A DNA stretch of 64,000 nt from Streptomyces chromofuscus (GTDB lineage Bacteria; Actinomycetota; Actinomycetes; Streptomycetales; Streptomycetaceae), in the NCBI RefSeq assembly GCF_015160875.1, contig NZ_CP063374.1, positions 248,001 to 312,000 of the forward strand. The letters run 5' to 3'. Positions 1-64,000 of the stretch are shown here, piece by piece. Position 1 is the first letter of the stretch, and each line of letters starts with the position of its first letter. Both the position numbers and the translations under genes were made by a program. The notes beneath the pieces were generated by a model, which saw only the letters and a program-made list of their open reading frames with translations, was not told the origin of the DNA and did not search any database.

Positions 1-2
1 TC

Positions 3-2276
3 GCCGACGTCCATGTCACCGACGACCGGTTCACCCTCTACGCGCCCGTGCGCCATGTGACCGAGCGCGGCCACACCCTCAACAGCCCGCTGCTGACGGT
101 GGAGTGCTGGTCCCCGGCCGACGGCGTGATCGGCGTCCGCGCCACCCACCACGCGGGCTCCGCCGAGCGCGGCCCGGACTTCGCGCTGCGCACCGACGCC
201 GCCCACACGGCCGAGGTCACCCGGGACGGCGCCCTGCTTCAACTGACGGCCGGGGAGTTGTCCCTGCGCGTGGACACCTCTGCCCCCTGGCGGCTCGACT
301 TCACCGCCGGCGGACGGGTGCTGACCTCCGCCGAGGCCCGCGGCACCGGTTTCGCGGTCACCGGGGACGGCGCCCACCACTCGCTGGCCTCGCTCTCGCT
401 CGGTGTCGGCGAGCTGGTGTACGGGCTCGGCGAGCGCTTCACGCCCTTCGTCAAGAACGGCCAGAGCGTCGACATCTGGCAGGCGGACGGCGGTACCGCG
501 AGCGAGCAGGCCTACAAGAACGTCCCCTTCCACCTGACCAACCGCGGCTACGGCGTCTTCGTCAACCACCCCGGCAAGGTCAGCTACGAGATCGGCTCGG
601 AGGCCGTCGGCCGGGTGCAGTTCAGCGTCGAGGACCAGACGCTGGAGTACTACGTGGTGCACGGACCGACACCCAAGGAGATCCTCGACCGCTACACGGC
701 CCTGACCGGCCGCCCGGCGCTGCCGCCCGCCTGGTCATTCGGCCTGTGGCTGTCGACGTCGTTCACCACCTCGTACGACGAGGAGACGGTCAACCGGTTC
801 GTGCGCGGCATGGCGGAGCGCGACATCCCGCTCGGGGTGTTCCACTTCGACTGCTTCTGGATGCGCGAGTACCAGTGGTGCGACTTCGTCTGGGACCCGG
901 ACGTCTTCCCCGACCCGGAGGGCATGCTGCGGCGCCTGAAGGAGGAGCACGACCTGCGCGTCTCGGTGTGGATCAACCCCTACATCGCCCAGAAGTCCCC
1001 GCTGTTCGCCGAGGCCAGGCGCCACGGCTACCTGGTGCGCAGGGCCAACGGTGACGTGTGGCAGTGGGACCTGTGGCAGGCGGGCATGGCCCTGGTCGAC
1101 TTCACCAACCCGAACGCGCGCCAGTGGTACGCGGACAAGCTGAGGGTGCTGACCGAACAGGGCGTCGACTGCTTCAAGACCGACTTCGGCGAGCGCATCC
1201 CGACCGACGTGGTCTGGCACGACGGCTCCGACCCGGAGCGCATGCACAACTACTACACGCAGCTGTACAACCAGACCGTCTTCGACGTGTTGACCGAGGC
1301 CAGGGGCGAGGGCGAGGCGGTGCTGTTCGCCCGCTCGGCCACGGCGGGCGGCCAGCAGTTCCCGGTGCACTGGGGCGGCGACTGCGAGTCCCACTTCGGC
1401 GCGATGGCCGAGTCGCTGCGCGGAGGTCTCTCGCTGGGCCTGTCGGGCTTCGGCTTCTGGAGCCACGACATCGGCGGTTTCGAGGGCACACCCACACCCG
1501 AGGTGTTCAAGCGCTGGGTGCAGTTCGGCCTGCTGTCCTCGCACAGCCGTCTGCACGGCAGCAAGTCGTACCGGGTGCCGTGGGACTACGACGAGGAGGC
1601 GGTGGCCGTCACCCGCGACTTCACCCGCCTGAAGCACCGGCTGATGCCGTACCTGTTCCGCGCGGCCCGGCAGGCCGCCGACAGCGGCACCCCGGTGATG
1701 CGCGCCATGGTGCTGGAGTTCCCCGACGACCCGGCCTGCCACACGCTGGACCGGCAGTACATGCTGGGCGACGACCTGCTCGTCGCGCCCGTCTTCTCGG
1801 CCGACGGCGAGGTCGACTACTACGTGCCGGCGGGAACCTGGACCCATGTGCTGTCGGGCGAGCGGATCGAGGGCCCGGGCTGGCGCCGCGAGCGGTACGG
1901 CTTCGACAGCCTCCCGCTGCTCGCCCGGCCCGGCTCGGTGATCCCGTTCGGGGCGAGCGACGACTCGGCCGTCTACGACTGGGCGGACGGTGTGACGCTG
2001 CGCGTCCACGCGCCGGCCGACGGCGCCACGACGGTCACGCGGATCCCGTCCGCCGACGGCTCGGCGGAGGCCGTGTTCCGCACCCGGCGGGAGGGTGACG
2101 TGATCGACATCGAGGCCGAGGGTGTGCCTGGGGGGTGGCACATCCTGCTGACCGGCGCGCGGGCGCAGCCGGACGCCGGGTCGCCGGCGTCCGCCACCAC
2201 GACGGAACTCGGCACGCTGGTCTCGGTTCCGTCCGGCACGCACAGCATCTCGGTCCACCTGACGGACGGTTGCTGA
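3..2276 (+). CDS. yicI: Alpha-xylosidase, GH31 family (5' end outside window)
   Basis: Glycoside hydrolase family 31 enzyme, closest in pattern to YicI, which releases alpha-xylose from the non-reducing end of xylosyl oligosaccharides in the cytoplasm. The reading frame is open from base 3, and the residues before the first GTG (base 48) still match YicI (a DRFTLYAP stretch), so the true start lies left of the window. The GH31 nucleophile motif KTDFGER has its Asp codon at 1182, and the HWGGDCES and WSHDIGGFEG substrate-site motifs follow. The C-terminal beta-domains end at 2276. A strong hairpin follows directly. Family assignment is secure; the exact substrate is inferred. Confidence 0.92.
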   Translation, partial: ADVHVTDDRFTLYAPVRHVTERGHTLNSPLLTVECWSPADGVIGVRATHHAGSAERGPDFALRTDAAHTAEVTRDGALLQLTAGELSLRVDTSAPWRLDFTAGGRVLTSAEARGTGFAVTGDGAHHSLASLSLGVGELVYGLGERFTPFVKNGQSVDIWQADGGTASEQAYKNVPFHLTNRGYGVFVNHPGKVSYEIGSEAVGRVQFSVEDQTLEYYVVHGPTPKEILDRYTALTGRPALPPAWSFGLWLSTSFTTSYDEETVNRFVRGMAERDIPLGVFHFDCFWMREYQWCDFVWDPDVFPDPEGMLRRLKEEHDLRVSVWINPYIAQKSPLFAEARRHGYLVRRANGDVWQWDLWQAGMALVDFTNPNARQWYADKLRVLTEQGVDCFKTDFGERIPTDVVWHDGSDPERMHNYYTQLYNQTVFDVLTEARGEGEAVLFARSATAGGQQFPVHWGGDCESHFGAMAESLRGGLSLGLSGFGFWSHDIGGFEGTPTPEVFKRWVQFGLLSSHSRLHGSKSYRVPWDYDEEAVAVTRDFTRLKHRLMPYLFRAARQAADSGTPVMRAMVLEFPDDPACHTLDRQYMLGDDLLVAPVFSADGEVDYYVPAGTWTHVLSGERIEGPGWRRERYGFDSLPLLARPGSVIPFGASDDSAVYDWADGVTLRVHAPADGATTVTRIPSADGSAEAVFRTRREGDVIDIEAEGVPGGWHILLTGARAQPDAGSPASATTTELGTLVSVPSGTHSISVHLTDGC

Positions 2277-2288
2277 CACCGCAGCGCC

Positions 2289-2321
2289 GTACGCCCGCCC
2301 GGGCCAGCCGGGCGGGCGTAC
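2289..2321 (+). terminator. Intrinsic terminator hairpin after alpha-xylosidase
   Basis: A perfect 14-bp inverted repeat (GTACGCCCGCCCGG and its complement) with a 5-nt loop begins 12 bases after the stop codon. There is no U tract, as is usual for Streptomyces terminators. Confidence 0.8.
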
Positions 2322-2665
2322 CCGTACCGGGCCCGCGACGACCTGAAGACCCCGTCACCAGTCCTGTTGGCAGTAGGCGTTGTCGGCCGGACCATGACCT
2401 CCGTCGGCGCGGACGCATCACGCTGGGGTCGGCTCGGGCTCACGGCGAGGCCGGCAGCCGTCCCCTCCTCACCCCAGGTGCGTGGCGTGCCACTTTCGGA
2501 AGAAGCCACGCGCCTCGTGGGACCGCCTGGCTTCTGCAAGCCGTTGATCGACCACATGCCCCATGCCACCGACCGGCGTCCCCGGACCGCTGCCCCACGG
2601 CGGGCCGCAGCCCCTGCCGCTCAAACATCACCGACGGGGCAGTCCCACCGGCGTATCCTGCCCCT
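2322..2665. other. Intergenic region, no gene recognised
   Basis: Between the terminator hairpin and the GTG start of the AraC-type regulator. Open frames here give low-complexity Arg/Pro-rich products and match no family I know. It must hold the promoter of the regulator, but no clear -35/-10 pair could be picked. Confidence 0.4.
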
Positions 2666-3376
2666 GTGGGACTGCGGTTCGAGACCCGCCGGTCCGACTC
2701 GCCGTGGGTCGACACCGTGTGGACGTGCACAAGCGAGCAGATCACGGCCATGACGTCCGTCGCAGGGGCGCGTTGGGGTTTGGTGTTCTGGGAGCAGCAC
2801 GGCCGGTCCTACGCGGCCATCACCGGCCCCGAGACCCGGACCGGCACGGCACCGGTGCCGGAAGGCGCGAGGTTCACCGGCATCGAGTTCGCCGTGGGCA
2901 CGTCGTTGCGAGCTGTGCCCACACCGGTGCTGGTCGACGGAGGCATCGAGCTCCCCGACACCACGCGCCGGACGTTCCGTTGGGACGGCGCGCGCTGGGA
3001 GACGCCCGGCCCCGCCGACGCCGAGGCTCTGGTCGAGCGTCTCGTCCGGGCCGGCATGGTCATCCGTGACCCGCTCGTCACCGAGGTACTGCGCGGCAAC
3101 CGGCCGGCTGTTTCGGGGCGCACGGTCGAACGCAGGTTCCGCGCCGCGACCGGGCTGACGCAGGGTGCCGTCAGACAGATCGAGCGGGCCCGCACGGCGG
3201 CTGAGCTGCTGGCGACCGGCGTTCCGGCCGCCGACGTCGTTGCCAAGCTCGACTACTTCGACGAGCCGCACCTGGCCCGGGCACTGCGCTCCTACGTCGG
3301 ACGCACGGTCAGGCAGCTGCGCGAGGGCACCGGCGGCGCCATCGCCCTCGATGTGGATCAGCGCTTGACCTCGTAG
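2666..3376 (+). CDS. AraC-type helix-turn-helix protein
   Basis: About 236 aa. The first ~130 residues form a small beta-rich domain (FETRRSDSPWVDTVW near the start). The C-terminal ~90 residues carry an AraC-like HTH: SGRTVERRFRAATGLTQGAVRQIERARTA, then a second helix pair with LDYFDEPHLARALRSYVG. The start is placed at GTG 2666 because conserved sequence begins there; the frame is open much further upstream but without family resemblance. It overlaps the oppositely oriented reductase-like gene by 19 bp at the 3' ends, an arrangement where the regulator often governs its neighbour. The target is inferred only. Confidence 0.75.
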   Translation: MGLRFETRRSDSPWVDTVWTCTSEQITAMTSVAGARWGLVFWEQHGRSYAAITGPETRTGTAPVPEGARFTGIEFAVGTSLRAVPTPVLVDGGIELPDTTRRTFRWDGARWETPGPADAEALVERLVRAGMVIRDPLVTEVLRGNRPAVSGRTVERRFRAATGLTQGAVRQIERARTAAELLATGVPAADVVAKLDYFDEPHLARALRSYVGRTVRQLREGTGGAIALDVDQRLTS

Positions 3377-3936
3377 ACCACCTTCATGATGCCGTTCGAG
3401 TACCTCTGCGACTCCCGCAGCGCCAGCATCTGCTTGTCCCGGTCGGCCCGGCCGAACAGGCTCTTTCCGGCACCGAGCAGGACGGGGAAGACGAGCAGGT
3501 TGTACTGGTCGATCAGGCCCGCGTCCGACAGCCGCCGGGCCAGCTCCGCGCTCCCGTGGATGAAGATCGCGCCGCCCTCCTCCTCCTTGAGTGCGGCGAT
3601 GTCCTCGGTCGAGCGCAGGATCCTCGTCGGCCCCCACCCGTCGACGAGGGCGTCGTCGGTCAGCGTGGTCGACACCACGTACTTGGGCAACTCCTTGTAG
3701 ACGGCGTGGTCCTCTGAACCCGGCCAGACCGGCGCGAACGCCTCGTAGCTGCGACGGCCGAACATCAGCGCCGTCGTGTCGGCGAGCTCCTCGCCCTTCA
3801 GCGACCAGGCCTCTGGGACGAACTCCAGGTCCTTGACCACCCAGCCGCCACTGCGGTGCTCCTCCCCCGGCCCGCCGCCGGGCGAGTCCACGACGCCGTC
3901 GAGCGACATGAAGCCGGTGTAGACCAGGTCACGCAT
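3358..3936 (-). CDS. Dihydrofolate-reductase family (RibD C-terminal-like) protein
   Basis: A 192-aa single-domain protein of the RibD_C/DHFR-like superfamily, NADPH-binding reductases of mostly unknown substrate. Typical features are the N-terminal TGFMSLDGVV strand, the FGRRSYEAFAPVWPG segment, the IFIHGSAELARRLSDAGLIDQ helix and the VLLGAGKSLFG loop. It is tail-to-tail with an AraC-type regulator. It is not expected to be the housekeeping DHFR: the folate-site residues of FolA are not preserved as a set. A stress or antibiotic role is possible but not shown. Confidence 0.85.
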   Translation of the reverse strand: MRDLVYTGFMSLDGVVDSPGGGPGEEHRSGGWVVKDLEFVPEAWSLKGEELADTTALMFGRRSYEAFAPVWPGSEDHAVYKELPKYVVSTTLTDDALVDGWGPTRILRSTEDIAALKEEEGGAIFIHGSAELARRLSDAGLIDQYNLLVFPVLLGAGKSLFGRADRDKQMLALRESQRYSNGIMKVVYEVKR

Positions 3937-4414
3937 GGTGTTGTCTCCTCACGATCGGGCGAGTTGCGGGGTTCACGCTAGAACGCGGCCGCGGCGGCCG
4001 TCTTGGACAGAAACGACAACGGGTCGAAGACGTGGACCAGAACACCGCCGCGACCGGTACACACCCGAGCCCGAGCATGTAGCCGACAGATCGTCGGCAT
4101 GCCCTTCGCGGCGTCCCCGCCTCCGCACGTACGCGGCCCGGCCCGGTGCGAGGGCTGCCGCTACACCGGCTGATACCGGCACATCAATCTCGCGATGCTC
4201 GCGCGCGGCCCTGCTGACCGTACTGGCAGCTCGGGCCGGCGACGTCACAAAGGTGATGCGGAAACGGATCGGCCCCGTCCCGCCCACCGCGGCAGAGACC
4301 GGTGACTCCGCGAGAACCGATGCCTCACCCACGGGCCGACCACGCTGCCGTCACCGGCAGGGACCGGTCCCCCATCAGGAGACATCCACGGCGTCGGCGA
4401 GGCAGGCTGTAGGC
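3937..4414. other. Intergenic region between divergent genes
   Basis: A 478-bp region between the start of the DHFR-like gene and the start of the first SpoIIE-type phosphatase. The phosphatase frame is open through it, but the translation is Arg/Pro/Thr-rich with no domain, so it is treated as non-coding. No clear repeat, hairpin or consensus promoter was found. Confidence 0.4.
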
Positions 4415-5581
4415 ATGGTGTCGCCCTTCCGCTCACCCTCTCCACCAGGAGCGGGCGGTCGAAGCACCGTCCTGCTCACACTGGCGCAGAGCGTGCCGTT
4501 CGTGATCGCGCTGGCCGTGCTGATCATCGAGTTCACCCCTGCCCACTTCATGTACACCGGCCCCCTTCTCACCGCGGTACCGGCGTTGGCGGCGGTGACG
4601 ATGGGACCCGCGCGCACGGCCCTGGCGGTGGCTTGTGCGCTGACGGTCAGCGTGATCACGGCCACCTACAACCAGGCATGGGGCACCTTGCAGGTCTACA
4701 CCAACTTCCTGGCTCTGGGTCTGGTCTCTGTGGCCGGATTCATCACGAGCAGCGCCGTGCGCGCGTACCGGAGACACGAGCTCGACGAGGTCCGCCGGAT
4801 CGCCATGGCCGCGCAGGAGGTCATTCTGCGGCCCGTCCCCGAGCGCTTGGGCCCGACGCGGGCGGCCAGCCTGTGTCTCGCGGCCGGGACCGGGGCGCAG
4901 GTCGGCGGTGATCTGTACGAGGCCGTTCAGACGCGGTACGGCGTCCGGATGATCGTTGGGGACGTCCGCGGCAAGGGGCTGAGCGCCATGCGCGCGGTCG
5001 CGGTGGTGCTGGGCGCGTTCCGGGTGGTCGCGCACTACGAGGACGACCTGGTGGGGGTCATGAACCACTGCGCAGCCGCGCTGCGCCGGGAGGCCGCCGT
5101 TCCCGGCGCATTTTCCGAGGAAGTCCTGATGGAAGGATTTACCACCGCACTCATCGCTCAGGTGCCGGACGACGAACCCGTGGTGCAGGTGGTCAACCGC
5201 GGCCATCCGCCCCCGCTGGTACTCCACGACGGCCAGGCCCATGCTCTGATGCCCAGCTCGCCCCATCCGCCCCTGGACCTGGGCATGGGCCTGGAGGATT
5301 TGATCACCGGTCCCCCGGAGAAGCCGGAGGGCTTTCCCTTCGTACCCGGCGACCGTCTACTCCTCTACACCGACGGCGTGATCGAAGCCCGCAACCCCGG
5401 CAACGACTTCTTCCCTCTGCCAGAGATCATGGAGTCGATCGACTACAGCACCGCCCCTCAAGAGTTCCTCGAGCGACTGCACCAGGCATTGATGCGCCAC
5501 ACCGAAGGCCCATTGACGGACGACGTGGCGATGATTCTTGTCGACCGGCTCGACGAACAATTCGATGTGCCGGTCGACTGA
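4415..5581 (+). CDS. Membrane-anchored PP2C/SpoIIE-type serine/threonine phosphatase
   Basis: About 388 aa. Three to four hydrophobic segments lie in residues 20-125, followed by a SpoIIE/RsbU-type PPM phosphatase domain (about 130-380). Metal-binding motifs are present: GGDLYEAV near residue 165, VGDVRGKGLSA near 180, LLLYTDGVIEARN near 315 and DDVAM near 368. Such enzymes dephosphorylate anti-sigma-factor antagonists in Streptomyces. There is no GAF or PAS sensor, so sensing would be through the membrane part. The start at ATG 4415 is chosen because hydrophobic, conserved sequence begins soon after. A paralogue lies at 6.9 kb. Confidence 0.88.
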   Translation: MVSPFRSPSPPGAGGRSTVLLTLAQSVPFVIALAVLIIEFTPAHFMYTGPLLTAVPALAAVTMGPARTALAVACALTVSVITATYNQAWGTLQVYTNFLALGLVSVAGFITSSAVRAYRRHELDEVRRIAMAAQEVILRPVPERLGPTRAASLCLAAGTGAQVGGDLYEAVQTRYGVRMIVGDVRGKGLSAMRAVAVVLGAFRVVAHYEDDLVGVMNHCAAALRREAAVPGAFSEEVLMEGFTTALIAQVPDDEPVVQVVNRGHPPPLVLHDGQAHALMPSSPHPPLDLGMGLEDLITGPPEKPEGFPFVPGDRLLLYTDGVIEARNPGNDFFPLPEIMESIDYSTAPQEFLERLHQALMRHTEGPLTDDVAMILVDRLDEQFDVPVD

Positions 5582-5956
5582 GTACCGGTCGGCCGTTGCG
5601 CAGCGCGTGGACGGGGAGCGGTCGCTGGAACGTCACGCGCGTCAGCAGCGTGGTGAGCAGGCCGACGCCGGTCTGGGATGCGCGGTCGCCTGCTGGACCA
5701 AGCCGGTGACCTCATGTGCGGCTGTTTCGGTGAAGGGGCGTGGCGGCGGCCGGTGGCGCCGGCCGATCGGCGCAGGCGTGCACGGGCCGGTGCAGGGCGG
5801 GGTGCCGTGCGCCGGGCGTGCGCGGAGCCGGACCTCGGCTCAACTGTCGGCGGCCTTGGAGCCGCCATAGACTCAAGAAGCCGTTTCGGGGACACAGGAG
5901 CGGGGAGCACCTGATCCGGACCGGGCCCGGGGGGACGGCCACCCCAGGAGGACGCG
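5582..5956. other. Intergenic region, no gene recognised
   Basis: 375 bp between the first phosphatase gene and the DUF899 gene. Frames give Arg/Gly-rich translations without family features. An AGGAGG ribosome site at its right end (about 5946) belongs to the DUF899 gene. Confidence 0.4.
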
Positions 5957-6640
5957 ATGCTGCGGCACACCAGACTGGCCGGCGAATCAGCGGACTACCT
6001 CGACGCTCGCGAGGAGCTGCGCCAGGCCGAGATCGACCTCATGCGCCACCGTGAGAAGGTCGCGGCCCAGCGACGGGCGCTCCCTCAGGGGCCACCCGTC
6101 GACGACTACGTCTTCAGCGAGGGCCCCGCCGACCTCGACGCCGGCGACACACCGCTCCGCGAGGTCACTCTGAGTGAGCTGTTCACCGCCACGAACCGCC
6201 CGCTGATCGTCTACCACTTCATGTACGGCAAGCTGCAGACCGACCCCTGCCCGATGTGCACCCTCTGGATCGACGGCTTCAACGGCATCGCCCACCACAT
6301 CGCCCGCAACGCCGACTTCGCCATCGCCGCGGCCGCCGACACGCCCACCCTCCGGCAGCACGCCCGGAACCGCGGCTGGCACCGGCTACGGCTCCTGAGC
6401 TGCGGCGACAGCACGTTCAAATACGACCTGGGCAGTGAGGACAAGGACGGCGAACAAGATTCGACCATCTCCGTCTTCACCCGCGACGACGCCGGAACGG
6501 TCCGCCATTTCTACTCCACCCACCCGCGCATGGCCGACGACATCGACGAGCGCGGCATCGACCTCCTGGCTCCCGTCTGGCACCTCCTCGACCTGACCCC
6601 GAAGGGCCGCGACGACTGGTACCCGAGCCTCGACTACTGA
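5957..6640 (+). CDS. DUF899 family, thioredoxin-like protein
   Basis: A 227-aa cytoplasmic protein of the DUF899 family (thioredoxin/peroxiredoxin-like fold), function not established. The family signature PCPMCTLWIDGFNG supplies a CxxC-like pair (Cys near residues 94 and 97), and the C-terminus has the usual VWHLLDLTPKGR segment. An AGGAGG ribosome site sits about 6 bases before the ATG. It lies between two SpoIIE-type phosphatases; whether it is linked to their signalling is unknown. Confidence 0.88.
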   Translation: MLRHTRLAGESADYLDAREELRQAEIDLMRHREKVAAQRRALPQGPPVDDYVFSEGPADLDAGDTPLREVTLSELFTATNRPLIVYHFMYGKLQTDPCPMCTLWIDGFNGIAHHIARNADFAIAAAADTPTLRQHARNRGWHRLRLLSCGDSTFKYDLGSEDKDGEQDSTISVFTRDDAGTVRHFYSTHPRMADDIDERGIDLLAPVWHLLDLTPKGRDDWYPSLDY

Positions 6641-6930
6641 TCTCCGACGGCCGACGGTGCCGTCTCGAAGCATGAGCCCCATCAGAGGCCTGCGCTCCGG
6701 GCGGCCGCGCGCCTTCACCTGACTGCCGTGTCGTGCGAGGCCGCTGACTGGGGTCGGACCGAGACGCACTGTGTGACATCCCGCCGAGTTCTCCGAAGTC
6801 GCTCGTGGCTCTTGGCCTCGCGGCCTGAGGGCTTCCTCCTTCGAGCGGATCGCGCATCCTCGCTTCAAGCGGCTGATCACCCCGCATGAGCTGCATGTTC
6901 CATCGGCACCCTATGCCCGCTTTGCCCAGA

Positions 6931-6936
6931 TATGAT
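6931..6936 (+). promoter_or_regulatory. -10 element TATGAT, likely leaderless transcript
   Basis: TATGAT stands six bases before the GTG at 6943, so a transcript starting at the usual distance would begin at or next to that start codon. No convincing -35 was seen. Leaderless mRNAs are common in Streptomyces. This argues for GTG 6943 rather than the in-frame ATG at 6886. Confidence 0.45.
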
Positions 6937-6942
6937 GCGTTT

Positions 6943-8055
6943 GTGATCACGCCCAGACGGCTGCGGCGCCGTCGTTCTCCTCACGGCGACCGCTGGGAAG
7001 CTGCCCTGCTGTCACCGGTGATCCTGACGGTCCTCATCACCGGCCTGGCGTTCTCCACACCGAGGGAGATCGCCATCAGCCGCCTCCTGCCCGCCGCGCC
7101 CGCCCTCGCCGCCGCGATGTGGCCCGTGCTCCCCACGATCCTGCTGGGCACGTTCTGCCTGGCGGTCATGATCGGTCTCAGCTTCGTCTACACCGACCTG
7201 GGAACGCCCTACACGGCGGCTGCGATCGTCGCGGTCACCTTGGCAGCCGCCTATGCGAGCCATGTCCGACTCCAGCGGGAGCAGACGCTTCTCCGCGTCC
7301 GGCTCGTCGCCGACGCAGCCCAGCAGGTGCTTCTGCGTCCTCTGCCGCGCCGCTTCGAGGACATCGAGATCGAGTCTCTGTATCTGGCGGCCCAGGAGGA
7401 GGCCCGGATCGGCGGCGACTTCTATGAAGCGGCGGACACACCTTACGGGGTCCGGTTGCTGATCGGCGACGTACGCGGCAAGGGCCTGTCCGCCGTGGGA
7501 GCGGCCTCGGCGGTGATCAGCTGTTTCAGGGAGGCCGCGTATGACGAGCCCGAATTGAGGGGCATCATCCATCGCCTGGAGATCACCACCACCCGCTACA
7601 GCGCCGGGCTCAACACCCAGGACCTGCCGGAGCGCTTCGCCACCGCTCTTGTCGTCGAGATCCCGCACGGCGGCGGCCAGGTCAGACTTCTCAACTGCGG
7701 GCATCCCCCACCGCTGCTCGTGCACCGCGGGGAAGTCCGCGTCCTCGAACCCACCACCGCCTCGCCGCCCCTCAACCTTGCGACGCTCATCGGAGAGCAC
7801 TACTGCGTCGACACCGTCACCTTCGACCCGGGCGACCAGCTGCTGCTCTACACCGACGGCGTCACGGAGACCCGGAACCGCACCGGCGAGTTCTTCCCAC
7901 TGCCGGACTGGATGCGGCGGCAAGGCCCGGCATCGCCTCGCGAGCTGCTCGACCGGCTTCACCGGGACCTGCTTCACTACAGCGGCGGAAGGCTCGACGA
8001 CGACATCGCGGCCCTCGCCGTCCGGTGCCCACCCGCCCGAGCTCAGGAAGGTTGA
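6943..8055 (+). CDS. Membrane-anchored PP2C/SpoIIE-type phosphatase, second copy
   Basis: About 370 aa from GTG 6943 (an in-frame ATG at 6886 would add 19 residues). There is a basic N-terminus, hydrophobic helices in about residues 20-105, a linker helix LLRVRLVADAAQQVLLRPLPRRF, and a SpoIIE domain with GGDFYEA (about 156), GDVRGKGLSA (about 174), LLLYTDGVTETRN (about 300) and DDDIA near the end. It has the same architecture as the protein at 4.4 kb and is probably an old duplicate. The substrate is expected to be an anti-anti-sigma factor encoded elsewhere. Confidence 0.88.
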   Translation: MITPRRLRRRRSPHGDRWEAALLSPVILTVLITGLAFSTPREIAISRLLPAAPALAAAMWPVLPTILLGTFCLAVMIGLSFVYTDLGTPYTAAAIVAVTLAAAYASHVRLQREQTLLRVRLVADAAQQVLLRPLPRRFEDIEIESLYLAAQEEARIGGDFYEAADTPYGVRLLIGDVRGKGLSAVGAASAVISCFREAAYDEPELRGIIHRLEITTTRYSAGLNTQDLPERFATALVVEIPHGGGQVRLLNCGHPPPLLVHRGEVRVLEPTTASPPLNLATLIGEHYCVDTVTFDPGDQLLLYTDGVTETRNRTGEFFPLPDWMRRQGPASPRELLDRLHRDLLHYSGGRLDDDIAALAVRCPPARAQEG

Positions 8056-8633
8056 AGGCTCGCCCCGGCCCGCGACGCCGGGCCATCGCCACATACGGGG
8101 CCCGCTACCGCTCCGGCGCATCGAGACGATCGACAGCGTGACGGCGTTCGACATCCGCGACGCCGTAGCCGGCGTGCGCGGGGCGTGAAGCGGCGGCTGA
8201 GGCAAGCGAGCGCTCACGGCGGCCTCGCAGCTCCCGAACAGCGCACACCGGGCACTGAGCCTCGCGATCGGCCGTTCCCTGGGCGGCACGGCGCTGCACA
8301 GCTGCGGCCCGGCGGGGAGGGGCGGCATCCCGACGGTGGTTGCCGATGCTCGCGCAGCAACGCCAGCGCGGTCGTGACGATCCAGCATCTTCCCGTTGCA
8401 GATACGGAAGCCGCCCTCGGCCCACCGACCCTGCCAGTGCGCTCCGGGTGAGTTCAGCGGCGCGCTCCATCTGCTTCAGTGCGGGGCACGTGCCGATCCC
8501 CGCCACCAACCCCGCAGAGGGAAAACCCTGGAAGGGCGGGCGTGGTCTTGTCGCTGCCGCGCCCAGGCGGTTCACTGGCGCTGCTCCGCCCCCCGCAGGA
8601 GAACACCCGTCCCCTCCGGTAGAAGGGTTTCTC
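8056..8633. other. Intergenic region before the protease gene
   Basis: 578 bp. A weak 6-bp hairpin (GGCCCG/CGGGCC, 8067-8084) could end the phosphatase transcript. The rest shows short frames without family features. The protease frame is open through part of it but lacks a signal peptide until 8634. Confidence 0.4.
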
Positions 8634-9506
8634 TTGACCGCCCTACGCGCCATTGCCGTCACCTCCGCAGCATGCGCCGCCGTGCTGGCCACCGCCGTGC
8701 CGTCCTCGGCCATCAACTCGTACAACGCGACACCCGCACCCGAGCGCACCGAGGTCGGCGCGCTCGTCGCGACCTGGGACAACGACGGCGACCCCACGAC
8801 ACCCGACCGGGTCGACTGGGTCTGCTCCGGAACCATGATCGACGCCGACACGTTCCTGACCGCCGCGCACTGCACCACCGACTGGCCGGACAACGTGAGG
8901 TTCTACGTGTCCCTGGACCAGGACGTGCAGGCCGGCCTCGACGCCGCCGCGAAGAAGTACCCCGGCGATCCGGCCGCGCAGGCGAGCGCCGTCGCCGTCC
9001 AGGGGACCGCCCACAGCCATCCCGGCTACCCCGGGCCCGCGTCCGACTCGCACGACATCTCGGTGATCGAGCTGCCCGCCACCAAGGTCAAGGCTCGCTG
9101 GACCTTCACCCCGGCCACCCTGCCCACCGCCAACCAGTTCGGCGCGCTCGGCCCGCAGGCGCTGAACTCCACGGACTGGCTGGTCGCCGGATACGGCACC
9201 CAGGAGGCCCAGCGCGGCCCTGGTGGCCAGACCCACCCCGGCGGCGGTGTCCGGATGAAGGCGCCTGTCACCTTCGACGCCCTCAACGACGCGTGGGTCC
9301 GCCTCGCGATGACCGAACCCCAGGGCAACGGCGGCGCCTGTTACGGCGACTCCGGCGGCCCCAACTTCGCCGCGATCGGCGGCCGCAACATCCTCGCGGC
9401 CACCACCATCACCGGCGACGGCCCGTGCTACGCGACGAACGTCGCGTACCGCCTGGACACCCCGGGCGCCCGCGCCTTCCTGGCACCGTTCGTAAGACTG
9501 CCGTAG
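8634..9506 (+). CDS. Secreted trypsin-like serine protease
   Basis: About 290 aa from a TTG start, chosen because AGAAGGG at 8621-8627 is a good ribosome site and a signal peptide (TALRAIAVTSAACAAVLATAV, cleavage after SSA near residue 27) follows at once. The chymotrypsin-fold catalytic triad is complete: His79 in TAAHC, Asp141 in HDISVIEL and Ser240 in GDSGGP. It is expected to act outside the cell. There is no propeptide domain or binding module. A hairpin follows the stop codon. Confidence 0.87.
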   Translation: MTALRAIAVTSAACAAVLATAVPSSAINSYNATPAPERTEVGALVATWDNDGDPTTPDRVDWVCSGTMIDADTFLTAAHCTTDWPDNVRFYVSLDQDVQAGLDAAAKKYPGDPAAQASAVAVQGTAHSHPGYPGPASDSHDISVIELPATKVKARWTFTPATLPTANQFGALGPQALNSTDWLVAGYGTQEAQRGPGGQTHPGGGVRMKAPVTFDALNDAWVRLAMTEPQGNGGACYGDSGGPNFAAIGGRNILAATTITGDGPCYATNVAYRLDTPGARAFLAPFVRLP

Positions 9507-9534
9507 CGCCCGCCTGTCACAGGGCGCCGCCTCC

Positions 9535-9554
9535 GCAGTGCTTTACCGCACTGC
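9535..9554 (+). terminator. Hairpin after the protease gene
   Basis: A perfect 7-bp stem (GCAGTGC/GCACTGC) with a 6-nt loop, 29 bases after the protease stop codon. Confidence 0.5.
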
Positions 9555-9870
9555 CGGGCCGCCGTCGACTACGGCTCCAACGAGCCGTCGGCGGCGGCCC
9601 CGTCCGGCGACCGGCCCAAATGCCTTGCGGCGGTGTGCTGACCCGGCCCACCCCACTGGCGCCGGCGAGGGGTGGGTGCGGCGAGAGCTTCGGCGACAGC
9701 CACGATCCGGTTCCGAGCGCGAGCACACGCGTCACTGCCAAGCGGCGCCCCAGGACGCCGCTGCCTGATCTGGAACACACCCCCCACGCCTCGGAGAGTC
9801 CGGTAACACGGACTGTCCACGACCCGCCCTTGACCCGAGGCAGCCCAAAGCCGATGCCGCCGGCTTTGAG

Positions 9871-9900
9871 CGTGGTGTGTTTGAGCCCTTATTGGAATGC
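9871..9900 (-). pseudogene. 3' fragment of an HD-domain gene cut off by the Tn3 transposon
   Basis: When the DNA is joined across the transposon (16731 leftwards to 9900, counting the AATGC once), the reverse strand reads an AFQ-stop-GLKHTT track. It aligns with AFVDGLKYRP near the C-terminus of the intact HD protein at 23.3 kb. An in-frame TAA lies just left of the insertion, so the gene was already broken. Homology fades below about 9871. The rest of 9555-9870 holds nothing I recognise. Confidence 0.6.
9896..9900. repeat. Target-site duplication AATGC (left copy)
   Basis: AATGC lies directly outside the left terminal repeat and is repeated directly outside the right one at 16726-16730. Five-base duplications are the rule for Tn3-family insertions. 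Confidence 0.92.
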
Positions 9901-9938
9901 GGCCCTCGGGGAGTATCCGAACGGAAATTAGCGGTAGC
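9901..9938 (+). repeat. Left terminal inverted repeat of Tn3-family element
   Basis: 38 bp, an exact reverse complement of 16688-16725. It is the TnpA recognition end. Confidence 0.95.
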
Positions 9939-9950
9939 CGCTGACCCGGA

Positions 9951-10877
9951 TCATGGTCCGGTCGGGATGAGGGCACTGACCCGGCTCTCGTACTCGCGGC
10001 GGGCCTTGCGCTGGGCCGGAACCGCGGGGACGCCCTGGACGCCGTCGAGCGGCTGGCAGCGGGCGAGGAGCCCTCGGTGCACGGCGGGGACGGCGCTGAC
10101 GCGCAGGGTGTAGCCCTGGCCGCGCCGCACGGTGACGCCCTGGTCGAGCGCGGCGCGCTCGGCGGGCTCCAGCTCGGCCGAGCGGAGGAAGTCGGCGACC
10201 TTGCCCGGCATGTCGAGGACGACCGGCAGCTCCGGGGCCGGGACGCCCGGGTCGCCGGCCGTGTGCTCGGGCAGGAGATCGGCGACGGCGGTGCGGATCG
10301 CGCCGCGGCTGACGCCGTGGTCGCGCGCGAGGGCGGCGATGGACCGGCCCTCCAGGTACGCGGTTCGGACGGTTTCGGTCTTCGCGGCCGCCACGGCGGG
10401 ACGGCGTCCGCCTTTGATGCCCCTGGCCTCGGCGGCGCGCAGTCCGTCGTAGGTCAGCTCGCGTTGGAGGTCGCGTTGGAGTTCGCCGGCGGCGGCGAGG
10501 GTCTGCACCATGAACTTCACGGTGGACAGCAGCTCGCCGGTGCGCGGGTGGCGGGCGGTGAGGTCCATCGCGGAGAACGCGCCGTCGTGGATGCGCAGCG
10601 CGAGGCGGTCGCGGTGGAGGACGTCGAGCACGTCGAGGATGTGGCCGGTGCCGCGTACGAGGCGGAACATCTCGGAGATGTGCACGGTGTCGCCGGGGCG
10701 CGCGTAGGCGAGCAGTTCGCCGAACTTCGGGCGCTGGAGGGGGTGGAGGCGGCTGGATGTGCCGGGGTCCTCCTCGAAGACGACCGGGTTCTCGATGCCG
10801 GCCTCGTCCAGGACGAGGTCCTGGCGGGCGGTCGACTGCTGGTCGGTCGAGACTCGCTTGTAGACCAGGTTTGCCAC
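9951..10877 (-). CDS. tnpR: Serine recombinase / Tn3-type resolvase
   Basis: About 308 aa from GTG 10877 (a TTG at 10922 is also in frame). The N-terminal resolvase domain starts at once: VYKRVSTDQQSTARQ carries the catalytic Ser. The central PGDTVHISEMFRLVRGT and the ELQRDLQRELTYDGLRAAEARGIKGG tracts are typical. A Hin-type HTH follows (SIAALARDHGVSRGAIRTAV). The extra ~100 residues at the C-terminus are not recognised; this is longer than Tn3 TnpR (about 185 aa). It is expected to resolve cointegrates at the res site upstream. It ends 12 bp inside the left repeat. Confidence 0.88.
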   Translation of the reverse strand: MANLVYKRVSTDQQSTARQDLVLDEAGIENPVVFEEDPGTSSRLHPLQRPKFGELLAYARPGDTVHISEMFRLVRGTGHILDVLDVLHRDRLALRIHDGAFSAMDLTARHPRTGELLSTVKFMVQTLAAAGELQRDLQRELTYDGLRAAEARGIKGGRRPAVAAAKTETVRTAYLEGRSIAALARDHGVSRGAIRTAVADLLPEHTAGDPGVPAPELPVVLDMPGKVADFLRSAELEPAERAALDQGVTVRRGQGYTLRVSAVPAVHRGLLARCQPLDGVQGVPAVPAQRKARREYESRVSALIPTGP

Positions 10878-10912
10878 TGCGGGCCCCTTCCGTACGGAGG
10901 AATGGACCCTAT

Positions 10913-11038
10913 CTGTCGTCAAACCCTGTCAGCAATCATCATCGGATCTGATTGGATTCGGGCCGCCGTGAACCCCCGGATTGCACGGGTTGATTGGACG
11001 CGTCGTCCGCCTGTCGTCAAAGGATCGTTTGACGACAG
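10913..11038. promoter_or_regulatory. Candidate res (resolution) site
   Basis: Directly upstream of the resolvase gene lies a perfect dyad: CTGTCGTCAAA (11011-11021), 6-bp spacer, TTTGACGACAG (11028-11038). This 28-bp shape is that of a resolvase-dimer subsite. A third copy of CTGTCGTCAAA is at 10913-10923, about 98 bp away, overlapping the resolvase start region. Copies this close to tnpR should both direct recombination and repress the gene. The role is inferred from position and symmetry. Confidence 0.65.
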
Positions 11039-11126
11039 ACCGATTCGGCGCGATATTACTCCAGCACGTCATACGTCCCCGTCGGGTTTGTTCCTACTCG
11101 GACCCCGCTCGCCCGCGTTGCCGCGG

Positions 11127-11867
11127 TCACTCTGTGGGTTTCTCCCAGATCGAGACGTGCTGGCGGCTCTCGCTTGTAAACGGCTCTCCCGTCCAGCTGT
11201 CCCACCGCTCGCGCAGTCGCATCCCGGCGAGTTGAGCCATCAGGTCGAGTTCCGACGGCCAGACGTAGCGGAAGGGGGTCGACGTGTATGTGGCGCGCCC
11301 GTCGACGATGTCGATGTAGTTCGAACTCGTCGCCTGAGTGGCGACGTCGTAGATGTCGAAGGCGCAGCGCGTCGGGCTCACCTGGTAGGGCACGACGTTC
11401 TGCCCGGCTGGGAGCCTTCGCAGTTCGGGCACCATGACCTCGACAACGAAGCAGCCGCCGGGCTCGAGGTGAGCCGCAGCGTTACGGAAGCACGCCACCT
11501 GCCCCTCCTGCGACGTCAGATTCATGATCGTGTTGACGGCCAGGTAGGCGACGGAGAACGTGCCGTCCACCCTCGTCGTCGCGAAGTCGCCTATCGTCAC
11601 ATCGATCGCGCCACCACCGGGCTTCGCACGAAGCCGGTCGACCATCGCCCGTGACAACTCGATGCCATGGACCGGCACGCCTCTGTCGGCCAGCGGCAAC
11701 GCGATACGTCCCGTCCCGATGCCCAGCTCGAGGGCGCGGCCGCCGGCTGCGAGTCCCACCAGCACATCGACGGCGGGAACCACGACCCCCGGCTCGAACA
11801 ACTCGGCTAGCGACTCGTCGTACGTAGCGGCAACGCTCTCTCCGAAGTAGCCGTCCTCGTCGTCCAT
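11127..11867 (-). CDS. Class I SAM-dependent methyltransferase (transposon cargo)
   Basis: About 246 aa from ATG 11867, where conserved sequence begins (DDEDGYFGESVAATYDES); the frame is open further upstream but without resemblance. The SAM-binding motif I is ALELGIGTGRIALPLA, then GVPVHGIELSRAMVDRLR, then a motif IV-like YLAVNTIMNL segment. It resembles small-molecule methyltransferases. It is divergent from the Eis-like gene, sharing a 175-bp control region. As transposon cargo it could modify an antibiotic or metabolite, but nothing in the sequence names the substrate. Confidence 0.82.
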   Translation of the reverse strand: MDDEDGYFGESVAATYDESLAELFEPGVVVPAVDVLVGLAAGGRALELGIGTGRIALPLADRGVPVHGIELSRAMVDRLRAKPGGGAIDVTIGDFATTRVDGTFSVAYLAVNTIMNLTSQEGQVACFRNAAAHLEPGGCFVVEVMVPELRRLPAGQNVVPYQVSPTRCAFDIYDVATQATSSNYIDIVDGRATYTSTPFRYVWPSELDLMAQLAGMRLRERWDSWTGEPFTSESRQHVSIWEKPTE

Positions 11868-12042
11868 GGCGCGGACCGTACTGCCCGCGAGTCTCGCGGC
11901 GCATGCGAATATTGCCGAGCCCGTCAGGCCCACCTGCAGCAGCGCACGCGAGGTCCCGGCGCTGGCCATCCATGGCCAGGTCCTCCGACGCGCGAGCCCC
12001 CAGCAGATATTCGGTTGCTCGCCTGTGAAGGCGGTGGATGCA

Positions 12043-13347
12043 ATGTCCGGCATGGTGACTGAGGTCCGCCCTCCGCGACACGATGAGATGGCTGCGTACT
12101 ACCGGGCATTGCCGTACGCGAACGGCTTGCCGAGCTGGGAGCCCGCGGACGCGGCGTGGCACGGCGGCCCCGAGCCGTGGCCTCCGCAGCGCACGCCCGC
12201 GAGCGCGGATCAGCTTGAGAAGTGGGCCGCAGCAGACATCAAAGACAAAGCGTTCCACCCGATCGCGACGTTCGTCGACGGCAGATGCGTCGGCGCATCG
12301 GCAACCATCTCCTTCGAGGTGACGGTTCCCGGCGGGGGAACGGGGAGGATGGCCGGCGTCACTGCCACCGGGGTGGTCGCGACGCACCGTCGGCGCGGGT
12401 ACCTGCGGCAAATGATGCAGGCCATGTTCGATGCGGCCCTTGAGCGAGGCGAGCCGTTGGCGATGCTCAGCGCGAGCGAGGGCAGCATCTACGGACGGTT
12501 CGGGTTTTCACCCGCGACCTACCGCACCCGATGGGAACTGGCCCGTCACGAAGCCGCCCTCCTTCCGACAGAGCCCGATCCCGGGTCGCTGGAGCTGGTC
12601 GATGCTGCGCGGGCGAAGGAGGCGTGGCCTCGGGTGCATGCGGAGGTGCGTGCCCGCCGCGTCGGGGAACTCGGCCCTCTTCCCGGGCGCTGGGACGGGC
12701 TGTCCGACGAAGCAGACGGCACCAACGGGCCGCTGCGCTATCTCACCCACCGCGACCAGCACGGCAATGTGGACGGCATCGCCAACTTCCGGCTGCCGTG
12801 GTCCCCGACCACGGACCGTGCCGGGACGCTCGTGGTGGAAGCCCTGGAGGCAACGAACCCCGTGGCCTACCGTGCCCTGTGGGGCCTACTGATCGACTTC
12901 GACCTCACCAAGACCGTCGTAGCAGCCAGCCGGCCACGCGACGAACCCCTGCGGTGGATGCTCACCAACCCGCGGGCGATGCGCATCACCCGCCAGACCG
13001 ACAACCTATGGGCGCGCCTTCTCGATGTCCCCCGAGCCCTGACGCAACGCTCGTACCTGGCGCCCGGCGAGCTGAGGTTCACGATTAGCGACGACCGGAT
13101 GTGCCCGGCGAACAACAGAACGTGGCATCTGAAAGCAGACGGTCCCGTGGTGACGTGCGTTCCCACCGACGAGACGGCAGACCTGACCATCACGCTCTCA
13201 GCGCTCAGCTCGCTCTACTTCGGGGGCATGTCGGCGCACCACCTGGCGTATGCGGGCCACATTGCTGCGCACACCGACGGCGCGATCGGGCAGCTGACTC
13301 GGATGTTCTGGACCGACCCCGAACCGCACAACTCCTTCGGCTTCTGA
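12043..13347 (+). CDS. Eis-like GNAT acetyltransferase with SCP2-type C-terminal domain (transposon cargo)
   Basis: About 434 aa from ATG 12043 (ATG 12052 also possible). Like Eis of mycobacteria it has an N-terminal GNAT fold (GVTATGVVATHRRRGYLRQMMQAMFDAALERGEPLAMLSASEGSIYGRFGF contains the acetyl-CoA loop RRRGY), a second degenerate GNAT domain (about 180-300) and a C-terminal sterol-carrier-like domain with a terminal PHNSFGF. Length fits the family (400-420 aa). Eis enzymes acetylate aminoglycosides at several amines and other amines or lysines; here resistance is only a possibility. It is divergent from the methyltransferase. Confidence 0.83.
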   Translation: MSGMVTEVRPPRHDEMAAYYRALPYANGLPSWEPADAAWHGGPEPWPPQRTPASADQLEKWAAADIKDKAFHPIATFVDGRCVGASATISFEVTVPGGGTGRMAGVTATGVVATHRRRGYLRQMMQAMFDAALERGEPLAMLSASEGSIYGRFGFSPATYRTRWELARHEAALLPTEPDPGSLELVDAARAKEAWPRVHAEVRARRVGELGPLPGRWDGLSDEADGTNGPLRYLTHRDQHGNVDGIANFRLPWSPTTDRAGTLVVEALEATNPVAYRALWGLLIDFDLTKTVVAASRPRDEPLRWMLTNPRAMRITRQTDNLWARLLDVPRALTQRSYLAPGELRFTISDDRMCPANNRTWHLKADGPVVTCVPTDETADLTITLSALSSLYFGGMSAHHLAYAGHIAAHTDGAIGQLTRMFWTDPEPHNSFGF

Positions 13348-13384
13348 CGAGGTGGTGCGTGCCGGGTGATGCCTTCGGCTTCAG

Positions 13385-13453
13385 CGCACTGGGTACTGCT
13401 ACGTCGCCGACTTCGCCGGGGACAAGTTCTCCTACTGCGCACAAGCCGAGTGA
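13385..13453 (+). pseudogene. C-terminal scar of a GNAT acetyltransferase gene
   Basis: From 13391 the frame reads GYCYVADFAGDKFSYCAQAE then stop. This closely matches the last residues of the GNAT protein at 57.8-58.7 kb (GYVRVADFAGYKFSYSAQEAG). No start or acetyltransferase core remains. It lies inside the transposon between the Eis-like gene and tnpA, so the element once captured or interrupted such a gene. Confidence 0.7.
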
Positions 13454-13567
13454 GGGTCTTGATCGGCCCGCACACGCCTGCCACCAATACCGGCTGGGAC
13501 CCGCCGCGCAGCGGCTGCCGAAAGCGGCGGCGCGCACGCTGATCAGCCTTCTGGTCGGTCGTGAAAC

Positions 13568-16500
13568 TTAGCCCTGCCCGCCGTCGTCGTCCTCGTCATC
13601 GGTGTGCGGGTCACGCAGCTGCCGCAGGCCCGGCGCGGCCGGCCGGGTGAAGGCGTAGCGGCCGAGGAAGTTGATGTGGTCGTACTGGAGTGGGGAGAGC
13701 CGGGCGAGCAGTTCGTCGGTGACGGGGAAGCCGTCGGCGGCCAGCTGCTTGACGGCGGCGTCGATGTAGAGGCTGTTGAACAGGACCACCGCGTTCAGGG
13801 CCAGGCCGAGGGCGCCGAGCTGGTCTTCCATGCCCTCGCGGTAGTGCTGGCGCAGTTCGCCGCGCTGCCCGAAGAAGATCTTCCGGGCGAGGCGGTGGCG
13901 GGCCTCGGTGACGTTGAGCTGGGCGCCGATCATGCGCCGGTATCCCTCGTCGGAGACGAACTGGAGAAGGTGCAGGGTTTTGAAGATCCGTCCGTAGTGG
14001 GCGAACGCGTCGCCGAGCCCGGTGGGCTTGCCGTCGCGGGAGAGCATGCGGATGAGGTCGTGTCCGCGGATCTCGCCCAGGGTCAGGGAGCCTGCCACGC
14101 GGAGCATGTCGCCCCAGTGGGCGCGTATCCGGTCCAGGCGGATGGTGTGGTTGGAGACCGGCTGGAGCGGCCCGTAGTCGGCCGCGGTGTTCGTCCGCCA
14201 CAGCCGGGCGTCGGAGATGTCGGCGATCCTCGGCGAGAACTGGTAGCCACAGATGGCGAACAGGCCGAAGACGATGTCGGAGTACGACGCGGTGTCGGTG
14301 ATGACGGTCTCCGGCTTCGGGCCGCCGTCGCGGGCGTGGATGGCGTCCAGGATGAACAGCGAGTCGCGCAGCGTGCCCGGCACGACCACCCCGCCCAGCC
14401 CCATCACCTGGTCGTTTACCACGTTCAGCCAGGTGGCGCCCTTGTGCCGCAGCCCGAAATACCGGGGGTTCGAACCCGCGTACAGGGTCTGGACGGGCAC
14501 GGTGAAGCGGACCCCGTCGGCGGAGGCGACCAGGCCGCCACCCCACGCCCTCACGACGTCGATCTTTGCCTGGGCCTCGATGAACAGGCCGTTCGCCACC
14601 GAGATGTTCTCCGCCCGGAAGTAGCCCTGATCGACTTGGACCAGACGGCCCCGGTTGAGCGCCGGGACGTCCGGCTTGATGACCGGGGTGAACCCGACGT
14701 TGCACGCTTCCGTCAGCAGGACGGCGCACAAACTGGTGGTGAAGCCTTCCATGTGTGAGTCGGCGCCGGAGATGTGCGTGAACGCGTCCGCCATCCCGGT
14801 CAGCTCGGCGACCTCCAGCAGTAGCTCGGGGAAGTCGACCTTCGGCAGCATGCCGTTGACCAGCTGCCGGAACGGCGGCATGAGCTTGGGCTCCTCCGCC
14901 TTGCCGAGCTTGCCCAGCTTCAGCTTCCCGCCCACGACCTCCAGCGCCGTGTTGCCCGGAAGCCCGGCAGCGACTTGTACGTACGCGGCGTGCAGGGCGG
15001 AGGCGAGTTCGGCGAGGTGTCCGGCCGATTCGCTCTCCAGGCCGAGCGCGGTGAGCACCTTGGGCTCGGCGGCTGTCCACTTCTCCCCGGCCAGCAGCTT
15101 GGCGCGGGGGTCGCCCCAGCGGTCGCCATCCTTGGCGAACACGTCCCGCCGGCGCAGTGAGCGGTGCAGGTGCTCCAGGACGCAGAACGAGTACGCGGCC
15201 TTGTCAACCAGGCCGTGCGGCAGGTTGGGGTTGGCGAACACCAGCCGCCGCCACGAGCCCGTCACCAGATCGGCGGCAACCTCTTCGGCGCCGACCTTCT
15301 TACGGCCGATCAGCTCCGGGAGCCGCTTGAGGGCCTGAACGACGGGCGCGCCGGCTTCCACGGCACCGAAGTCGATGACCTCAACCAGCAGGCGGATGAA
15401 GCCACGCACCGTGCCGTAGCGGGCGACCAGCTCGGCCCGCCATTCCGCGTCGTCGTCCCCGTCGCTGTCCGGGACCACCGAGGCGATCGTGGCGAGCGCC
15501 TCGGCCAGCTGCTCGCGCGGCACGACCTGCTCGATTGCGGACCACGCGTCGACCACGGAGACGAGCTCGCCGGTGTCGGTTGCGGGCGGCGTTGTCATCA
15601 GCACGTCGACTGCTGCGGCGACCTTCTTCGCGGCCTTGCGCAACTGGGGCAGGGCCTTGAGCTTGGCGTCGTTGCCCATCCGCTCGGCCTTCGCCAGCAG
15701 CTTGGTGGCCATCAGTGCGTGCAGCAGATCGAGCGCGTCATCCACCGTCGCGGTCTCCAGGTGCCGCACGGTCGCCAGCAGCGTCGCGGTCTGCCGCGTG
15801 ACCTCCAGCCGCTTCAGTGTCGGTGCCTTCGAGGTCAGCCCGTACCGGGCCAGCCCGGTCATCCGCGCGGCCGGAACCCGTCCGGCATCCACCGCGCCGG
15901 CCCCCAGGCCCCGCACCTCGCGGGCGCGGTCCAGGGCCAGTTCCATAGCCTTGCCCGACACCCGCATCGGGCCCAGCCGCAGCCGCTCCAGCTCCGACAC
16001 CCGCTTCTTCTCCGGCACCTCCAGCAGCCGGACCATCTCGGTCCGCAGCTCGTGCGGCACCACCTCGTACAGCGCGGCGTGCAGCCGGTCGTTCTCCTCC
16101 TGGCGGAGCGCGGCCACCATCCGGGCCAGCGACGTCACACCCGGCAGCAGCACCCGGTTGTTCACCAGCCACACCACCGCCCGGTCGAACAGGGCCCGCG
16201 GCCCCTCCAGTGACGACCACACCCGCGCCGCCAGAAACTCCCGCAGCTCCGCCTCCCCAGCCGCGAAGTCCCGGTAGCCGTAGGTGTCGCGGATCTCCCA
16301 CGCGTGTTCGTAGACCGTCTGCGCGCGCGTCCCGTACTCGGCGAAATGCTCGTCGTCCAGACCGAGCTGCTCGGCGACGAACCGCACCACGGAGGCCGGT
16401 ACCGCCGTGGGGTCCTCGGTCAGGAAAGTGCCGAGCATCCGCACCGTGCCCCACTGCACCGCCCACCCCAACCTCGTAGCCGAACGGCGCTTCGCCCGAG

Positions 16501-16618
16501 TGAGCTCCAGGGCCCTGGTGTCCAGGCGGAAGAACTGTTCCAGCTCCCCGGGTGAGGGTTCCGTGGCGAACCGGCCGTAGCGGGCCTCTTGCTCAGCAGA
16601 CAGGTATTCAACAGGCAT
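13568..16618 (-). CDS. tnpA: Tn3-family transposase TnpA
   Basis: 1,016 aa, full length for Tn3-type TnpA (about 950-1,010). The N-terminal DNA-binding region (MPVEYLSAEQEARYGRFATEPS...) recognises the 38-bp ends. The C-terminal DDE catalytic part has the likely Asp in SADGVRF (about 702), the Asp in VITDTASYSD (about 775) and a Glu in the FFGQRGELRQ segment. No frameshift or stop is seen, so it should be active in replicative transposition. It starts 70 bp inside the right repeat. Confidence 0.95.
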   Translation of the reverse strand: MPVEYLSAEQEARYGRFATEPSPGELEQFFRLDTRALELTRAKRRSATRLGWAVQWGTVRMLGTFLTEDPTAVPASVVRFVAEQLGLDDEHFAEYGTRAQTVYEHAWEIRDTYGYRDFAAGEAELREFLAARVWSSLEGPRALFDRAVVWLVNNRVLLPGVTSLARMVAALRQEENDRLHAALYEVVPHELRTEMVRLLEVPEKKRVSELERLRLGPMRVSGKAMELALDRAREVRGLGAGAVDAGRVPAARMTGLARYGLTSKAPTLKRLEVTRQTATLLATVRHLETATVDDALDLLHALMATKLLAKAERMGNDAKLKALPQLRKAAKKVAAAVDVLMTTPPATDTGELVSVVDAWSAIEQVVPREQLAEALATIASVVPDSDGDDDAEWRAELVARYGTVRGFIRLLVEVIDFGAVEAGAPVVQALKRLPELIGRKKVGAEEVAADLVTGSWRRLVFANPNLPHGLVDKAAYSFCVLEHLHRSLRRRDVFAKDGDRWGDPRAKLLAGEKWTAAEPKVLTALGLESESAGHLAELASALHAAYVQVAAGLPGNTALEVVGGKLKLGKLGKAEEPKLMPPFRQLVNGMLPKVDFPELLLEVAELTGMADAFTHISGADSHMEGFTTSLCAVLLTEACNVGFTPVIKPDVPALNRGRLVQVDQGYFRAENISVANGLFIEAQAKIDVVRAWGGGLVASADGVRFTVPVQTLYAGSNPRYFGLRHKGATWLNVVNDQVMGLGGVVVPGTLRDSLFILDAIHARDGGPKPETVITDTASYSDIVFGLFAICGYQFSPRIADISDARLWRTNTAADYGPLQPVSNHTIRLDRIRAHWGDMLRVAGSLTLGEIRGHDLIRMLSRDGKPTGLGDAFAHYGRIFKTLHLLQFVSDEGYRRMIGAQLNVTEARHRLARKIFFGQRGELRQHYREGMEDQLGALGLALNAVVLFNSLYIDAAVKQLAADGFPVTDELLARLSPLQYDHINFLGRYAFTRPAAPGLRQLRDPHTDDEDDDGGQG

Positions 16619-16687
16619 GGCCAGGAACGTAGAGCCCGCTGACCAGGCAAAACGGGCACGTCACCGAACCGGAATCAAGATCGCTCC

Positions 16688-16725
16688 GCTACCGCTAATT
16701 TCCGTTCGGATACTCCCCGAGGGCC
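16688..16725 (-). repeat. Right terminal inverted repeat of Tn3-family element
   Basis: 38 bp, an exact reverse complement of 9901-9938. It is followed by the second AATGC copy at 16726-16730. Confidence 0.95.
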
Positions 16726-17076
16726 AATGCCCACGGCAATTCCTTCTTGAACGACCTCGGGGGTGCACCGGCCAGGTCTCCGCGCTCAGACGGCCGGGGA
16801 CGGGCGGCGTCGTGTACGGCGCGATGGCCGTCCAGGCCATGTCGGCGGTGCTCCCGGGAAGTCCCGCGATGGTGGAGTACTCGCCCGCGCCTGGTGGCCC
16901 CGTTGACGTCGAAGTCGACCTTCGCTCCGCGGCGTCATACAGGTCAACAGACCGGCTTGGAAATCATCGCGGTGATGTAGAGCAGCCTCGGGATCCGGCC
17001 GGAGATTTGGGTCGTGCGTGCACGAACCGAAAGGAATACACGCGGGAATTTTCACTCCTGCGCTGATGTCGGTCAT
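16726..17076 (-). pseudogene. Decayed HD-domain gene, 5' portion, interrupted by Tn3 transposon
   Basis: The reverse strand starts MTDISAGVKIP at 17076, like MSDIIAGVEIP of the intact HD protein at 23.3 kb. Further matches come in shifting frames: FQAGLLT (FHDTGLLT), KVDFDVNGATRRGRVL (EQRFEVDGADHARQFML), ADMAWTAIAPYTTPPVPGR (ADVVWTAIALHTTPGIPGR) and VHPRG..FKKEL (VHPRGDFKNEF). At least two frameshifts and one internal deletion are needed. The sequence breaks exactly at the transposon and resumes at 9900. It is divergent from the GlxA-type regulator gene. Confidence 0.8.
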
Positions 17077-17180
17077 GATGTCCACGCTCCCATGATCCCC
17101 GCGGTGCCGACGGCGCGGCGTTCTCGCAGCCCTGGGTCCGGCCATGAACCACTCGACTTCAGATGTCTGAGGAAAGAACG

Positions 17181-18158
17181 GTGAGCTCCCCCATGCACCG
17201 GGTGGCGATTCTCGTCTACGACGGGGTCAAACTGCTGGACGTCTCCGGTCCCGCCGAGGTGTTCGCCGAGGCCAATCGGCTCGGCGCCGACTACCGGATC
17301 GCCCTGCTGTCGGTGACCGGCACCGACGTCACCTCGTCGGTCGGCATCAGGATCGCTGTCGACGGCAGCCCTGACTCGGAGCCCGCGCCGGACACGTTCC
17401 TGGTGCCGGGCGGGGACATCTATCCGAGGACTCCCCTCACCCGCGCGCTGGTCGAGGCCACGAGGGCGTTGGTGGTCCGCGCGGACCGGGTCGCGTCCAT
17501 CTGCTCCGGAGCGTTCGTGCTGGCCGCCACCGGCCATCTGGACGGCAAGCGCGCCACCACCCACTGGAAGATCGCGGGCGAGCTCGCGAAGCGGTACCCG
17601 AAGGCCCGCGTCGAGCCCGACGCCATCTACGTGCGCGACGGCGCCACGTACACGTCGGCGGGGGTCACCGCCGGCATCGACCTGGCGCTGGCTCTCGTCG
17701 AGGAGGATCACGGCGCCGACATGAGCCGGGACGCCGCCCGCTCCTTGGTGGTCTACCTGCAGCGCGCGGGCGGCCAGTCGCAGTTCTCCGCCCCGCTCCA
17801 GGGCCCGCCGCCGCGGACTCCCGCCCTGCGCAGAGTCGTCGACCTGGTGACGGCTGATCCCGCGGGCCATCACTCCCTCGGTGAGCTGGCCCGCCATCTC
17901 AACCTCAGCCCGCGGCACCTCACGCGGCTCTTCCAGGAGGAGCTGTCCACCACGCCGGCCCGGTTCGTCGAGTCGATCCGGTTCGACATCGCCAAGGCCC
18001 TCCTGGACCAAGGGCACACCGCGACACAGGCAGCGTCCCTGGCCGGATTCCCGAACTACGAGAGCCTCCGACGTGTCTTCGCGCGAGAGCTGTCCATCAG
18101 CCCCGCCGCCTACCGGCGCCGCTTCGGTACCGCCCGCCGCGCCCAAGCGGAGGGGTGA
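17181..18158 (+). CDS. GlxA-type AraC family transcriptional regulator
   Basis: About 325 aa from GTG 17181, preferred because GAGGAAAG at 17169 is well placed; an in-frame ATG at 17163 would add 6 residues. An N-terminal DJ-1/PfpI-like domain (about 1-165, with SICSGAFVLAATGHLDGKRATTHW holding the usual nucleophile-elbow Cys) precedes a C-terminal AraC HTH pair (LGELARHLNLSPRHLTRLFQ and AASLAGFPNYESLRRVF). The partner of such genes is often an HD or isonitrile-hydratase-like protein; here the divergent partner is only the HD pseudogene. It may control wrbA just downstream. Confidence 0.87.
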   Translation: MSSPMHRVAILVYDGVKLLDVSGPAEVFAEANRLGADYRIALLSVTGTDVTSSVGIRIAVDGSPDSEPAPDTFLVPGGDIYPRTPLTRALVEATRALVVRADRVASICSGAFVLAATGHLDGKRATTHWKIAGELAKRYPKARVEPDAIYVRDGATYTSAGVTAGIDLALALVEEDHGADMSRDAARSLVVYLQRAGGQSQFSAPLQGPPPRTPALRRVVDLVTADPAGHHSLGELARHLNLSPRHLTRLFQEELSTTPARFVESIRFDIAKALLDQGHTATQAASLAGFPNYESLRRVFARELSISPAAYRRRFGTARRAQAEG

Positions 18159-18210
18159 CGCGGGCACCGACGTCGGCGGAAGCAGCGGCGCGTGAGGGCG
18201 AGATCGGCCA

Positions 18211-18244
18211 ATGTGGTTGACGATTGAACAAGATGGTTTAGGAT
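18211..18244 (+). promoter_or_regulatory. Promoter of wrbA-like gene with direct-repeat half sites
   Basis: TTGACG (18217-18222), 16-bp spacer, TAGGAT (18239-18244) is a good vegetative-type promoter. Two related ten-base blocks, ATGTGGTTGA (18211) and AGATGGTTTA (18231), lie exactly 20 bp apart over it. Direct repeats two helical turns apart are typical of AraC-family sites, and such a regulator is encoded just upstream. The regulator link is inference. Confidence 0.5.
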
Positions 18245-18366
18245 TCATTCATCGCGCCGGTGATCGCCGCCGTGTCGCACAGAGCCGTCACCACGGGCCC
18301 TGCGCACCACCTTGACGTGCCGCCGTGACGCATCTGCACGCAATCCCAGAATCGGAGACGACTTCG

Positions 18367-18981
18367 ATGACCACCCCAGTCCGCCTCGCCGTCATCTACT
18401 ACTCCTCCACCGGCTTCTCCGCCGAGATCGCCAAGGAGATCGCGGAGACCGCCGAGAAGGCGGGCGCCGAGGTGCGCCTGCTGAAGGCCGCCGAGCTGGC
18501 GCCCGAGGCCGCCGTCGCCTCCAACGAGGCCTGGGCCGCCCACGCCGCGGCGAGCGCGGGCATTCCCGAGGCCACGCCCGCCGACGTCGAATGGGCGGAC
18601 GCGATCATCTTCGGCACCCCCACCCGCTTCGGAAACATCTCCTCCCAGCTGAAGCAGTTCATCGACACCCTGGGCGGCCTGTGGTTCCAGGGCAAGCTGG
18701 CCAACAAGGTCTACAGCGGCTTCGTGACGACCGCCACCGCGCACGGCGGCCAGGAGTCCACGCTGCTCGCCCTGTACAACTCCATCCACCACTTCGGCGG
18801 AATCGTCGTGGCCCCCGGCTACACCGACCCGGTGAAGTTCGTGGACGGCAACCCCTACGGCACGTCGCACGTCGACGCCCAGGGCGCCAACCCGGTCGGC
18901 GAGGAGACCCGCAACGCCGCCCGACACCAGGCCGAGCGCGTGATTCAGGTCGCCGCCGCCCTGAAGGCCGGCCTCGCCTGA
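18367..18981 (+). CDS. wrbA: WrbA-like NAD(P)H:quinone oxidoreductase (flavodoxin fold)
   Basis: About 204 aa from ATG 18367, with GGAGACGA upstream. Flavodoxin-like FMN phosphate loop YYSSTGFSAEIA is near residue 12, followed by FGTPTRFGNISSQLKQFIDTLGGLW and the TTATAHGGQESTLLALYNSIHHFG segment, all typical of the WrbA family. These enzymes reduce quinones by two electrons and limit redox cycling in the cytoplasm. It lies downstream of a GlxA-type regulator and behind its own promoter. Confidence 0.9.
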   Translation: MTTPVRLAVIYYSSTGFSAEIAKEIAETAEKAGAEVRLLKAAELAPEAAVASNEAWAAHAAASAGIPEATPADVEWADAIIFGTPTRFGNISSQLKQFIDTLGGLWFQGKLANKVYSGFVTTATAHGGQESTLLALYNSIHHFGGIVVAPGYTDPVKFVDGNPYGTSHVDAQGANPVGEETRNAARHQAERVIQVAAALKAGLA

Positions 18982-19078
18982 TCCACCCTTGAGGGCTGCC
19001 GCTCGCGGCAGGCCCGGCCGTGAGCGGGCGAGAGCGGCCGAGGAGTCCACGGACCGCGTCGTCCTCCCCGTCACCTGA

Positions 19079-19106
19079 AGCCCGGCAGCTCGTCCGCTGC
19101 CGGGCT
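19079..19106. terminator. Strong hairpin downstream of wrbA
   Basis: A perfect 11-bp stem (AGCCCGGCAGC and complement) with a 6-nt loop, about 100 bases after the wrbA stop. A smaller imperfect hairpin precedes it at 18995-19011. It could serve both converging directions. Confidence 0.7.
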
Positions 19107-19506
19107 CGCGGTGCGAAATCGTACGCCGGCGCGAAAGCGTTCGATCGCCTCGCCCGCCTGGTCGCCGACCACAAGGCCGGCCGGCCACGAGACCGCGGGG
19201 CGGTACGGCGCCTCCTCGGCCGTGTGCCACAGGAGGCGGTGCGCACCGCGCCCTTCCCGCTCTCCGTTGCACGGTCCCGGGAACACGACTGGGTGCCGAC
19301 ATTCCTCGTCACCGGCGCGCGAAACGCCGCGCAGCACCGCAGGGAACCTGTGGATCCCGCCGACCGCAATCAGCTCCGGCCCGCTCACCAAGGACGTGAC
19401 ACACTCCCCCGCACCCCGCTGCCTGGACGAGTGCCTCAAGAGCGAGGAGAAGGCACCCGACCAGGTGACGAAGGTCGCTGCGGAGCGCTGCAGGGTCGCT
19501 GACTCG
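19107..19506. other. Region between convergent genes, no gene recognised
   Basis: 400 bp. Frames on both strands exist (for example 19071-19439 reverse) but show no family features. Left unannotated. Confidence 0.35.
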
Positions 19507-19836
19507 TCAGCCGATGCGCAGGTCGGCGATGAGTCCCTCGCGCAGGCGGAAGGTCATGGGACCGACGCCGTTGTACCTGTTGCTGGTGACCTTGAGCGTG
19601 ACGACATAACTGTCGGGATCGGGACCGGCCACTGCGTCGATCAGTTCGAAGTGGGCCTGGACACCGATGTTGTCGGTGCGGTCCCAGTCGCGCACGCCGT
19701 CCCGTCCGCGGAATATGCGCCCCCAGTCGTTCAGTTGGGCGTCGTCGGTGAAGGCCGCAGCGAAAGCCTCGCTGTCGCCGCGGTTGGTGGCGTCGATGAA
19801 CGCGCCGATGGCGGTAGGGACGTCGACTGCGGTCAT
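19507..19836 (-). CDS. SnoaL/NTF2-like protein
   Basis: About 109 aa from ATG 19836, chosen for the GAGGGAG ribosome site seven bases upstream. A cone-shaped SnoaL-like fold is indicated by AIGAFIDATNRGDSEAFAAAF at the start, then DDAQLNDWGRIFRGRDGVRDW, and a VTSNRYNGVGPMTFRL strand. Proteins of this fold act as small hydrolases, isomerases or binding proteins; the substrate is unknown. It is last in the leftward gene series linked to the ECF41 sigma gene. Confidence 0.8.
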   Translation of the reverse strand: MTAVDVPTAIGAFIDATNRGDSEAFAAAFTDDAQLNDWGRIFRGRDGVRDWDRTDNIGVQAHFELIDAVAGPDPDSYVVTLKVTSNRYNGVGPMTFRLREGLIADLRIG

Positions 19837-20142
19837 GGATTGCTCCCTCGCGGGTGAAGTCGCCGATGGTGACAAGCATGCTCGATGCAGTCGGTGATCT
19901 CCCCGCGCCGACATCCGGCGAGCAGTGCTCGGACCTGCGGTCCCGGGACGGTGAGGCGGTGGCGCAGGGCTCGACCTGGCTCCCCAGGCTGTTCCTTCCC
20001 CGTGCGCGTCGTCGCAAGAGGCCTCCGCGCCTGTGTGACGAGCCGGAGCGACTCCCGCAAGCCGCCCCGGCTGATTGCGCCGTCGCCTTCACGACGGTGG
20101 TGGCTTCGGCGGCCCGTGTCGCCGCCGGTGTCACTGTCGAGG
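19837..20142. other. Intergenic region with a terminator-like hairpin
   Basis: 306 bp. A perfect 7-bp stem (CGGCGGC/GCCGCCG, 20107-20127, 7-nt loop) lies just past the stop of the carboxymuconolactone decarboxylase-like gene. No gene is seen. Confidence 0.45.
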
Positions 20143-20601
20143 TCAGCTGCCGACGGGGTACCGGCTGGTGGTCGCGACGCGGTTGAAGGCGTTCATCACG
20201 GTCGCCAGCCAGGCGATTGCCGAGACCTGGTCTGCGGTGAGTACGGCAGCTGCGGCGTTGTAGTCCTCGTCGCTGACGTGTCCGTCCGGCACACGGGTGA
20301 TCGCCTCGGTCAGGCGAAGGGCGGCGCGATCGGTCTCGGAGAAGTAGTCGGTTTCTCCCCATGCGGGCAGCACGGCGATCCGGTCGGGGTTCTCGCCCTT
20401 CTTGAGGGCGTCGCGGGTGTGCATGCGCAGGCAGAACGCGCAGCCGTTGATCTGGGAGGTGCGGATCCTCAGCAGCTCGACCAGGAGCGGGTCGAGGCCC
20501 GCTGCGGCGGTGGCCTTCTCCACCTCCGCCGACAGGGCGATGAGGGCCTTGTAAGGGGCCGGGTGCTGCTTGCCGATGTTGACGCGCTGGGGGTTGGTCA
20601 T
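20143..20601 (-). CDS. Carboxymuconolactone decarboxylase / AhpD-like protein
   Basis: About 152 aa from ATG 20601. The AhpD core motif is intact: INGCAFCLRMHTRDALKKGE with Cys54, Cys57 and His61, so peroxidase or peroxidase-reductant activity is expected rather than true decarboxylation. The sequence resembles the CMD proteins found next to ECF41 sigma genes, and an ECF41 gene lies 2 kb upstream on the same strand. It is 127 bp downstream of the cupin lipoprotein gene. Confidence 0.9.
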   Translation of the reverse strand: MTNPQRVNIGKQHPAPYKALIALSAEVEKATAAAGLDPLLVELLRIRTSQINGCAFCLRMHTRDALKKGENPDRIAVLPAWGETDYFSETDRAALRLTEAITRVPDGHVSDEDYNAAAAVLTADQVSAIAWLATVMNAFNRVATTSRYPVGS

Positions 20602-20728
20602 GGTTCCTTCGATCCTTTGCGTGGTCCGCGCCGTGCCCTTGGGGCACTGCACGTCTTGGTGGCGGATGGTGTGCGGTCTGGCAGGGGCAGAGCTCGTGAA
20701 GAGTACGGCCGCCCGCTGCGGCCGCGGG

Positions 20729-21193
20729 CTATGAGCTCGGGTCGTCGACCTTGAGCTTGTCTCCGGTGTCGGAGACGAAGACGACCAGAAGCTTGGCCGG
20801 CTTGGTTTGGCTGGTGTTCTCGGTGAGGACGTGGTGTGCGCCTGGCTGCTCGACCCAGTTCTCACCCTGGTGGTAGGTGGTCACGGGCTTGTCATCGACC
20901 TTGCTGCGCACGGTGCCGTCCAGGACGTAGGCGTAGACAAATGCCTGGCCGTGCCGGTGCGGCATGGCGCGCGTGCCGGGCGCGAAGTCGAGGACCGCTG
21001 AGGTGAAGGTCTTGCCCTGCACATCCGGGAGTGGCCGCTGGAGCAGCGGTTGGAAGGTTTCCGAGGGGCGCGTCGAGGCCGAGGCCGTCGTCGCTACCTT
21101 TGCGTGGGCGGGCTCGTCGGAGGTCGAGCAGGCCGCGGCCGTAGTCAGCGTGGCGACGGCCAGGAGCCCGGCGGCGATTCGCGCAACGATCAC
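20729..21193 (-). CDS. Cupin-domain lipoprotein
   Basis: 154 aa from GTG 21193, with CAGGAG eight bases upstream. A lipoprotein signal peptide ends in a lipobox at Cys22 (TTAAACS). The remainder is a single cupin barrel: PGTRAMPHRHGQAFVYAYVLDGTV supplies the metal-binding HxH and the strand pair, and a second His lies in EQPGAHHVL. It is expected on the outer face of the membrane. The gene sits 15 bp after the oxidoreductase gene and probably shares its mRNA. The ligand is unknown. Confidence 0.82.
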   Translation of the reverse strand: MIVARIAAGLLAVATLTTAAACSTSDEPAHAKVATTASASTRPSETFQPLLQRPLPDVQGKTFTSAVLDFAPGTRAMPHRHGQAFVYAYVLDGTVRSKVDDKPVTTYHQGENWVEQPGAHHVLTENTSQTKPAKLLVVFVSDTGDKLKVDDPSS

Positions 21194-21208
21194 GATTGGG
21201 CTCCTGAC

Positions 21209-22129
21209 TCAGTCTTCCGTGACGCGGATGATCGTCTTGCCCGGGATACGCATGCCGGGGGCGAAAGCGGCAGGTGCTTCGGCGAGCGGCCGCACGGCAC
21301 CGACGACCGGCTTGAGCCGGCCATCCCTCAGCCGCGTGGCCAGATCGGCCAGCCGGGCGCGGTCGGGTTCGACGACGAAGAAGACCGCTCGCCCGTCCTT
21401 GGGCTGGACCTTGGGCGGCATGGCGATGCTGACCAGCGTGCCACCGGCCCGGATCAGGGCGGCCGAACGGTCGAGGATGTCGCCGCCGATCACGTCCAGC
21501 ACGACGTCGACCTCGCCGACGTCCTCCAGCCTCTCGGCCTGCAGGTCGACGAAGGTGTCGACGCCGAGGGCGAGTGCTTCGTCCCGAGCGGAGGCCCGGC
21601 CGGTGCCGATGACCCGGGCGCCGGCCTCGCGGGCGAGCTGGACCGCCATCGAGCCCACACCGCCCGCGACACCATGGATCAGGACGGTCTGGCCCGTGGT
21701 GAGGCGGCCGTGATCGAACAGGCCCTGCCAGGCGGTCAGCCCGGAGATGGGCAGCGCGGCGGCCGCGGCGTGGTCGATGTCCGCCGGCAGCGGGGCGAGG
21801 TTACGGGCCTCCACCGCGGTGTATTCGGCCAGCGTGCCGTTACGGGTCCAGTCGGCCAGACCGAACACCCGCTGTCCGACGCTCAGGCCGGTGGTGCCGT
21901 ACCCCAGCTCCACGACCACACCGGACAGCTCGTGCCCGGGCACGCTCGGCGTCCGGTCGCGGCCGGCGCGATCGGTCCACGTTGCGGGCCAGTCCAGCTC
22001 GCCGGGGGTGAAGCCGGCGGCGTGCACCCGCACGACGACGTCGTTCTCGGCAGCATGAGGGTAGGGCATGTCCGTCAGGGACAACCCGGCAAGACCGGCG
22101 TTGCGGTCTCGCACAATGATGGCTTGCAT
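21209..22129 (-). CDS. Zinc-independent MDR oxidoreductase (quinone-reductase-like)
   Basis: About 306 aa from ATG 22129 (an in-frame ATG at 22225 would add 32 residues). GroES-like N-terminal domain begins QAIIVRDRNAGLAGL and holds FTPGELDWPATW and PGHELSGVV. The Rossmann domain has the nucleotide motif HGVAGGVGSMAVQLA near residue 150. The zinc-binding Cys set of alcohol dehydrogenases is absent. NAD(P)H-dependent reduction of quinones or enals is likely. A sequence matching the ECF41 promoter lies upstream, and cupin and CMD genes follow. Confidence 0.88.
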   Translation of the reverse strand: MQAIIVRDRNAGLAGLSLTDMPYPHAAENDVVVRVHAAGFTPGELDWPATWTDRAGRDRTPSVPGHELSGVVVELGYGTTGLSVGQRVFGLADWTRNGTLAEYTAVEARNLAPLPADIDHAAAAALPISGLTAWQGLFDHGRLTTGQTVLIHGVAGGVGSMAVQLAREAGARVIGTGRASARDEALALGVDTFVDLQAERLEDVGEVDVVLDVIGGDILDRSAALIRAGGTLVSIAMPPKVQPKDGRAVFFVVEPDRARLADLATRLRDGRLKPVVGAVRPLAEAPAAFAPGMRIPGKTIIRVTED

Positions 22130-22285
22130 ACAGGTCCTTGGTCCTTCCCGGGGAGGGGCGACCGAGCGCACAGCCTCTCGCGCGGGGCTCGTAGTGGGTG
22201 CAGGTGAATGCGTGCCGTTCTGCATGCTCGATCTCACCTGCTCTCGTGTGTTCCGTCGTCGCCTGTTGTGCGTTCTCAGCAGGGA

Positions 22286-22312
22286 GACGAGGTGGCCCCT
22301 CCGGGTGTGACA
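22286..22312 (-). promoter_or_regulatory. ECF41-type promoter
   Basis: On the reverse strand TGTCACA (22312-22306) is followed, after exactly 16 bp, by CGTC (22289-22286). This is the published consensus for ECF41 sigma factors. It lies directly after the stop of the ECF41 gene and upstream of the oxidoreductase. Seen: the bases and spacing. Inferred: use by the adjacent sigma factor. Confidence 0.75.
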
Positions 22313-22314
22313 GC

Positions 22315-23211
22315 TCAGACCCGCACGAGTTTCTCGGGGTTGATGACCCTGCGGTACGCGGTGATCAGACCGTCGGTGATCTGAACCGTGTCGACGGAGT
22401 AGACCCGGTCTTCCCGGCGGAACACGAGGGAGAGCTCGCCGCCGACCTCGGCGAAGTCGATGCGATCCGGGTGCCACTGCCGCCCCGTGCGCACCATGAC
22501 CTCGGCGACGCGCTCGCCGCCGTGGATGAACTTGCGGGCCGCGGCGACCTTGCCGCCGCCGTCGGTGACGTAGACGGCGTCCGGATGCAGGAGCCTGACC
22601 AGGCCGGCCAGGTCCCCGGCCTCGTAGGCGGCGCGGAAGACCGTGAGGATGCGTTCGCGCTCCACCTTCGACGCCTGCGGCGCGGACTGCTTCGCCTTGG
22701 CCACCCGCCGTCGTGCCCGCGAGGCGAGCTGCCGGGCAGCCGGCACGGAGACGTCCAGCACTTCGGCGATCCGGCCGAACTCGACACCGAAGACGTCGTG
22801 CAGGACGAAGGCCACCCGCTCCGGCGGGCTCAGCTCTTCCATGATCAGCAGCATCGCCGAACTGACGGACTCGTCGACGAGTACCGGTAGTGACGCGTCC
22901 GGCCCCGTCAGCAGCGGCTCCGGCAGCCACGGCCCGACATAGGTCTCCCGGCGGAAACGGGCACTCTTGAGAATGTCGTACGACCGTCGCGCGGCCACCG
23001 TCACCAACCAGGCCCGCAAGTCACCGATGTCCCGCAGATCCGCTCCGGCCGCCCGCAGCCACACGTCCTGGGTCACATCCTCGGCATCGGCCACACTTCC
23101 CAGCAGCCGGTAGGCCACACCGAAGACCGCGGGCCGGTGCCTCTCCCACTCGGCTCCGAGCGGGTCCTCCCGTTCGGACCGTCCGTTCCCGTGCCCGTGC
23201 CCGTCACCCAT
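22315..23211 (-). CDS. sigJ: ECF41 family RNA polymerase sigma factor (SigJ-like)
   Basis: 298 aa. Sigma region 2 (RPAVFGVAYRLLGSVADAEDVTQDVWLRA) and region 4 (LSPPERVAFVLHDVFGVEFGRIAEVL) are followed by a ~100-residue SnoaL-like C-terminal domain. The ECF41 hallmarks are present: WLPEPLL in the linker, YVTDGGGK near residue 217 and NPEKL at the C-terminus. This domain replaces a classical anti-sigma factor in the group. The family is usually beside genes for carboxymuconolactone decarboxylases, oxidoreductases or epimerases, as here. It follows the HD gene by 47 bp on the same strand. Confidence 0.93.
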   Translation of the reverse strand: MGDGHGHGNGRSEREDPLGAEWERHRPAVFGVAYRLLGSVADAEDVTQDVWLRAAGADLRDIGDLRAWLVTVAARRSYDILKSARFRRETYVGPWLPEPLLTGPDASLPVLVDESVSSAMLLIMEELSPPERVAFVLHDVFGVEFGRIAEVLDVSVPAARQLASRARRRVAKAKQSAPQASKVERERILTVFRAAYEAGDLAGLVRLLHPDAVYVTDGGGKVAAARKFIHGGERVAEVMVRTGRQWHPDRIDFAEVGGELSLVFRREDRVYSVDTVQITDGLITAYRRVINPEKLVRV

Positions 23212-23258
23212 GCTGATCTCAACCCTCTCCGGCCTGCGCCCTTATGGCGTTTCCATCA

Positions 23259-23897
23259 TCAGCTCGGCCAGGGTGCACCGATGATGCGCTCGACCGTGGT
23301 GGTGCGACGGAAGCCGGGAACGAAATGCTCCAGCACATCCGAATTCACGGTTCCGTTCGTGGTCTCCGGGCGGTACTTGAGTCCGTCGACGAAGGCCTGC
23401 AGGAACTCGTTCTTGAAGTCGCCCCGCGGATGGACGGCGATGATCTCATCCACCTGGCCGCGATCCAACTCGTCCAGGCCCAGGCCGAGCACGTCGGTCA
23501 CAACCCCGTAATTCGTGATGGCGATCTCAGGGCCCATACGCCCGGGAATCCCCGGGGTCGTGTGCAGCGCGATCGCCGTCCACACCACGTCGGCGGCCGT
23601 GTCGGGGAAACCGCGGTCGAGCATGAACTGACGTGCGTGGTCTGCTCCATCGACCTCGAATCGCTGCTCTACGTCGGAGAACGGCGTCAGGAGGCCGGTG
23701 TCGTGAAACATGGCGGACAGGTAGAGAAGCTCGGGGTCGGGCTCCACACCGAGCCTGCGCGCATGAAGGACGCCGAAGACGAAAACGCGTCGGGAGTGAT
23801 GGTAGATGAGGGGGCTGGTCATCTTCTGCATGAGGCGGGTGGCTTCGGCGACCACCGCCGTCTCAGGAATTTCTACCCCCGCGATGATGTCGCTCAT
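23259..23897 (-). CDS. HD-domain phosphohydrolase-like protein
   Basis: About 212 aa from ATG 23897. An HD superfamily fold is shown by IYHHSRRVFVFGVLHARRLG (His33/34), the SAMFHDTGLLTPF metal motif (His65-Asp66) and the DGADHARQF and TAIALHTTPGIP segments. It resembles cyanamide-hydratase-like and GlxA-associated HD proteins; the substrate is unknown. It stands 47 bp upstream of the ECF41 gene and may be co-transcribed with it. A decayed relative is split by the Tn3 transposon at 9.9/16.7 kb. Confidence 0.87.
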   Translation of the reverse strand: MSDIIAGVEIPETAVVAEATRLMQKMTSPLIYHHSRRVFVFGVLHARRLGVEPDPELLYLSAMFHDTGLLTPFSDVEQRFEVDGADHARQFMLDRGFPDTAADVVWTAIALHTTPGIPGRMGPEIAITNYGVVTDVLGLGLDELDRGQVDEIIAVHPRGDFKNEFLQAFVDGLKYRPETTNGTVNSDVLEHFVPGFRRTTTVERIIGAPWPS

Positions 23898-24657
23898 GAC
23901 CTCTGGGCCTTCCGGAATCGTGTGCTTCGCACGGACCGTGTGTCCGTCTTCCACACTGCAACCACTCGGTGTCCGGCGCCGCCTCGGTCCGGCCATGAGT
24001 CACCCGAATTCGGACAGGCGGGCAGAGGGCGTGTGGGCTCTGCCACGCGTCAGGCCACGCTCCCAGCGAGGGCGTGGGCTCGCTCCGACGCCCCGTCCAA
24101 GGCGGTCCAGTGGTCCTTGCGACGGTTTCAGCGATGGGCGCCGTCGCAAGAAGTCCGGTTCGAGGTGGCGGACCCACGAGGGCTCGGCACACGCACCGAA
24201 GACAGCAACGCACTCGCGGTCGCGTTCATCCCCACGATCATTGCGGCAGCGACTGTCGTGTACGCCCAGATCCTGTTCCGCTTGGCCCGCCGAGCCGGGC
24301 CAGTGAGCAAGTAGGGGGGCGTTCGGACCGCGGGGTGCTCTGCAGGGGGATGGCGGCGAGCAAGGCGGGCACGGTCGGGGTCACCGCCCGCAGGCCCGTG
24401 ACGGCGACCAGTTGACCCAAGTGGGGCATGTCCGCGTCACGGGCGACAGCGGCGGCGCCCGGGATGCGCCGCAGCGGACCGAGTGGCGGCAGCGATCCTG
24501 CCTGCGCAGTCCAGCCTGCATGTGATGCCGATGCGGTGGAAGGGGCGAGCCAACAGGCCATGTGCCCGCGAAGCCGTGGCGTGGCGGCTCTCGACGGCAG
24601 GGGTGAGGCTGGAAGGACAGTGGACGGAGGGGCGGCGGAGAGATTTCGGGAGGTGCC
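23898..24657. other. Long intergenic region, possible small membrane protein at 24165-24314
   Basis: 760 bp with no recognised family. A short forward frame from GTG 24165 to the stop at 24314 (49 aa) contains a credible transmembrane helix (ALAVAFIPTIIAAATVVYAQ) followed by a basic tail. It lacks a good ribosome site, so it is only a candidate. The right third is Gly/Arg-rich in every frame. Confidence 0.35.
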
Positions 24658-25517
24658 ATGACTGGTGCGGACATGCGTCGGCCGATCGTGGTGGGGCTCG
24701 CCCGGGACCTCTCGAAGCGGCCGGCCCTTACCCGGGCCGCCGACGGGATGAAGTCTCGTGACCTGCCCCTGCCGCCCGTCCACACCGGAAGTGAGTTGGC
24801 CGGCGCACACCGGTCGGGCGAAGCGCGGCCGTCCTGGGAGGAGTGGAACCGGGCGCTGCACGGCCTGGGCGATCAGGTACTCGAGGAGGCGGTCGCCTCG
24901 TCGAGTCCCGGCGCCCGGCCCTGGAGGCGTCGACGCTGCCGGCGGGAGCAGAGGCGGCATGGTTCCTGGGCGACGAGGCACCAGGGCGCCGCCCTGGTCG
25001 TGGCGGGCTCCCGGCACCACAGTCGGTGGCGGGAGCTTTCCTCCGCCTCCGTGGCCCTCCACTCACCGCCCACCCTCCCTGCCCGATCACGGTCGTACCG
25101 GAGCCGCAACACATGACCCAGCAGCCCGCGTACTTCGTCGGCGTCGACGGCGGCCCGCATACGGCCGCGGCAAAGGATGTGGCCTTCCACGAGGCCCTGC
25201 GCGGAACACTCCTGCGAGCCCTGTACGTGTGGCATCCGCCGCCCCTCGGCGTCCTCGGCGAGGCAGCCGCAGTCCGGGAGTGCCGCCCGGTGCTCGCCAA
25301 GACGGTCGCGGGCCGCACCGCGACGCCACCGCGAGTGAACCCGCACCACGAGGTCCTGCGCGGACACCCGGTGCAGATCCTGACGGAGGCCTCGGAACAC
25401 GCCCTGGGCCCGTTCGTGGGAACCGGGGGGCAGGGACGGTCCACCCGTATGCTGCACCCGGTCGGCCACGGGGTACCGCACCACGACCGCTGCCCCGTCA
25501 CCACGGTCCTGGCGTGA
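24658..25517 (+). pseudogene. Universal stress protein gene, decayed by frameshifts
   Basis: It begins like a tandem-UspA protein (RRPIVVGLARDLSKRPALTRAAD, then SWEEWNRALHGLGDQVLEEAV). The reading frame then changes to give RLVESRRPALEASTL, back to ALVVAGSRHHSRWRELS, and again to CPITVVPEPQHMTQQPAYFVGVDGGPH and HEVLRGHPVQILTEASEHALG. At least three indels break it, and the normal GxxG ATP-loop near the end is degraded. It lies directly upstream of the P-type ATPase gene at the left edge of the dormancy island. Confidence 0.8.
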
Positions 25518-25532
25518 GGCCGCGAACGGCCC

Positions 25533-25546
25533 GGGACCTGCCTCCC
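25533..25546 (+). promoter_or_regulatory. Weak DosR-box-like site upstream of the ATPase
   Basis: GGGACCTGCCTCCC, 57 bases before the ATPase start, resembles the 14-bp core GGGACTWWAGTCCC of mycobacterial DosR boxes in its outer arms only. The match is partial. Confidence 0.3.
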
Positions 25547-25602
25547 GGACGGCCCTGTCGTACCCGGCCGGCCCGCCACACGATGGGAAAGCGCCACCGG
25601 TC

Positions 25603-28437
25603 ATGAGCGGCGAACAGGCAAGCACGGACCCGTTGCCCCCGGACGGAGGGCGGGACGAGGCGGTCGGTGCCACGTCCGGTTCCAGCCCGCGTCCCCCGGT
25701 ACCGGCCCTCCCGGCCGGTGAGGTCTTCACCGCGCTGGGCACGTCACGGCGCGGCCTGCCGACGGCTCGGGCACGGGCCACGCTGGAGAGGTGCGGGGCC
25801 AACGAACTGCCGCGCGCGGGGCGGCGCGCCGTGTGGCGCCAGTTGGGGGCCCAGTTCACGGACCTCTTCGCGGTGGTGCTGATCGTCGCCTCGGGGATCA
25901 CCTTCCTGGCGTACGCGCTGGAGGAACCACGCGAGGTGGGCACCCTGCAGCTGGCGGTGGCCATCCTGGGGGTCGTGGTGCTGAACGCCGGGATCGGTTT
26001 CGCGCAGGAGTACTCGGCCGAGCGGACGGCTGAAGCGCTGGAGGCGATGGTGCCCCACACCTGCCGGGTGCTGCGCGGCGGTGAACGGCTGGAGGTGCCC
26101 GCCCGGGAGCTGGTGCCGGGTGACGTGGTGGTGCTGGAGGCCGGGGACGCCGTGTCGGCGGACTGCCGGGTGGTCGAGGCCCACGAGCTGGCCGTGAACA
26201 ACGCGCCGCTGACCGGGGAGAGCAACGCCGTGGACCGTACGGCCGACCCGGTGGCCACCGGACCGCCGTTGGAGGCCCGCAACTGCGTGTTCATGGGGAC
26301 CGACGTCGTCGCCGGGTCCGGCCGGGCCGTCGTCTTCGCCACCGGCGCGGCGACCGAGTTCGGGCGTATCTACCGGCTCGCCGCGGCCGCCCCGCGGCAG
26401 AAGACCCCGCTGCAGCTGCAGGTGGCCTCGATGGCGCGACGGGTGGCGGGGGCCGCCCTGGCGATCGGCGCCCTGATGTTCGCCGTGCGACTGCCCACCG
26501 GGGAGTCCCCGGTGACCCTGTTCGTGTTCGCACTGGGTGTGATGGTGGCACTGGTGCCGGAAGGGCTGCCCGCCACGCTGTCGGTGTCACTGGCCATCGG
26601 CGTCCGGCGGATGGCACGCCGCCATGCCCTGATCAAACAGCTGCTGGCCGTGGAGGCGCTCGGGTCGACCACGGTCGTGTGCACCGACAAGACCGGGACG
26701 CTCACCCAGGCGGAGATGACCGTCACCCAGGTGTGGGCGGGAGATGCGCCGCACTCCGTGAGCGGTGTGGGGTACGAGCCGAGCGGCGAGGTCGCCGACG
26801 TGACGCCGATACGCGAGGTGCTGCGGGTGGCGGGCCTGTGCAGCAACGCCCGGTTGGTTCCCCCCACGGGCCCTCGGGAGCACTGGCGGGTGCTCGGTGA
26901 CACCACGGAGGGAGCGCTGCTCGTCGCGGCGGCCAAGGCCGGACTCGATCTGGGTGCGGAGGAGGCGGCGGCGCCGCGAGTGACGGAGTTCCCCTTCGAC
27001 TCGGCCCGCAAGTTGATGACCACGGTGCACAAGACCGGCGCGGGCTATCAGGCGTGCGTCAAGGGGGCGCCCGGAGAGCTGCTGGCGCGGTGCACGGAAG
27101 TGGAGTGGGACGGGCGGCGTGGGCCGCTGAGCGGAGCGGACCGGGCCGCGGTCGTCGCGGCGAGTGACGCGCTGGCGTCGCAGGGGCTGCGGGTGCTGGC
27201 CGTCGCGCGGCGGGAGCTGGACGGGCCCCGGCCGGCGCAGGAGGAGGCCGAGTCGGCGCTGACCCTGCTGGGACTGGTCGGCATGCTGGATCCGCCACGT
27301 CCGGAGGTCACCGACGCGGTCGCCACCTGCCGCCGGGCCGGCATCCGGATCGTCATGGTCACCGGCGACCACCCGCTGACCGGGGAAGCCGTGGCCCGCC
27401 GCGTGGGAATCGTACGGCGGCCCGATCCGGTCGTGGCGACGGGCGCCCGGCTCGACGCGATGGACGACGAGGCGCTCGACGCGCTGCTCGCCCAGCCGTC
27501 CGAGCTGCTGCTGTGCCGGGTCAGCCCGGAGCACAAGATGCGTGTGGTCACCGCCTTCCAACGGCGTGGAGAGGTGGTTGCGGTCACCGGGGACGGCGCC
27601 AACGACGCCCCGGCGCTCAAACACGCGGACATCGGCGTGGCGATGGGTGCCTCGGGGACCGACGTGGCCCGGGAGGCGGCCTCGATGGTGCTGCTGGACG
27701 ACTCGTTCGCGTCGATCGCGAGGGCGGTGCGGCTCGGCCGGGCCGTCTACCAGAACATCCGTAAGTTCCTCGTCTACCTCTTCAGCCACAACATCGGGGA
27801 GCTGGTCCCGATCCTGGCGGCGACCTTCGCCGGTTTCCCGCTGGTGCCCATCAGCGCGGTGCAGATCCTGGCGATCGACCTGGGCTCCGATGTACTGCCC
27901 GCCCTGGCCCTGGGAGCCGAACCGCCGGAGCCCGACGTGATGGAACGCCCGCCGCGCTCACGACGGGAACGGCTGTTTTCGGCCCCCGTGGTGGGACGGA
28001 TCCTGTTCCTCGGGGGCATCCAGGCGGTGTGCGTCACCGCCGTCTTCTTCTGGCACATCGATGCCTCGGGCATTCCCTTCGACGACTTCACCAAGGACAC
28101 GCCCGCCTACCAAGAGGCGATCACCATGGTCCAGGCCGGGATCGTGCTCAGCCAGTTCTTCAACGCGCTCGCCGTGCGCACCGACCGCCAGAGCATCCTG
28201 AAGGTGGGACTGCTGTCCAATCCGGCCCTGCTGGCGGCGGGCGGTTTCGGCGTCGCCCTCATGGCCGCCATCAGCTATCTGCCGCCGCTGCAGGCCGTCT
28301 TCAACACCGCCCCGCTCGACGCCGCCGACTGGGCGGTCCTCACCGGGCTCGGCACCGTGCCTCTGCTCGCGGACGAAGCCCGCAAAGCCTGGCTGCGCCG
28401 CCGCGCCGAGCGCCAGAAGGAGGGAGCGCAACGATGA
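25603..28437 (+). CDS. P2-type cation-transporting ATPase (CtpF-like)
   Basis: 944 aa integral membrane pump. Actuator motif PLTGESN, phosphorylation motif CTDKTGTLTQ (Asp362), nucleotide-site MVTGDHPLTG and hinge VTGDGANDAPALKHADIGVAMG are all intact. The membrane motif VPEGLPATLS marks the Ca2+/Na+-type P2 group. Mycobacterial CtpF, its likely counterpart, is controlled by DosR. The N-terminal ~40 residues are a disordered Pro/Gly stretch. The stop overlaps the next gene's ATG (ATGA), so the ATPase and two TrkA genes form an operon. The transported ion is inferred as Ca2+ or a related cation. Confidence 0.9.
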   Translation: MSGEQASTDPLPPDGGRDEAVGATSGSSPRPPVPALPAGEVFTALGTSRRGLPTARARATLERCGANELPRAGRRAVWRQLGAQFTDLFAVVLIVASGITFLAYALEEPREVGTLQLAVAILGVVVLNAGIGFAQEYSAERTAEALEAMVPHTCRVLRGGERLEVPARELVPGDVVVLEAGDAVSADCRVVEAHELAVNNAPLTGESNAVDRTADPVATGPPLEARNCVFMGTDVVAGSGRAVVFATGAATEFGRIYRLAAAAPRQKTPLQLQVASMARRVAGAALAIGALMFAVRLPTGESPVTLFVFALGVMVALVPEGLPATLSVSLAIGVRRMARRHALIKQLLAVEALGSTTVVCTDKTGTLTQAEMTVTQVWAGDAPHSVSGVGYEPSGEVADVTPIREVLRVAGLCSNARLVPPTGPREHWRVLGDTTEGALLVAAAKAGLDLGAEEAAAPRVTEFPFDSARKLMTTVHKTGAGYQACVKGAPGELLARCTEVEWDGRRGPLSGADRAAVVAASDALASQGLRVLAVARRELDGPRPAQEEAESALTLLGLVGMLDPPRPEVTDAVATCRRAGIRIVMVTGDHPLTGEAVARRVGIVRRPDPVVATGARLDAMDDEALDALLAQPSELLLCRVSPEHKMRVVTAFQRRGEVVAVTGDGANDAPALKHADIGVAMGASGTDVAREAASMVLLDDSFASIARAVRLGRAVYQNIRKFLVYLFSHNIGELVPILAATFAGFPLVPISAVQILAIDLGSDVLPALALGAEPPEPDVMERPPRSRRERLFSAPVVGRILFLGGIQAVCVTAVFFWHIDASGIPFDDFTKDTPAYQEAITMVQAGIVLSQFFNALAVRTDRQSILKVGLLSNPALLAAGGFGVALMAAISYLPPLQAVFNTAPLDAADWAVLTGLGTVPLLADEARKAWLRRRAERQKEGAQR

Positions 28438-29093
28438 AGGTGATCGTCGTCGGCTGCGGTCGGGTGGGCGCCACGCTCGCCGGTCTGCTCGCCTCGGAGG
28501 GGCACGACGTGCAGGTCGTCGACCGGCGTCCCCAAGCGGCCCGGCGGCTGCCCGACAGCCCGCGCATCCGCTTCCACGAGGGCAACGGCTTCAGTCGCGC
28601 CGTGCTCCAGAGCGCCGGCGTCGAGCACGCGGACGCGTTCGTCGCCGTCACCTCCGGGGACAACAGCAACATCGTCAGCGCACGCACGGCGAAGGAGACG
28701 TACCGCGTACCGATCGTCCTCGCCCGCATCTACGACCCCCGGCGCGCTGACATCTACCGCGAACTGGGCATCCCCACCATCGCCAGCGTCCGCTGGACCG
28801 TGCACCGGATCCACCAGATGCTGCTGCACCGCCACCTCAGTCCCGAACTCAGCTTCGGCAATGGGGAGACCCTGCTCGTCCGCTCGGAGGTGCCCGGTTA
28901 CCTCACAGGGCGGCGGCTGACCGAGTTCGACGTCGACGGCGAGATCCGCGTCGTCGAGGTCACCCGCGCGGGCCGCTCCCTCATCCCCGCGCACAGCACG
29001 CCCGCGCAGGCCGGCGACCTGGTCACCTTCGCCGTCGCCGCCGGCGCGCTCGGCAGGCTGCGCGGCTTCCTCGACAAGGAGCTGGGGACGTGA
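28434..29093 (+). CDS. TrkA-family potassium uptake regulatory protein
   Basis: 219 aa. An N-terminal Rossmann NAD-binding (TrkA-N/RCK) domain begins MKVIVVGCGRVGATLAGLLASEGHDVQVVD, with the acidic residue that ends the second strand. A C-terminal TrkA-C domain covers about residues 140-219. The start is fixed by AGGAGG at 28419 and the 4-bp overlap with the ATPase stop. The next gene also overlaps by 4 bp (GTGA). It gates K+ transport on nucleotide binding; the membrane partner is not next to it, though a channel-like gene lies at 45.7 kb. Confidence 0.92.
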   Translation: MKVIVVGCGRVGATLAGLLASEGHDVQVVDRRPQAARRLPDSPRIRFHEGNGFSRAVLQSAGVEHADAFVAVTSGDNSNIVSARTAKETYRVPIVLARIYDPRRADIYRELGIPTIASVRWTVHRIHQMLLHRHLSPELSFGNGETLLVRSEVPGYLTGRRLTEFDVDGEIRVVEVTRAGRSLIPAHSTPAQAGDLVTFAVAAGALGRLRGFLDKELGT

Positions 29094-29746
29094 ACGTGAT
29101 CATCGCCGGTGCGGGACGTCTCGGCACCCAGATCGCCCAGGTGCTCTCCGCGGCCCACAACGAGGTCACGCTGATCGATGTGGACGACGACCGCGTGGCC
29201 GAACTGGAGGGCCGCATCCCGGTGCACCTGGTCACCGGGGATGCCTGCGAGCCTGCCCTCCTGGAGCACGCCGGTGCGCTCACCGCCGACCTGGTCATCG
29301 CCACCACCGGGGACGACGAGGACAACCTCGTGATCAGCCTGCTCGCCAAACGGCAGTTCTCGGTGCCCCGTGTGGCCGCTCGGGTCAACGACACGGACAA
29401 CGCCTGGCTGTTCGACGCACGCTGGGGCGTCGACGTCGCGGTCCCCGCCGCCACGCCCCTGGTGTCCCTCATCGAGGAGGCCACCGGGGCCACCGACACG
29501 GTCGCCCTGCTGCGGCTCAGCAAGGCCGGCGTCGACGTCATCGAAACGGCGATCACACCGCAGTCCAAGGCGGTGGGCAGAACCTTGGGCGACGTTGCGC
29601 TGCCCGAGGGAACGGTCGTCGCCACGATCGTCCGCGACGGGCAGCCGACCGTGCCGGATCCGGCGGTCCCGCTCCGGGCGGGCGACGAGATCCTTCTCGT
29701 CTCGCACTCCGCGACCGAGCAGGAGATTCACGCGGCGTTCCAGTGA
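29090..29746 (+). CDS. TrkA-family potassium uptake regulatory protein, second copy
   Basis: 218 aa from GTG 29090. It has the same TrkA-N (NVIIAGAGRLGTQIAQVLSAAHNEVTLIDVDDDR) plus TrkA-C layout as the gene before it, and the two probably form a heteromeric RCK assembly like the mycobacterial CeoB/CeoC pair. The overlap GTGA indicates translational coupling. The gene is the last of the operon, and the convergent universal stress gene begins 55 bp further on. Confidence 0.92.
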   Translation: MNVIIAGAGRLGTQIAQVLSAAHNEVTLIDVDDDRVAELEGRIPVHLVTGDACEPALLEHAGALTADLVIATTGDDEDNLVISLLAKRQFSVPRVAARVNDTDNAWLFDARWGVDVAVPAATPLVSLIEEATGATDTVALLRLSKAGVDVIETAITPQSKAVGRTLGDVALPEGTVVATIVRDGQPTVPDPAVPLRAGDEILLVSHSATEQEIHAAFQ

Positions 29747-29801
29747 AACGCACGCCCGGATGCGGGGTCCTCAACGTCCGGCGCGGCCCCGGTCGCCTCC
29801 C

Positions 29802-30692
29802 TCAGTGACCCTCCTCCGCTCCCCGCACGATCGCGACCGGGCAGTGGGCGTGGTGCAGCAGGGCCTGGCTGACCGACCCCATGAGCAGTCCGGCGAATCC
29901 CCCGCGCCCTCGCGCGCCGACCACCAGAAGCTGAGCGGACCGACTGGCGTCGATCAGTGCCTCCCGCGTGCCGCCGTGCACCACCCGGTACTCCACCGCC
30001 ACCCCCGGGAAGCGCTCCTGACGGCCGGCGAGCGCCTCGTGCAGCAGTCGCTCCTCCGCCTGGGCCAGCGCGCCCGGAGGGTTCGCGTACGGCATCGACG
30101 GGTCCTGTGGTGCGGGCATCGGCGCGTTCCACGTGGTCCAGGCGTGCAGCGCCGCCAAGGGCGCACTCCGCAGGGCGGCCTCGGCGAAGGCGAAATCGAC
30201 GGCCTTCTGCCCCGCGGCCGAGCCGTCGACGCCCAGCAGGATCGGGCCGTCGTCGCGAGGCCGGTCACGCACCACCAGTACCGGACAGCGGCCGTGCGCC
30301 GCCAGATGGACCGCCGTCGACCCCACCAGCAGCCCGACGAACCCGCCCATGCCCCGGGAACCGACCACCACGAGTTCCGCGCCGCGCGACTGCGCCTCCA
30401 GCACGGTCAACGGCTCACCGGTGACGACGACGTGACGGACGTCGACGTCCGGCGCTCCGGTCCGCGCCCGCTCCACCGCCTCGGCCACCAGGCGGTCGAC
30501 CTCGTTCTGCGGCCCGTCCTCCGGCGGTCCCGGCGCCGACCGCCCCAAGGGCACATGCGTCGCGGGCCAGACCACCGCGTGCACCACCCGCAGCCCCGCC
30601 CCGCGCAACCGCGCCTCCCGTGCGGCCACCTCCACCGCGGCAAGGCTCGACGCCGAACCGTCAACGCCGACGACCACGAGACCACTCACCAT
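29802..30692 (-). CDS. Universal stress protein, tandem UspA domains
   Basis: About 296 aa from ATG 30692; a GTG three bases later (30689) has better spacing to GGGAGG and may be the real start. Two UspA domains: first VVVGVDGSASSLAAVEVAAREA with ATP loop VGSRGMGGFVGLLVGSTAVHLAAHGRCPVLVV, second ILLGVDGSAAGQKAVDFAFAEA with VGARGRGGFAGLLMGSVSQALLHHAHCPVAIV. Both loops keep GxxGxxGS-type nucleotide residues. Mycobacterial tandem Usps such as Rv2623 are dormancy-induced ATP binders. It is divergent from the CBS-BON gene. Confidence 0.93.
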   Translation of the reverse strand: MVSGLVVVGVDGSASSLAAVEVAAREARLRGAGLRVVHAVVWPATHVPLGRSAPGPPEDGPQNEVDRLVAEAVERARTGAPDVDVRHVVVTGEPLTVLEAQSRGAELVVVGSRGMGGFVGLLVGSTAVHLAAHGRCPVLVVRDRPRDDGPILLGVDGSAAGQKAVDFAFAEAALRSAPLAALHAWTTWNAPMPAPQDPSMPYANPPGALAQAEERLLHEALAGRQERFPGVAVEYRVVHGGTREALIDASRSAQLLVVGARGRGGFAGLLMGSVSQALLHHAHCPVAIVRGAEEGH

Positions 30693-30993
30693 GCCTCCCA
30701 CAAGAATGCCGTTGCCTCTCACCTCCAGGTTCACCCAGCCCACGCCCCTCTGCCGAACGCTCCTGCGGGCCCCGGGAAGGGCCCTGTCCCTTCACGGGGT
30801 AGGAACACCGAAAGCCAGTGGCACCGCAGGGCACGGACCCGGTGCCGGGTGCCGATGGCCTCCGTGCCCACCCGCCGGGCGGCGGCGCGGGGCCGGTGTC
30901 CTCACGAGCGCGCTCGGCCTTCTGCCCGCAGGCCGCACCAATCGATCGATGCGAAACTGAGCCGTAGGTGGACGGCGTTACCAGGAGGCAGCC
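30693..30993. other. Divergent promoter region between Usp and CBS-BON genes
   Basis: 301 bp that must drive both genes. It contains a GC-rich near-palindrome (GGGAAGGGCCCTGTCCC, about 30774-30790) and an AGGAGG ribosome site at 30981 for the CBS gene. No clean DosR-type box was found. Confidence 0.4.
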
Positions 30994-31854
30994 GTGAGCG
31001 ACTTCGAGCACAGCTCCGGGGAGAGGGATGCCCGCCGCACCACGCCGGGCCGCCCCTGGACACCCGCCGAAGAGCAGCGCAAGGACGCGTTGCGCCGCTA
31101 TCTCGGGGCAGTGGCCGCCGTCGCGTCGGCGAGGAGCGCCGAGGAGTCGGAGCGTGCTCTTGGCGGAGAGAGGTCGGAACCGCCGGTCACCGTCTCGCCC
31201 GGGCCGCCCGTCCAGGAGCCGACTGTTCTGCGGGTGCGGGACGTCATGCGGGTTCCGGCGGTCTCGGTCCCCGGCGACATGCCGTTCCTGGACGTGGCCC
31301 ACACACTCGCCCGCGAGCAGGTGAGCGCCGTACCGGTGGTCGACGCCGACGACCACGTGATCGGCGTCGTCTCGGAGTCGGACCTGCTGGCCAAGGCCGC
31401 CGTCATGGCGGAACCGCACCGGCACGGACCCGTGGGCAGGCTGAGGCGGCACCGCCTGTACGAGAAGAGCCACGGCGACACGGCGGCGACACTGATGACC
31501 TTCCCGCCGGTCACGGTCCACCCGGCGGAGCGCGTGGCGGACGCCGCGTGGACCGCCGCCCACGCTCGGCTGAAGCGACTCCCCGTGACCGACTATCGCG
31601 GTCGGCTCGTCGGTGTGGTGAGTCGGCGAGACCTGCTGCGTGCCCTCATCCGTGACGACGCCGACATCCGGGCCGAGGTCGAGTCGCTGGTGGGTCGGTA
31701 CGTGCCGGACCCGCGCGCCGTCGAGGTCACGGTGGAGAACGGCGCGGTCACCATCAAGGGGCGACTGGACAAGGCCGTCGTCCCTGAACTGCTCGCATCG
31801 GTGCGGGAGATCGATGACGTCATCGATGTCGTCGACGACGTCGAGGCGGTCTGA
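30994..31854 (+). CDS. CBS-domain pair plus BON-domain protein
   Basis: 286 aa from GTG 30994, with AGGAGG eight bases upstream. A disordered, charged N-terminus (about 1-75) precedes two CBS motifs (VRDVMRVPAVSV to VIGVVSESDLLAK, and LMTFPPVTVHPAERV to GVVSRRDLLRALI) and a C-terminal BON domain (about 225-286, VEVTVENGAVTIKGRLD). CBS pairs bind adenine nucleotides, and BON domains bind membranes or partners. A truncated, decayed relative is at 51.9 kb and a shorter intact relative at 43.1 kb. Confidence 0.93.
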   Translation: MSDFEHSSGERDARRTTPGRPWTPAEEQRKDALRRYLGAVAAVASARSAEESERALGGERSEPPVTVSPGPPVQEPTVLRVRDVMRVPAVSVPGDMPFLDVAHTLAREQVSAVPVVDADDHVIGVVSESDLLAKAAVMAEPHRHGPVGRLRRHRLYEKSHGDTAATLMTFPPVTVHPAERVADAAWTAAHARLKRLPVTDYRGRLVGVVSRRDLLRALIRDDADIRAEVESLVGRYVPDPRAVEVTVENGAVTIKGRLDKAVVPELLASVREIDDVIDVVDDVEAV

Positions 31855-31993
31855 GCCGACACCGCCCACGGCATGCTGCCCGAGGTGTCGTCGTCCTCGA
31901 TGCGGACGCCGGACACCGGGCGAGCGACGCCGCTCAGCTGCGCTGGATGCCGCACCAAGTCTCACCGCTGCCAGCTCGCGGCCGGCAGGCGGG

Positions 31994-33022
31994 TCACTCT
32001 CGCTGCAGCATGACTTTGAGGGCGCCGGTGGTGGGGCCGCCTGCGAACACCTCGTAGGCCTCCTCCATCCGATCGAGTGCCAGGGTGTGGGTGACCAGCT
32101 GGGAGACGTGCAGGCGTCCGTACCTCACCAGCTCCAGCAGCCAGGGTGTCGAGGATGTGTCCACCTGGCCCGTGCTGATCATCAAGTTCTTGCGCCACAG
32201 GGATTCGAGATGCAGTGTCACCGGTTTGCCATGGGTACCGATGATGGCGATGTGTCCCCCCGTGCGGACGGAGCGGGTGCACAGCGCGAAGCCCTCCGGT
32301 TCCCCCGACGCCTCGATGACCACGTCGGCTCCCGGCCCTTCGGACAGTTCGGCGATCATCGTCCCCGGAAGTTCCGCGGCATCGGCACCCACACGGAGTG
32401 CGGCCTCCAGCCGGGCGGTGGACAGGTCCACCACGATGATCCGGCGGGGCGAGTAGAGACGTGCCACGGCCACGGCGGCGAGACCGACGGGACCCGCGCC
32501 CACCACGACGACGGTGTCGCCCGGTCCCACGTGTCCGTTGCGCACCCCCACCTCGTTGGCTGTGGGGAGGACTTCGGCGAGCAGCACGGCGTCCTCGATC
32601 GCCAGGGCACCGGGCCACCGTCGGGTGGAGTGGTCGGCGAAGGGGACCCGTACGAACTCGGCCTGTGTTCCGTTGATCAGGTTTCCCAGGATCCAGCCCC
32701 CGCCGCCCTGACACTGTCCGAACAGGCTGTGCCGGCAGAACTGGCAGCGGCCGCAGGCCGAGACGGACGAGACGATCACCTGATCGCCCGGAGTGACGGA
32801 GTGGACCTCACGGCCGACGCTCAGCACCTCACCGACCGCCTCGTGCCCGAGGACGGTTCCCGGCTTCACCTCGGGCAGGTCGCCGTGCAGGATGTGCAGA
32901 TCGGTGCCGCAGACGGTGGTGGCGTCGACGCGCACGACGGCGTCGGCGGGGTCCTCGATCGCTGGATCCGCGACCGTGTCCCAGGAGATCTGCCCGGGGC
33001 CGTGGTAGACGAGGGCTCTCAT
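31994..33022 (-). CDS. Zinc-dependent alcohol dehydrogenase
   Basis: About 342 aa from ATG 33022. Medium-chain ADH: catalytic zinc ligands in TTVCGTDLHI and GHEAVG, structural-zinc cysteines in SACGRCQFCRHSLFGQC, and Rossmann motif VVGAGPVGLAAVAVARLY near residue 172. The frame is open upstream but conserved sequence starts at MRALVYHGPG. It could reoxidise NADH by reducing aldehydes when oxygen is short, which suits the island, or act in the other direction. The substrate is not determined. Confidence 0.92.
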   Translation of the reverse strand: MRALVYHGPGQISWDTVADPAIEDPADAVVRVDATTVCGTDLHILHGDLPEVKPGTVLGHEAVGEVLSVGREVHSVTPGDQVIVSSVSACGRCQFCRHSLFGQCQGGGGWILGNLINGTQAEFVRVPFADHSTRRWPGALAIEDAVLLAEVLPTANEVGVRNGHVGPGDTVVVVGAGPVGLAAVAVARLYSPRRIIVVDLSTARLEAALRVGADAAELPGTMIAELSEGPGADVVIEASGEPEGFALCTRSVRTGGHIAIIGTHGKPVTLHLESLWRKNLMISTGQVDTSSTPWLLELVRYGRLHVSQLVTHTLALDRMEEAYEVFAGGPTTGALKVMLQRE

Positions 33023-33299
33023 GGTCACCCACTCCCTGGCTCGCTCGGCCGGCTGTCTCCACCGTCTCCCTGGAAGGGCGCCCGAGCAACCGCGCCCATC
33101 GGCTCGTTCCGACCCTCCAGGACCGTCCGGCGCTGCAGGCCACCGCCTCGGTTCGGTGTGACACTCGGCTGCTGCCGCCCCACAACGACCCACCGTCCGC
33201 CCCACCACCGACCCGTGGGCGGGCTGAAGCAGCGGCGTAGCAGGTACGTCGAATCCCCCGTCCTCCCGGGGTCGCATCCGTCGACGGGACCCGCCCCCA

Positions 33300-33328
33300 C
33301 TCCGCCGGGGACTTCGTCCCCGGCGGAG
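33300..33328. terminator. Strong hairpin in the 33.0-33.5 kb gap
   Basis: A perfect 12-bp stem (CTCCGCCGGGGA and complement) with a 5-nt loop, in the 519-bp gap between two leftward genes. It would end transcription from the dehydrogenase at 33.5-34.4 kb. The rest of 33023-33541 shows no gene; it also contains the promoter region of the alcohol dehydrogenase. Confidence 0.75.
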
Positions 33329-33541
33329 ACGAGTGGCCGCGGCCCCCATCGAGTGCTCGTCAGGAAGGACTGGCGCGGACTGGCACGCGTCCGGTGCCGT
33401 TGAGGGCTGACCGCCAGGTGGGCGAAGAAGCGACCCGCGTGGCCGACCAGGACCCATGCTCGATGCAGGGCTGATGCCTCCTTCCGGCGACCCGCGCTTC
33501 GCGAGGGCTGAGTGCCCGTCGAGGTAGGGCCCGGGGAACAC

Positions 33542-34387
33542 TCAGGTCCTGGTCCGGGCGACCAGGCGGGCCGCTTGGAGCAGGCCGGACGCGCCGGCCA
33601 TCCCGCGTTCGAGAACTTCTTCAGGACGTGCGCCGCGTTCGCGTACGGCTTGTGCGAAGTGCTGCATGTCCTTGCGCATCAGCGGGTCGAGGTGCTCGGC
33701 GAGTCCGGGGGTGATGTCCGTACCGAGAGCTCGCAGTGCCGCGCTGCCGCCGCTGCTCGCGCCGATGATCTCGATCAGCGGAGGCAGGTCGAGACCCACC
33801 TGGTCAGCCAGGGCCAGGACGTCTTCGGCGTTCTTCATGTTGGTGATGGTCAGCGCGTTGTTGAACAGCTTGGTGAGCTGTCCGCCTCCGACCGGTCCCA
33901 TCAGCCGCACAGTGTCGCTGAAGGCTGCGAACACCGGGCGTGCGGCTTCGAAGGTGTCGGCGAGACCGCCGACGAATGTGGTCAACGTGCGGGCGCGAGC
34001 ACCCGGTCCGCCGCCGCTGACTGGCGCGTCAAGATAGACCGCGCCCGCTGCGGCGACGTGTGCACCGATCCGCTCGGCCTCCCCGGGGTCGCCCGTGCCG
34101 TGGTTGACGACAATCGTGCCGGGGGCGATGTTCGCCAGCAGGTGCTGGTCGTCGAGCACATGCCACATGTCCGTGTCGTCACGCAGGCAGAGCGCGATCA
34201 GTTCGACGGAGGCCGCCAGGTCGGCCACAGTGCCGTGTACCACGTGCGGTACCGCCGCCACGGCGGACAGCGATGCCGGCCGTCGCGCCCATACGTGCAG
34301 GTCAAAACCGCTTTCACCTATGGCCTCGGCCATCGGCCCGCCCTGGTCACCGAGCCCGATGAAACCGACTCTCCTGATGCTCCTCAT
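33542..34387 (-). CDS. NAD(P)-dependent 3-hydroxyisobutyrate-dehydrogenase-like protein
   Basis: About 281 aa from ATG 34387, with AAGGAGG nine bases upstream. Beta-hydroxyacid dehydrogenase family: Rossmann motif GFIGLGDQGGPMAEAI at residue 8, substrate signature DAPVSGGGPGARARTLT near 120 (the usual G follows), and NKLFNNALTITN-type helix with the catalytic Lys in QLTKLFNNAL. It oxidises short hydroxyacids or reduces semialdehydes. The SDR gene lies 44 bp upstream on the same strand, so they may be one transcript. Not an obvious dormancy gene. Confidence 0.88.
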   Translation of the reverse strand: MRSIRRVGFIGLGDQGGPMAEAIGESGFDLHVWARRPASLSAVAAVPHVVHGTVADLAASVELIALCLRDDTDMWHVLDDQHLLANIAPGTIVVNHGTGDPGEAERIGAHVAAAGAVYLDAPVSGGGPGARARTLTTFVGGLADTFEAARPVFAAFSDTVRLMGPVGGGQLTKLFNNALTITNMKNAEDVLALADQVGLDLPPLIEIIGASSGGSAALRALGTDITPGLAEHLDPLMRKDMQHFAQAVRERGARPEEVLERGMAGASGLLQAARLVARTRT

Positions 34388-34431
34388 GGACCTGCCTCCT
34401 TCGTGATCTCCGTCGCGTCTCACGGCCGCGG

Positions 34432-35355
34432 TCATCGCAGGATGTCGAGGCCGAGGTCCCACAAGCGCTCGGCGTTGGCGGCATCGAGTGCATAGGTCGC
34501 CACCGCCGGCACGCCGAAGTCCGTAGGCCGTGAGATGACCTGCGGTGCTTCGTTGACATCCTCGAAGTAACGTCCGCCGATGCCTTCGGCCAAGGGAGAA
34601 GCGGCAAGGAAGACGGACGTGGCCGCGCCCTGTTCGATGGTCTTGCGGTAGGGCTCGGGAGTCTTCAGGCCGCCGGTGTGCCGCTGGAGGTTGGTGGCGA
34701 TCGCCCCGGGGTGCAGCGCGTTCGCCCTGATGCCCTCGCTCGACCAGCGCCGGTCCGCCTCGACGGCCAGAAGGACTTCGGCGGTCTTGGACTGGCCGTA
34801 GGCGCCCAGCGCGTCGTAGGGGCGGAAGCGGTAGTCGAGGTCGTCGAAGACGACCGGGGAGAACAGGTGGCCGGCGGAGGACACGATCACCATGCGCGCA
34901 CCGCCGGCGTCGGCGAGTGCGTCGTGCAGGCCCAGGGCCAAGGCGAAGTGTCCCAGGTAGTTGGTGGCGAACTGCTGCTCGTGGCCGCGCATGCCCCGCT
35001 CCAGATCGGGGAGCATCATGATTCCGGCATTGTTGACCAGGATGTGCAGGGGGCCGGCCCAGCCGGCGGCGAATGCGTTCACCGAGTCCAGGTCCGCCAC
35101 GTCCACCCGAGCGACGTGGATCGCGTCGTTACCGGTCCTCGTACGCAGGTCTGCCGCGACCTGTTCTCCGGCGTCGGGACGCCGGACCGCAAGGGTGACG
35201 TCGGCACCGGCGGCCGCCAGCGCACGGGCGGTCTCGACTCCGATGCCGGAAGTGGCACCAGTGATCACGGCACGCTTGCCGGACAGGTCGGCGCCGTCGA
35301 TCACCTCCGACGCGGTCGAGTGGCGGTCGAAGGGACTACGGAAGAGCTCAGACAC
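34432..35355 (-). CDS. Short-chain dehydrogenase/reductase
   Basis: About 307 aa from GTG 35355 (SELFRSPFDRHSTASEVIDGADLSG). Cofactor motif ITGATSGIGVETARALA, active-site neighbourhood NNAGIM, Ser in VIVSSAGH, and catalytic Tyr/Lys in YGQSKTAEVLL. This matches the oxidoreductase subgroup close to retinol-dehydrogenase-like SDRs. It is divergent from an XRE/MmyB-type regulator gene, a pairing very common in actinomycetes in which the regulator probably controls the SDR. Confidence 0.92.
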   Translation of the reverse strand: MSELFRSPFDRHSTASEVIDGADLSGKRAVITGATSGIGVETARALAAAGADVTLAVRRPDAGEQVAADLRTRTGNDAIHVARVDVADLDSVNAFAAGWAGPLHILVNNAGIMMLPDLERGMRGHEQQFATNYLGHFALALGLHDALADAGGARMVIVSSAGHLFSPVVFDDLDYRFRPYDALGAYGQSKTAEVLLAVEADRRWSSEGIRANALHPGAIATNLQRHTGGLKTPEPYRKTIEQGAATSVFLAASPLAEGIGGRYFEDVNEAPQVISRPTDFGVPAVATYALDAANAERLWDLGLDILR

Positions 35356-35604
35356 GGGCGTTCCTCGGTCGGGATCTGCACACGGAAGCACGGTTGAACC
35401 AGCAAGCGACCAGTACGGACGAGAGCGCCGGCACCAGACCGTCCACGCGCCCTGCCGGGCGGTGGGAAGCCGGTCATCACCTGCATGCTGGTCGCGACCG
35501 TGCACTGCCACTGTGCGGCACTCGCCGCGGACCGCCCAGGACCTGCCGAGACTGGGACTGACAGGGCCACCCAGGCAGGGCAGCGCTTGCCTACCCTGGA
35601 ACGC

Positions 35605-36477
35605 ATGACGGACACAGGAGACCCGGGCCCGCTGGCCAGATACCTGCGCGCCCGCAGGGAACTCGTCCAGCCCGCCGCCGTGGGCATTCCCAGCACCGGC
35701 AATCGGCGCGTCCCAGGCCTGCGCCGGGAGGAAGTCGCCTTTCTCGCCGGTGTCAGCTCCGACTACTACGTGCGCCTGGAACAAGGCCGTGACCGGCACC
35801 CATCCGAACAGGTCCTCGACAGCCTCGCCCGCGCACTGCAGCTGGACGACGAAGCCACGGCCTACCTACTGCAGCTCGCCACGTCCAACAGCACCCGTCG
35901 TCGCCGTCCACGCAGAGCCGAGCGAGTCGGCGACGGCATCCGCTCCCTGATCGACACATGGCCACTTACCCCGGCGTACGTCCATGGAACTTACATGGAC
36001 GTACTCGCCGCCAACCGCCTGGCCATCGCGCTCTCACCGTTCAACGCACCCGGCCGCAACAGCATCCTCGCGGCCTTCCTGGAACCGGAACAGCGCGCGC
36101 TGCATTCCGACTGGGAGGAGATGACCGCCCGAGTCGTGCCCTACCTGCGGTCCGTCGCCGGCCCGGACGTCGACGATCCGCGCCTGGTCGAGATCGTGGG
36201 TGAACTCTCCGTACGCAGTGAACGCTTCCGCGAGCTCTGGGCACGGCAGGACGTCAAACACAAGGCCACTGGCACCAGCCTGCTGCAACACCCTCAGGTC
36301 GGGCCGCTGGAGCTGCACTATGAGAAACTGCTGATCCCCGGCGCCGAGGGACAGACCCTCGTCACCTTCCACGCCCTCCCCGGCAGCGACTCGGAAGAAC
36401 GTTTGCGTCTGCTCGCCTCCCTGGACGACTCCGCCCGCACGCGCGCGGACGCCGTGAGCATGGGCACGGACAGCTGA
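35605..36477 (+). CDS. XRE-type regulator with MmyB-like ligand-binding domain
   Basis: About 290 aa from ATG 35605. N-terminal HTH (RYLRARRELVQP ... VPGLRREEVAFLAGVSSDYYVRLEQGRDRHPSEQVLDSLARAL) and a C-terminal MmyB/MLTR ligand-binding domain (about 95-285, ending HALPGSDSEERLRLLASL). No ribosome site is evident, and TACCCT (35592-35597) could be a -10 of a leaderless mRNA. It is divergent from the SDR gene, which is its probable target. The ligand is unknown; fatty acids bind relatives. Confidence 0.92.
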   Translation: MTDTGDPGPLARYLRARRELVQPAAVGIPSTGNRRVPGLRREEVAFLAGVSSDYYVRLEQGRDRHPSEQVLDSLARALQLDDEATAYLLQLATSNSTRRRRPRRAERVGDGIRSLIDTWPLTPAYVHGTYMDVLAANRLAIALSPFNAPGRNSILAAFLEPEQRALHSDWEEMTARVVPYLRSVAGPDVDDPRLVEIVGELSVRSERFRELWARQDVKHKATGTSLLQHPQVGPLELHYEKLLIPGAEGQTLVTFHALPGSDSEERLRLLASLDDSARTRADAVSMGTDS

Positions 36478-36807
36478 TCCCGACCCCGAGGGGCATCGCG
36501 TGGCCACGGGCCTCAGCCCCGAGCGGCCACTTCGGTGCCCGGCGCTCTCCGGGCCACCGTCGCTCCGGCCGCGGACTCGGCGACGCAGGCCGGCCAAGCT
36601 CCGTGCAGGCAAGGGCCACGAGGATTTTCCCCCCTGCGGTGGTGGTCACCGGGGCGAGGCATTCGCCTCCGCAGATGCCCGCAGGGGCATGGGGTCACAA
36701 AGACTGGGCCGCCACGGCTGGACCATCGGAGGACGAACGCTCCCCATATCCCGTCAGCGCACGGAGGCGGCCGGCCCTGCCGGACACCTGCGGGCCTGAC
36801 CGTTCCT
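36478..36807. other. Region between convergent genes
   Basis: 330 bp between the 3' ends of the XRE regulator and the kinase-like gene. A small hairpin ATGCCC-GCAG-GGGCAT (36675-36690) may act as a terminator. No gene is recognised. Confidence 0.4.
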
Positions 36808-38388
36808 CTAGTCCGGCTCCATGTAGGGACGGCGGAAGACCGGGGCCTGGCCCGTGCCCCACGGTCGTACGGCAGCCAGCGCTCGGGAGACGGCGGATTC
36901 CAACGGGCCACTGGTGTCGACCGCGACGGCCTCGGGCCACGGGTGCTCCCTGGCCGCCATGGCGGCGGCGACGTCGGGCCCGGCGTCGGACGGTCCCGGC
37001 GCGCGCGTTTCCAGTCGAGCCGCCGACACGTCGTGCGGCACGTGGCAGTGCAGAGCCACCAGGTCGGCGGTGGTGCGTTCCGCCATGCGCAGGGCGGCCT
37101 CGCGCTGGCCCGCGTCGGACCAGGTGGCGTCCAGGACGACGGACTCGCCGGTGGACAGCAGGGCGGCCGCACGGTCGAGCAGGGCGGCGTAGGTCCTCGC
37201 CGTCCACTCCGGTGTGTACAACCCCTCGCCGTAGCCGGCCGCCGCGGACTGCTCCGCGGGGATGCCCGCCAGCTCCTTGCGGAGGCGGTCGCTGCTGAGC
37301 AGCGTGACGCCGAGGCGGTCGGCCAGTGCCCCGGAGAGGGTGGACTTCCCGCTGCCGGGCAGCCCGCCGACGAGCGTCAGGCAGACGGCGCTGGTGCGCA
37401 GATGGCGCAGCGCCGTCGAGACGAGCCGCCGTGACGCCGTCTCCGCATCCGGCGCGCCCTGGCGTGCCTGGATCAGGGAGACTTTGGCGCGGACGAACGC
37501 GCGGTACGCCACGTAGTGGTGCCACAGGGACGGAGGGGCCGGGTCGCCGGAGTACTCGCAGTAACGGGCGAGGAAGTACGCCGCCGCCTCGGGCGCGCCG
37601 AGCTGTTCCAGGTCCATGGCGAGGAAGGCGGCGTCGTCGAGGCCGTCGACGTAGCGGAGACGGTCGTCGAACTCCAGGCAGTCCAGGACTCGGGGGCCGT
37701 CGTCGAGGCAGAAGATGTCATCGGCGAGCAGATCGCCATGGCCGTCGACCACCCGCCCTTGCTCGATGCGCGAGTCGAACAATCGCTCGCGGCCGGCGAG
37801 GAACCGGCGCACCAGCCGCTCGACCTCCCGCACCCCGTCCGGCATGAAGCCGTCCGCGGCCAGCGCGCCGACCTGCGCGAAGCCGGCCTCCCACCGTGAC
37901 GACAGCGCGTCTCGCGTCCCCTGCTCGTCCACGTCACGGCCGCGGGGCGCCACCGTGTGCCACGCTGCGAGGTGCCGGGCGACGGCCCGCAGCGCCCCGT
38001 CGACGGCGGCCCCTTCGCGCACCAGCCGGGCAAGGCGGCGGTCCGACGGCATACGGCGCATCACCACGAGCGGTTCGGGCGTCTCCACGTCGGGGCTGCT
38101 GAGTCCGCCCAGGCCCAGGTAGACGTCGGGGGCGAAGCGGCGGTTGAGGGCGACTTCGCGTTCGCACGCGGCGCGGCGAGCCGTCAGCGTGGTGTAGTCC
38201 AGGAATCCCACATTCACCGGCTTCTTCAGCTTGTAGGCGCGGTCGCCGGCGAAGAGCACGATCGCGGTGTGGGTCTCACATACCTCCGCGCGCGCCGGCG
38301 GCTCACCGTCGTGCCCGGTCCGGAGTACGGACGCGTCGGCCCGGGTCACCGACCGGACGGATGTTCCGAAAGGGCCGGGCTCAGTCAT
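36808..38388 (-). CDS. Bifunctional aminoglycoside-phosphotransferase-like / AAA kinase protein (Rv2004c-like)
   Basis: About 526 aa from ATG 38388. The N-terminal half resembles phosphotransferases of the APH type (YKLKKPVNVGFLDYTT, GHGDLLADDIFCLDDGPRVLDCLEFDDRLRYVD). The C-terminal ~190 residues form a P-loop kinase with GGLPGSGKSTLSGALA (about 345-355) and LDATWSD. This is the layout of mycobacterial Rv2004c, a DosR-regulon gene. The substrate is unknown. The ATG overlaps the stop of a universal stress protein remnant (ATGACTGA), showing the two were once a coupled operon. Confidence 0.88.
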   Translation of the reverse strand: MTEPGPFGTSVRSVTRADASVLRTGHDGEPPARAEVCETHTAIVLFAGDRAYKLKKPVNVGFLDYTTLTARRAACEREVALNRRFAPDVYLGLGGLSSPDVETPEPLVVMRRMPSDRRLARLVREGAAVDGALRAVARHLAAWHTVAPRGRDVDEQGTRDALSSRWEAGFAQVGALAADGFMPDGVREVERLVRRFLAGRERLFDSRIEQGRVVDGHGDLLADDIFCLDDGPRVLDCLEFDDRLRYVDGLDDAAFLAMDLEQLGAPEAAAYFLARYCEYSGDPAPPSLWHHYVAYRAFVRAKVSLIQARQGAPDAETASRRLVSTALRHLRTSAVCLTLVGGLPGSGKSTLSGALADRLGVTLLSSDRLRKELAGIPAEQSAAAGYGEGLYTPEWTARTYAALLDRAAALLSTGESVVLDATWSDAGQREAALRMAERTTADLVALHCHVPHDVSAARLETRAPGPSDAGPDVAAAMAAREHPWPEAVAVDTSGPLESAVSRALAAVRPWGTGQAPVFRRPYMEPD

Positions 38389-38600
38389 GAGGAACGACCG
38401 CCACTGGGCCGCGCCGGTGGTGAATGGCGGCCTGCGCCCCACGCCACCCGGGTGGGGCGGCAAGCCCTGCCGGTGTTCGTGCCGGCCGACGACCAGCAGC
38501 TCGGGGCCCTCGGCCGCCCGTACGCGCGACAGGCCCGCAGTGAGCCTGCGCTTCGCCGCCTCGTCGCCGGCCCAGCGGGAGGCCGCCGGTGACGACTGGT
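38381..38600 (-). pseudogene. C-terminal remnant of a universal stress protein gene
   Basis: The reverse strand reads RAAEGPELLVVGRHEHRQGLPPHPGG in one frame, then after a one-base shift AQAAIHHRRGPVAVVPHD and stop at 38381. This is the end of a tandem UspA protein (compare the C-terminus of the protein at 54.7 kb). The rest of the gene upstream cannot be recognised. Its stop overlaps the start of the kinase-like gene. Confidence 0.7.
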
Positions 38601-38980
38601 TGCATGGCGGGGCCTCCGTCTCCTGCGAAGCTTGACATGACGCGGTGGACGACGTGCGCGCGACCGCCGGCGTGGAGGGTCCGGACATCGTCGGCGAACG
38701 AGGTGCGATCCCTCACTCGACCCTTCTTCATTCGAGAAGTACCCCAATCCACCCCACGGCGCATGTGGACCTGCGTACGAGGGCGACCAGGACGCGGGAG
38801 CAGCACGAGTCCCGCGCCGATCCGTTCGTCGTGAGGACCCGCAGGCGACTCGGCACACCGGTCTGCACCTGGTCGGGTCAACCACGCGGTACTGCATCAC
38901 GCGCCGTTTCCGGTCGCCGACCGTGGTGGTGCTCGGGTCGGGAGCTGCAGGGGCCGGATGGGGCCGAGTGCTGGTCAGCA

Positions 38981-38994
38981 GGGACCTTCGGCCC
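38981..38994 (+). promoter_or_regulatory. DosR/DevR-box-like site upstream of Rv1733c-like gene
   Basis: GGGACCTTCGGCCC, 82 bases before the ATG of the Rv1733c-like gene, matches most positions of the mycobacterial DosR core GGGACTWWAGTCCC. A second GGGGACTGTCG block follows at 39002. The remaining DNA from 38601 to 38980 shows no gene. The regulator is inferred, since no DevR gene is in the window. Confidence 0.55.
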
Positions 38995-39076
38995 AGTGAC
39001 CGGGGACTGTCGCCGTCGGAAGGTGGGGTGGGAGAAACTTGTGGGGGACGCACCAGCGACAGCTGGAGGCCAGACC

Positions 39077-39694
39077 ATGAGCACGCAGAACCCGCCGCAC
39101 GCGTCCGGTCCTCACCGACCGCACAAGGCACCGCGCCCGCCCAAAGGCGCGAATCCACTGAGGCGTACGTCCGATCGTGTCGAAGCCTGGTGCTCCGCCC
39201 TGCTGCTCCTGGTGCTCGCCGTCGGACTGCCGTTGGCTTCGGTGAGCGCGGGCCTGGCTGCCCACGAGTCCACCATGCGCACCGTACAGATCCAGTCCGC
39301 GGACCGCCATCAGGTCACCGCACGGGTGATCTCGGCCCCTGACGCAGCGCCGGGCAGTGCCGCGGGCGAGCGACAGACGGTGCGGGTGAGCTGGACGGGG
39401 CAGGACGGTCGGCAGCAGACCGGAACCACGAAGGTGCCGCTTGACACGACCGCGGGTTCAACCGTGCGGATCTGGGTGGACCGGAAGGAAGCCGTGCAGG
39501 ATCCGCCGATGCCGAAGGACAACGCGACGGCCACCGCCTGGCTGGCGGGCGGCATGACGGCGGTCGCCGTCTACGCCGGCTGCGCGGCTGGACGAAAGGG
39601 CGTGCGGCTGGTGCTGAACCGCTGGAGGTACGCGCAGTGGGACGCCGAATGGGACCTGGTGGAGCCCTTGTGGTCCGCGCGGTTCCACCGGTGA
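39077..39694 (+). CDS. Rv1733c-like two-helix membrane protein
   Basis: About 205 aa from ATG 39077, with GGAGG eight bases upstream. A basic cytoplasmic N-terminus, first membrane helix (WCSALLLLVLAVGLPLASVSAGLA, about 38-61), an extracytoplasmic domain of ~85 residues (VTARVISAPDAAPGS ... VRIWVDRKEAV), second helix (AWLAGGMTAVAVYAGCAAG, about 155-173) and a basic tail with WDLVEPLWS. This is the Rv1733c family, a DosR-regulon antigen of unknown role. It is the first gene of a run ending with Hsp20. Confidence 0.85.
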   Translation: MSTQNPPHASGPHRPHKAPRPPKGANPLRRTSDRVEAWCSALLLLVLAVGLPLASVSAGLAAHESTMRTVQIQSADRHQVTARVISAPDAAPGSAAGERQTVRVSWTGQDGRQQTGTTKVPLDTTAGSTVRIWVDRKEAVQDPPMPKDNATATAWLAGGMTAVAVYAGCAAGRKGVRLVLNRWRYAQWDAEWDLVEPLWSARFHR

Positions 39695-39737
39695 GTGGGC
39701 CGGCGGTCGTGGGACGGGTCCACGGGAGGTGACGCTG

Positions 39738-41126
39738 ATGTCCGATGCGACGACCACTGATCTGTACGAGGTCACCATGGCGATGTCGTACCTGACGGAG
39801 GGGGTGACCGGCCCGGCGACCTTCAGTCTCTTCGTTCGCGACATGCCGCCCGGCCGGGGCTTCCTGGTGGCCGCCGGCCTGGAGTCGGCGCTTGACTTCC
39901 TCTCCGGGTACCGGATCACCCGCGAGGACGTCGAAGACTTCTCCTCGGCGCTGCGCCGGCCTCCCCGCGATCTCGAGCCGCTGCTCGGCACGGAGTTCAC
40001 CGGCAAGGTCCGGGCGGTACCGGAAGGGCGGATCGTCCTGGCCGGAGAGCCGCTGCTGGAGGTGACCGCTCCGCTTCCGCAGGCACAGCTGGTCGAGACG
40101 TACGTACTCAACCAGGTCAACCACCAGACGACAATCGCCTCGAAGGCCGCCCGCTGCGTCCTGGCCGCGGCGGGACACCCGGTCGTGGATTTCTCCCTGC
40201 GACGCACCCACGGCCCCCAGGCAGGTTTCCAGGCCGCGCGGCTGAGCGGCATGGTCGGCTTCACCGGGACGAGCAACGTGGCCGCGGCCGCCGCCGAAGG
40301 ACTTCCTGCCGTCGGCACGATGGCCCACTCGTACGTCGAGGCGTTCGCGGCGGAGGAGGACGCGTTCCGTGCGTTCGCCCGCTCCCATCCCGGTCCGGTG
40401 ACGCTGCTGGTGGACACCTACGACACCGAGGAGGGCGTGCGCGTCGCGGCGCGTGTGCTCCGGGACCTCGACCGTGGGCCCGGCTCGGCCGTACGGCTGG
40501 ACAGCGGCGACCTCGGTGCCCTGGCCCTGCGCGCGCGTGCCGTTCTCGACGCGGCCGGGCTGCCGGACGTCAGGATCATCGCCAGCGGCGGTCTCGACGA
40601 GTACTCCGTGGACGACCTGGTCCGCTCCGGAGTGCCGATCGACGTCTACGCCGTCGGCACCCGCGTCGGCGTCTCGGCCGACGCCCCGTTCCTGGATTCC
40701 GCCTACAAGCTGGTCGAGTACGACGGACGTCCGGTGATGAAGCTCTCCTCGGCCAAGGTGACCGCCCCCGGGCAGAAGCAGGTGTTCCGTTGCCCGGGAT
40801 ACGGCGATGTGATCGGCGTGCGTGACGAGCAGCCGCCCCGGCAAGGCGTGCCGCTGCTGGTGCCGGTGATGGAGCGGGGACGGCGAACCGTCGCGCGCTC
40901 CACTCTCGAGGAGAGCCGGAAGAGGTTCGCCGCGGACCTGGCCGAACTCCCTCCGGCGGCACGCAGGATCCGGGCGCCCGTCGCGCCCCGGGCGGTGACC
41001 TCCGGACACCTGACGCTGCTCACCGAACAGGTCCGGCGCCGTATCGAGGACGAGGTGCAGGCCTCGGCCGCGGTCCTGCGACACCGTGAGCGGAGCGCAC
41101 CCGGAACACAGCGATCCGTACCGTGA
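39738..41126 (+). CDS. pncB: Nicotinate phosphoribosyltransferase
   Basis: About 462 aa from ATG 39738; GGGAGG (39724) is correctly spaced for it, while the GTG at 39729 overlaps that site. Family marks: TDLYEVTMAMSYL at the start, FSLRRTHG with the active-site residues near 155, GFTGTSNVAAA, VDTYDTEEGV and RLDSGDLGAL, and the PRPP-region SGGLDEYSVDDLV. It makes nicotinate mononucleotide for NAD salvage, as does DosR-controlled PncB2 in mycobacteria. The stop overlaps the ATGATG before the DUF1876 gene. Confidence 0.93.
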   Translation: MSDATTTDLYEVTMAMSYLTEGVTGPATFSLFVRDMPPGRGFLVAAGLESALDFLSGYRITREDVEDFSSALRRPPRDLEPLLGTEFTGKVRAVPEGRIVLAGEPLLEVTAPLPQAQLVETYVLNQVNHQTTIASKAARCVLAAAGHPVVDFSLRRTHGPQAGFQAARLSGMVGFTGTSNVAAAAAEGLPAVGTMAHSYVEAFAAEEDAFRAFARSHPGPVTLLVDTYDTEEGVRVAARVLRDLDRGPGSAVRLDSGDLGALALRARAVLDAAGLPDVRIIASGGLDEYSVDDLVRSGVPIDVYAVGTRVGVSADAPFLDSAYKLVEYDGRPVMKLSSAKVTAPGQKQVFRCPGYGDVIGVRDEQPPRQGVPLLVPVMERGRRTVARSTLEESRKRFAADLAELPPAARRIRAPVAPRAVTSGHLTLLTEQVRRRIEDEVQASAAVLRHRERSAPGTQRSVP

Positions 41127-41140
41127 TGAGGAGGAACGCG

Positions 41141-41452
41141 ATGCGGCATACCGTGGAATGGAAGGTCCGCCTCTACCTCTTCGAGGAAGACGGAACGACA
41201 AAGGCACGTGTGGTGCTGAACACCGGGACCAACGAGTTCACCGGGCACGGTGCCGCACACCGGAACCCCACAGACAGGGATGTGCCGGAAATCGGTGACG
41301 AGCTGGCGGCGGGCAGGGCGATGCACGATCTGGGCCGGCAATTGGTGGAGGTCGCAGAGCGTGACATCGACGGTGTGAGCCGGCCCGGTACGGGGCCCAG
41401 TACCCGCCCCGAGACCGCTTGGCCGTTGCCGGACAACATGCGAGGAGGATGA
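41141..41452 (+). CDS. DUF1876 (Rv1738-like) small protein
   Basis: About 103 aa from ATG 41141, six bases after AGGAGG. The first ~80 residues match the DUF1876 family (VEWKVRLYLFEEDGTTKARVVLNT, HGAAHRNPTDRDVPEIGDELAAGRAMHDLGRQL). Mycobacterial Rv1738, among the most strongly hypoxia-induced DosR genes, has this fold and resembles ribosome-hibernation factors. The C-terminal ~20 residues are Pro-rich. It sits between pncB and hsp20 in one operon. Confidence 0.92.
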   Translation: MRHTVEWKVRLYLFEEDGTTKARVVLNTGTNEFTGHGAAHRNPTDRDVPEIGDELAAGRAMHDLGRQLVEVAERDIDGVSRPGTGPSTRPETAWPLPDNMRGG

Positions 41453-41454
41453 CC

Positions 41455-41910
41455 ATGACGCTGCCTGTCCGTCCTGGCAGGGGTGCTTTCCCGACGTGGG
41501 ACCCCTTCCGCGAACTGGAGGAACTGCACAGCCGCATGGACCGGCTGATGCAGTCCGCCTTCCCCGCCGGCGGTGCGGGAGCGGCCGGAGCGTGGGCGCC
41601 GCTGGCCGACATCGAGGACACCGAGGACGCGTATCTGGTGGAGCTGGAACTTCCCGGCGTGGACAAGGACCAGATCACCGTCGAGGTGGCCGAGGGCGAG
41701 CTCGACATCCACGGTGAGATCAAGGAAAGGGAGCGCACGGGTGTGGTGAGGCGGCAGACTCGCCACATCGGGCAGTTCGACTACCGCACGAGCCTGCCAC
41801 CGAACGCGGACACCGAACACGTCAGCGCCGATCTGACCAACGGCGTGCTCACCGTGCGCGTGCCGAAGGCAGAGAAGGGCAAATCGCACCGCATCGACAT
41901 CGGTGGCTGA
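41455..41910 (+). CDS. Hsp20/alpha-crystallin small heat-shock protein
   Basis: About 151 aa from ATG 41455, six bases after AGGAGG (an adjacent ATG at 41449 is too close). N-terminal arm with WDPFRELEELHSRMDRLM, alpha-crystallin domain about 45-140 (YLVELELPGVDKDQITVEVAEGELDIHGE), and the ADLTNGVLTVRVPKAE segment that carries the conserved GVL motif. It is an ATP-independent chaperone, counterpart of DosR-regulated HspX/Acr. Last gene of the run starting at 39.1 kb. Confidence 0.93.
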   Translation: MTLPVRPGRGAFPTWDPFRELEELHSRMDRLMQSAFPAGGAGAAGAWAPLADIEDTEDAYLVELELPGVDKDQITVEVAEGELDIHGEIKERERTGVVRRQTRHIGQFDYRTSLPPNADTEHVSADLTNGVLTVRVPKAEKGKSHRIDIGG

Positions 41911-42106
41911 CTCCACAGTGCCGTCACAGGGTCATGTGCCGTGGCCCGCGGCACGGGAGTCGTCCGAGGCGTCAAGAGCGCGCCGGTCGTGAGATCTGCC
42001 GCTGTCCGACTCCCGGCCGGGGCCGTCGGCTGTCTCATCCCTGCGTCGGCATGCCGTGCGTGGCACGTTGGGTTGGAGCATCATTCTCAGGAAAACGGTG
42101 GCGATC

Positions 42107-43036
42107 ATGCGAGCTCAACTCGGCGATCAACTCGTTGTCGAAAGCCCTGCCACCGGCGCCATGAGGCGCGATGGCGAGATCGTGGGACTGCACCACGCGG
42201 ACGGCACGCCGCCCTACGACGTGCGCTGGTCGGACACGGACGAAGTGACGCTCGTCTTTCCCGGGCCCGACGCGCACATCCGTCACATCGAGCACGAGCC
42301 CGGGGGTCCGCCCGTCGCTTCCAGGCCGGGCGTCGAGGTGACGGGCGGGCAGCGGAGTGCCGTGTCGGGCGAGACCCCACCGGGCAGGGCGCCCAACCCC
42401 GGTGACGTCGGCCGCCGCATCGCAGCCGAGCGCACACGCCGGGGACTCACCCGGGCCGAGACGGCCCGCCGCGCCGGGATGGCGCCGCAGTACCTGGCCT
42501 ACCTCGAAGAACAGCCGGCCGACCCGACCGGTGGCAGTCTCATCGGCCTGGCTGCCGCACTGGGAACCAGCGTTGCGGCCCTGCGCGGCGGCGGCGCGGA
42601 TGTGCCGCCCGGCCAAGGCCAGGCCATGCTTCATCCTCAGCTGCACAACCTCAGCTCCGACGAGTGCCGGGCCCTGCTTTCCACGCACGGCGTGGGGCGC
42701 GTCGCGGTCTGGACACCGGACGGCCCGGCGGTCGTTCCGGTCAACTACGAGGTCGTCGGCGACGCGATCGCCTTCCGGACCTCGCCTGACTCGGTACCGG
42801 CGAGGTCCGTGGGACGGGAAGTCGCCTTCGAGGTCGACCATGTGGATGAGGCAATGAGCCAGGGCTGGAGTGTCCTCGCCGTCGGACCCGCGACCGTGGT
42901 CACCGAGCCCGGTGTGGTGGGGAAACTGGTCGAGCGTGCCCACACCGAGCCGTGGCCCGGAGGTCGACGCGAGATGTGGGTGTCGATCGAGCCCACGCGC
43001 CTCACCGGACGCCGCATCATTCCGGCCGAGCAGTGA
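42107..43036 (+). CDS. DUF1918 - XRE HTH - PNPOx-like flavin-binding fusion protein
   Basis: About 309 aa from ATG 42107 (AGGAAAA upstream). Three parts are visible: a DUF1918 domain (about 1-60: GDQLVVESPATGAMRRDGEIVGLHHADGTPPYDVRW), an XRE-type HTH (about 105-160: GRRIAAERTRRGLTRAETARRAGMAPQYLAYLE), and a pyridoxamine-phosphate-oxidase-like split barrel (about 180-305: LSSDECRALLSTHGVGRVAVWTPDGPAVVPVNYEV ... GREVAFEVDHVD). The last kind binds flavin or F420 and occurs in DosR regulons. A flavin-sensing regulator is a reasonable inference. Confidence 0.88.
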   Translation: MRAQLGDQLVVESPATGAMRRDGEIVGLHHADGTPPYDVRWSDTDEVTLVFPGPDAHIRHIEHEPGGPPVASRPGVEVTGGQRSAVSGETPPGRAPNPGDVGRRIAAERTRRGLTRAETARRAGMAPQYLAYLEEQPADPTGGSLIGLAAALGTSVAALRGGGADVPPGQGQAMLHPQLHNLSSDECRALLSTHGVGRVAVWTPDGPAVVPVNYEVVGDAIAFRTSPDSVPARSVGREVAFEVDHVDEAMSQGWSVLAVGPATVVTEPGVVGKLVERAHTEPWPGGRREMWVSIEPTRLTGRRIIPAEQ

Positions 43037-43078
43037 GCAGGAGGTCGGACAACACCCCCTGCAACCAGCGCGTCCGGC

Positions 43079-43756
43079 TCACCGCAGGCCCTCCGGCCGG
43101 GCGGAAGAAGTGGACTCGCCGGTGAGGTGGGGCTCGACGTCCACGACGCCCTCCACGGCGCGCACCAGGCGCACGGCGACCGAGATGAGCGAGGTGTCGC
43201 TGATGTGCCCGCGGAGGGTGACGACTCCCTCGTGCACGTTCACGTGGACGGCATGGCTGAAGGCCGGGAAGAGGTAGGAGACCACCGTGCGGCGGACCTC
43301 CTCCTCGATCTCCTCGTCCGGCCGCAGGAAGACCTTCAACAGATCCGAGCGGCTGACGATGCCCTGGAGCATGTCCAGGTCGTCCACCACGGGCAGCCGC
43401 TTGACACGCCGGACGGCCATGATCCTGGCCGCCTGGGCCAGAGTCACGTCGGGGTGGACCGTGATGGCGGGGGAACTCATGAGCTCCTCCGCCGTGACTC
43501 CCCCGGCCTTGGCGATGTCGGAGAGCCTTCGGTGCTGCTCGAACATGCTCGGATCGTTGTCGCGGAACTCCTCCTTGGGCAGCAGGTCGGCCTCGGAGAC
43601 GACGCCGATGACGCGGCCTTCGCCTTCCAGCACCGGCATGGCGCTGACCTTCCACTGCTCCATGGTCCGGACGATCTCCTTGAAGGGCGCGTCGCGGCCC
43701 ACCGCCACGACCGTCTGTGTCATGACATCACTCACGATGTGTGGGGTGTCACGCAT
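43079..43756 (-). CDS. CBS-domain pair plus BON-domain protein (Hrp1-like)
   Basis: About 225 aa from ATG 43756, with GAGGTGG upstream. Two CBS motifs (VSDVMTQTVVAVGRDAPFKEIV to VIGVVSEADLLPKEE, and LMSSPAITVHPDVTLAQAARIM to GIVSRSDLLKVFL) and a C-terminal BON domain (about 155-215, VNVHEGVVTLRGHISD). The CBS part resembles mycobacterial Hrp1 (Rv2626c), a DosR-induced protein. The Crp-like gene lies 25 bp upstream on the same strand, suggesting a two-gene operon. Confidence 0.92.
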   Translation of the reverse strand: MRDTPHIVSDVMTQTVVAVGRDAPFKEIVRTMEQWKVSAMPVLEGEGRVIGVVSEADLLPKEEFRDNDPSMFEQHRRLSDIAKAGGVTAEELMSSPAITVHPDVTLAQAARIMAVRRVKRLPVVDDLDMLQGIVSRSDLLKVFLRPDEEIEEEVRRTVVSYLFPAFSHAVHVNVHEGVVTLRGHISDTSLISVAVRLVRAVEGVVDVEPHLTGESTSSARPEGLR

Positions 43757-43781
43757 GTCCAACCACCTCGTCTCGCAGACG

Positions 43782-44240
43782 TCAGGGCACCTCGCCCGCG
43801 CCGTAGGGTGCGTACAGGTCGAGCAGCCGCATCCGGGCGGACCTGAGCCGGCGCGCGACCACGCCCAGGACGTAGGAGCACAGCTCGTGGTCCAGCGCCG
43901 GGTCCTTCGCGCACATCTCGCGGACCGCCGCCGCGTCGAACTCGTAGGCACGCACCGGGCTGCTCGCCTCGGCTCCCAGGTGCCAGTGATGGGGAGGAAC
44001 CAGCCAGGACCAGCCCAGCAGTCTTCCGGCACCGAGGGTCTCGATGACCGCCGCTTGCCTGCCCGGGACATGAAGGTCGAGAGCGACCGTGCCGGTGTGG
44101 ATGATCCAGAAGCGGTCGGCCTTCCCTCCCTCGTTGAAGATGCGCTCGCCCGTCGCGAACGACACCTCACGAGCCAGCGACATGAGCTGCTCGCGATGCT
44201 CCTTGGTCAGGGCGCCGAAGACGCCGGGCCTCGTCACCAC
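43782..44240 (-). CDS. Cyclic-nucleotide-binding-domain (Crp-like) protein without HTH
   Basis: About 152 aa from GTG 44240 (GTG 44237 equally possible). A single cNMP-binding beta-barrel: LAREVSFATGERIFNEGGKADRFWIIHTGTVALDL, ETLGAGRLLGWSWLVPPHHWHLGAEASSPVRAYEF, then an alpha-helical tail. There is no C-terminal HTH, so it is a sensor or binding protein rather than a complete Crp regulator. It is followed by the CBS-BON gene and is divergent from a universal stress gene across a 307-bp region. Confidence 0.85.
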   Translation of the reverse strand: MVTRPGVFGALTKEHREQLMSLAREVSFATGERIFNEGGKADRFWIIHTGTVALDLHVPGRQAAVIETLGAGRLLGWSWLVPPHHWHLGAEASSPVRAYEFDAAAVREMCAKDPALDHELCSYVLGVVARRLRSARMRLLDLYAPYGAGEVP

Positions 44241-44436
44241 TGTGGCCTTCCCTTCGCCATGGCCTCGGGGGAAAGGGGGCGGGCTTCGTGTGCCGGTCAC
44301 CGTCTCGCCGAGTGGGGCCGTGGTCTTCGTGGTCGTGTCGGCGATGGGCTCGCACCCAGCGTGTTCGTCTCCCCGTATGACTTCCACGATCGCCGCAAAC
44401 GGGCGTGGTGCAACCGGGACCGGCGTCGGCTCCCGA

Positions 44437-44471
44437 GCCGGTCCACGTGTCACGGCGCCGGTCCACGTGTC
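44437..44471 (+). repeat. Exact 15-bp direct repeat, 20-bp period, in a divergent promoter region
   Basis: GCCGGTCCACGTGTC occurs at 44437-44451 and 44457-44471. Each copy holds CACGTG, a palindrome, and the period is two helical turns. Just before it, 44416-44434 is an imperfect dyad of the GGGAC type. It lies 77 bp before the universal stress gene at 44548 and is likely regulatory. Confidence 0.55.
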
Positions 44472-44547
44472 GCGACGGGCCCGAGGCAGTGCGACCGTGG
44501 TCACAGGTGGTCTCGCGCGTTGCCGGGTGGGAAGGCGGTGGCGGACG

Positions 44548-45420
44548 ATGGAGCTCCCGCTCGTCGTGGGTGTCGACGGATCGGATTCCAGCCTGCAGGC
44601 CGTGGACTGGGCGACGGACGAGGCGGCACGCCACGGGCTTCCGTTGCGGCTCGTGTACGCCTCCCTGTGGGAGCGGTACGAGGGGGGCCGCCCGTCCTTC
44701 ACCACCGACCGCCCGTCGGGAGAGATCATGGCGCAGCACATCGCCGCGTCCGGCGCGGAACGCGCGCAGCTGCGCAACCCGGAGGTGAAGGTGTCGAGCG
44801 AGGTGCTGCCCGACGACGCCGTGTCCGTGCTGCTGCACGCCGGCCGTGAGTCCTTCGCCCTGGTCACGGGCTCCCGCGGCCGCGGTGAGCTCGCCGGAGA
44901 GCTGCTGGGCTCGGTCAGCCTCGCGGTGGCCGCCCGCGCCGTCTGCCCGGTTGTCGTCGTCCGTGGCGGGAAGCGGAACCGGCAGGGCTCCCTCGGCCGC
45001 GTGGTGGTCGGCGTCGGTGATGCCACCGAGGGCTCGACTGCCGTACGGTTCGCCTTCCGCGAGGCCGAGGTGCGCCACTGCGCCCTGGATGCCGTCCGGG
45101 CCTGGCGGTACCCGGCCCATGAACACATGGATCAACCGCTGCTCGAGGTCGCCGCCGACGTGCACCAGGAGCAGGCCTCGACCCTTCTCACCGACGCACT
45201 GCGCGACGCCGTGAGGGAGCACCCCGACGTCGAAGTGCACCGCAAAGCGGTGGAAGGCCCCGCGCACAAAGTCCTTCTGGATGCATCGGCAGACGCCGAC
45301 CTGATCGTCGTGAGCGCGCTACGGCGGCACGGCCATTTCGGTCTGCAGCTCGGCAGGGCCGCCCATGCCCTGCTGCACCACGCGGAATGCCCGGTGGCCG
45401 TCGTCCCGCAGCGAGCCTGA
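44548..45420 (+). CDS. Universal stress protein, tandem UspA domains
   Basis: About 290 aa from ATG 44548. First domain: LVVGVDGSDSSLQAVDWATDEAARHG with loop TGSRGRGELAGELLGSVSLAVAARAVCPVVVV. Second: VVVGVGDATEGSTAVRFAFREAEVRH, ending with SALRRHGHFGLQLGRAAHALLHHAECPVAVV, where the second nucleotide loop is altered (RRHGHFGLQLG in place of GxxGxxxGS). Nucleotide binding may therefore be confined to the first half. The gene is divergent from the Crp-like/CBS pair. Confidence 0.92.
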   Translation: MELPLVVGVDGSDSSLQAVDWATDEAARHGLPLRLVYASLWERYEGGRPSFTTDRPSGEIMAQHIAASGAERAQLRNPEVKVSSEVLPDDAVSVLLHAGRESFALVTGSRGRGELAGELLGSVSLAVAARAVCPVVVVRGGKRNRQGSLGRVVVGVGDATEGSTAVRFAFREAEVRHCALDAVRAWRYPAHEHMDQPLLEVAADVHQEQASTLLTDALRDAVREHPDVEVHRKAVEGPAHKVLLDASADADLIVVSALRRHGHFGLQLGRAAHALLHHAECPVAVVPQRA

Positions 45421-45580
45421 CTCCCGCACGTGCGGTGAGGGGCCTTGCACTGGCGGCGTTCTCGGACTACGGCTTCTCGCCGCGCCAACCGCGGTAACCG
45501 GGGAGTCGGTGCGCGGCGCCGGAGCGGGCAGCGGAATCAGCCCCGACTCGGATGTGTCATCGATCCGGGTAGTACCGCCC

Positions 45581-45600
45581 GACCGGTCACCGTCGGTCCC
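45581..45600 (-). promoter_or_regulatory. Possible DosR-box-like dyad upstream of the channel gene
   Basis: The reverse strand reads GGGACCGACGGTGACC (45600-45585), about 150 bp before the channel-like gene. It shares GGGACC..CGG with the sites at 38981 and 47036, but the right arm is poor. The rest of the 327-bp gap 45421-45747 shows no gene. Confidence 0.3.
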
Positions 45601-45747
45601 GGCGAGAGATGCGTGCGGGCTCTGCCGGAGAGTGGAGCCACGCGGACGAGGGTTCCGCCTGTCGCGTCTGCCGCGTGATCCGCCGGACAGGCCATAGGCT
45701 CCGAGAGCCGGGTTCCCACGACGTGACAGGCCCCTTGGGAGACGCGT

Positions 45748-46626
45748 ATGAAGTGGCTGGTCTCGCTGGTCGGAGCCGGGCTCGTCCTGCTCACCCTGCG
45801 GGACCTGTTCCACACGCTCTGGCACCCCACTCGCCATGGCGGCCTGAGCCGCCTCGTCATGACGGCGATGTGGCGACTCGCCCAACGCTTCCGAGGGCGC
45901 AGACGGGTGGTCGGGCTCGTCGGACCGCTCGCCATGGTCACGGTGGTGGGCATGTGGGCCTTCACCGTCGTCCTCGGCTGGGCCGTCATCTACTGGCCCC
46001 ACATGCCCGGGGCGTTCGCCTTCTCGCCCGGTTCCGAGGCGGCGCGGGAAGCGGCGCTGCTGGACTCGGTGTACCTGTCGCTCGTCACCGTGGCCACCCT
46101 GGGGCTGGGGGACATCGCGCCCGGAGAAGGCTGGCTCCGCGTGGTCTCACCGCTGGAAGCCCTCGTCGGCTTCGCCCTGCTGACGGCCACGGTCTCCTGG
46201 GTGCTGGAGATCTATCCGGCGCTGACCCGCAGGCGGGTCCTTGCCGTCCGCCTGGCGCTGCTGCGCCAGGCGGCCCCGACGCCGCAGCAGATCGACTCCA
46301 CGTCGGGGGCGCTGCTGCTGGACAGCCTCGCCACCGAAGTCGTCCGCGTGCGTATCGACTTCACCCAGTACGCCGAGGCCTACTACTTCCACGACGGGGA
46401 GGACCACTCGTCGCTCGCTGCCATGGTCGGCTACGCCGAGGCTCTGGCCCGGCGAGGACAGACAGCCCAGCGGCCGGAGGTCCGACTGGCCGGTGACCTG
46501 CTCACCGGTGCGCTGGCAGACCTCGCCGTCATCCTCGACCAACGCTTCCTGCATACGGGCGGAACGCCGACGGAGGTGTTCGCCGCGTACGCCGCCGACC
46601 ACGGCCGCGGTGGCGCAGAGCCCTGA
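45748..46626 (+). CDS. Potassium-channel-like two-helix membrane protein
   Basis: 292 aa. N-terminal helix (KWLVSLVGAGLVLLTLRDLF), a second helix (VVGLVGPLAMVTVVGMWAFTVVLGWAVIYW, about 50-80), a pore-helix region (EAALLDSVYLSLVTVATLGLGDIAPGEGW, about 108-135) and a last helix (LEALVGFALLTATVSWVLEIY). The filter reads TLGLGD where K+ channels usually have TVGYGD. The cytosolic C-terminal half is helical and unrecognised. Two TrkA proteins in the island could be partners, but this is speculative. Confidence 0.82.
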   Translation: MKWLVSLVGAGLVLLTLRDLFHTLWHPTRHGGLSRLVMTAMWRLAQRFRGRRRVVGLVGPLAMVTVVGMWAFTVVLGWAVIYWPHMPGAFAFSPGSEAAREAALLDSVYLSLVTVATLGLGDIAPGEGWLRVVSPLEALVGFALLTATVSWVLEIYPALTRRRVLAVRLALLRQAAPTPQQIDSTSGALLLDSLATEVVRVRIDFTQYAEAYYFHDGEDHSSLAAMVGYAEALARRGQTAQRPEVRLAGDLLTGALADLAVILDQRFLHTGGTPTEVFAAYAADHGRGGAEP

Positions 46627-47035
46627 CCGAAGACGCACTCCGAGAAGGGCGGAGAACCGCCGGTCGGGGCGGTGGCAGGGTGGTGCACGAACGGAGCGAC
46701 CGATGGCACCACCACCTGCAGGCAGCCGTGGGGAGATGGCATGCCCCCGCCACGGCTGTGAACCGGCGCGGTGGCAGCCGGACGTCCGCTGCGGAGACCG
46801 ACCGGTTCCCGGGCACGACTCCTGCACAGGCCCGTCGCCGGACGAGGCCGCACGGCGGCCGGCGCCCCACGGGCTCAGGTCCCTGACCGTGGCGGAAGGG
46901 GGTGGAGGCAGGAGGGCAGGTGTACTTGCCCTCACCGCAGGGCCTTCCTCTCACCGCGGGGCCGAGCCTGCTGATTGGCGTGGCGGCACCTCCGACGCTC
47001 GCCGAGAATCACAGGTGTCGGCCTGTCTGAGTCAA
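46627..47035. other. Intergenic region before the hydrogenase operon
   Basis: About 400 bp of GC-rich DNA with no clear gene. One frame gives a faint universal-stress-like track (RWQPDVRCGDRPVPGHDS), too weak to call. The operon's control sites begin at 47036. Confidence 0.35.
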
Positions 47036-47073
47036 GGGGACCAACGGACCCCACGGACGGGGCCCATGTGGCT
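47036..47073 (+). promoter_or_regulatory. Paired DosR-box-like dyads upstream of the hydrogenase operon
   Basis: GGGGACCAACGGACCCC (47036-47052) is followed by GGGGCCCATGTGGCTC (47059-47074). The first is a near-perfect dyad with the GGGAC/GTCCC-type arms of DosR boxes. The second shares GGGCC and ATGTGGC with the dyad at 52249. They lie about 95-130 bp before the first hydrogenase gene. Hypoxic control is inferred. Confidence 0.55.
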
Positions 47074-47167
47074 CTGTCGGCGGGGTGCCGTGCCTGTAAG
47101 GCTGCTGTTGGCGGCTTCAGGGGAGGGCAGGGCCCGATGTGCCGCGCCGTGCAGAAGGAGGTCGGTC

Positions 47168-48337
47168 ATGAGTGCCGACACCGACGTGAACGCTGTCCCG
47201 TCCCCGGAGCCCGAGGGGCTCGTGATGGGCAAGGACGGCATGGCGGCGCTCGTGGACGTTCTGGTCCGGCGTGGGTTCACCGTGGTCGGACCCACGGTGC
47301 GGGACGGTGCGATCGTGCTGGCGGAGCTGCTGTCGGCCGACGAGCTGCCGTACGGATGGGGCGTGGAGCTGGAGGCCGGGCGGTACCGGCTGCGGGAGCG
47401 GTCGGACGGCGCGGCCTTCGCGAACGCGGCGGGTCCCCAGTCGTGGAAGTCCTTCCTGCATCCGGCGCGGGTACGGGAGTGGAGCGCCGACCGGGTGGAG
47501 GGGGAGCTGGTCCTCACTGCCGACCAGGCCGCGCCCCCGCGGTACGCCTTCCTGGGTGTGCGCCCGTGCGACCTGCGGGCCATCGCCATCCAGGACCGGG
47601 TACTGACCGGCGGCGCGTACCGCGATCCCACCTACGCGGGGCGTCGCTCCGGCGCCCTGCTGATCGTGGTCGAGTGCACGGAGCCCGGTGCCACGTGCTT
47701 CTGCGTCTCGATGGGCACCGGACCCGCTGCCGGGCCGGGCTACGACCTGGTGATGACCGAAGTGGTCGACGGGGACGGGCACCGCTTCTGGGTTCGCAGC
47801 GGCAGCGAGGAAGGCGCGGAGATCCTGGCCGAGGTGCCCGCTCGTCTGTCCGACCCGGAAACCCGGGAGACGGCTCGCGCAGCCGTCACGGCTGCCGCGG
47901 ACCGCATGGGACGGACCATGCCGGAAGCCGACCTGCGGGAGCTGATGGCCGGAACGCTTGACGCGCCCCGCTGGGACGACGTCGCCGGGCGGTGTCTGAC
48001 CTGCGGCAACTGCACCATGGTGTGCCCCACCTGCTTCTGCACCACTACGGAGGACGTCACGGACCTCACCGGTGATCACGCGGAGCGGTGGCGGTTGTGG
48101 GACTCCTGCTTCGACCTGGACTTCTCCCATCTGCACGGCGGGCCGGTCCGCGCCTCCGCGCGTAGCCGCTACCGGCAGTGGATGACCCACAAACTCGGCA
48201 CCTGGTACGACCAGTTCGGCTCGTCCGGTTGCGTGGGCTGCGGGCGCTGCATCGTGTGGTGTCCCGTCGGCATCGACATCACCGAGGAAGCGGCTGCCCT
48301 GCACGACTGGACGGCAGCGGAGTCGAAGGGGGGATGA
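47168..48337 (+). CDS. hydB: [NiFe] hydrogenase beta subunit, 4Fe-4S electron-transfer protein
   Basis: About 389 aa from ATG 47168, with AAGGAGG seven bases upstream. It matches the HydB/HyhB subunit of group 3b (cytosolic, NADP-linked) hydrogenases. N-terminal domain includes [20 protein letters not shown] and [25 protein letters not shown]. Two Fe-S cluster motifs follow: [16 protein letters not shown] (Cys276 on) and [16 protein letters not shown] (about 355 on). It passes electrons between the small subunit and the flavin subunit. The stop overlaps the next ATG (ATGA). Confidence 0.92.
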
Positions 48338-49152
48338 CCACCGTGCCGCCCCCGCTGCCGTACCGCGTCGCCGACGCCTGGGCCGAGACCGCCGACACCC
48401 GGTCGATCGAGCTGGTACCGGCCGGAGAAGCGCTCGCACCCTTCTCACCGGGTCAGTTCGCGATGATCTACGCCTTCGGGGTCGGTGAGGTGCCCATCTC
48501 GGCCAGTGCCCTGCGCGGCCGCCACGGGGGTCTTGTGCACACGGTGCGCGCGGTGGGCGCGGTCTCGACCGCGCTGTACCGGCTGCGTCCTGGTGACACC
48601 GTCGGACTCAGCGGGCCGTACGGCACAGGCTGGGACCTCGAATCGGCAGCCGGACACGACGTACTGGTGGTCGCCGGCGGCATCGGGCTGGCTCCGCTGC
48701 GACCGGTCGTGCACACGGTCCTGGACCGGTCGGCCGAGTACGGTCGGCTCGCCGTCGTGGTGGGTGCCCGCACTCCTGTCGACCTGGTCTTCCGGGACGA
48801 GATCGAGAGGTGGCGCGGCCCGGCCCGGGTGGAGGTCACCGTCGACCGCCCCGGTCCGGGCTGGCAGGGCGCGGTGGGCGTGGTCACCACCCTCCTCGAC
48901 CACCTCGACCTGCACCCCGAACGGACCTGCGCGCTGGTGTGCGGACCCGAGGTGATGATGCGGCACACCGCACGCGATCTCGTGACCCGCGGGCTGGTTC
49001 CGCACCGCGTCCAGGTGTCCTTGGAACGGAACATGCACTGCGCCACCGGCCATTGCGGCCACTGCCAACTCGGCCCGCTCCTGCTGTGCCGGGACGGCCC
49101 GGTCGTCGGCTACGACCGTGTGGCGGACCTGCTCCTCGTGAGGGAGTTGTGA
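48334..49152 (+). CDS. hydG: [NiFe] hydrogenase gamma subunit, FAD/NAD(P)-binding
   Basis: About 272 aa from ATG 48334. Ferredoxin-reductase-type protein: FAD-binding barrel ([47 protein letters not shown]), NAD(P)-binding domain ([30 protein letters not shown]) and a C-terminal [2Fe-2S] site ([17 protein letters not shown]). It links the hydrogenase to NAD(P)H. Order beta-gamma-small-large is that of group 3b sulfhydrogenase-type operons. Only one base separates it from the small-subunit gene. Confidence 0.92.
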
Positions 49153-49153
49153 C

Positions 49154-50002
49154 ATGGTCACCGAACTTGGCCCGGCCATACGCACACGGCCGACACTCGC
49201 CGTGTGGAAGTTCGCCTCCTGCGACGGCTGCCAGCTGACCCTCCTCGATTGCGAGGACGAACTCCTCGGCCTCACCGAACGCGTTCGGATCGACCACTTC
49301 GTGGAGATGACCCCGGCCGAGGGCGCCGACCGGGAGCGTGCGCGGCTGGAGGGCCGGGGGCCGTACGACCTGTCGCTGGTCGAGGGGTCGATCAGCACCG
49401 CCGAGGACGCCGAGCGGATCCAGCACGTCCGGCACATCTCCCGGTACCTCGTGACCATCGGAGCCTGCGCCACCGCGGGCGGCATCCAGGCGCTGCGCAA
49501 CTTCGTCGACGTCAACGACTTCCTCGCCGCCGTCTACGCCCAGCCGGAGTACATCGCCACCCTGGAGACCTCGACACCGATTTCGGCCCACGTGCCGGTC
49601 GACTTCGAACTGCGGGGGTGCCCCATCGACCGCCGCCAGCTCCTCGAAGTCATCAACGCCTACCTGGCCGGACGCAAACCCCAGATCTCGAATCACAGCG
49701 TCTGTTTCGAGTGCAAGAGGCGCGGCACCACCTGCATCACGGTGGCCCACGGCACCCCCTGCCTGGGCCCGGTCACGCACGCGGGGTGCGGCGCCATCTG
49801 CCCCGCCTACGGACGCGGCTGCTACGGCTGCTTCGGGCCGTCGAGCAAACCCAACCTGCGCGCCATGATCGCGCAGTTGCGCCACGACGGGATGAGCGAG
49901 CGGGACATCCAGCGTGTCTTCCGCACCTTCAACGCCGCGTCACCGGACTATGCCCCCGTACCCGACCTCGCGGCCGAGGAGCAGCAGAGCCCTCCGGCCT
50001 GA
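49154..50002 (+). CDS. hydD: [NiFe] hydrogenase small (delta) subunit
   Basis: 282 aa. The proximal-cluster signature is [15 protein letters not shown] (Cys23, Cys26), with the third and fourth ligands expected in [10 protein letters not shown] and RGCPIDR. A Cys-rich C-terminal half follows: [15 protein letters not shown] and [19 protein letters not shown]. There is no Tat signal peptide, so the enzyme is cytoplasmic, as expected for group 3. It forms the catalytic dimer with the next gene's product. Confidence 0.93.
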
Positions 50003-50027
50003 CGGACCCCTGCCCGGAAAGGTGCGC

Positions 50028-51374
50028 ATGAACGATCGCGGAACCCGCGTCCTGCGACTGGACGCGCTGGCCAGGGTGGAGGGCGAAGCCGCCCTCCACC
50101 TACGCGTCGCGGGCGATTCGGTCGCCGAGACGCGGCTGCGGATCTACGAACCGCCGCGCTTCTTCGAGGCCTTCCTGATCGGCCGCGGCCACACGGAACC
50201 GCCCGACATCACCGCCCGCATCTGCGGCATCTGCCCGGTCGCCTACCAGATGAGCGCCTGCCAGGCGATCGAGAACGCCTGTGGTGTCACGGTGGACGGT
50301 CCTCTCGCGGAACTGCGCCGCCTGCTCTACTGCGGGGAGTGGATCGAGAGTCACACGCTGCACATCTACCTGTTGCACGCCCCGGACTTCCTCGGGCGCG
50401 CCGACGTCGTGGAACTCGCCCGCGACCAGCGAGCCGTCGTCGAGCGCGGCCTGAGAATCAAGCAGACCGGCAACGCGATCCTGGAACAGCTCGGCGGCCG
50501 CCCCATCCACCCGGTCAACGTCCGGGTCGGCGGCTTCTACCGAACCCCGGGACGGGAGGAACTGCGTCCGTTGGAGGAACGATTGCGGCAGGCCCGGGAG
50601 GACGCGCTGGAGACCGTCCGCTGGGTGGCGACGTTCGACTTTCCCGACGTCGTGTGCGACCACGACCTGTTCGCACTGCGCGACCCCGGCCGCTACGCGA
50701 TCGACTCCGGAACACCGGCGGTCATGGCCGCTCAAGGCCAGGGCCCGGCGCTGCGCGAGTTCAACCTGGCCGAATTCGAACAGCACATCCGGGAAGGGCA
50801 GGTACCGCACTCCACGGCTCGCACGAGCGCACTCGACGGCCGCCGCTACTTGACTGGTCCGCTGGCCCGATACGCGATCAACGGCCGCTGGCTTCACCCC
50901 GTGGCCACCGAGGCGGCGCGGGAGGCCGGCTTGGGCGATCCGTTGACCGGCGCCGTCTGCCAAAACCCCTTCCGCAGCATCGTCGTGCGCGCCGTGGAAG
51001 TGGTACAGGCCATCGAGGAAGCCCTGCGGATCATCAGCAGATACGAACGACCTCCCCGCCCGGCCGTCGAGGTCCCGCCGCGCCAGGCTGCCGGCACCGG
51101 GGCCACCGAGGCGCCCCGGGGCCTGCTGTACCACCGCTACGCCCTCACCGAGGACGGCACGCTCACCGAGGCACGCATCATCCCGCCCACGGCCCAGAAC
51201 CAGACGGCCATCGAGGAGGACGTGCGCAAGGCCGTCCAGGCGCGTCTGGAGACGGCCGGACCGCCCGCCGACGACGAGGAGCTCACCCATGTGTGCGAAC
51301 GGGCCATCCGCAACCACGACCCTTGTATCTCCTGCGCCGCCCACTTCCTCGACGTCACCGTGGAGCGCACATGA
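50028..51374 (+). CDS. hydA: [NiFe] hydrogenase large (alpha) subunit
   Basis: About 448 aa from ATG 50028, with GGAAAGG upstream. Both nickel-binding motifs are intact: RICGICPVAY (Cys66, Cys69) and DPCISCAAH (Cys433, Cys436, His439). Only nine residues follow the His, the tail expected to be removed by the endopeptidase encoded next. It splits or makes H2. The upstream reading frame is longer but has no homology. The stop overlaps the protease ATG. Confidence 0.94.
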   Translation: MNDRGTRVLRLDALARVEGEAALHLRVAGDSVAETRLRIYEPPRFFEAFLIGRGHTEPPDITARICGICPVAYQMSACQAIENACGVTVDGPLAELRRLLYCGEWIESHTLHIYLLHAPDFLGRADVVELARDQRAVVERGLRIKQTGNAILEQLGGRPIHPVNVRVGGFYRTPGREELRPLEERLRQAREDALETVRWVATFDFPDVVCDHDLFALRDPGRYAIDSGTPAVMAAQGQGPALREFNLAEFEQHIREGQVPHSTARTSALDGRRYLTGPLARYAINGRWLHPVATEAAREAGLGDPLTGAVCQNPFRSIVVRAVEVVQAIEEALRIISRYERPPRPAVEVPPRQAAGTGATEAPRGLLYHRYALTEDGTLTEARIIPPTAQNQTAIEEDVRKAVQARLETAGPPADDEELTHVCERAIRNHDPCISCAAHFLDVTVERT

Positions 51375-51850
51375 GCGGCCGGGTCGTGGTGATCGGCGTG
51401 GGCAATCCCCTGCGCGGTGACGACGGGGTCGGTCCGGCGACAGTGGAGGCGTTGCGGGGCCTCGTCCCGGACGGAACCGTCCTGACGGTCAGTGACGGTG
51501 AACCCGCACGCATGCTCGATCTGTGGCGCGGCGCGGACACGGTGGTCGTGGTGGAAGTCCTCCGTGCACAGCCCGCCCGGCCGGGGAAGCTGCACACTCT
51601 CACAGCGGCGGACGCGGCCTCGCGAACAGCGCGTACGGCGAGCACCCACGCGCTCGGCCTCGGCGAGTGCCTTGCGTTGGCGCAGGCGCTCGGGCAGTTG
51701 CCGCAGAGGCTCGTGGTGCATGCCATGGAGGTGACGGACGTCGAACTCGGCGCACCCCTGAGTGAAGCGGTGCGGTCGGCGCTCCCCGAACTGGTCGACC
51801 GGGTCGCCGCTTCCGTCCGGCAGGCCCACGGACCGAACCACGAGCAGTAG
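51371..51850 (+). CDS. hycI: Hydrogenase maturation endopeptidase
   Basis: About 159 aa from ATG 51371 (ATGA overlap with the large-subunit stop). HybD/HycI-type peptidase fold: VIGVGNPLRGDDGVGPATVEAL at residue 5 contains the conserved Asp, followed by VVVVEVLRAQPARPGKLHTL and STHALGLGECLALAQAL with the His-containing metal site. It removes the large-subunit C-terminal tail after nickel insertion. The common GNxLxxDDG motif reads GNPLRGDDG here. No hypABCDEF genes are in the window. Confidence 0.92.
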   Translation: MSGRVVVIGVGNPLRGDDGVGPATVEALRGLVPDGTVLTVSDGEPARMLDLWRGADTVVVVEVLRAQPARPGKLHTLTAADAASRTARTASTHALGLGECLALAQALGQLPQRLVVHAMEVTDVELGAPLSEAVRSALPELVDRVAASVRQAHGPNHEQ

Positions 51851-51859
51851 AGGAGCTCT

Positions 51860-52180
51860 TCTCAGGGGCGCTCGCCGGCGCGCGAGCACGCGGAGGCGCT
51901 CCCGGTCGTGGACGCCGTGGACCATGGGTCGGCGTCGTCTCGGAGTCCGACCTGCCGGCCAAGGTCGCCTTCGAGGCATCCGGTCACCGGCCCGGCCGTA
52001 TCGGCAGGCTGCGTGAGCGCCGGGTCCACGGCAAGGCCCGTGGCGACCTGGCCGCCGAGCTGATGACACGTCCCGCGATCACGGTGCTGCCGGGCGCGAC
52101 CGTTGCCGAGGGGGCGTGGCTCGCGGCGCTGCTGCACGACCGTCCGGGCTTCCGGAGGGTGCGGCAGGCCGGAGGCGGGT
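51860..52180 (+). pseudogene. Decayed CBS-domain gene fragment
   Basis: The forward strand reads LPVVDAVDH, then after a frameshift VGVVSESDLPAKV, GRIGRLRERRVHGKARGDLAAELMTRPAITVLPGATVAEGAWLAAL. This lines up with PVVDADDHVIGVVSESDLLAKA ... TLMTFPPVTVHPAERVADAAWTAA of the CBS-BON protein at 31.0 kb. The first CBS half, the end of the second and the BON domain are missing. It lies between the hydrogenase operon and a universal stress gene. Confidence 0.75.
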
Positions 52181-52228
52181 CAAGGACGGGCCGGCCTCCG
52201 GTTGGCTCGTCCGCTACCGCGTTGCGCA

Positions 52229-52262
52229 GGGTCGGTCGGTCCCCGAACGGGCCATGTGGCCC
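52229..52262 (+). promoter_or_regulatory. Dyads upstream of the universal stress gene
   Basis: GGGTCGGTCGGTCCCC (52229-52244; reverse GGGGACC..) is followed by GGGCCATGTGGCCC (52249-52262), a dyad with 6-bp arms. The arrangement repeats that upstream of the hydrogenase operon. It is about 65-98 bp before the GTG at 52327. Confidence 0.5.
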
Positions 52263-52326
52263 CTGATGCGGTCGGCGCCGCGGCGCGACGCTGGTGGCGG
52301 AACCCTCACACCGGGAGGTGGAGACC

Positions 52327-53232
52327 GTGTCCCGAACCGTCACCGTCGGCCTCGACGACTCGCCCGAAAGCCGGGCGGCAGCCGAGTGGGCGGCTCGCGA
52401 AGCGTTGCTGCGTGGACTGCCCCTGAAAATCGTGTACGCCCAGGAGCCGACACCCAAACAAGTCGCCCGTACCCCGTTGCTGGACCTGGACAGTTATCGG
52501 CACTGGGCTCAGCAGTTGACGCAGGAGGCCGCGGACGGCATCCGGCTTCGTCACCCGGGCATCGAAGTGACCACCGAGCAACTGACGGGGACCGTGGCCG
52601 ACGTCCTGTGCGAGGCGGCGGGCTTCGCCGAGCTGCTGGTGCTCGGCTCGCGGGGCCTCGGCGGACTCGGCGGTTTCATGGTCGGCTCGGTGAGTCTGGG
52701 TGTCGTGGCCCGTGCCGAGCGTCCCGTGGTGCTCGTTCGGGCCCAAGAGCAGGCCACCGACGAGCACAGGACGGACCCGGCGGGCGTGCCGTCCGCTGCG
52801 GCGCCGTTCCGTCCCGTCGTACTGGGCCTCGACATCGATCACCCGGACGACACGCTGCTGGAATTCGCCTTCGACGCAGCCGCTCGCCGGGAAGCTGCTC
52901 TACGGGTCATTCACGCCTGGCCCGCACCGGCCACGTCCTTCTACCGCTTCGCCGGTGACGTCGAACTCCACGACACGTTCGAGCGCGGGCAGGCCTCACT
53001 CCTGAGCAAGGTGCTGCGTGCCTGGCGGCAGAAGTTCCCGGACGTCGAGGTGATCGAGGCGAGCCGGTGCGGCAGCGCCGCCCAAGTCCTCGTCAACGGG
53101 TCCCGTGACGCCTCGCTGGTGGTCGTAGGCCGGCAGATCCGCACTGGCTCCTTCGGCGCTCACATCGGCCATGTCACGCACGCGGCCCTTCATCACATCA
53201 CCGCCCCCGTCGCGGTCGTCGCGCACAGCTGA
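52327..53232 (+). CDS. Universal stress protein, tandem UspA domains
   Basis: About 301 aa from GTG 52327, seven bases after GGGAGG. First domain: TVGLDDSPESRAAAEWAAREALLRG with loop LGSRGLGGLGGFMVGSVSLGVVARAERPVVLV. Second: VVLGLDIDHPDDTLLEFAFDAAARR, ending VGRQIRTGSFGAHIGHVTHAALHHITAPVAVV, where the ATP loop is changed (GAHIGHV). The same half-degenerate pattern occurs in the proteins at 44.5 and 54.7 kb. Two dyads precede the gene. Confidence 0.92.
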   Translation: MSRTVTVGLDDSPESRAAAEWAAREALLRGLPLKIVYAQEPTPKQVARTPLLDLDSYRHWAQQLTQEAADGIRLRHPGIEVTTEQLTGTVADVLCEAAGFAELLVLGSRGLGGLGGFMVGSVSLGVVARAERPVVLVRAQEQATDEHRTDPAGVPSAAAPFRPVVLGLDIDHPDDTLLEFAFDAAARREAALRVIHAWPAPATSFYRFAGDVELHDTFERGQASLLSKVLRAWRQKFPDVEVIEASRCGSAAQVLVNGSRDASLVVVGRQIRTGSFGAHIGHVTHAALHHITAPVAVVAHS

Positions 53233-53269
53233 GCCGCCGCGCCGAGGAGAAGCACCCATGAAGGCAGCA

Positions 53270-53600
53270 GCCGCGCCGGCACACGCCGAGCCGCATGCCG
53301 AGGTGTCGGCACGCGTCCATCAGGGCGCTGCTCTGGTGTGTGTCCAGGCCCGCGGACACCACGAGCAGGGCGCGCACCCCGACCCTCCACACTCTTCGGC
53401 CACCTCGGGGACGGCTGCGGCCGGTATGGCGATCACGACAGGTCGGGCACGTGCGGCAGGTCGGCGACGGACCGGCAGGCGTGCACCCCGGCGACCACGA
53501 CGGCCTCCGGATGGACGGCAAACAGTCGCCCGGCGTAATAACCGTTGTGGATGTTCCGCAGGATCGCGCGCGGACCGGTCGCGGTGGTGGCTGCCTTCGG
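53270..53600 (-). pseudogene. CoA-binding-domain remnant (acetate-CoA ligase / Pat-like)
   Basis: The reverse strand reads ILRNIHNGYYAGRLFAVHPEAVVVAGVHACRSVADLPHVPDLS then a stop, and in a shifted frame GVRALLVVSAG and MDACRHLGMRL. This is the pattern of the N-terminal CoA-binding Rossmann domain of ADP-forming acyl-CoA synthetases and Pat-like proteins. At least one stop and two shifts break it, and the synthetase and GNAT parts are absent. The rest of 53233-53797 shows no gene. Confidence 0.6.
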
Positions 53601-53797
53601 AGGCAGCTCAATGCCTCACGGCCAGTGAAGAGACGTCCGACCGCGGGCAGGAGGCGGATGTGTCAATCGGCGCTGGGCCGCGCAAGAGGGGTTGGCGGCG
53701 TCGAGAGGTGTCACCCAATGGCTGTGGTCGCACCTGTCCCCGCCCCCTGGCCGCGGACGGCATGAGGCTACCGCCGGGGCGGCCCGCCCAGTCGCGT

Positions 53798-54652
53798 TCA
53801 GGGTCTGGCGAGCGGCGACCTGTCCAGGAGCACGATACCGGCCACGGCCATGGCCGCACCCAGCGCCTGCACGACCAACGCCCCAGTCGACGAAGCGAGT
53901 TGCTCGCCGAAGACCGCCACACCGATCAGCACGGCGGTCATGGGTTCCAGGGTGTCGATGAGCGGCAGACTGATGGCCAGCGAGCCGGCCTGGTAGGCGC
54001 TCTGCGCCACGATCAGCCCCGTCAGGCCGACGAGAACCACCGCATACGGCTCCCAGTGGGCCAGAGCCCCGAGCCCGTCGGCCCGGAAGCGTCCCGCCGT
54101 GCTCTTGGTCAGGCTGTCGAGCAGGGCCAGCAGCAAGGCCGCGCCGATCGCGTAGAGGGCCGTGCGCGTCGGCGCACGGCTCCGGCGTCCGGTCTCCGCC
54201 AGCAGCACCACCGCGCAGCTGATCGCAAGGATCACGGGCAGCCACTCACGCGCCGCGGGAACGGCCGAGCCCTCGGGAGACGGTGGCAGCGCCGTCAGGA
54301 ACAGCGCCACGCCGCCTGCCGTGCAAGCGATCCCGGCCACCTCCAGGCGAGTCATTCCCACTCGGCGGCGCCACGCGAGCAGCGGCAGGGCGAAGAGGAG
54401 GTCGGTGGCCGCGAGCGGCTGGACCAGGATCAAAGGACCGAAGGCCAGCGCCAGACCCAGCAGCGCGTAGGAGGAGACGACCAGGATCATGCCTGCCAGC
54501 CACCTCGGACGGCGGCCCAGATCCAGCACGAGCCGGAGCCGCATCGACTCCCGCGCGGGTGCCTCCTGCGCCGCCTCCTGCTGGATCACCGACCCGACTC
54601 CGAAGCTCAGGGCAGCCAGCAGGGCGGCCACCACCGCGACAACCGTACTCAT
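53798..54652 (-). CDS. EamA-like DMT-family transporter
   Basis: 284 aa with about ten hydrophobic helices in two halves. The first helix is STVVAVVAALLAALSFGVGSVIQQEAA, and the last pairs are LIGVAVFGEQLASS and ALGAAMAVAGIVLL, the usual close of the drug/metabolite transporter superfamily. The DMT subgroup with QQ in helix 1 is common next to stress genes in actinomycetes, substrate unknown. The ATG 54652 has only a weak ribosome site. The universal stress gene lies 75 bp upstream on the same strand. Confidence 0.85.
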   Translation of the reverse strand: MSTVVAVVAALLAALSFGVGSVIQQEAAQEAPARESMRLRLVLDLGRRPRWLAGMILVVSSYALLGLALAFGPLILVQPLAATDLLFALPLLAWRRRVGMTRLEVAGIACTAGGVALFLTALPPSPEGSAVPAAREWLPVILAISCAVVLLAETGRRSRAPTRTALYAIGAALLLALLDSLTKSTAGRFRADGLGALAHWEPYAVVLVGLTGLIVAQSAYQAGSLAISLPLIDTLEPMTAVLIGVAVFGEQLASSTGALVVQALGAAMAVAGIVLLDRSPLARP

Positions 54653-54727
54653 GAGCCGAGCTTTGCCGCAGGGAGGAACACGGCCGACTCCGACACGCTG
54701 GACGACGGGACCAGCCGGTGGGACCCG

Positions 54728-55597
54728 TCAGTCGTGGGCGATGACGGCGACCGGCGCAGGACAGTGGTGCAACACGGCATGGGCGACCGACCCTATGTGC
54801 GTACCCAGCGGGGCCCTGCGTGCGCGCCGGCCGACGACCACGAGGTCCGCATCGCCCGCCGCGTGCAGCAACCGCATGGTGGGACCGCCGACGGGCGTGC
54901 ACTCCACGACGTCGACCGACGGAAACCTCTCCCGCCAGGGCAGCAGCATGTCGGCGAGGCGCCGAGCGATGTCGGGGCCCATGTCCCGCTCGGCCGCCGC
55001 GAGAGCGCAGGCGTCGCGGACGACCGGCGGCAGTGACCAGCCGTACACGGCCCGAAGGGTGCATCCGTGCCGTGCGGCTTCCTCGAACGCGAACGCGAGG
55101 AGGGCGTCGCAGGCATGGTGGACGTCCACCCCGACGACCACGTCGCGGCGCCATCGACCGTCCGGTCGCTCATCGTCCGGGTGCTGCGCCCCCCGTACGA
55201 GCACGACCGGACGGTCGGTGGCGCCGATCGTGGCCAGGCCGACCGACCCGACCAGGAAACCCTTGACGCGGCCGAGTCCGCGCGAGCCGAGCACCAGCAT
55301 GTCCGCCTCGGCCGCCTGGGCGGCCAGGACCGATGCGGGGCGGCCGGACTGGCGCACCGTGGCGACCTCGATGCCGGGGCGGTCCTGGGCCACGTCGCTC
55401 GCGGCGTCGGCGAGCACTTTGTCCGCCCATTGATGCTGCTCCAGCGCGACCGACGGACCCGGCGCGGAACCCGACCACTGATCGACGAACACCATGCGCA
55501 GATCCACCCCGCGAAGCAGCGCCTCGTCGGCGGCCCATTCCGCCGCACGGAGGCTCTCGGCCGAACCGTCCACGCCCACGGTCAGGTGGCGAGACAT
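54728..55597 (-). CDS. Universal stress protein, tandem UspA domains
   Basis: About 289 aa from ATG 55597, with GGGAGG upstream. First domain: HLTVGVDGSAESLRAAEWAADEALLRG with loop LGSRGLGRVKGFLVGSVGLATIGATDRPVVLV. Second: VVVGVDVHHACDALLAFAFEEAARHG, ending GRRARRAPLGTHIGSVAHAVLHHCPAPVAVI; the second loop keeps GTHIGSV. It closes the dormancy island on the right. The DMT transporter gene follows on the same strand. Confidence 0.92.
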   Translation of the reverse strand: MSRHLTVGVDGSAESLRAAEWAADEALLRGVDLRMVFVDQWSGSAPGPSVALEQHQWADKVLADAASDVAQDRPGIEVATVRQSGRPASVLAAQAAEADMLVLGSRGLGRVKGFLVGSVGLATIGATDRPVVLVRGAQHPDDERPDGRWRRDVVVGVDVHHACDALLAFAFEEAARHGCTLRAVYGWSLPPVVRDACALAAAERDMGPDIARRLADMLLPWRERFPSVDVVECTPVGGPTMRLLHAAGDADLVVVGRRARRAPLGTHIGSVAHAVLHHCPAPVAVIAHD

Positions 55598-56203
55598 GGT
55601 CTGGACCTCCCTTCGGCCGCGTCCACGACCTGGTTTCATCATGACCGCCCGGCGGCGCGACGGCAGCGCCACAGATCCCTGCTCGGTCGTGCCCCGAACC
55701 GGTCGGCGAGCACCACCACGCCCGGACCTCCCTCCCTGACCGGTGGACCGATCCTTCCTCTTGCCACGCCGACCACCTGCGTGACGTGTGGACACGGGCA
55801 GCGGCAGTGGTCGGGTTGAGCCGGTGCGCACGCACAGTGAGGCGAAGCCACGCCGCCGCGGCGACGGTTACGCCGTACGTCCGCGGCCGCCGGCCATTGC
55901 TACGGCCTCGGTGTGGCCGCGACCGGCCTGGATGCGGGCACCTGAACTTCCAAGTCCTGGTCGCCCCCCACCGCACATAGGTTTGGACGGCAGCACGACA
56001 TCGGCTCTCGACTTCGTTGGAGAGGCCTCACACACCGCTCATCGGAAGAGTCGGGTTGACCAAACGAATCGCTCATGAGACAAAATCAGGCCTACTCACC
56101 CGTATCATCACTGCGCCAGACCACTACTGCCGGAGAACTCGTCCTCTGGAGTCGGTGACACAGGCGAAAAGGGCTTCGCAGCCACGGAACGAGGAGAAGA
56201 AGC
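55598..56203. other. Long divergent intergenic region with an AT-richer promoter stretch
   Basis: 606 bp between the universal stress gene and the coiled-coil/winged-helix gene. 55980-56200 is clearly lower in G+C than its surroundings. TTGACC at 56056 with CAAAAT at 56081 (19-bp spacer) may be a promoter for the rightward gene. No gene is recognised in the remainder. Confidence 0.4.
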
Positions 56204-56821
56204 ATGACGACTGAAAACACGACTCAGGCCACCGAATTGGCGTCGCAGTACATCAACCAAGTAGCCGGCGACCTGGAACGCAACGCCAAGGAGCAGGATC
56301 GCATCGCGGCGGAAATCGCCGCGCTGCAGCAGCAGTTGACGGCCCTGCAGCATGACCACGCCGTACTGGTGAACGTGCAGCAGGCGCTCGGCATCGCCGC
56401 AACGGCGTCTGAGCCTGCACCCGCCGACAGCGCCACTGTGCCTTCTCCCCGGAAGAAGGCCTCTGATGCGCCTGGCAAGAAGGCGAAGGAGGCGGTGGCC
56501 GACGAGCCGACGGCAAAGCGCGCCACCAAGAGGTCAACGGCCAAGAAGCCCACGACCAAGAACGCCGACTCGAAGGCGGCTCAGCCCACGCTGGTCGAAC
56601 TCGTCCGCCGCCACCTGACCGAACAGAGCGAACCGCGTTCCGCAGCAGAAGTCGCCACGGCCCTGAGCCAGGTCCACCCCGACCGAGGAATCAAGACCAC
56701 GGTCGTGCGCACCACACTGGAGAATCTCGTCGCGAAGAATCAGGCTCAGCGCACCAAGCAGGGCAGCTCTGTCTTCTACACGGCCACGCCGGAGGATTCT
56801 GCGGGCAGCGCCGAGGACTGA
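56204..56821 (+). CDS. Coiled-coil / Lys-Ala-rich linker / winged-helix-like protein
   Basis: 205 aa, not assigned to a named family. Residues 8-60 predict a coiled coil (YINQVAGDLERNAKEQDRIAAEIAALQQQLTALQ). Residues 65-125 are a basic Lys/Ala/Thr/Pro linker similar to histone-H1-like or HupS-type tails. Residues 128-195 look like a winged helix (LVELVRRHLTEQSEPRSAAEVATALSQVHP ... TTVVRTTLENLVAKNQAQRTKQGSSVFYT). DNA binding by both the linker and the wing is likely. GAGGAGAAG precedes the ATG. Confidence 0.8.
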   Translation: MTTENTTQATELASQYINQVAGDLERNAKEQDRIAAEIAALQQQLTALQHDHAVLVNVQQALGIAATASEPAPADSATVPSPRKKASDAPGKKAKEAVADEPTAKRATKRSTAKKPTTKNADSKAAQPTLVELVRRHLTEQSEPRSAAEVATALSQVHPDRGIKTTVVRTTLENLVAKNQAQRTKQGSSVFYTATPEDSAGSAED

Positions 56822-57176
56822 AGCTCGGACGGCGTTCGTCCCCGGACGTGCTGCGGGACCAGTGAGTCCGCGAGCGCGCGGGCGCCGGCACGGTTGGCCC
56901 ATCGGTATCGACCACCATCCACCCAGGCCGGACCGAGGTCGTGCCACGCCATGCTGTCGCCGCCACGACAAGCGCGTGGGCATCTCCCTCTCAACCATCA
57001 CCGCGGCGCGACACGTCGTGGGCTCACCGCACCGGTCAACGGCGGTTGAGTACCGCACGGGCACCTCACCGGGGAAACGACGGCCGCCGGGCGGCACTTC
57101 GTCGTCGACGAGCGCGCCCGAAGGCCAGGACCTGTCCGGCCGATCGTCGTCGTAGGCAGTCGGGCACGATGCCCGG
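56822..57176. other. Intergenic region, no gene recognised
   Basis: 355 bp. Frames on both strands lack family features. CACGAT at 57165-57170 stands six bases before the GTG at 57177 and could be the -10 of a leaderless transcript. Confidence 0.4.
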
Positions 57177-57611
57177 GTGAGCATCATCGTCACGTTCTTC
57201 GTGGCGCCGGACGACACGTCAGCGGCTCGGACCCTGCAGACAGGGCCGGAACGGGCATTCGAGTCGCTCTCGTTCGGCACCATCGATGCCGAAGAGGCCG
57301 TGGTCGAGTGGGAACGCCTTCTCGCCGGCGGCAGCTTCGAGGAACTCGTCGAAGCCGGTGAGCCCCGCATCATCGCCGACCAGGACAACGGAGGGTGCAT
57401 CGTCTTCGCGATCTCACCACGCCTGTCCACGGCACTCGCGGACGCCGAGCACCCCCGGTTGCGTGACGTCGCCGCCTCGTGGGCTCAGCTGCGCGCGGAG
57501 GACGGCGAGGTCATCGATACGGAGATCGCCGAAGCGATCGTGGGTGCCGTGGCTGCTCTCGTCGGCAGCGCCCGACGCCGGAACGAGGGCGTCTACTGCT
57601 GGGTCGCGTAG
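57177..57611 (+). CDS. Conserved hypothetical protein
   Basis: 144 aa from GTG 57177, not recognised. It is acidic, with alternating strands and helices (SIIVTFFVAPDDTSAARTL, GTIDAEEAVVEWERLL, PRIIADQDNGGCIVFAISPRLSTALADA). There is no signal peptide or membrane helix. The layout resembles small immunity-type or Imm-like streptomycete proteins, but no motif decides this. Codon use is typical of the genome and it is probably a real gene. Confidence 0.6.
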   Translation: MSIIVTFFVAPDDTSAARTLQTGPERAFESLSFGTIDAEEAVVEWERLLAGGSFEELVEAGEPRIIADQDNGGCIVFAISPRLSTALADAEHPRLRDVAASWAQLRAEDGEVIDTEIAEAIVGAVAALVGSARRRNEGVYCWVA

Positions 57612-57720
57612 GAGTACCTGTTCGGAGCCGGATGGCGACGGCCGCCGCGAGGGCGGTGCCGAGAAAGACGTGCCCGCGCTTGTCGTAGCTCCGTTCACGC
57701 GGCGGAAAGGGGTGGGAACA
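57612..57720 (-). pseudogene. Probable insertion-sequence transposase C-terminal remnant
   Basis: The reverse strand reads RSYDKRGHVFLGTALAAAVAIRLRT, the usual close of short IS5-group transposases in Streptomyces (YDKR....GT..AA..I.LR). No further transposase sequence or terminal repeats are seen. Confidence 0.45.
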
Positions 57721-57786
57721 GTGGTGACGATGGTGCCTCTCTGAGCGCATGCTTCCCCCGGTCGAGTACACAAGGGATCATGAAGC

Positions 57787-58674
57787 ATGCTCCCGGATGA
57801 CTGGCAACTCAGCGAAGACGTCGACGATTTCCTCGCCCGAGCCGGAGACTTCCTGCGCTCTCGGCCTGCCCTGCACAACACGCCGCTGACCGACATCGAG
57901 AGACTGCGTACCCGCGGGGCGGACGCGCACGAGGCCGAAGGCCCCGTCTTCGGCAGACTGGAGTCAGGAGGCGAGATCCGCGCCATCTTCTATCGCACTC
58001 CGCGTGGCCGTCTGGGCCTCACACCACTCTCGGGCGAGCAGGCCGACGACCTCGCCGCTCATCTGGCCGACCTCGGCCACTCCCCCTCCAACGTCATCGC
58101 AGACCAGGACACCGCCACCGCCTTCGCCGAGGCATGGCAGAAGCACACGGGCGCAGCGCCAGAACTCTTCTGGCGAACTCATCTCTACCGTCTCGGCACG
58201 CTCACCTCACCGCGGCCGCGCCCAGACGGCCAGGGTCGCACCGCGGGTGGCGAAGACCATGAACAAGTCGTGCGCTGGTGCCGTGAATTCTGCGTCGAGG
58301 TCGGGGAGCAGCCTTCCATCGACTTGATCGACGCCGGCGCCTGGGCGGAGTCGCGTTTCGGCGACCGGCACTTCACGTTCTGGGAGACCCCGGACGGCAC
58401 GCCCGTCTCCATGGCGGCCGCGACCTCACTCGTCGGCGGCATGGTCCGGGTGGACCCCGTCTACACCCCGGCTCATGCCCGGGGCCACGGCTACGCGGGC
58501 GCCGTGACGGTCGAGGTGAGCCGTGCCGCGCTGGCCGCGGGCGCGACGGACGTCGTCCTGTTCACCGACCCGGCCAACCCCACCAGCAACGCCCTGTACC
58601 AGCGGATCGGATACGTCCGGGTCGCCGATTTCGCCGGGTACAAGTTCTCCTACAGCGCGCAGGAAGCCGGTTAG
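57787..58674 (+). CDS. GNAT-family N-acetyltransferase
   Basis: 295 aa. A weakly conserved N-terminal half (about 1-140) precedes a GNAT domain (about 155-290) with MVRVDPVYTPAHARGHGYAGAVTVEVSRAAL holding the acetyl-CoA loop (ARGHGYA) and ATDVVLFTDPANPTSNALYQRIGYVRVADF as the closing strand. Such two-part proteins occur widely in actinomycetes; the substrate is unknown. Its last 20 residues are nearly repeated by a gene scar inside the Tn3 transposon at 13.4 kb. Confidence 0.87.
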   Translation: MLPDDWQLSEDVDDFLARAGDFLRSRPALHNTPLTDIERLRTRGADAHEAEGPVFGRLESGGEIRAIFYRTPRGRLGLTPLSGEQADDLAAHLADLGHSPSNVIADQDTATAFAEAWQKHTGAAPELFWRTHLYRLGTLTSPRPRPDGQGRTAGGEDHEQVVRWCREFCVEVGEQPSIDLIDAGAWAESRFGDRHFTFWETPDGTPVSMAAATSLVGGMVRVDPVYTPAHARGHGYAGAVTVEVSRAALAAGATDVVLFTDPANPTSNALYQRIGYVRVADFAGYKFSYSAQEAG

Positions 58675-58739
58675 GAAAAGGGAACTCCTCAACGGGTCGG
58701 GCACGGGGGTGCACTGTCGAAGCCGCTGGTCCGCGTCAC

Positions 58740-58830
58740 TCACACCGCACACGCGTCGAAGGGCTCGGTCGCAGCCACTCGTTGATCGCGGCAGCCAGGA
58801 CGGTCGCTGTTTGTCGTACCTGTGACCACG
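58740..58830 (-). pseudogene. IS5-family transposase C-terminal remnant
   Basis: The reverse strand reads TATVLAAAINEWLRP then a stop soon after, and RYDK in a neighbouring frame just before. This is the terminal YDK...ATVLVAAINEWL motif of IS5-type transposases with a frameshift. The rest of 58675-58987 holds nothing recognisable. Confidence 0.6.
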
Positions 58831-58987
58831 GCGCGGTGCTGCTGGTCGGTTGGTCAGCCGTCCGGTCGACGTCGCTGACGAGCGGCCTCGAACCGCCGGT
58901 CGTAGTCGGAGGTGGACAGGTCACGGCCGCGACTGGCTCTCCCCCACGACCACATCAGCGCGAACGGTCGAGTCGACACTCACATGA

Positions 58988-59446
58988 TCAAGGGCTCCTG
59001 TCAGGGCCTCGAAGCGTCAGGCCCGCCCTGATCCGTGCCGCGTCGTCGTCCAGGTCCGCCCGGGACCGCTCCTGCCACCTGACCTCCAGACGGAACCGGT
59101 CGTCAGTGGTACGGGGGAAGACGTGCACATGAAGGTGGAAGACCGTCTGATCGGCTGCCTCACCATCGGCGAGGAAGACGTTCACTCCCTCACACGGCAG
59201 CCCTGAGCGCCGCAGCCCGCGCACCAGTAGGTGCACGACCCGGAACAGGTGAGCTGCCAAAGTCTCGTCGATGTCCTGCAGGCCTGTGGCATGCACGGTG
59301 GGAATCACGAGAAGGTCGCCGGGCGCGGCCGGGTGGATGTCCATGAAGGCCAGCACCTGCGGATCCTCGTACACACGGCTGGCGCGCACTCTGCCGGCGA
59401 CGATGCCGCAGAAGGTGCAGGTGGGGTCCGTGGCGAACCATCCCAT
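58988..59446 (-). CDS. HIT-family nucleotide-binding hydrolase
   Basis: About 152 aa from ATG 59446. It starts with a zinc-ribbon-like CTFCGIVAGRVRAS, then VYEDPQVLAFMDIHPAAPGDLLVIP, and the histidine triad HLHVHVFPR. These proteins hydrolyse nucleoside phosphoramidates or related AMP derivatives in the cytoplasm. The C-terminal ~30 residues are charged. No clear ribosome site precedes the start; the reading frame is open further upstream without homology. Confidence 0.9.
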   Translation of the reverse strand: MGWFATDPTCTFCGIVAGRVRASRVYEDPQVLAFMDIHPAAPGDLLVIPTVHATGLQDIDETLAAHLFRVVHLLVRGLRRSGLPCEGVNVFLADGEAADQTVFHLHVHVFPRTTDDRFRLEVRWQERSRADLDDDAARIRAGLTLRGPDRSP

Positions 59447-59941
59447 AGCACCAGCATGCGGCACCGGCTCGCCGTTCGTCCCCGTCGCACAGGGGCCCCG
59501 GGAGCCACGCTCCACCTGGCCGCAACCCCCTGCCGGCTGCCCGGTGGGCGTTGGCCAGACCGCGGACCGTGCTTCCTGGTGCAGTGGAGCTGCGGACGCA
59601 CGCAGCGTGGCGGCAAGCGCCACCGCCCCAAGCCCCGCGCGAGGGCGTACGCGGAGGTGGTCGGGAGCCGCCGGGAAGCGCTCGCCGCGAGCCGTCCCTG
59701 AGCGGTCGTCGGCCCAGGTCACGAACCGGGATGCCGAGCCGTCCTCGACGTCGGGGGGACCCTACGAGGACCAGTCAGGTCTCCCCCAGCCCTCGCGGCC
59801 GGGTCCCTGACCGAGTGGTGGAGAGTGTGCAGGCGTCCCTGGGTCAGGGGGAAGCGGGGCGGCCGGACACCGAGGACGCGGCGACGGCCTCCGTCATGCG
59901 ACGCTCGCCGCCCGGTCCCTGCGCCTCTCCGGCGCCGTCGC
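59447..59941. other. Intergenic region, no gene recognised
   Basis: 495 bp between the 5' end of the HIT gene and the 3' end of the phosphotransferase-like gene. Frames in both directions are Arg/Pro-rich. It must hold the HIT-gene promoter; none was pinpointed. Confidence 0.4.
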
Positions 59942-60883
59942 TCATTTCACGGGCGCTCGGGCCTCGGAGCGGTGGATCGTCGCGGTGAGGCGTCGCAGGG
60001 CGGCTTGGGCGGGTGGGCCCCAGGTGCGCTTGCCGCCCGGACGGCCGTGGACACCTGCCTCTCCGATGAAGATGCAGGCGAGGGCCTTCAACACCGCCCA
60101 GCCACGGGCACGACGAAGGGTCGCCGGGTCCGGGGCCGGCTGATATGCGGCATGGAACCGGTCGACGGCGCCGTCCGGCAGCAGTAGCCACGCGGCGGCG
60201 AGGTCGCAGGCCGGATCGCCCGCGAAGAGGTCACCGAAGTCGATCACGCCGCAGAAGGTGCCGTCCACGGTGAGGACGTTGGCCGGATGCAGATCGCCGT
60301 GAAGCCACAGCGCCGGCCCCGACCAGTCGGGAGCGGCGACGGCGTCCTCCCAGACGGCGCGGACGGCGTCCGGGTCGCGGATCAGCCGTCGTTCGGTGGC
60401 AGAAGCCAACTGCTGGGCGAAGCCCTCGGCACGGTCGGCCAGCGGACCCCCACGGTCCCGGCCGGTCGGCGCCCCTTCCGGAGCGGGTCGGTGCAGAGCG
60501 GTCAGGAAGGCGGCCAAGGTGTCAGCCGCCTCGGCGGGGCGCGTGGCGGGGGCACGGTCGGCGGGCGTGCCCGGCACCCAGGTGGTGACGATCCAAGGCC
60601 GTGGGAACCGCTCCGAGGGCTCGCTGAGGCGCTGCGGAACGGGGACCGGCAAGGGAAGGTGCGGGGCGAGAAGCGGAACCCACTCGTGCTCCTTGCGCAG
60701 CAGCGCGTCCGCGGACAGCGTCGCCCAGGGCAGCCGGACGGCCAGGTCGTCACCGAGCCGCCACACCTGGTTGTCCCAGCCACGCGCGCCGAGCCGCAGA
60801 GGGAGATCGGCCAGGCCCGGATGCTGGTCGCGCAGCAGATCCCGGACCAGCTCCGCGGTGATCTCAATCTCGGAATGCGTCAT
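59942..60883 (-). CDS. Aminoglycoside phosphotransferase (APH) family protein
   Basis: 313 aa. Protein-kinase-like fold of the APH/choline-kinase group: GWDNQVWRLGDDLAVRLPW with the ATP-site Lys replaced by Arg, catalytic loop ALWLHGDLHPANVLT and metal motif GVIDFGDLFAGDPACDLA. These fit the APH(3'')/macrolide-type relatives, but most such streptomycete proteins have unknown small-molecule substrates. Length is normal. There is no partner gene nearby. Confidence 0.9.
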   Translation of the reverse strand: MTHSEIEITAELVRDLLRDQHPGLADLPLRLGARGWDNQVWRLGDDLAVRLPWATLSADALLRKEHEWVPLLAPHLPLPVPVPQRLSEPSERFPRPWIVTTWVPGTPADRAPATRPAEAADTLAAFLTALHRPAPEGAPTGRDRGGPLADRAEGFAQQLASATERRLIRDPDAVRAVWEDAVAAPDWSGPALWLHGDLHPANVLTVDGTFCGVIDFGDLFAGDPACDLAAAWLLLPDGAVDRFHAAYQPAPDPATLRRARGWAVLKALACIFIGEAGVHGRPGGKRTWGPPAQAALRRLTATIHRSEARAPVK

Positions 60884-61114
60884 GCGCAGCCACGATAGTC
60901 GGGCAGAGACCCGCCGTTCGTGACGCCGACGTGCGGTGCTCTCTTGGACGCGACAGCGATCTCCTGCTCGTACGACTCGGCCGCCTGCATAGGTACCGAC
61001 TCACGGCGCCGACGTCCCGCAGGGGTCAGCCCGCCCCCATCCGCATATCTCACACCACACGGGTACAGCCGCCCACCCACACCCATCAGGGGCTTCGCGA
61101 AGAGTCGCCCCGAC

Positions 61115-61434
61115 GAGCTGAAGTCAGTGATGAGGTCCGCGACCACGCGGCCGACCTGAGCAGCGGTGACCTCGGCGACATCGTCGGCCGGCCCCGGCCG
61201 CAGCGCGTCCAGGATCTGGCACCACGAAGTCCGGCCCGACTTCAGCGCGGCGACGAACGGGTAGGGCCAGCCGGGCACGAACTGGTCCGACGAGCGTCCG
61301 CGACGGCCACAGACGTGACCAAGTGACTCTTTGGTCGAAGCACGGGACCAGACCCAGGCCGTGTTCACGTCCGGGAGATCCCCGAACAGACGATCAGTTC
61401 GAGGCACCGTTCGAGGCAAGACCTCGAAGAGCAA
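61115..61434 (-). pseudogene. Truncated DDE transposase
   Basis: The reverse strand reads DRLFGDLPDVNTAWVW, HVCGRRGRSSDQFVPGWPYPFVAALKSGRTSWCQILDALRPGPADDVAEVTAAQVGRVVADLI. This matches the N-terminal catalytic part of a transposase group common in Streptomyces (PGWPYSFVAALESGRTSW...LGPADD). Homology stops near 61115, so the catalytic C-terminal half is gone. The remaining DNA in 60884-61114 shows no gene. Confidence 0.75.
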
Positions 61435-61458
61435 CCCGGAGATCGACTCAACCGCAGG

Positions 61459-61860
61459 TCAGTCCAGTGGGTCGGGCCATTCATTGGCGGGCAGCAGGTC
61501 GCGGAGCCTCGCCGTTCTGCGGCGGCCCAGAACCACTTCGCTGTCGAGGTTCGCCGGGTCGATCTGGCGCATGAATTCCCGGCACCGGCCGCACGGCGGG
61601 AGGACATGCAAGACGCCCTCATCATTGCGCCACACGGCGACCACCTTCGCGATCCGGTACTCGCGGGCAGTCACCATGGCGGCGATGGCCGCGTGCTCCG
61701 CGCAGAACCCGGTGCCCGACCCGGTGTCGATACAGACGCCCGAGTACAGATTGCCGGCATCGGTGATCAACGTGGACCCCACATCGCCGAACAGCCGGTC
61801 ACCCACCCTGTGCGGATTCAGCACGGCCTGAGCGGCAGCGATCAGATCATCGTTCGGCAT
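61459..61860 (-). CDS. Cytidine / blasticidin-S deaminase-like protein
   Basis: About 133 aa from ATG 61860. The zinc-deaminase motifs are intact: CAEH with Cys53 and catalytic Glu55, and PPCGRC with Cys90 and Cys93. Length and spacing fit the cytidine deaminase/blasticidin-S deaminase group. Cytidine salvage or detoxification of a nucleoside antibiotic are both possible. It is flanked by a transposase remnant. Confidence 0.87.
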   Translation of the reverse strand: MPNDDLIAAAQAVLNPHRVGDRLFGDVGSTLITDAGNLYSGVCIDTGSGTGFCAEHAAIAAMVTAREYRIAKVVAVWRNDEGVLHVLPPCGRCREFMRQIDPANLDSEVVLGRRRTARLRDLLPANEWPDPLD

Positions 61861-62169
61861 AGTGATCACTTGGCGTAAGGTACCAACTCGCCCATCCCCA
61901 AGGCCACTGGATTCCTGCGGCAAGCCGCAGGCCAGACCCCGGAGGCACCTGCCTCGGACTCTCAAGGACTTGGCCTACAGCGGTCCACGAGGTCAAAGGT
62001 CAAGCCAAGTAGGTCTTTCGCCTCGCCTCGTTGAACTGAGCCCTACGGTCCGGGAAGCCGTTGATCACCATTCTGGAGTTTGAGGCCACTGAGGTTGTCT
62101 CAACGGTGATCACTTCTGATCCTGCCGGCGGAGGAGGATCGTGCAAGGGCGGCGGCCTACGCTCGCGCC
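61861..62169. other. Intergenic region with repeated TGATCAC motifs
   Basis: 309 bp. AGTGATCACT (61861-61870, by the deaminase start), GTTGATCACC (about 62062-62071) and GGTGATCACT (about 62106-62115) are related dyads. The stretch around 62085-62115 (GAGGTTGTCTCAACGG) resembles an insertion-sequence end. No gene is recognised. Confidence 0.35.
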
Positions 62170-62607
62170 ATGACGATCACCTATGAGTGGCGGGGCGGCT
62201 TCGACAACGTCGCGGTCAATGCGCTGCATGCAGAGGGCTTCCATCACCCGGCCATGAATGTTGATTGGCTGACCCGGGTGCAACGCCACAGCCTCGGCTG
62301 GGTCTGTGCACGTGATAATGGTGAGCTCGTCGGCTTCGTCAACGTCGTGTGGGACGGCGGCGTTCACGCGTTCATCCTCGACACTGTGGTGGCGGGAGAC
62401 CGTCGCCGGTCCGGGATCGGAGCCGAACTCGTCGCCGAGGCCGCCCGGCAGGCCTGCGACGCCGGATGCGAATGGCTTCACGTGGACTTCGAGCACGACC
62501 TGCGGTCGTTCTACTTCGACGCCTGCGGGTTCAAACCGACAACGGCAGGTCTCATCGCGCTCCGAGCCGGCCTCGCCGCACGACGCGCCGGCCACGGGCA
62601 GGCGTGA
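62170..62607 (+). CDS. GNAT-family N-acetyltransferase
   Basis: 145 aa, single GNAT domain. LGWVCARDNGELVGFVNVVWDG forms strands 2-3, FILDTVVAGDRRRSGIGAELVAEAARQA holds the acetyl-CoA loop (RRRSGIG), and LHVDFEHDLRSFYFDACGF closes the fold. The substrate is unknown; its neighbours give no hint. It is a typical compact acetyltransferase of the small-molecule class. Confidence 0.9.
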   Translation: MTITYEWRGGFDNVAVNALHAEGFHHPAMNVDWLTRVQRHSLGWVCARDNGELVGFVNVVWDGGVHAFILDTVVAGDRRRSGIGAELVAEAARQACDAGCEWLHVDFEHDLRSFYFDACGFKPTTAGLIALRAGLAARRAGHGQA

Positions 62608-62678
62608 AGCCCCTGGTGGGACAGGCCTCACCACAAGATCATGTCTGTGGCCACCAGAGGCTCCACGTTGGTCACCGC

Positions 62679-63095
62679 TCAGTCCACCGTGATGAACCGC
62701 TGGAAGTAGTCGGCGGGCGCGCCCTCGCCGACCAGGACGCCTTCCGCCTCCACCCAGGCGTGCGCGGCGAACGGCGGCTGGGTGCGTACGCCGACGCACC
62801 AGGTCGGCCACTGGCCGCGCAGTCGGCACAACAGCACGGTGGCCAGGGAGCGCGGCAGGCAGCCCTGTTGGCCGCCGGCGGCCAGGCTGACGGCGAGCAC
62901 CGTCTGGCGGGCCCGGGCGGCCTCGGCGACGGTCGCGGGCCGGGCTCCCCTGCGCAGCCGGAGCAGCACCGTACGGATGCGGGCGGGGGGCTGCCGGGCG
63001 AGGAGATGGGCGCAGCCGACGGCCAGCCGGGTCACCAGCCGCGGACCGAGGGGCACCGACCGGGGATCGTGCGGGACGACTTGCGAGGTGGACAC
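62679..63095 (-). CDS. Lasso peptide biosynthesis B2 protease
   Basis: 138 aa from GTG 63095, with GGAGGG about nine bases upstream. Transglutaminase-like leader peptidase of lasso clusters: catalytic Cys79 in QQGCLPRSLATVLL, His112 in FAAHAWVEAEG, and an Asp close to the C-terminus (FITVD). It removes the leader of the precursor before ring closure. It is last in a leftward operon after the B1 and C genes, with a 113-bp gap before it. Confidence 0.88.
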   Translation of the reverse strand: MSTSQVVPHDPRSVPLGPRLVTRLAVGCAHLLARQPPARIRTVLLRLRRGARPATVAEAARARQTVLAVSLAAGGQQGCLPRSLATVLLCRLRGQWPTWCVGVRTQPPFAAHAWVEAEGVLVGEGAPADYFQRFITVD

Positions 63096-63208
63096 TGCGG
63101 CAAACCCTCCGGGACGAGGACGGGACCGGGGCGGAAGAGGAGCGGGGAACGGGCGGGAAGAGGCGGGGCGAGCACGGGGCCGGGAGGGGGACGGCGGTGC
63201 GGGCCCGG

Positions 63209-63466
63209 TCAGGCTGCCAGGAGCTTCGCGGTGCGCAGTTCCTCGAGGATGCGCGTGATGTCCTCCTCCACCTGCTCGGCGCTCACGTCGTACCGGCCGG
63301 TGAGCGCCGTCACCGCCTGCTGCCTGCTCGTGCCCTCCAGCAGGGTCCGCACGATCAGCGCCGCCGTGGGATTGAGGGTGTAGTACTCACCGCTGTTCTG
63401 GTCGAGCAGGGCCATGCCGTACTCGGTGTCGGCCGTCACCACGCCGGGGCGCAGGGTCATCGTCAT
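63209..63466 (-). CDS. Lasso peptide B1 protein, PqqD-like leader-binding (RRE) domain
   Basis: About 85 aa from ATG 63466. PqqD-type RiPP recognition element: VVTADTEYGMALLDQNSGEYYTLNPTAALIVRTLLEG, then AEQVEEDITRILEELRTAKLL. It binds the precursor leader and presents it to B2. The start overlaps the stop of the cyclase gene (ATGA), showing translational coupling. Confidence 0.92.
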   Translation of the reverse strand: MTMTLRPGVVTADTEYGMALLDQNSGEYYTLNPTAALIVRTLLEGTSRQQAVTALTGRYDVSAEQVEEDITRILEELRTAKLLAA

Positions 63467-64000
63467 GCCGTGATACCTCCCATGTCGGTTTCCGTCGGCT
63501 GCAGCGGGTCGCGGTGACGTTCGCGTGTGCGCAGCCACACCTCGCAGCCGACGGTCGGGTGCAGCAGTGCGCTTTCCAGGTCGGCGGCGAGCGGGCGCAT
63601 GCACCAGTCGCGCAGGGCCGGCACGTCGACGAGGCCCAGTTCGCTCAGCCGGGAGTCCTCCCAGAGGGCGAGCAGTGCGGTGCGATGGCGGCGCAGCCCG
63701 GTCTCCTCCTCGAAGGCGGCGTGCGCCTTGGTGGTCCGGTGGCGGCTGGCCTCGGGGACGACGCCCCGCATGGCCTGCTCGATCAGCGGTTTGTACCGCC
63801 AGGGAGTCACCCGGTCCTGGGGGCGGACGGCGAGGGCGGCCTCGACGAGGAGGTCGTCGTAGTAGGGGGCGGCGAAGGTGACGCCGAGCGGTTCGGACAT
63901 CTGCTGGACGTGCCGGGCGAAGCGGGCCAGGGTGCGCAGGGTGGCCAGCTCCCGGTGCCCGCCGTGGCCGGGGCTCAGCGGCCGCGCGTCCTTGGCCTGC
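63463..64000 (-). CDS. Lasso peptide cyclase, asparagine-synthetase-like (5' end outside window)
   Basis: The C-terminal ~178 residues are present and the frame is open to the window edge. The fragment has the asparagine-synthetase beta-type end of lasso C proteins: GVTFAAPYYDDLLVEAALAVRPQDRVTPWRYKPLIEQAMRGVVPE followed by a helical tail. The ATP-pyrophosphatase SGGLDS loop would be further upstream, beyond 64000. The enzyme adenylates an acidic side chain and closes the macrolactam. The precursor gene is expected still further right. Confidence 0.87.
   Translation of the reverse strand, partial: QAKDARPLSPGHGGHRELATLRTLARFARHVQQMSEPLGVTFAAPYYDDLLVEAALAVRPQDRVTPWRYKPLIEQAMRGVVPEASRHRTTKAHAAFEEETGLRRHRTALLALWEDSRLSELGLVDVPALRDWCMRPLAADLESALLHPTVGCEVWLRTRERHRDPLQPTETDMGGITA

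Follow-up and report, generated by a model that had tools for sequence, protein, structure and literature searches.

Positions 25603-55597 of the window, the 64,000-nucleotide stretch of the Streptomyces chromofuscus chromosome analysed here, combine a dormancy-type gene island with a group-3b-type [NiFe]-hydrogenase operon that is intact (hyhBGSL and a protease gene). We consider it fairly probable that island and operon are induced at low oxygen through a distant OsdK-OsdR pair and that the enzyme remains immature in this strain, where key hyp genes were not found. What is new is an intact 3b operon in a genome without detectable hypD or hypF and without hypE over cut-off, unlike the other hydrogenase carriers of the genus sample, in which hypD was found in 74/74.

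Gene content of the island

The counterparts of mycobacterial DosR genes in this interval are Rv1733c, Rv1738, a nicotinate phosphoribosyltransferase (NAPRT), Hsp20, universal stress proteins (Usps), CBS proteins, a P-type ATPase, and TrkA. The features, in window coordinates, are listed below.

24828..25509, +, decayed Usp gene; DNA matches a Usp gene in relative G379 at 69.7%; absent from the PF00582 matches
25603..28437, +, P-type IIA cation ATPase (CtpF-like); TIGR01522 621 bits (cut-off 798), PF00689, PF00122; start uncertain
28434..29093, +, TrkA-N K+ transport regulator 1; PF02254 87.5 bits
29090..29746, +, TrkA-like protein 2; from sequence reading; adjoins TrkA1 and CtpF in G117, G146, and G080
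29802..30743, -, tandem Usp; PF00582 twice, 199.8 bits
30994..31854, +, two-CBS protein; PF00571 93.8 bits
31994..33022, -, zinc-type alcohol dehydrogenase-like; from sequence reading; a 79% homologue adjoins the hydrogenase in G117
33119, OsdR-like site of the alcohol dehydrogenase-like gene; score 11.3
36808..38388, -, Rv2004c-like kinase protein (AAA_33; name presumptive); PF13671 94.8 bits
38980..38995, OsdR-like site AGGGACCTTCGGCCCA between the Rv2004c-like and Rv1733c-like genes; score 13.4
39077..39694, +, Rv1733c-family protein; NF050032 177.6 bits (cut-off 80); start uncertain
39738..41126, +, NAPRT (PncB2-like); PF17767 82.3 bits
41123..41452, +, Rv1738-like protein; best solved match 4wpy DL-Rv1738 (61.7 bits, 6.8e-16); PF08962
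41455..41910, +, Hsp20 chaperone (HspX-like); PF00011 77.4 bits
42161..43036, +, DUF1918, HTH, and pyridoxamine oxidase-like protein; PF08940, PF01381, PF12900
43079..43756, -, CBS-BON protein; PF00571, PF04972
43782..44240, -, cyclic-nucleotide-binding-fold (CNB) protein; PF00027 49.9 bits, sole Pfam match
44548..45420, +, tandem Usp; PF00582 matches, chromosome 292560-293408
45748..46626, +, two-helix ion (K+) channel; PF07885 44.2 bits
47036..47051, +, OsdR-like site GGGGACCAACGGACCC, 133 bp ahead of the hyhB match; score 9.4 (shuffle p 0.02)
47168..48337, +, hyhB, 4Fe-4S beta subunit; NF040829 118 bits, PF17179
48334..49152, +, hyhG, FAD/NAD(P) gamma subunit; NF006220 (cytochrome-c3 hydrogenase gamma) 181 bits, PF00175
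49154..50002, +, hyhS, small (delta) subunit; NF040831 160.5 bits
50076..51374, +, hyhL, large (alpha) subunit; NF040828 237 bits; CGIC and CISC motifs; sulfhydrogenase 1 alpha best solved match
51371..51850, +, hydrogenase maturation protease; TIGR00072 111 bits (cut-off 47)
52228, weak OsdR-like site near the Usp at 52327; score 8.9
52327..53232, +, tandem Usp; PF00582, chromosome 300333-301220
54728..55597, -, tandem Usp; PF00582, chromosome 302740-303597

The clustering of DosR-type genes with a five-gene hydrogenase operon, described in the sequence-only reading, was borne out by profile and solved-structure matches, and the Usps at 29802, 44548, 52327, and 54728 all matched PF00582 (4/4). 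The gene names Rv2004c, CtpF, PncB2, and HspX are presumptive, being based on domains rather than on a tree. The Hrp1 counterparts of that reading are present as CBS or CBS-BON proteins, a label that replaces Hrp1 identity; Hrp1 orthology is only putative. The block start at 24658 takes in the decayed Usp copy, and island-like genes extend beyond the block, to ~345 kb of the chromosome. Nine of the 24 Usp ORFs in the genome, as counted by hand grouping of 43 genome-wide PF00582 matches, fall within ~71 kb (binomial 7e-13).

The OsdK-OsdR regulon of S. coelicolor (SCO0167-SCO0219) likewise combines Usps, a Crp-like gene, an alcohol dehydrogenase, PPDK, an OsdR box, and local clustering, and the main text of the paper describing it does not contain the word hydrogenase (PMC5069765). 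Unlike the S. coelicolor osd locus, the window island is an additional concentration of such genes, apart from the osd locus of its own genome.

The hydrogenase and its maturation genes

The operon (47168-51850) encodes the beta, gamma, delta, and alpha subunits together, following the group 3b plan. HyhL has both NiFe-site CxxC pairs (CGIC near residue 50, CISC near 417) and matched sulfhydrogenase 1 alpha (199.5 bits) better than the methyl-viologen-reducing (158) and NAD-reducing (142) types among solved structures. Sulfhydrogenase I, which we take to be the Pyrococcus furiosus group 3b enzyme, shares the four-subunit plan and is the best solved match of HyhL; unlike it, the operon scored far below the NCBIfam sulfhydrogenase equivalog cut-offs (237 vs 700 and 208 vs 880 bits), models that define two particular sulfhydrogenases and not the whole of group 3b. 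By family profiles and closest structures, rather than a reference-set tree, the hydrogenase is of the 3b type, in agreement with the earlier assignment.

Comparison of this strain with eight relatives (the misoriented rows G003, G101, G211, G084, G278, and G080 were left out) gave a hyhL dN/dS of 0.16-0.32, and dN to the outgroup was 0.183 against 0.149-0.185. These values indicate that purifying selection still acts on hyhL and that the gene is not decaying; relaxed selection was not seen in either measure. Recent horizontal gain of the operon was likewise unsupported, since in most comparisons involving this genome hyhL dS exceeded gyrB dS and approached or exceeded parE dS.

Profile searches of this genome gave no PF01924 match for hypD, no TIGR00143 match for hypF, and no hypE over cut-off (TIGR02124 matches of 56 and 41 bits vs 251.6), and the hyp cluster of one relative, the only form in which hypA, hypB, and hypC were sought, had no DNA match longer than 77 bases. 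The maturation protease gene is present. The hyp genes bear on hydrogenase activity, which requires them, and not on descent within group 3b. Only 1/75 genus genomes with a near-full-length hyhL had no hypD; among genomes with hyhL fragments only (>=30 bits), hypD was absent in 5/8, where drafts may cut genes. Among 13 loci retrieved from the nearest hydrogenase carriers, 11 have the hyp set next to a second, group-1h-type hydrogenase. In relatives, the 3b enzyme would pass excess NAD(P)H electrons to protons, yielding H2, and the hyp set beside the group-1h-type hydrogenase would serve it in trans. Loss of the hyp/group-1h cluster would then strand the 3b operon and leave its enzyme immature and inactive in this strain. 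As no hypD, hypE over cut-off, or hypF was found, nor any hyp-cluster DNA, the hydrogenase is probably stranded here, and the working H2-linked redox module proposed from the sequence finds no support in this strain.

Given the purifying selection on hyhL, a very recent loss is conceivable, as are hyp genes left unassembled. With the latter on a chromosome end or plasmid, the enzyme would be fully functional and the island an ordinary DosR-type hypoxia module, which we regard as a serious but distinctly less probable explanation. The constancy of hypD in the other carriers and the purifying selection on hyhL fit it. So does the contig itself: its first base already falls within an ORF, and comparison of its terminal 20-kb segments revealed no inverted repeat common to both, so the assembly may lack terminal DNA or a plasmid carrying hyp genes; moreover, the G379 hyp cluster forms the very end of its contig. 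Collinearity of the chromosome ends with G379 was mostly absent, too little to place a missing cluster. Against a functional enzyme stand the genome itself, a single contig rated 100% complete without a hyp trace, and the gene that lies just upstream of hypX in G117, G281, and G080, which was assembled here (contig 2048-2590) and is followed by other genes instead of hypX.

The cyclic-nucleotide-binding protein

HoxI of the Ralstonia eutropha soluble hydrogenase is described as having a cyclic-nucleotide-binding fold and being encoded with a bidirectional hydrogenase, and 3b operons with a CNB gene are noted in an alphaproteobacterial methanotroph and in R. equi, in passages of PMC12319191 and PMC13332983. 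Unlike HoxI and these operonic genes, the window CNB gene lies ~3 kb upstream of the operon, beside the CBS-BON gene; no DNA-binding domain was found in its product by Pfam search. It is unlikely, though conceivable, that the CNB and CBS-BON proteins gate the hydrogenase post-translationally in a HoxI-like manner, by sensing nucleotides or redox cofactors. Such gating would suit the position of the CNB gene between hyhB and hyhG in 59/74 loci of clear gene order, which span several phyla (the best 80 among 568 confirmed hydrogenase loci, less six with unclear hyhB-hyhG order), and the nesting of the two CNB proteins included from this genome among operon copies in a tree with many weak forks. 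However, the likeness to HoxI is one of fold, homology being putative, and the family is not specific to hydrogenase operons, as it occurs in 326/392 genus genomes and the hydrogenase in only 75; this distribution also weakens the candidacy of the CNB protein as a dedicated hydrogenase subunit.

Probable low-oxygen control and recurrence among relatives

Homologues of devR and devS, to which the sequence-only reading had pointed as possible regulators, do exist in this genome, but as DosR/DosS-like genes (osdR/osdK) ~550 kb from the island and outside the block. The OsdR-like protein had DevR as its best solved match and the OsdK-like protein had DevS-type GAF domains; the KTVKN segment and the His that precedes PPM, with presumed functional roles, are retained. 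The genome thus encodes OsdR and a GAF-type OsdK with predicted heme binding. OsdK would sense O2 through heme, the pair would induce island and hyh at low oxygen, and OsdR may bind the predicted site at 47036.

Raw OsdR site density over the whole window was at background level (0.62 sites per 10 kb, against 0.56 in simulation), so the test was moved to upstream gaps and relatives. OsdR-like sites occurred in 6/34 island gaps (p 0.012), 8/12 gaps of the osd locus, and 5/127 of control arms; those of the island are thus few, and the hydrogenase one is weak. Upstream of hyhB, where the site is strong in numerous relatives, OsdR-type boxes were found in 26/51 streptomycete loci vs 2/87 control segments, which supports co-regulation of the hydrogenase across relatives at the level of predicted sites. 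The best site also lies at -131 to -134 in G379, G146, G369, G281, L094 (S. cinerochromogenes JCM 3385), and L095, reaching p<=0.05 in G379, G369, and L095 only. Tested against segments of the same locus, 14/82 loci had p<0.05 and 0/82 had p<0.01, a comparison made insensitive by the other boxes that these loci hold.

Near hyhL in Streptomycetaceae loci, Usp genes were present in 32/45 and CBS-BON genes in 33/45 (vs 0/20 control segments for either, or for CNB genes), so the coupling of hydrogenase and dormancy genes is not chance. Conservation of the block as a unit, which the sequence-only reading had set as a condition, was upheld in part: the link recurs in streptomycetes and beyond, but 'unit' is too strong, because gene content and order vary between relatives, the hydrogenase is carried by only 75 (a fifth) of 392 genus genomes, which were sampled evenly out of a larger group, and an OsdR-like gene lies within ~10 kb of hyhL in only 6/45 loci. 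In other families of the class, an OsdR/OsdK-like gene lies nearby in 10/14 hydrogenase loci (14 fetched of 24 matching genomes). A general build-up of conditional genes in chromosome arms, in place of one regulated module, would accommodate the few island sites, the shuffled gene order, the scarcity of nearby OsdR-like genes, and the poorly collinear G379 arms, but is rather improbable given the empty control segments, the boxes concentrated upstream of hyhB, and the similar neighbours in other families.

In Mycobacterium smegmatis, Hyd3, which we take to be the same as Hyh (MSMEG_3931-3927), has the same order of beta, gamma, delta, alpha, and protease genes and, judged from locus numbers, lies beside the DosR-type cluster MSMEG_3932-3955; unlike that locus, here osdRK is far off and key hyp genes went undetected. 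The adjacency, read from locus numbers in passages of PMC2799521, together with the other-family loci indicates that the module is older than the streptomycetes. The earlier statement that the M. smegmatis hydrogenase is hypoxia-induced under DosR agrees with its reported rise at low oxygen and with the counting of Hyh in the dos regulon (passages of PMC2799521, PMC8125079, and PMC13098282). Among open-access titles, abstract openings, and passages, no report was found that ties a Streptomyces hydrogenase to OsdR, DosR, or group 3b. One paper matching there uses 'hydrogenase' for NuoF.

Tentatively, we picture a class-wide actinobacterial low-oxygen module of DosR-type control, Usp/CBS proteins, and a 3b hydrogenase, in which the dormancy 'Crp-like' proteins could be former hydrogenase partners and from which hyp-cluster loss may just have orphaned the intact operon of this strain. 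Streptomycetes are counted as obligate aerobes; a 3b hydrogenase in a fifth of the genus sample, often with OsdR-type boxes, would allow fermentative H2 release under anoxia to be tested in soil strains that are harmless. The island offers a streptomycete model for the mycobacterial DosR response, and this strain, with an intact operon but not its assembly line, a natural experiment on dependence. In loci of the class beyond the genus, a site at p<0.05 was found with the S. coelicolor matrix in 3/14.

The hydrogenase operon and the dormancy-type island

The window, bases 248001-312000, belongs to a single contig of 7.48 Mb. Gene models were produced with a codon-position caller made for this analysis, and their start positions are approximate; most island genes were named from profile or structure matches and the rest by eye. 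The features concerned, in window positions, are as follows:
25603-55597: dormancy-type (DosR-like) gene island
43782-44240 (-): cyclic-nucleotide-binding-fold (CNB) protein
47036-47051: OsdR-like site upstream of hyhB
47168-51850: group-3b-type [NiFe]-hydrogenase operon hyhBGSL with a protease gene

The five operon genes are adjacent and their reading frames are open. The best NCBIfam families were sulfhydrogenase subunits for hyhB, hyhS, and hyhL and a hydrogenase gamma subunit for hyhG, with all scores far below the curated cut-offs of those families. HyhL, which retains both cysteine pairs, matched best the solved structures of sulfhydrogenase 1 and cytosolic NiFe-hydrogenase, while methyl-viologen- and NAD-reducing types ranked lower.

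The island begins with a P-type ATPase, two TrkA genes, a universal stress protein (Usp), a CBS protein, three dehydrogenase-like genes, and an XRE regulator, and continues with an Rv2004c-like kinase, an Rv1733c-family protein, NAPRT, an Rv1738-like protein, Hsp20, and an HTH-pyridoxamine oxidase-like gene. The last part comprises a CBS-BON protein, the CNB protein, a Usp, an ion channel, the hydrogenase operon, a Usp, an EamA-like transporter, and a further Usp. Similar genes extend beyond the window, up to about 345 kb of the chromosome, and include, by eye, a further P-type ATPase, GH65, CBS-BON, phosphofructokinase, aldolase, acetyl-CoA synthetase, and pyruvate dehydrogenase (PDH). Among them, about 17 kb from the hydrogenase, is a NuoF-like/molybdopterin subunit pair resembling NAD-linked formate dehydrogenase (316.6-320.5 kb of the genome; 4622-8508 of the retrieved stretch L002), which could link formate with H2 through NAD(P). 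At L002:16219-17083, a short NAPRT remnant adjoins a second gene of the Rv1733c type; the pair looks like a partial, since decayed duplicate of the island. Across the window edge (62679-64000 and L002:1-1575), asparagine-synthase-like, PqqD-like, and small protease-like genes and a short peptide ending ...GLAGTGSPDLLGGHSLL, assigned by eye, suggest a lasso-peptide cluster.

Recurrence of the arrangement among relatives

Reference proteins of this genome and of its closest relative by HyhL, G379, were searched by tblastn in 80 named loci, those whose HyhL is closest (the best 80 of 568), 45 of them from Streptomycetaceae. The joining of dormancy genes to a hydrogenase, proposed in the sequence-only reading, proved real and recurrent: Usp and CBS-BON genes lay near hyhL in 32 and 33 of the 45 loci, against 0 of twenty 20-kb control segments picked elsewhere in genus genomes (Fisher p 3e-8 and 8e-9, respectively). 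CNB (39 loci) and OsdK (5 loci) were likewise absent from the controls; PPOX, GH65, and OsdR were counted near hyhL in 14, 13, and 6 loci. The control segments contained AcsA-like (3), weak OsdR-like (31-39%; 2), FdhA-like (2), GH65-like (1), and FdhF-like (1) matches. With this reference set, which is streptomycete, the 12 loci from other phyla gave no Usp or CBS-BON matches. Two genus members (G117 and G146) carry acetyl-CoA synthetase-PDH, TrkA, CtpF, and OsdK-like genes around the hydrogenase, with an OsdR-like gene too in G146.

Among 246 genomes drawn from the class, 24 outside the genus had a match, and loci from 14 of these were compared. OsdR- or OsdK-like genes lay within the 20-kb stretch in 10 of these, one by a weak 44% OsdR match alone; OsdR reached 58-60% in four (L256, L257, L258, and L266). 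In Mycobacterium smegmatis, the beta hydrogenase gene is reported to be up 67-fold at 0.6% oxygen saturation (PMC2799521); its operon, MSMEG_3931-3927, has five genes in an order identical to that of the window operon and, judged by locus number, adjoins the DosR-type cluster MSMEG_3932-3955. Since the coupling occurs in other families of the class and in M. smegmatis, the arrangement is an actinobacterial theme and no invention of streptomycetes. The window system is a variant of the DosR-hydrogenase module of M. smegmatis, from which it differs in two respects: the regulator genes lie at a distance, and the assembly has no detectable maturation set, the protease excepted.

The CNB-family gene stands between hyhB and hyhG in 59 of the 74 loci with a clear gene order, some of them from Methylocystis, Nitrospinaceae, and Verrucomicrobiota. 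Its family occurs in 326 of 392 genus genomes and is therefore not tied to the hydrogenase. In a tree of 77 rows, the two included copies of this genome nest among operon copies. The tree requires nine switches between operon and island position, and 31 of its 74 inner branches are weak. At the position of the phosphate cassette in cAMP-binding relatives, by comparison with CAP, the family consensus reads GWSWLxPPYxW.

Hydrogenase maturation genes

HypD was found by the PF01924 profile in 218 of 392 genus genomes, with no match in this one. Near-full-length HyhL (571 bits or more) occurs in 75, and the other 74 all have HypD (the match is weaker in G097), compared with 144 of the 317 genomes lacking such a HyhL; this is thus the sole intact-hyhL genome of the genus sample without hypD. 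TIGR00143 detected no HypF in the genome, and the hyp cluster of G379 (8.6 kb), sought as DNA, gave only matches of 77 bases or less. The HypE profile TIGR02124 gave two matches far below cut-off; it also matched 14 of 14 control genomes, exceeding its cut-off in only 4.

Thirteen clade-A loci (HyhL identity at least 79%) were compared. In 11 of them, no more than 20 kb separates the hyp set from the large subunit of a second, group-1h-type hydrogenase; of the two exceptions, the G084 contig stops short and G169 has osdRK nearby instead. In G379 the set lies at the contig start. Many other streptomycetes carry hyp genes next to the 3b operon itself; hypD is present there in 21 of the 45 Streptomycetaceae loci. 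Near its left end, this contig has the gene that in three relatives directly precedes hypX, but no hypX behind it; a hemerythrin-like gene follows, which shares 40% identity with one beside the 1h genes in G117. This fits a deletion, but is only suggestive because the other neighbouring genes are unlike. The contig start falls inside an ORF and no repeat common to both ends was seen; it is therefore possible that terminal DNA is absent from the assembly. Fragments of hyhL alone occur in eight genus genomes (G212, G349, G335, G319, and G123 among them), five of them without hypD, and the hydrogenase seems to decay repeatedly within the genus.

OsdR-type sites and regulators

The devR and devS homologues sought in this genome are present at 842.7-845.2 kb, distant from the island, beside Usps, PPDK, a phosphoketolase-like gene, ADH, and an Rv1738-like gene. 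With a matrix built from published OsdR sites, OsdR-like sites were found in 8 of 12 upstream gaps of this locus. The island has them in 6 of 34 gaps, or 0.41 sites per kb, and the control arms in 5 of 127, or 0.079 per kb (island versus control arms, p 0.012). Upstream of hyhB, a site at p 0.05 against own shuffles occurred in 26 of 51 streptomycete loci, 8 of 20 from other actinobacteria, and 2 of 11 from elsewhere, compared with 2 of 87 hyhL-internal control segments; owing to the relatedness of the loci, the counts do not represent independent events. Among the non-genus class loci only 3 of 14 had one at p<0.05. The best sites, significant or not, lay at -140 to -85 in 30 of the 51 streptomycete loci. 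The window candidate is weak (score 9.4, p 0.02), and its position is that of the best site in six relatives, significant in three.

In a third cluster with Usp and nitroreductase-like genes, by eye (L005, genome 6655-6675 kb), 4 of 8 upstream gaps contain OsdR-like sites. Two adjacent sites at L003:13624-13662 (11.2 and 16.5) precede an acetyl-CoA synthetase/PDH gene run; the same genes adjoin the hydrogenase in G117, G146, G281, and the class loci L255 and L260. A second OsdR-like regulator, 64% identical (L010, genome 4155385-4156023), is perhaps the counterpart of the orphan SCO3818.
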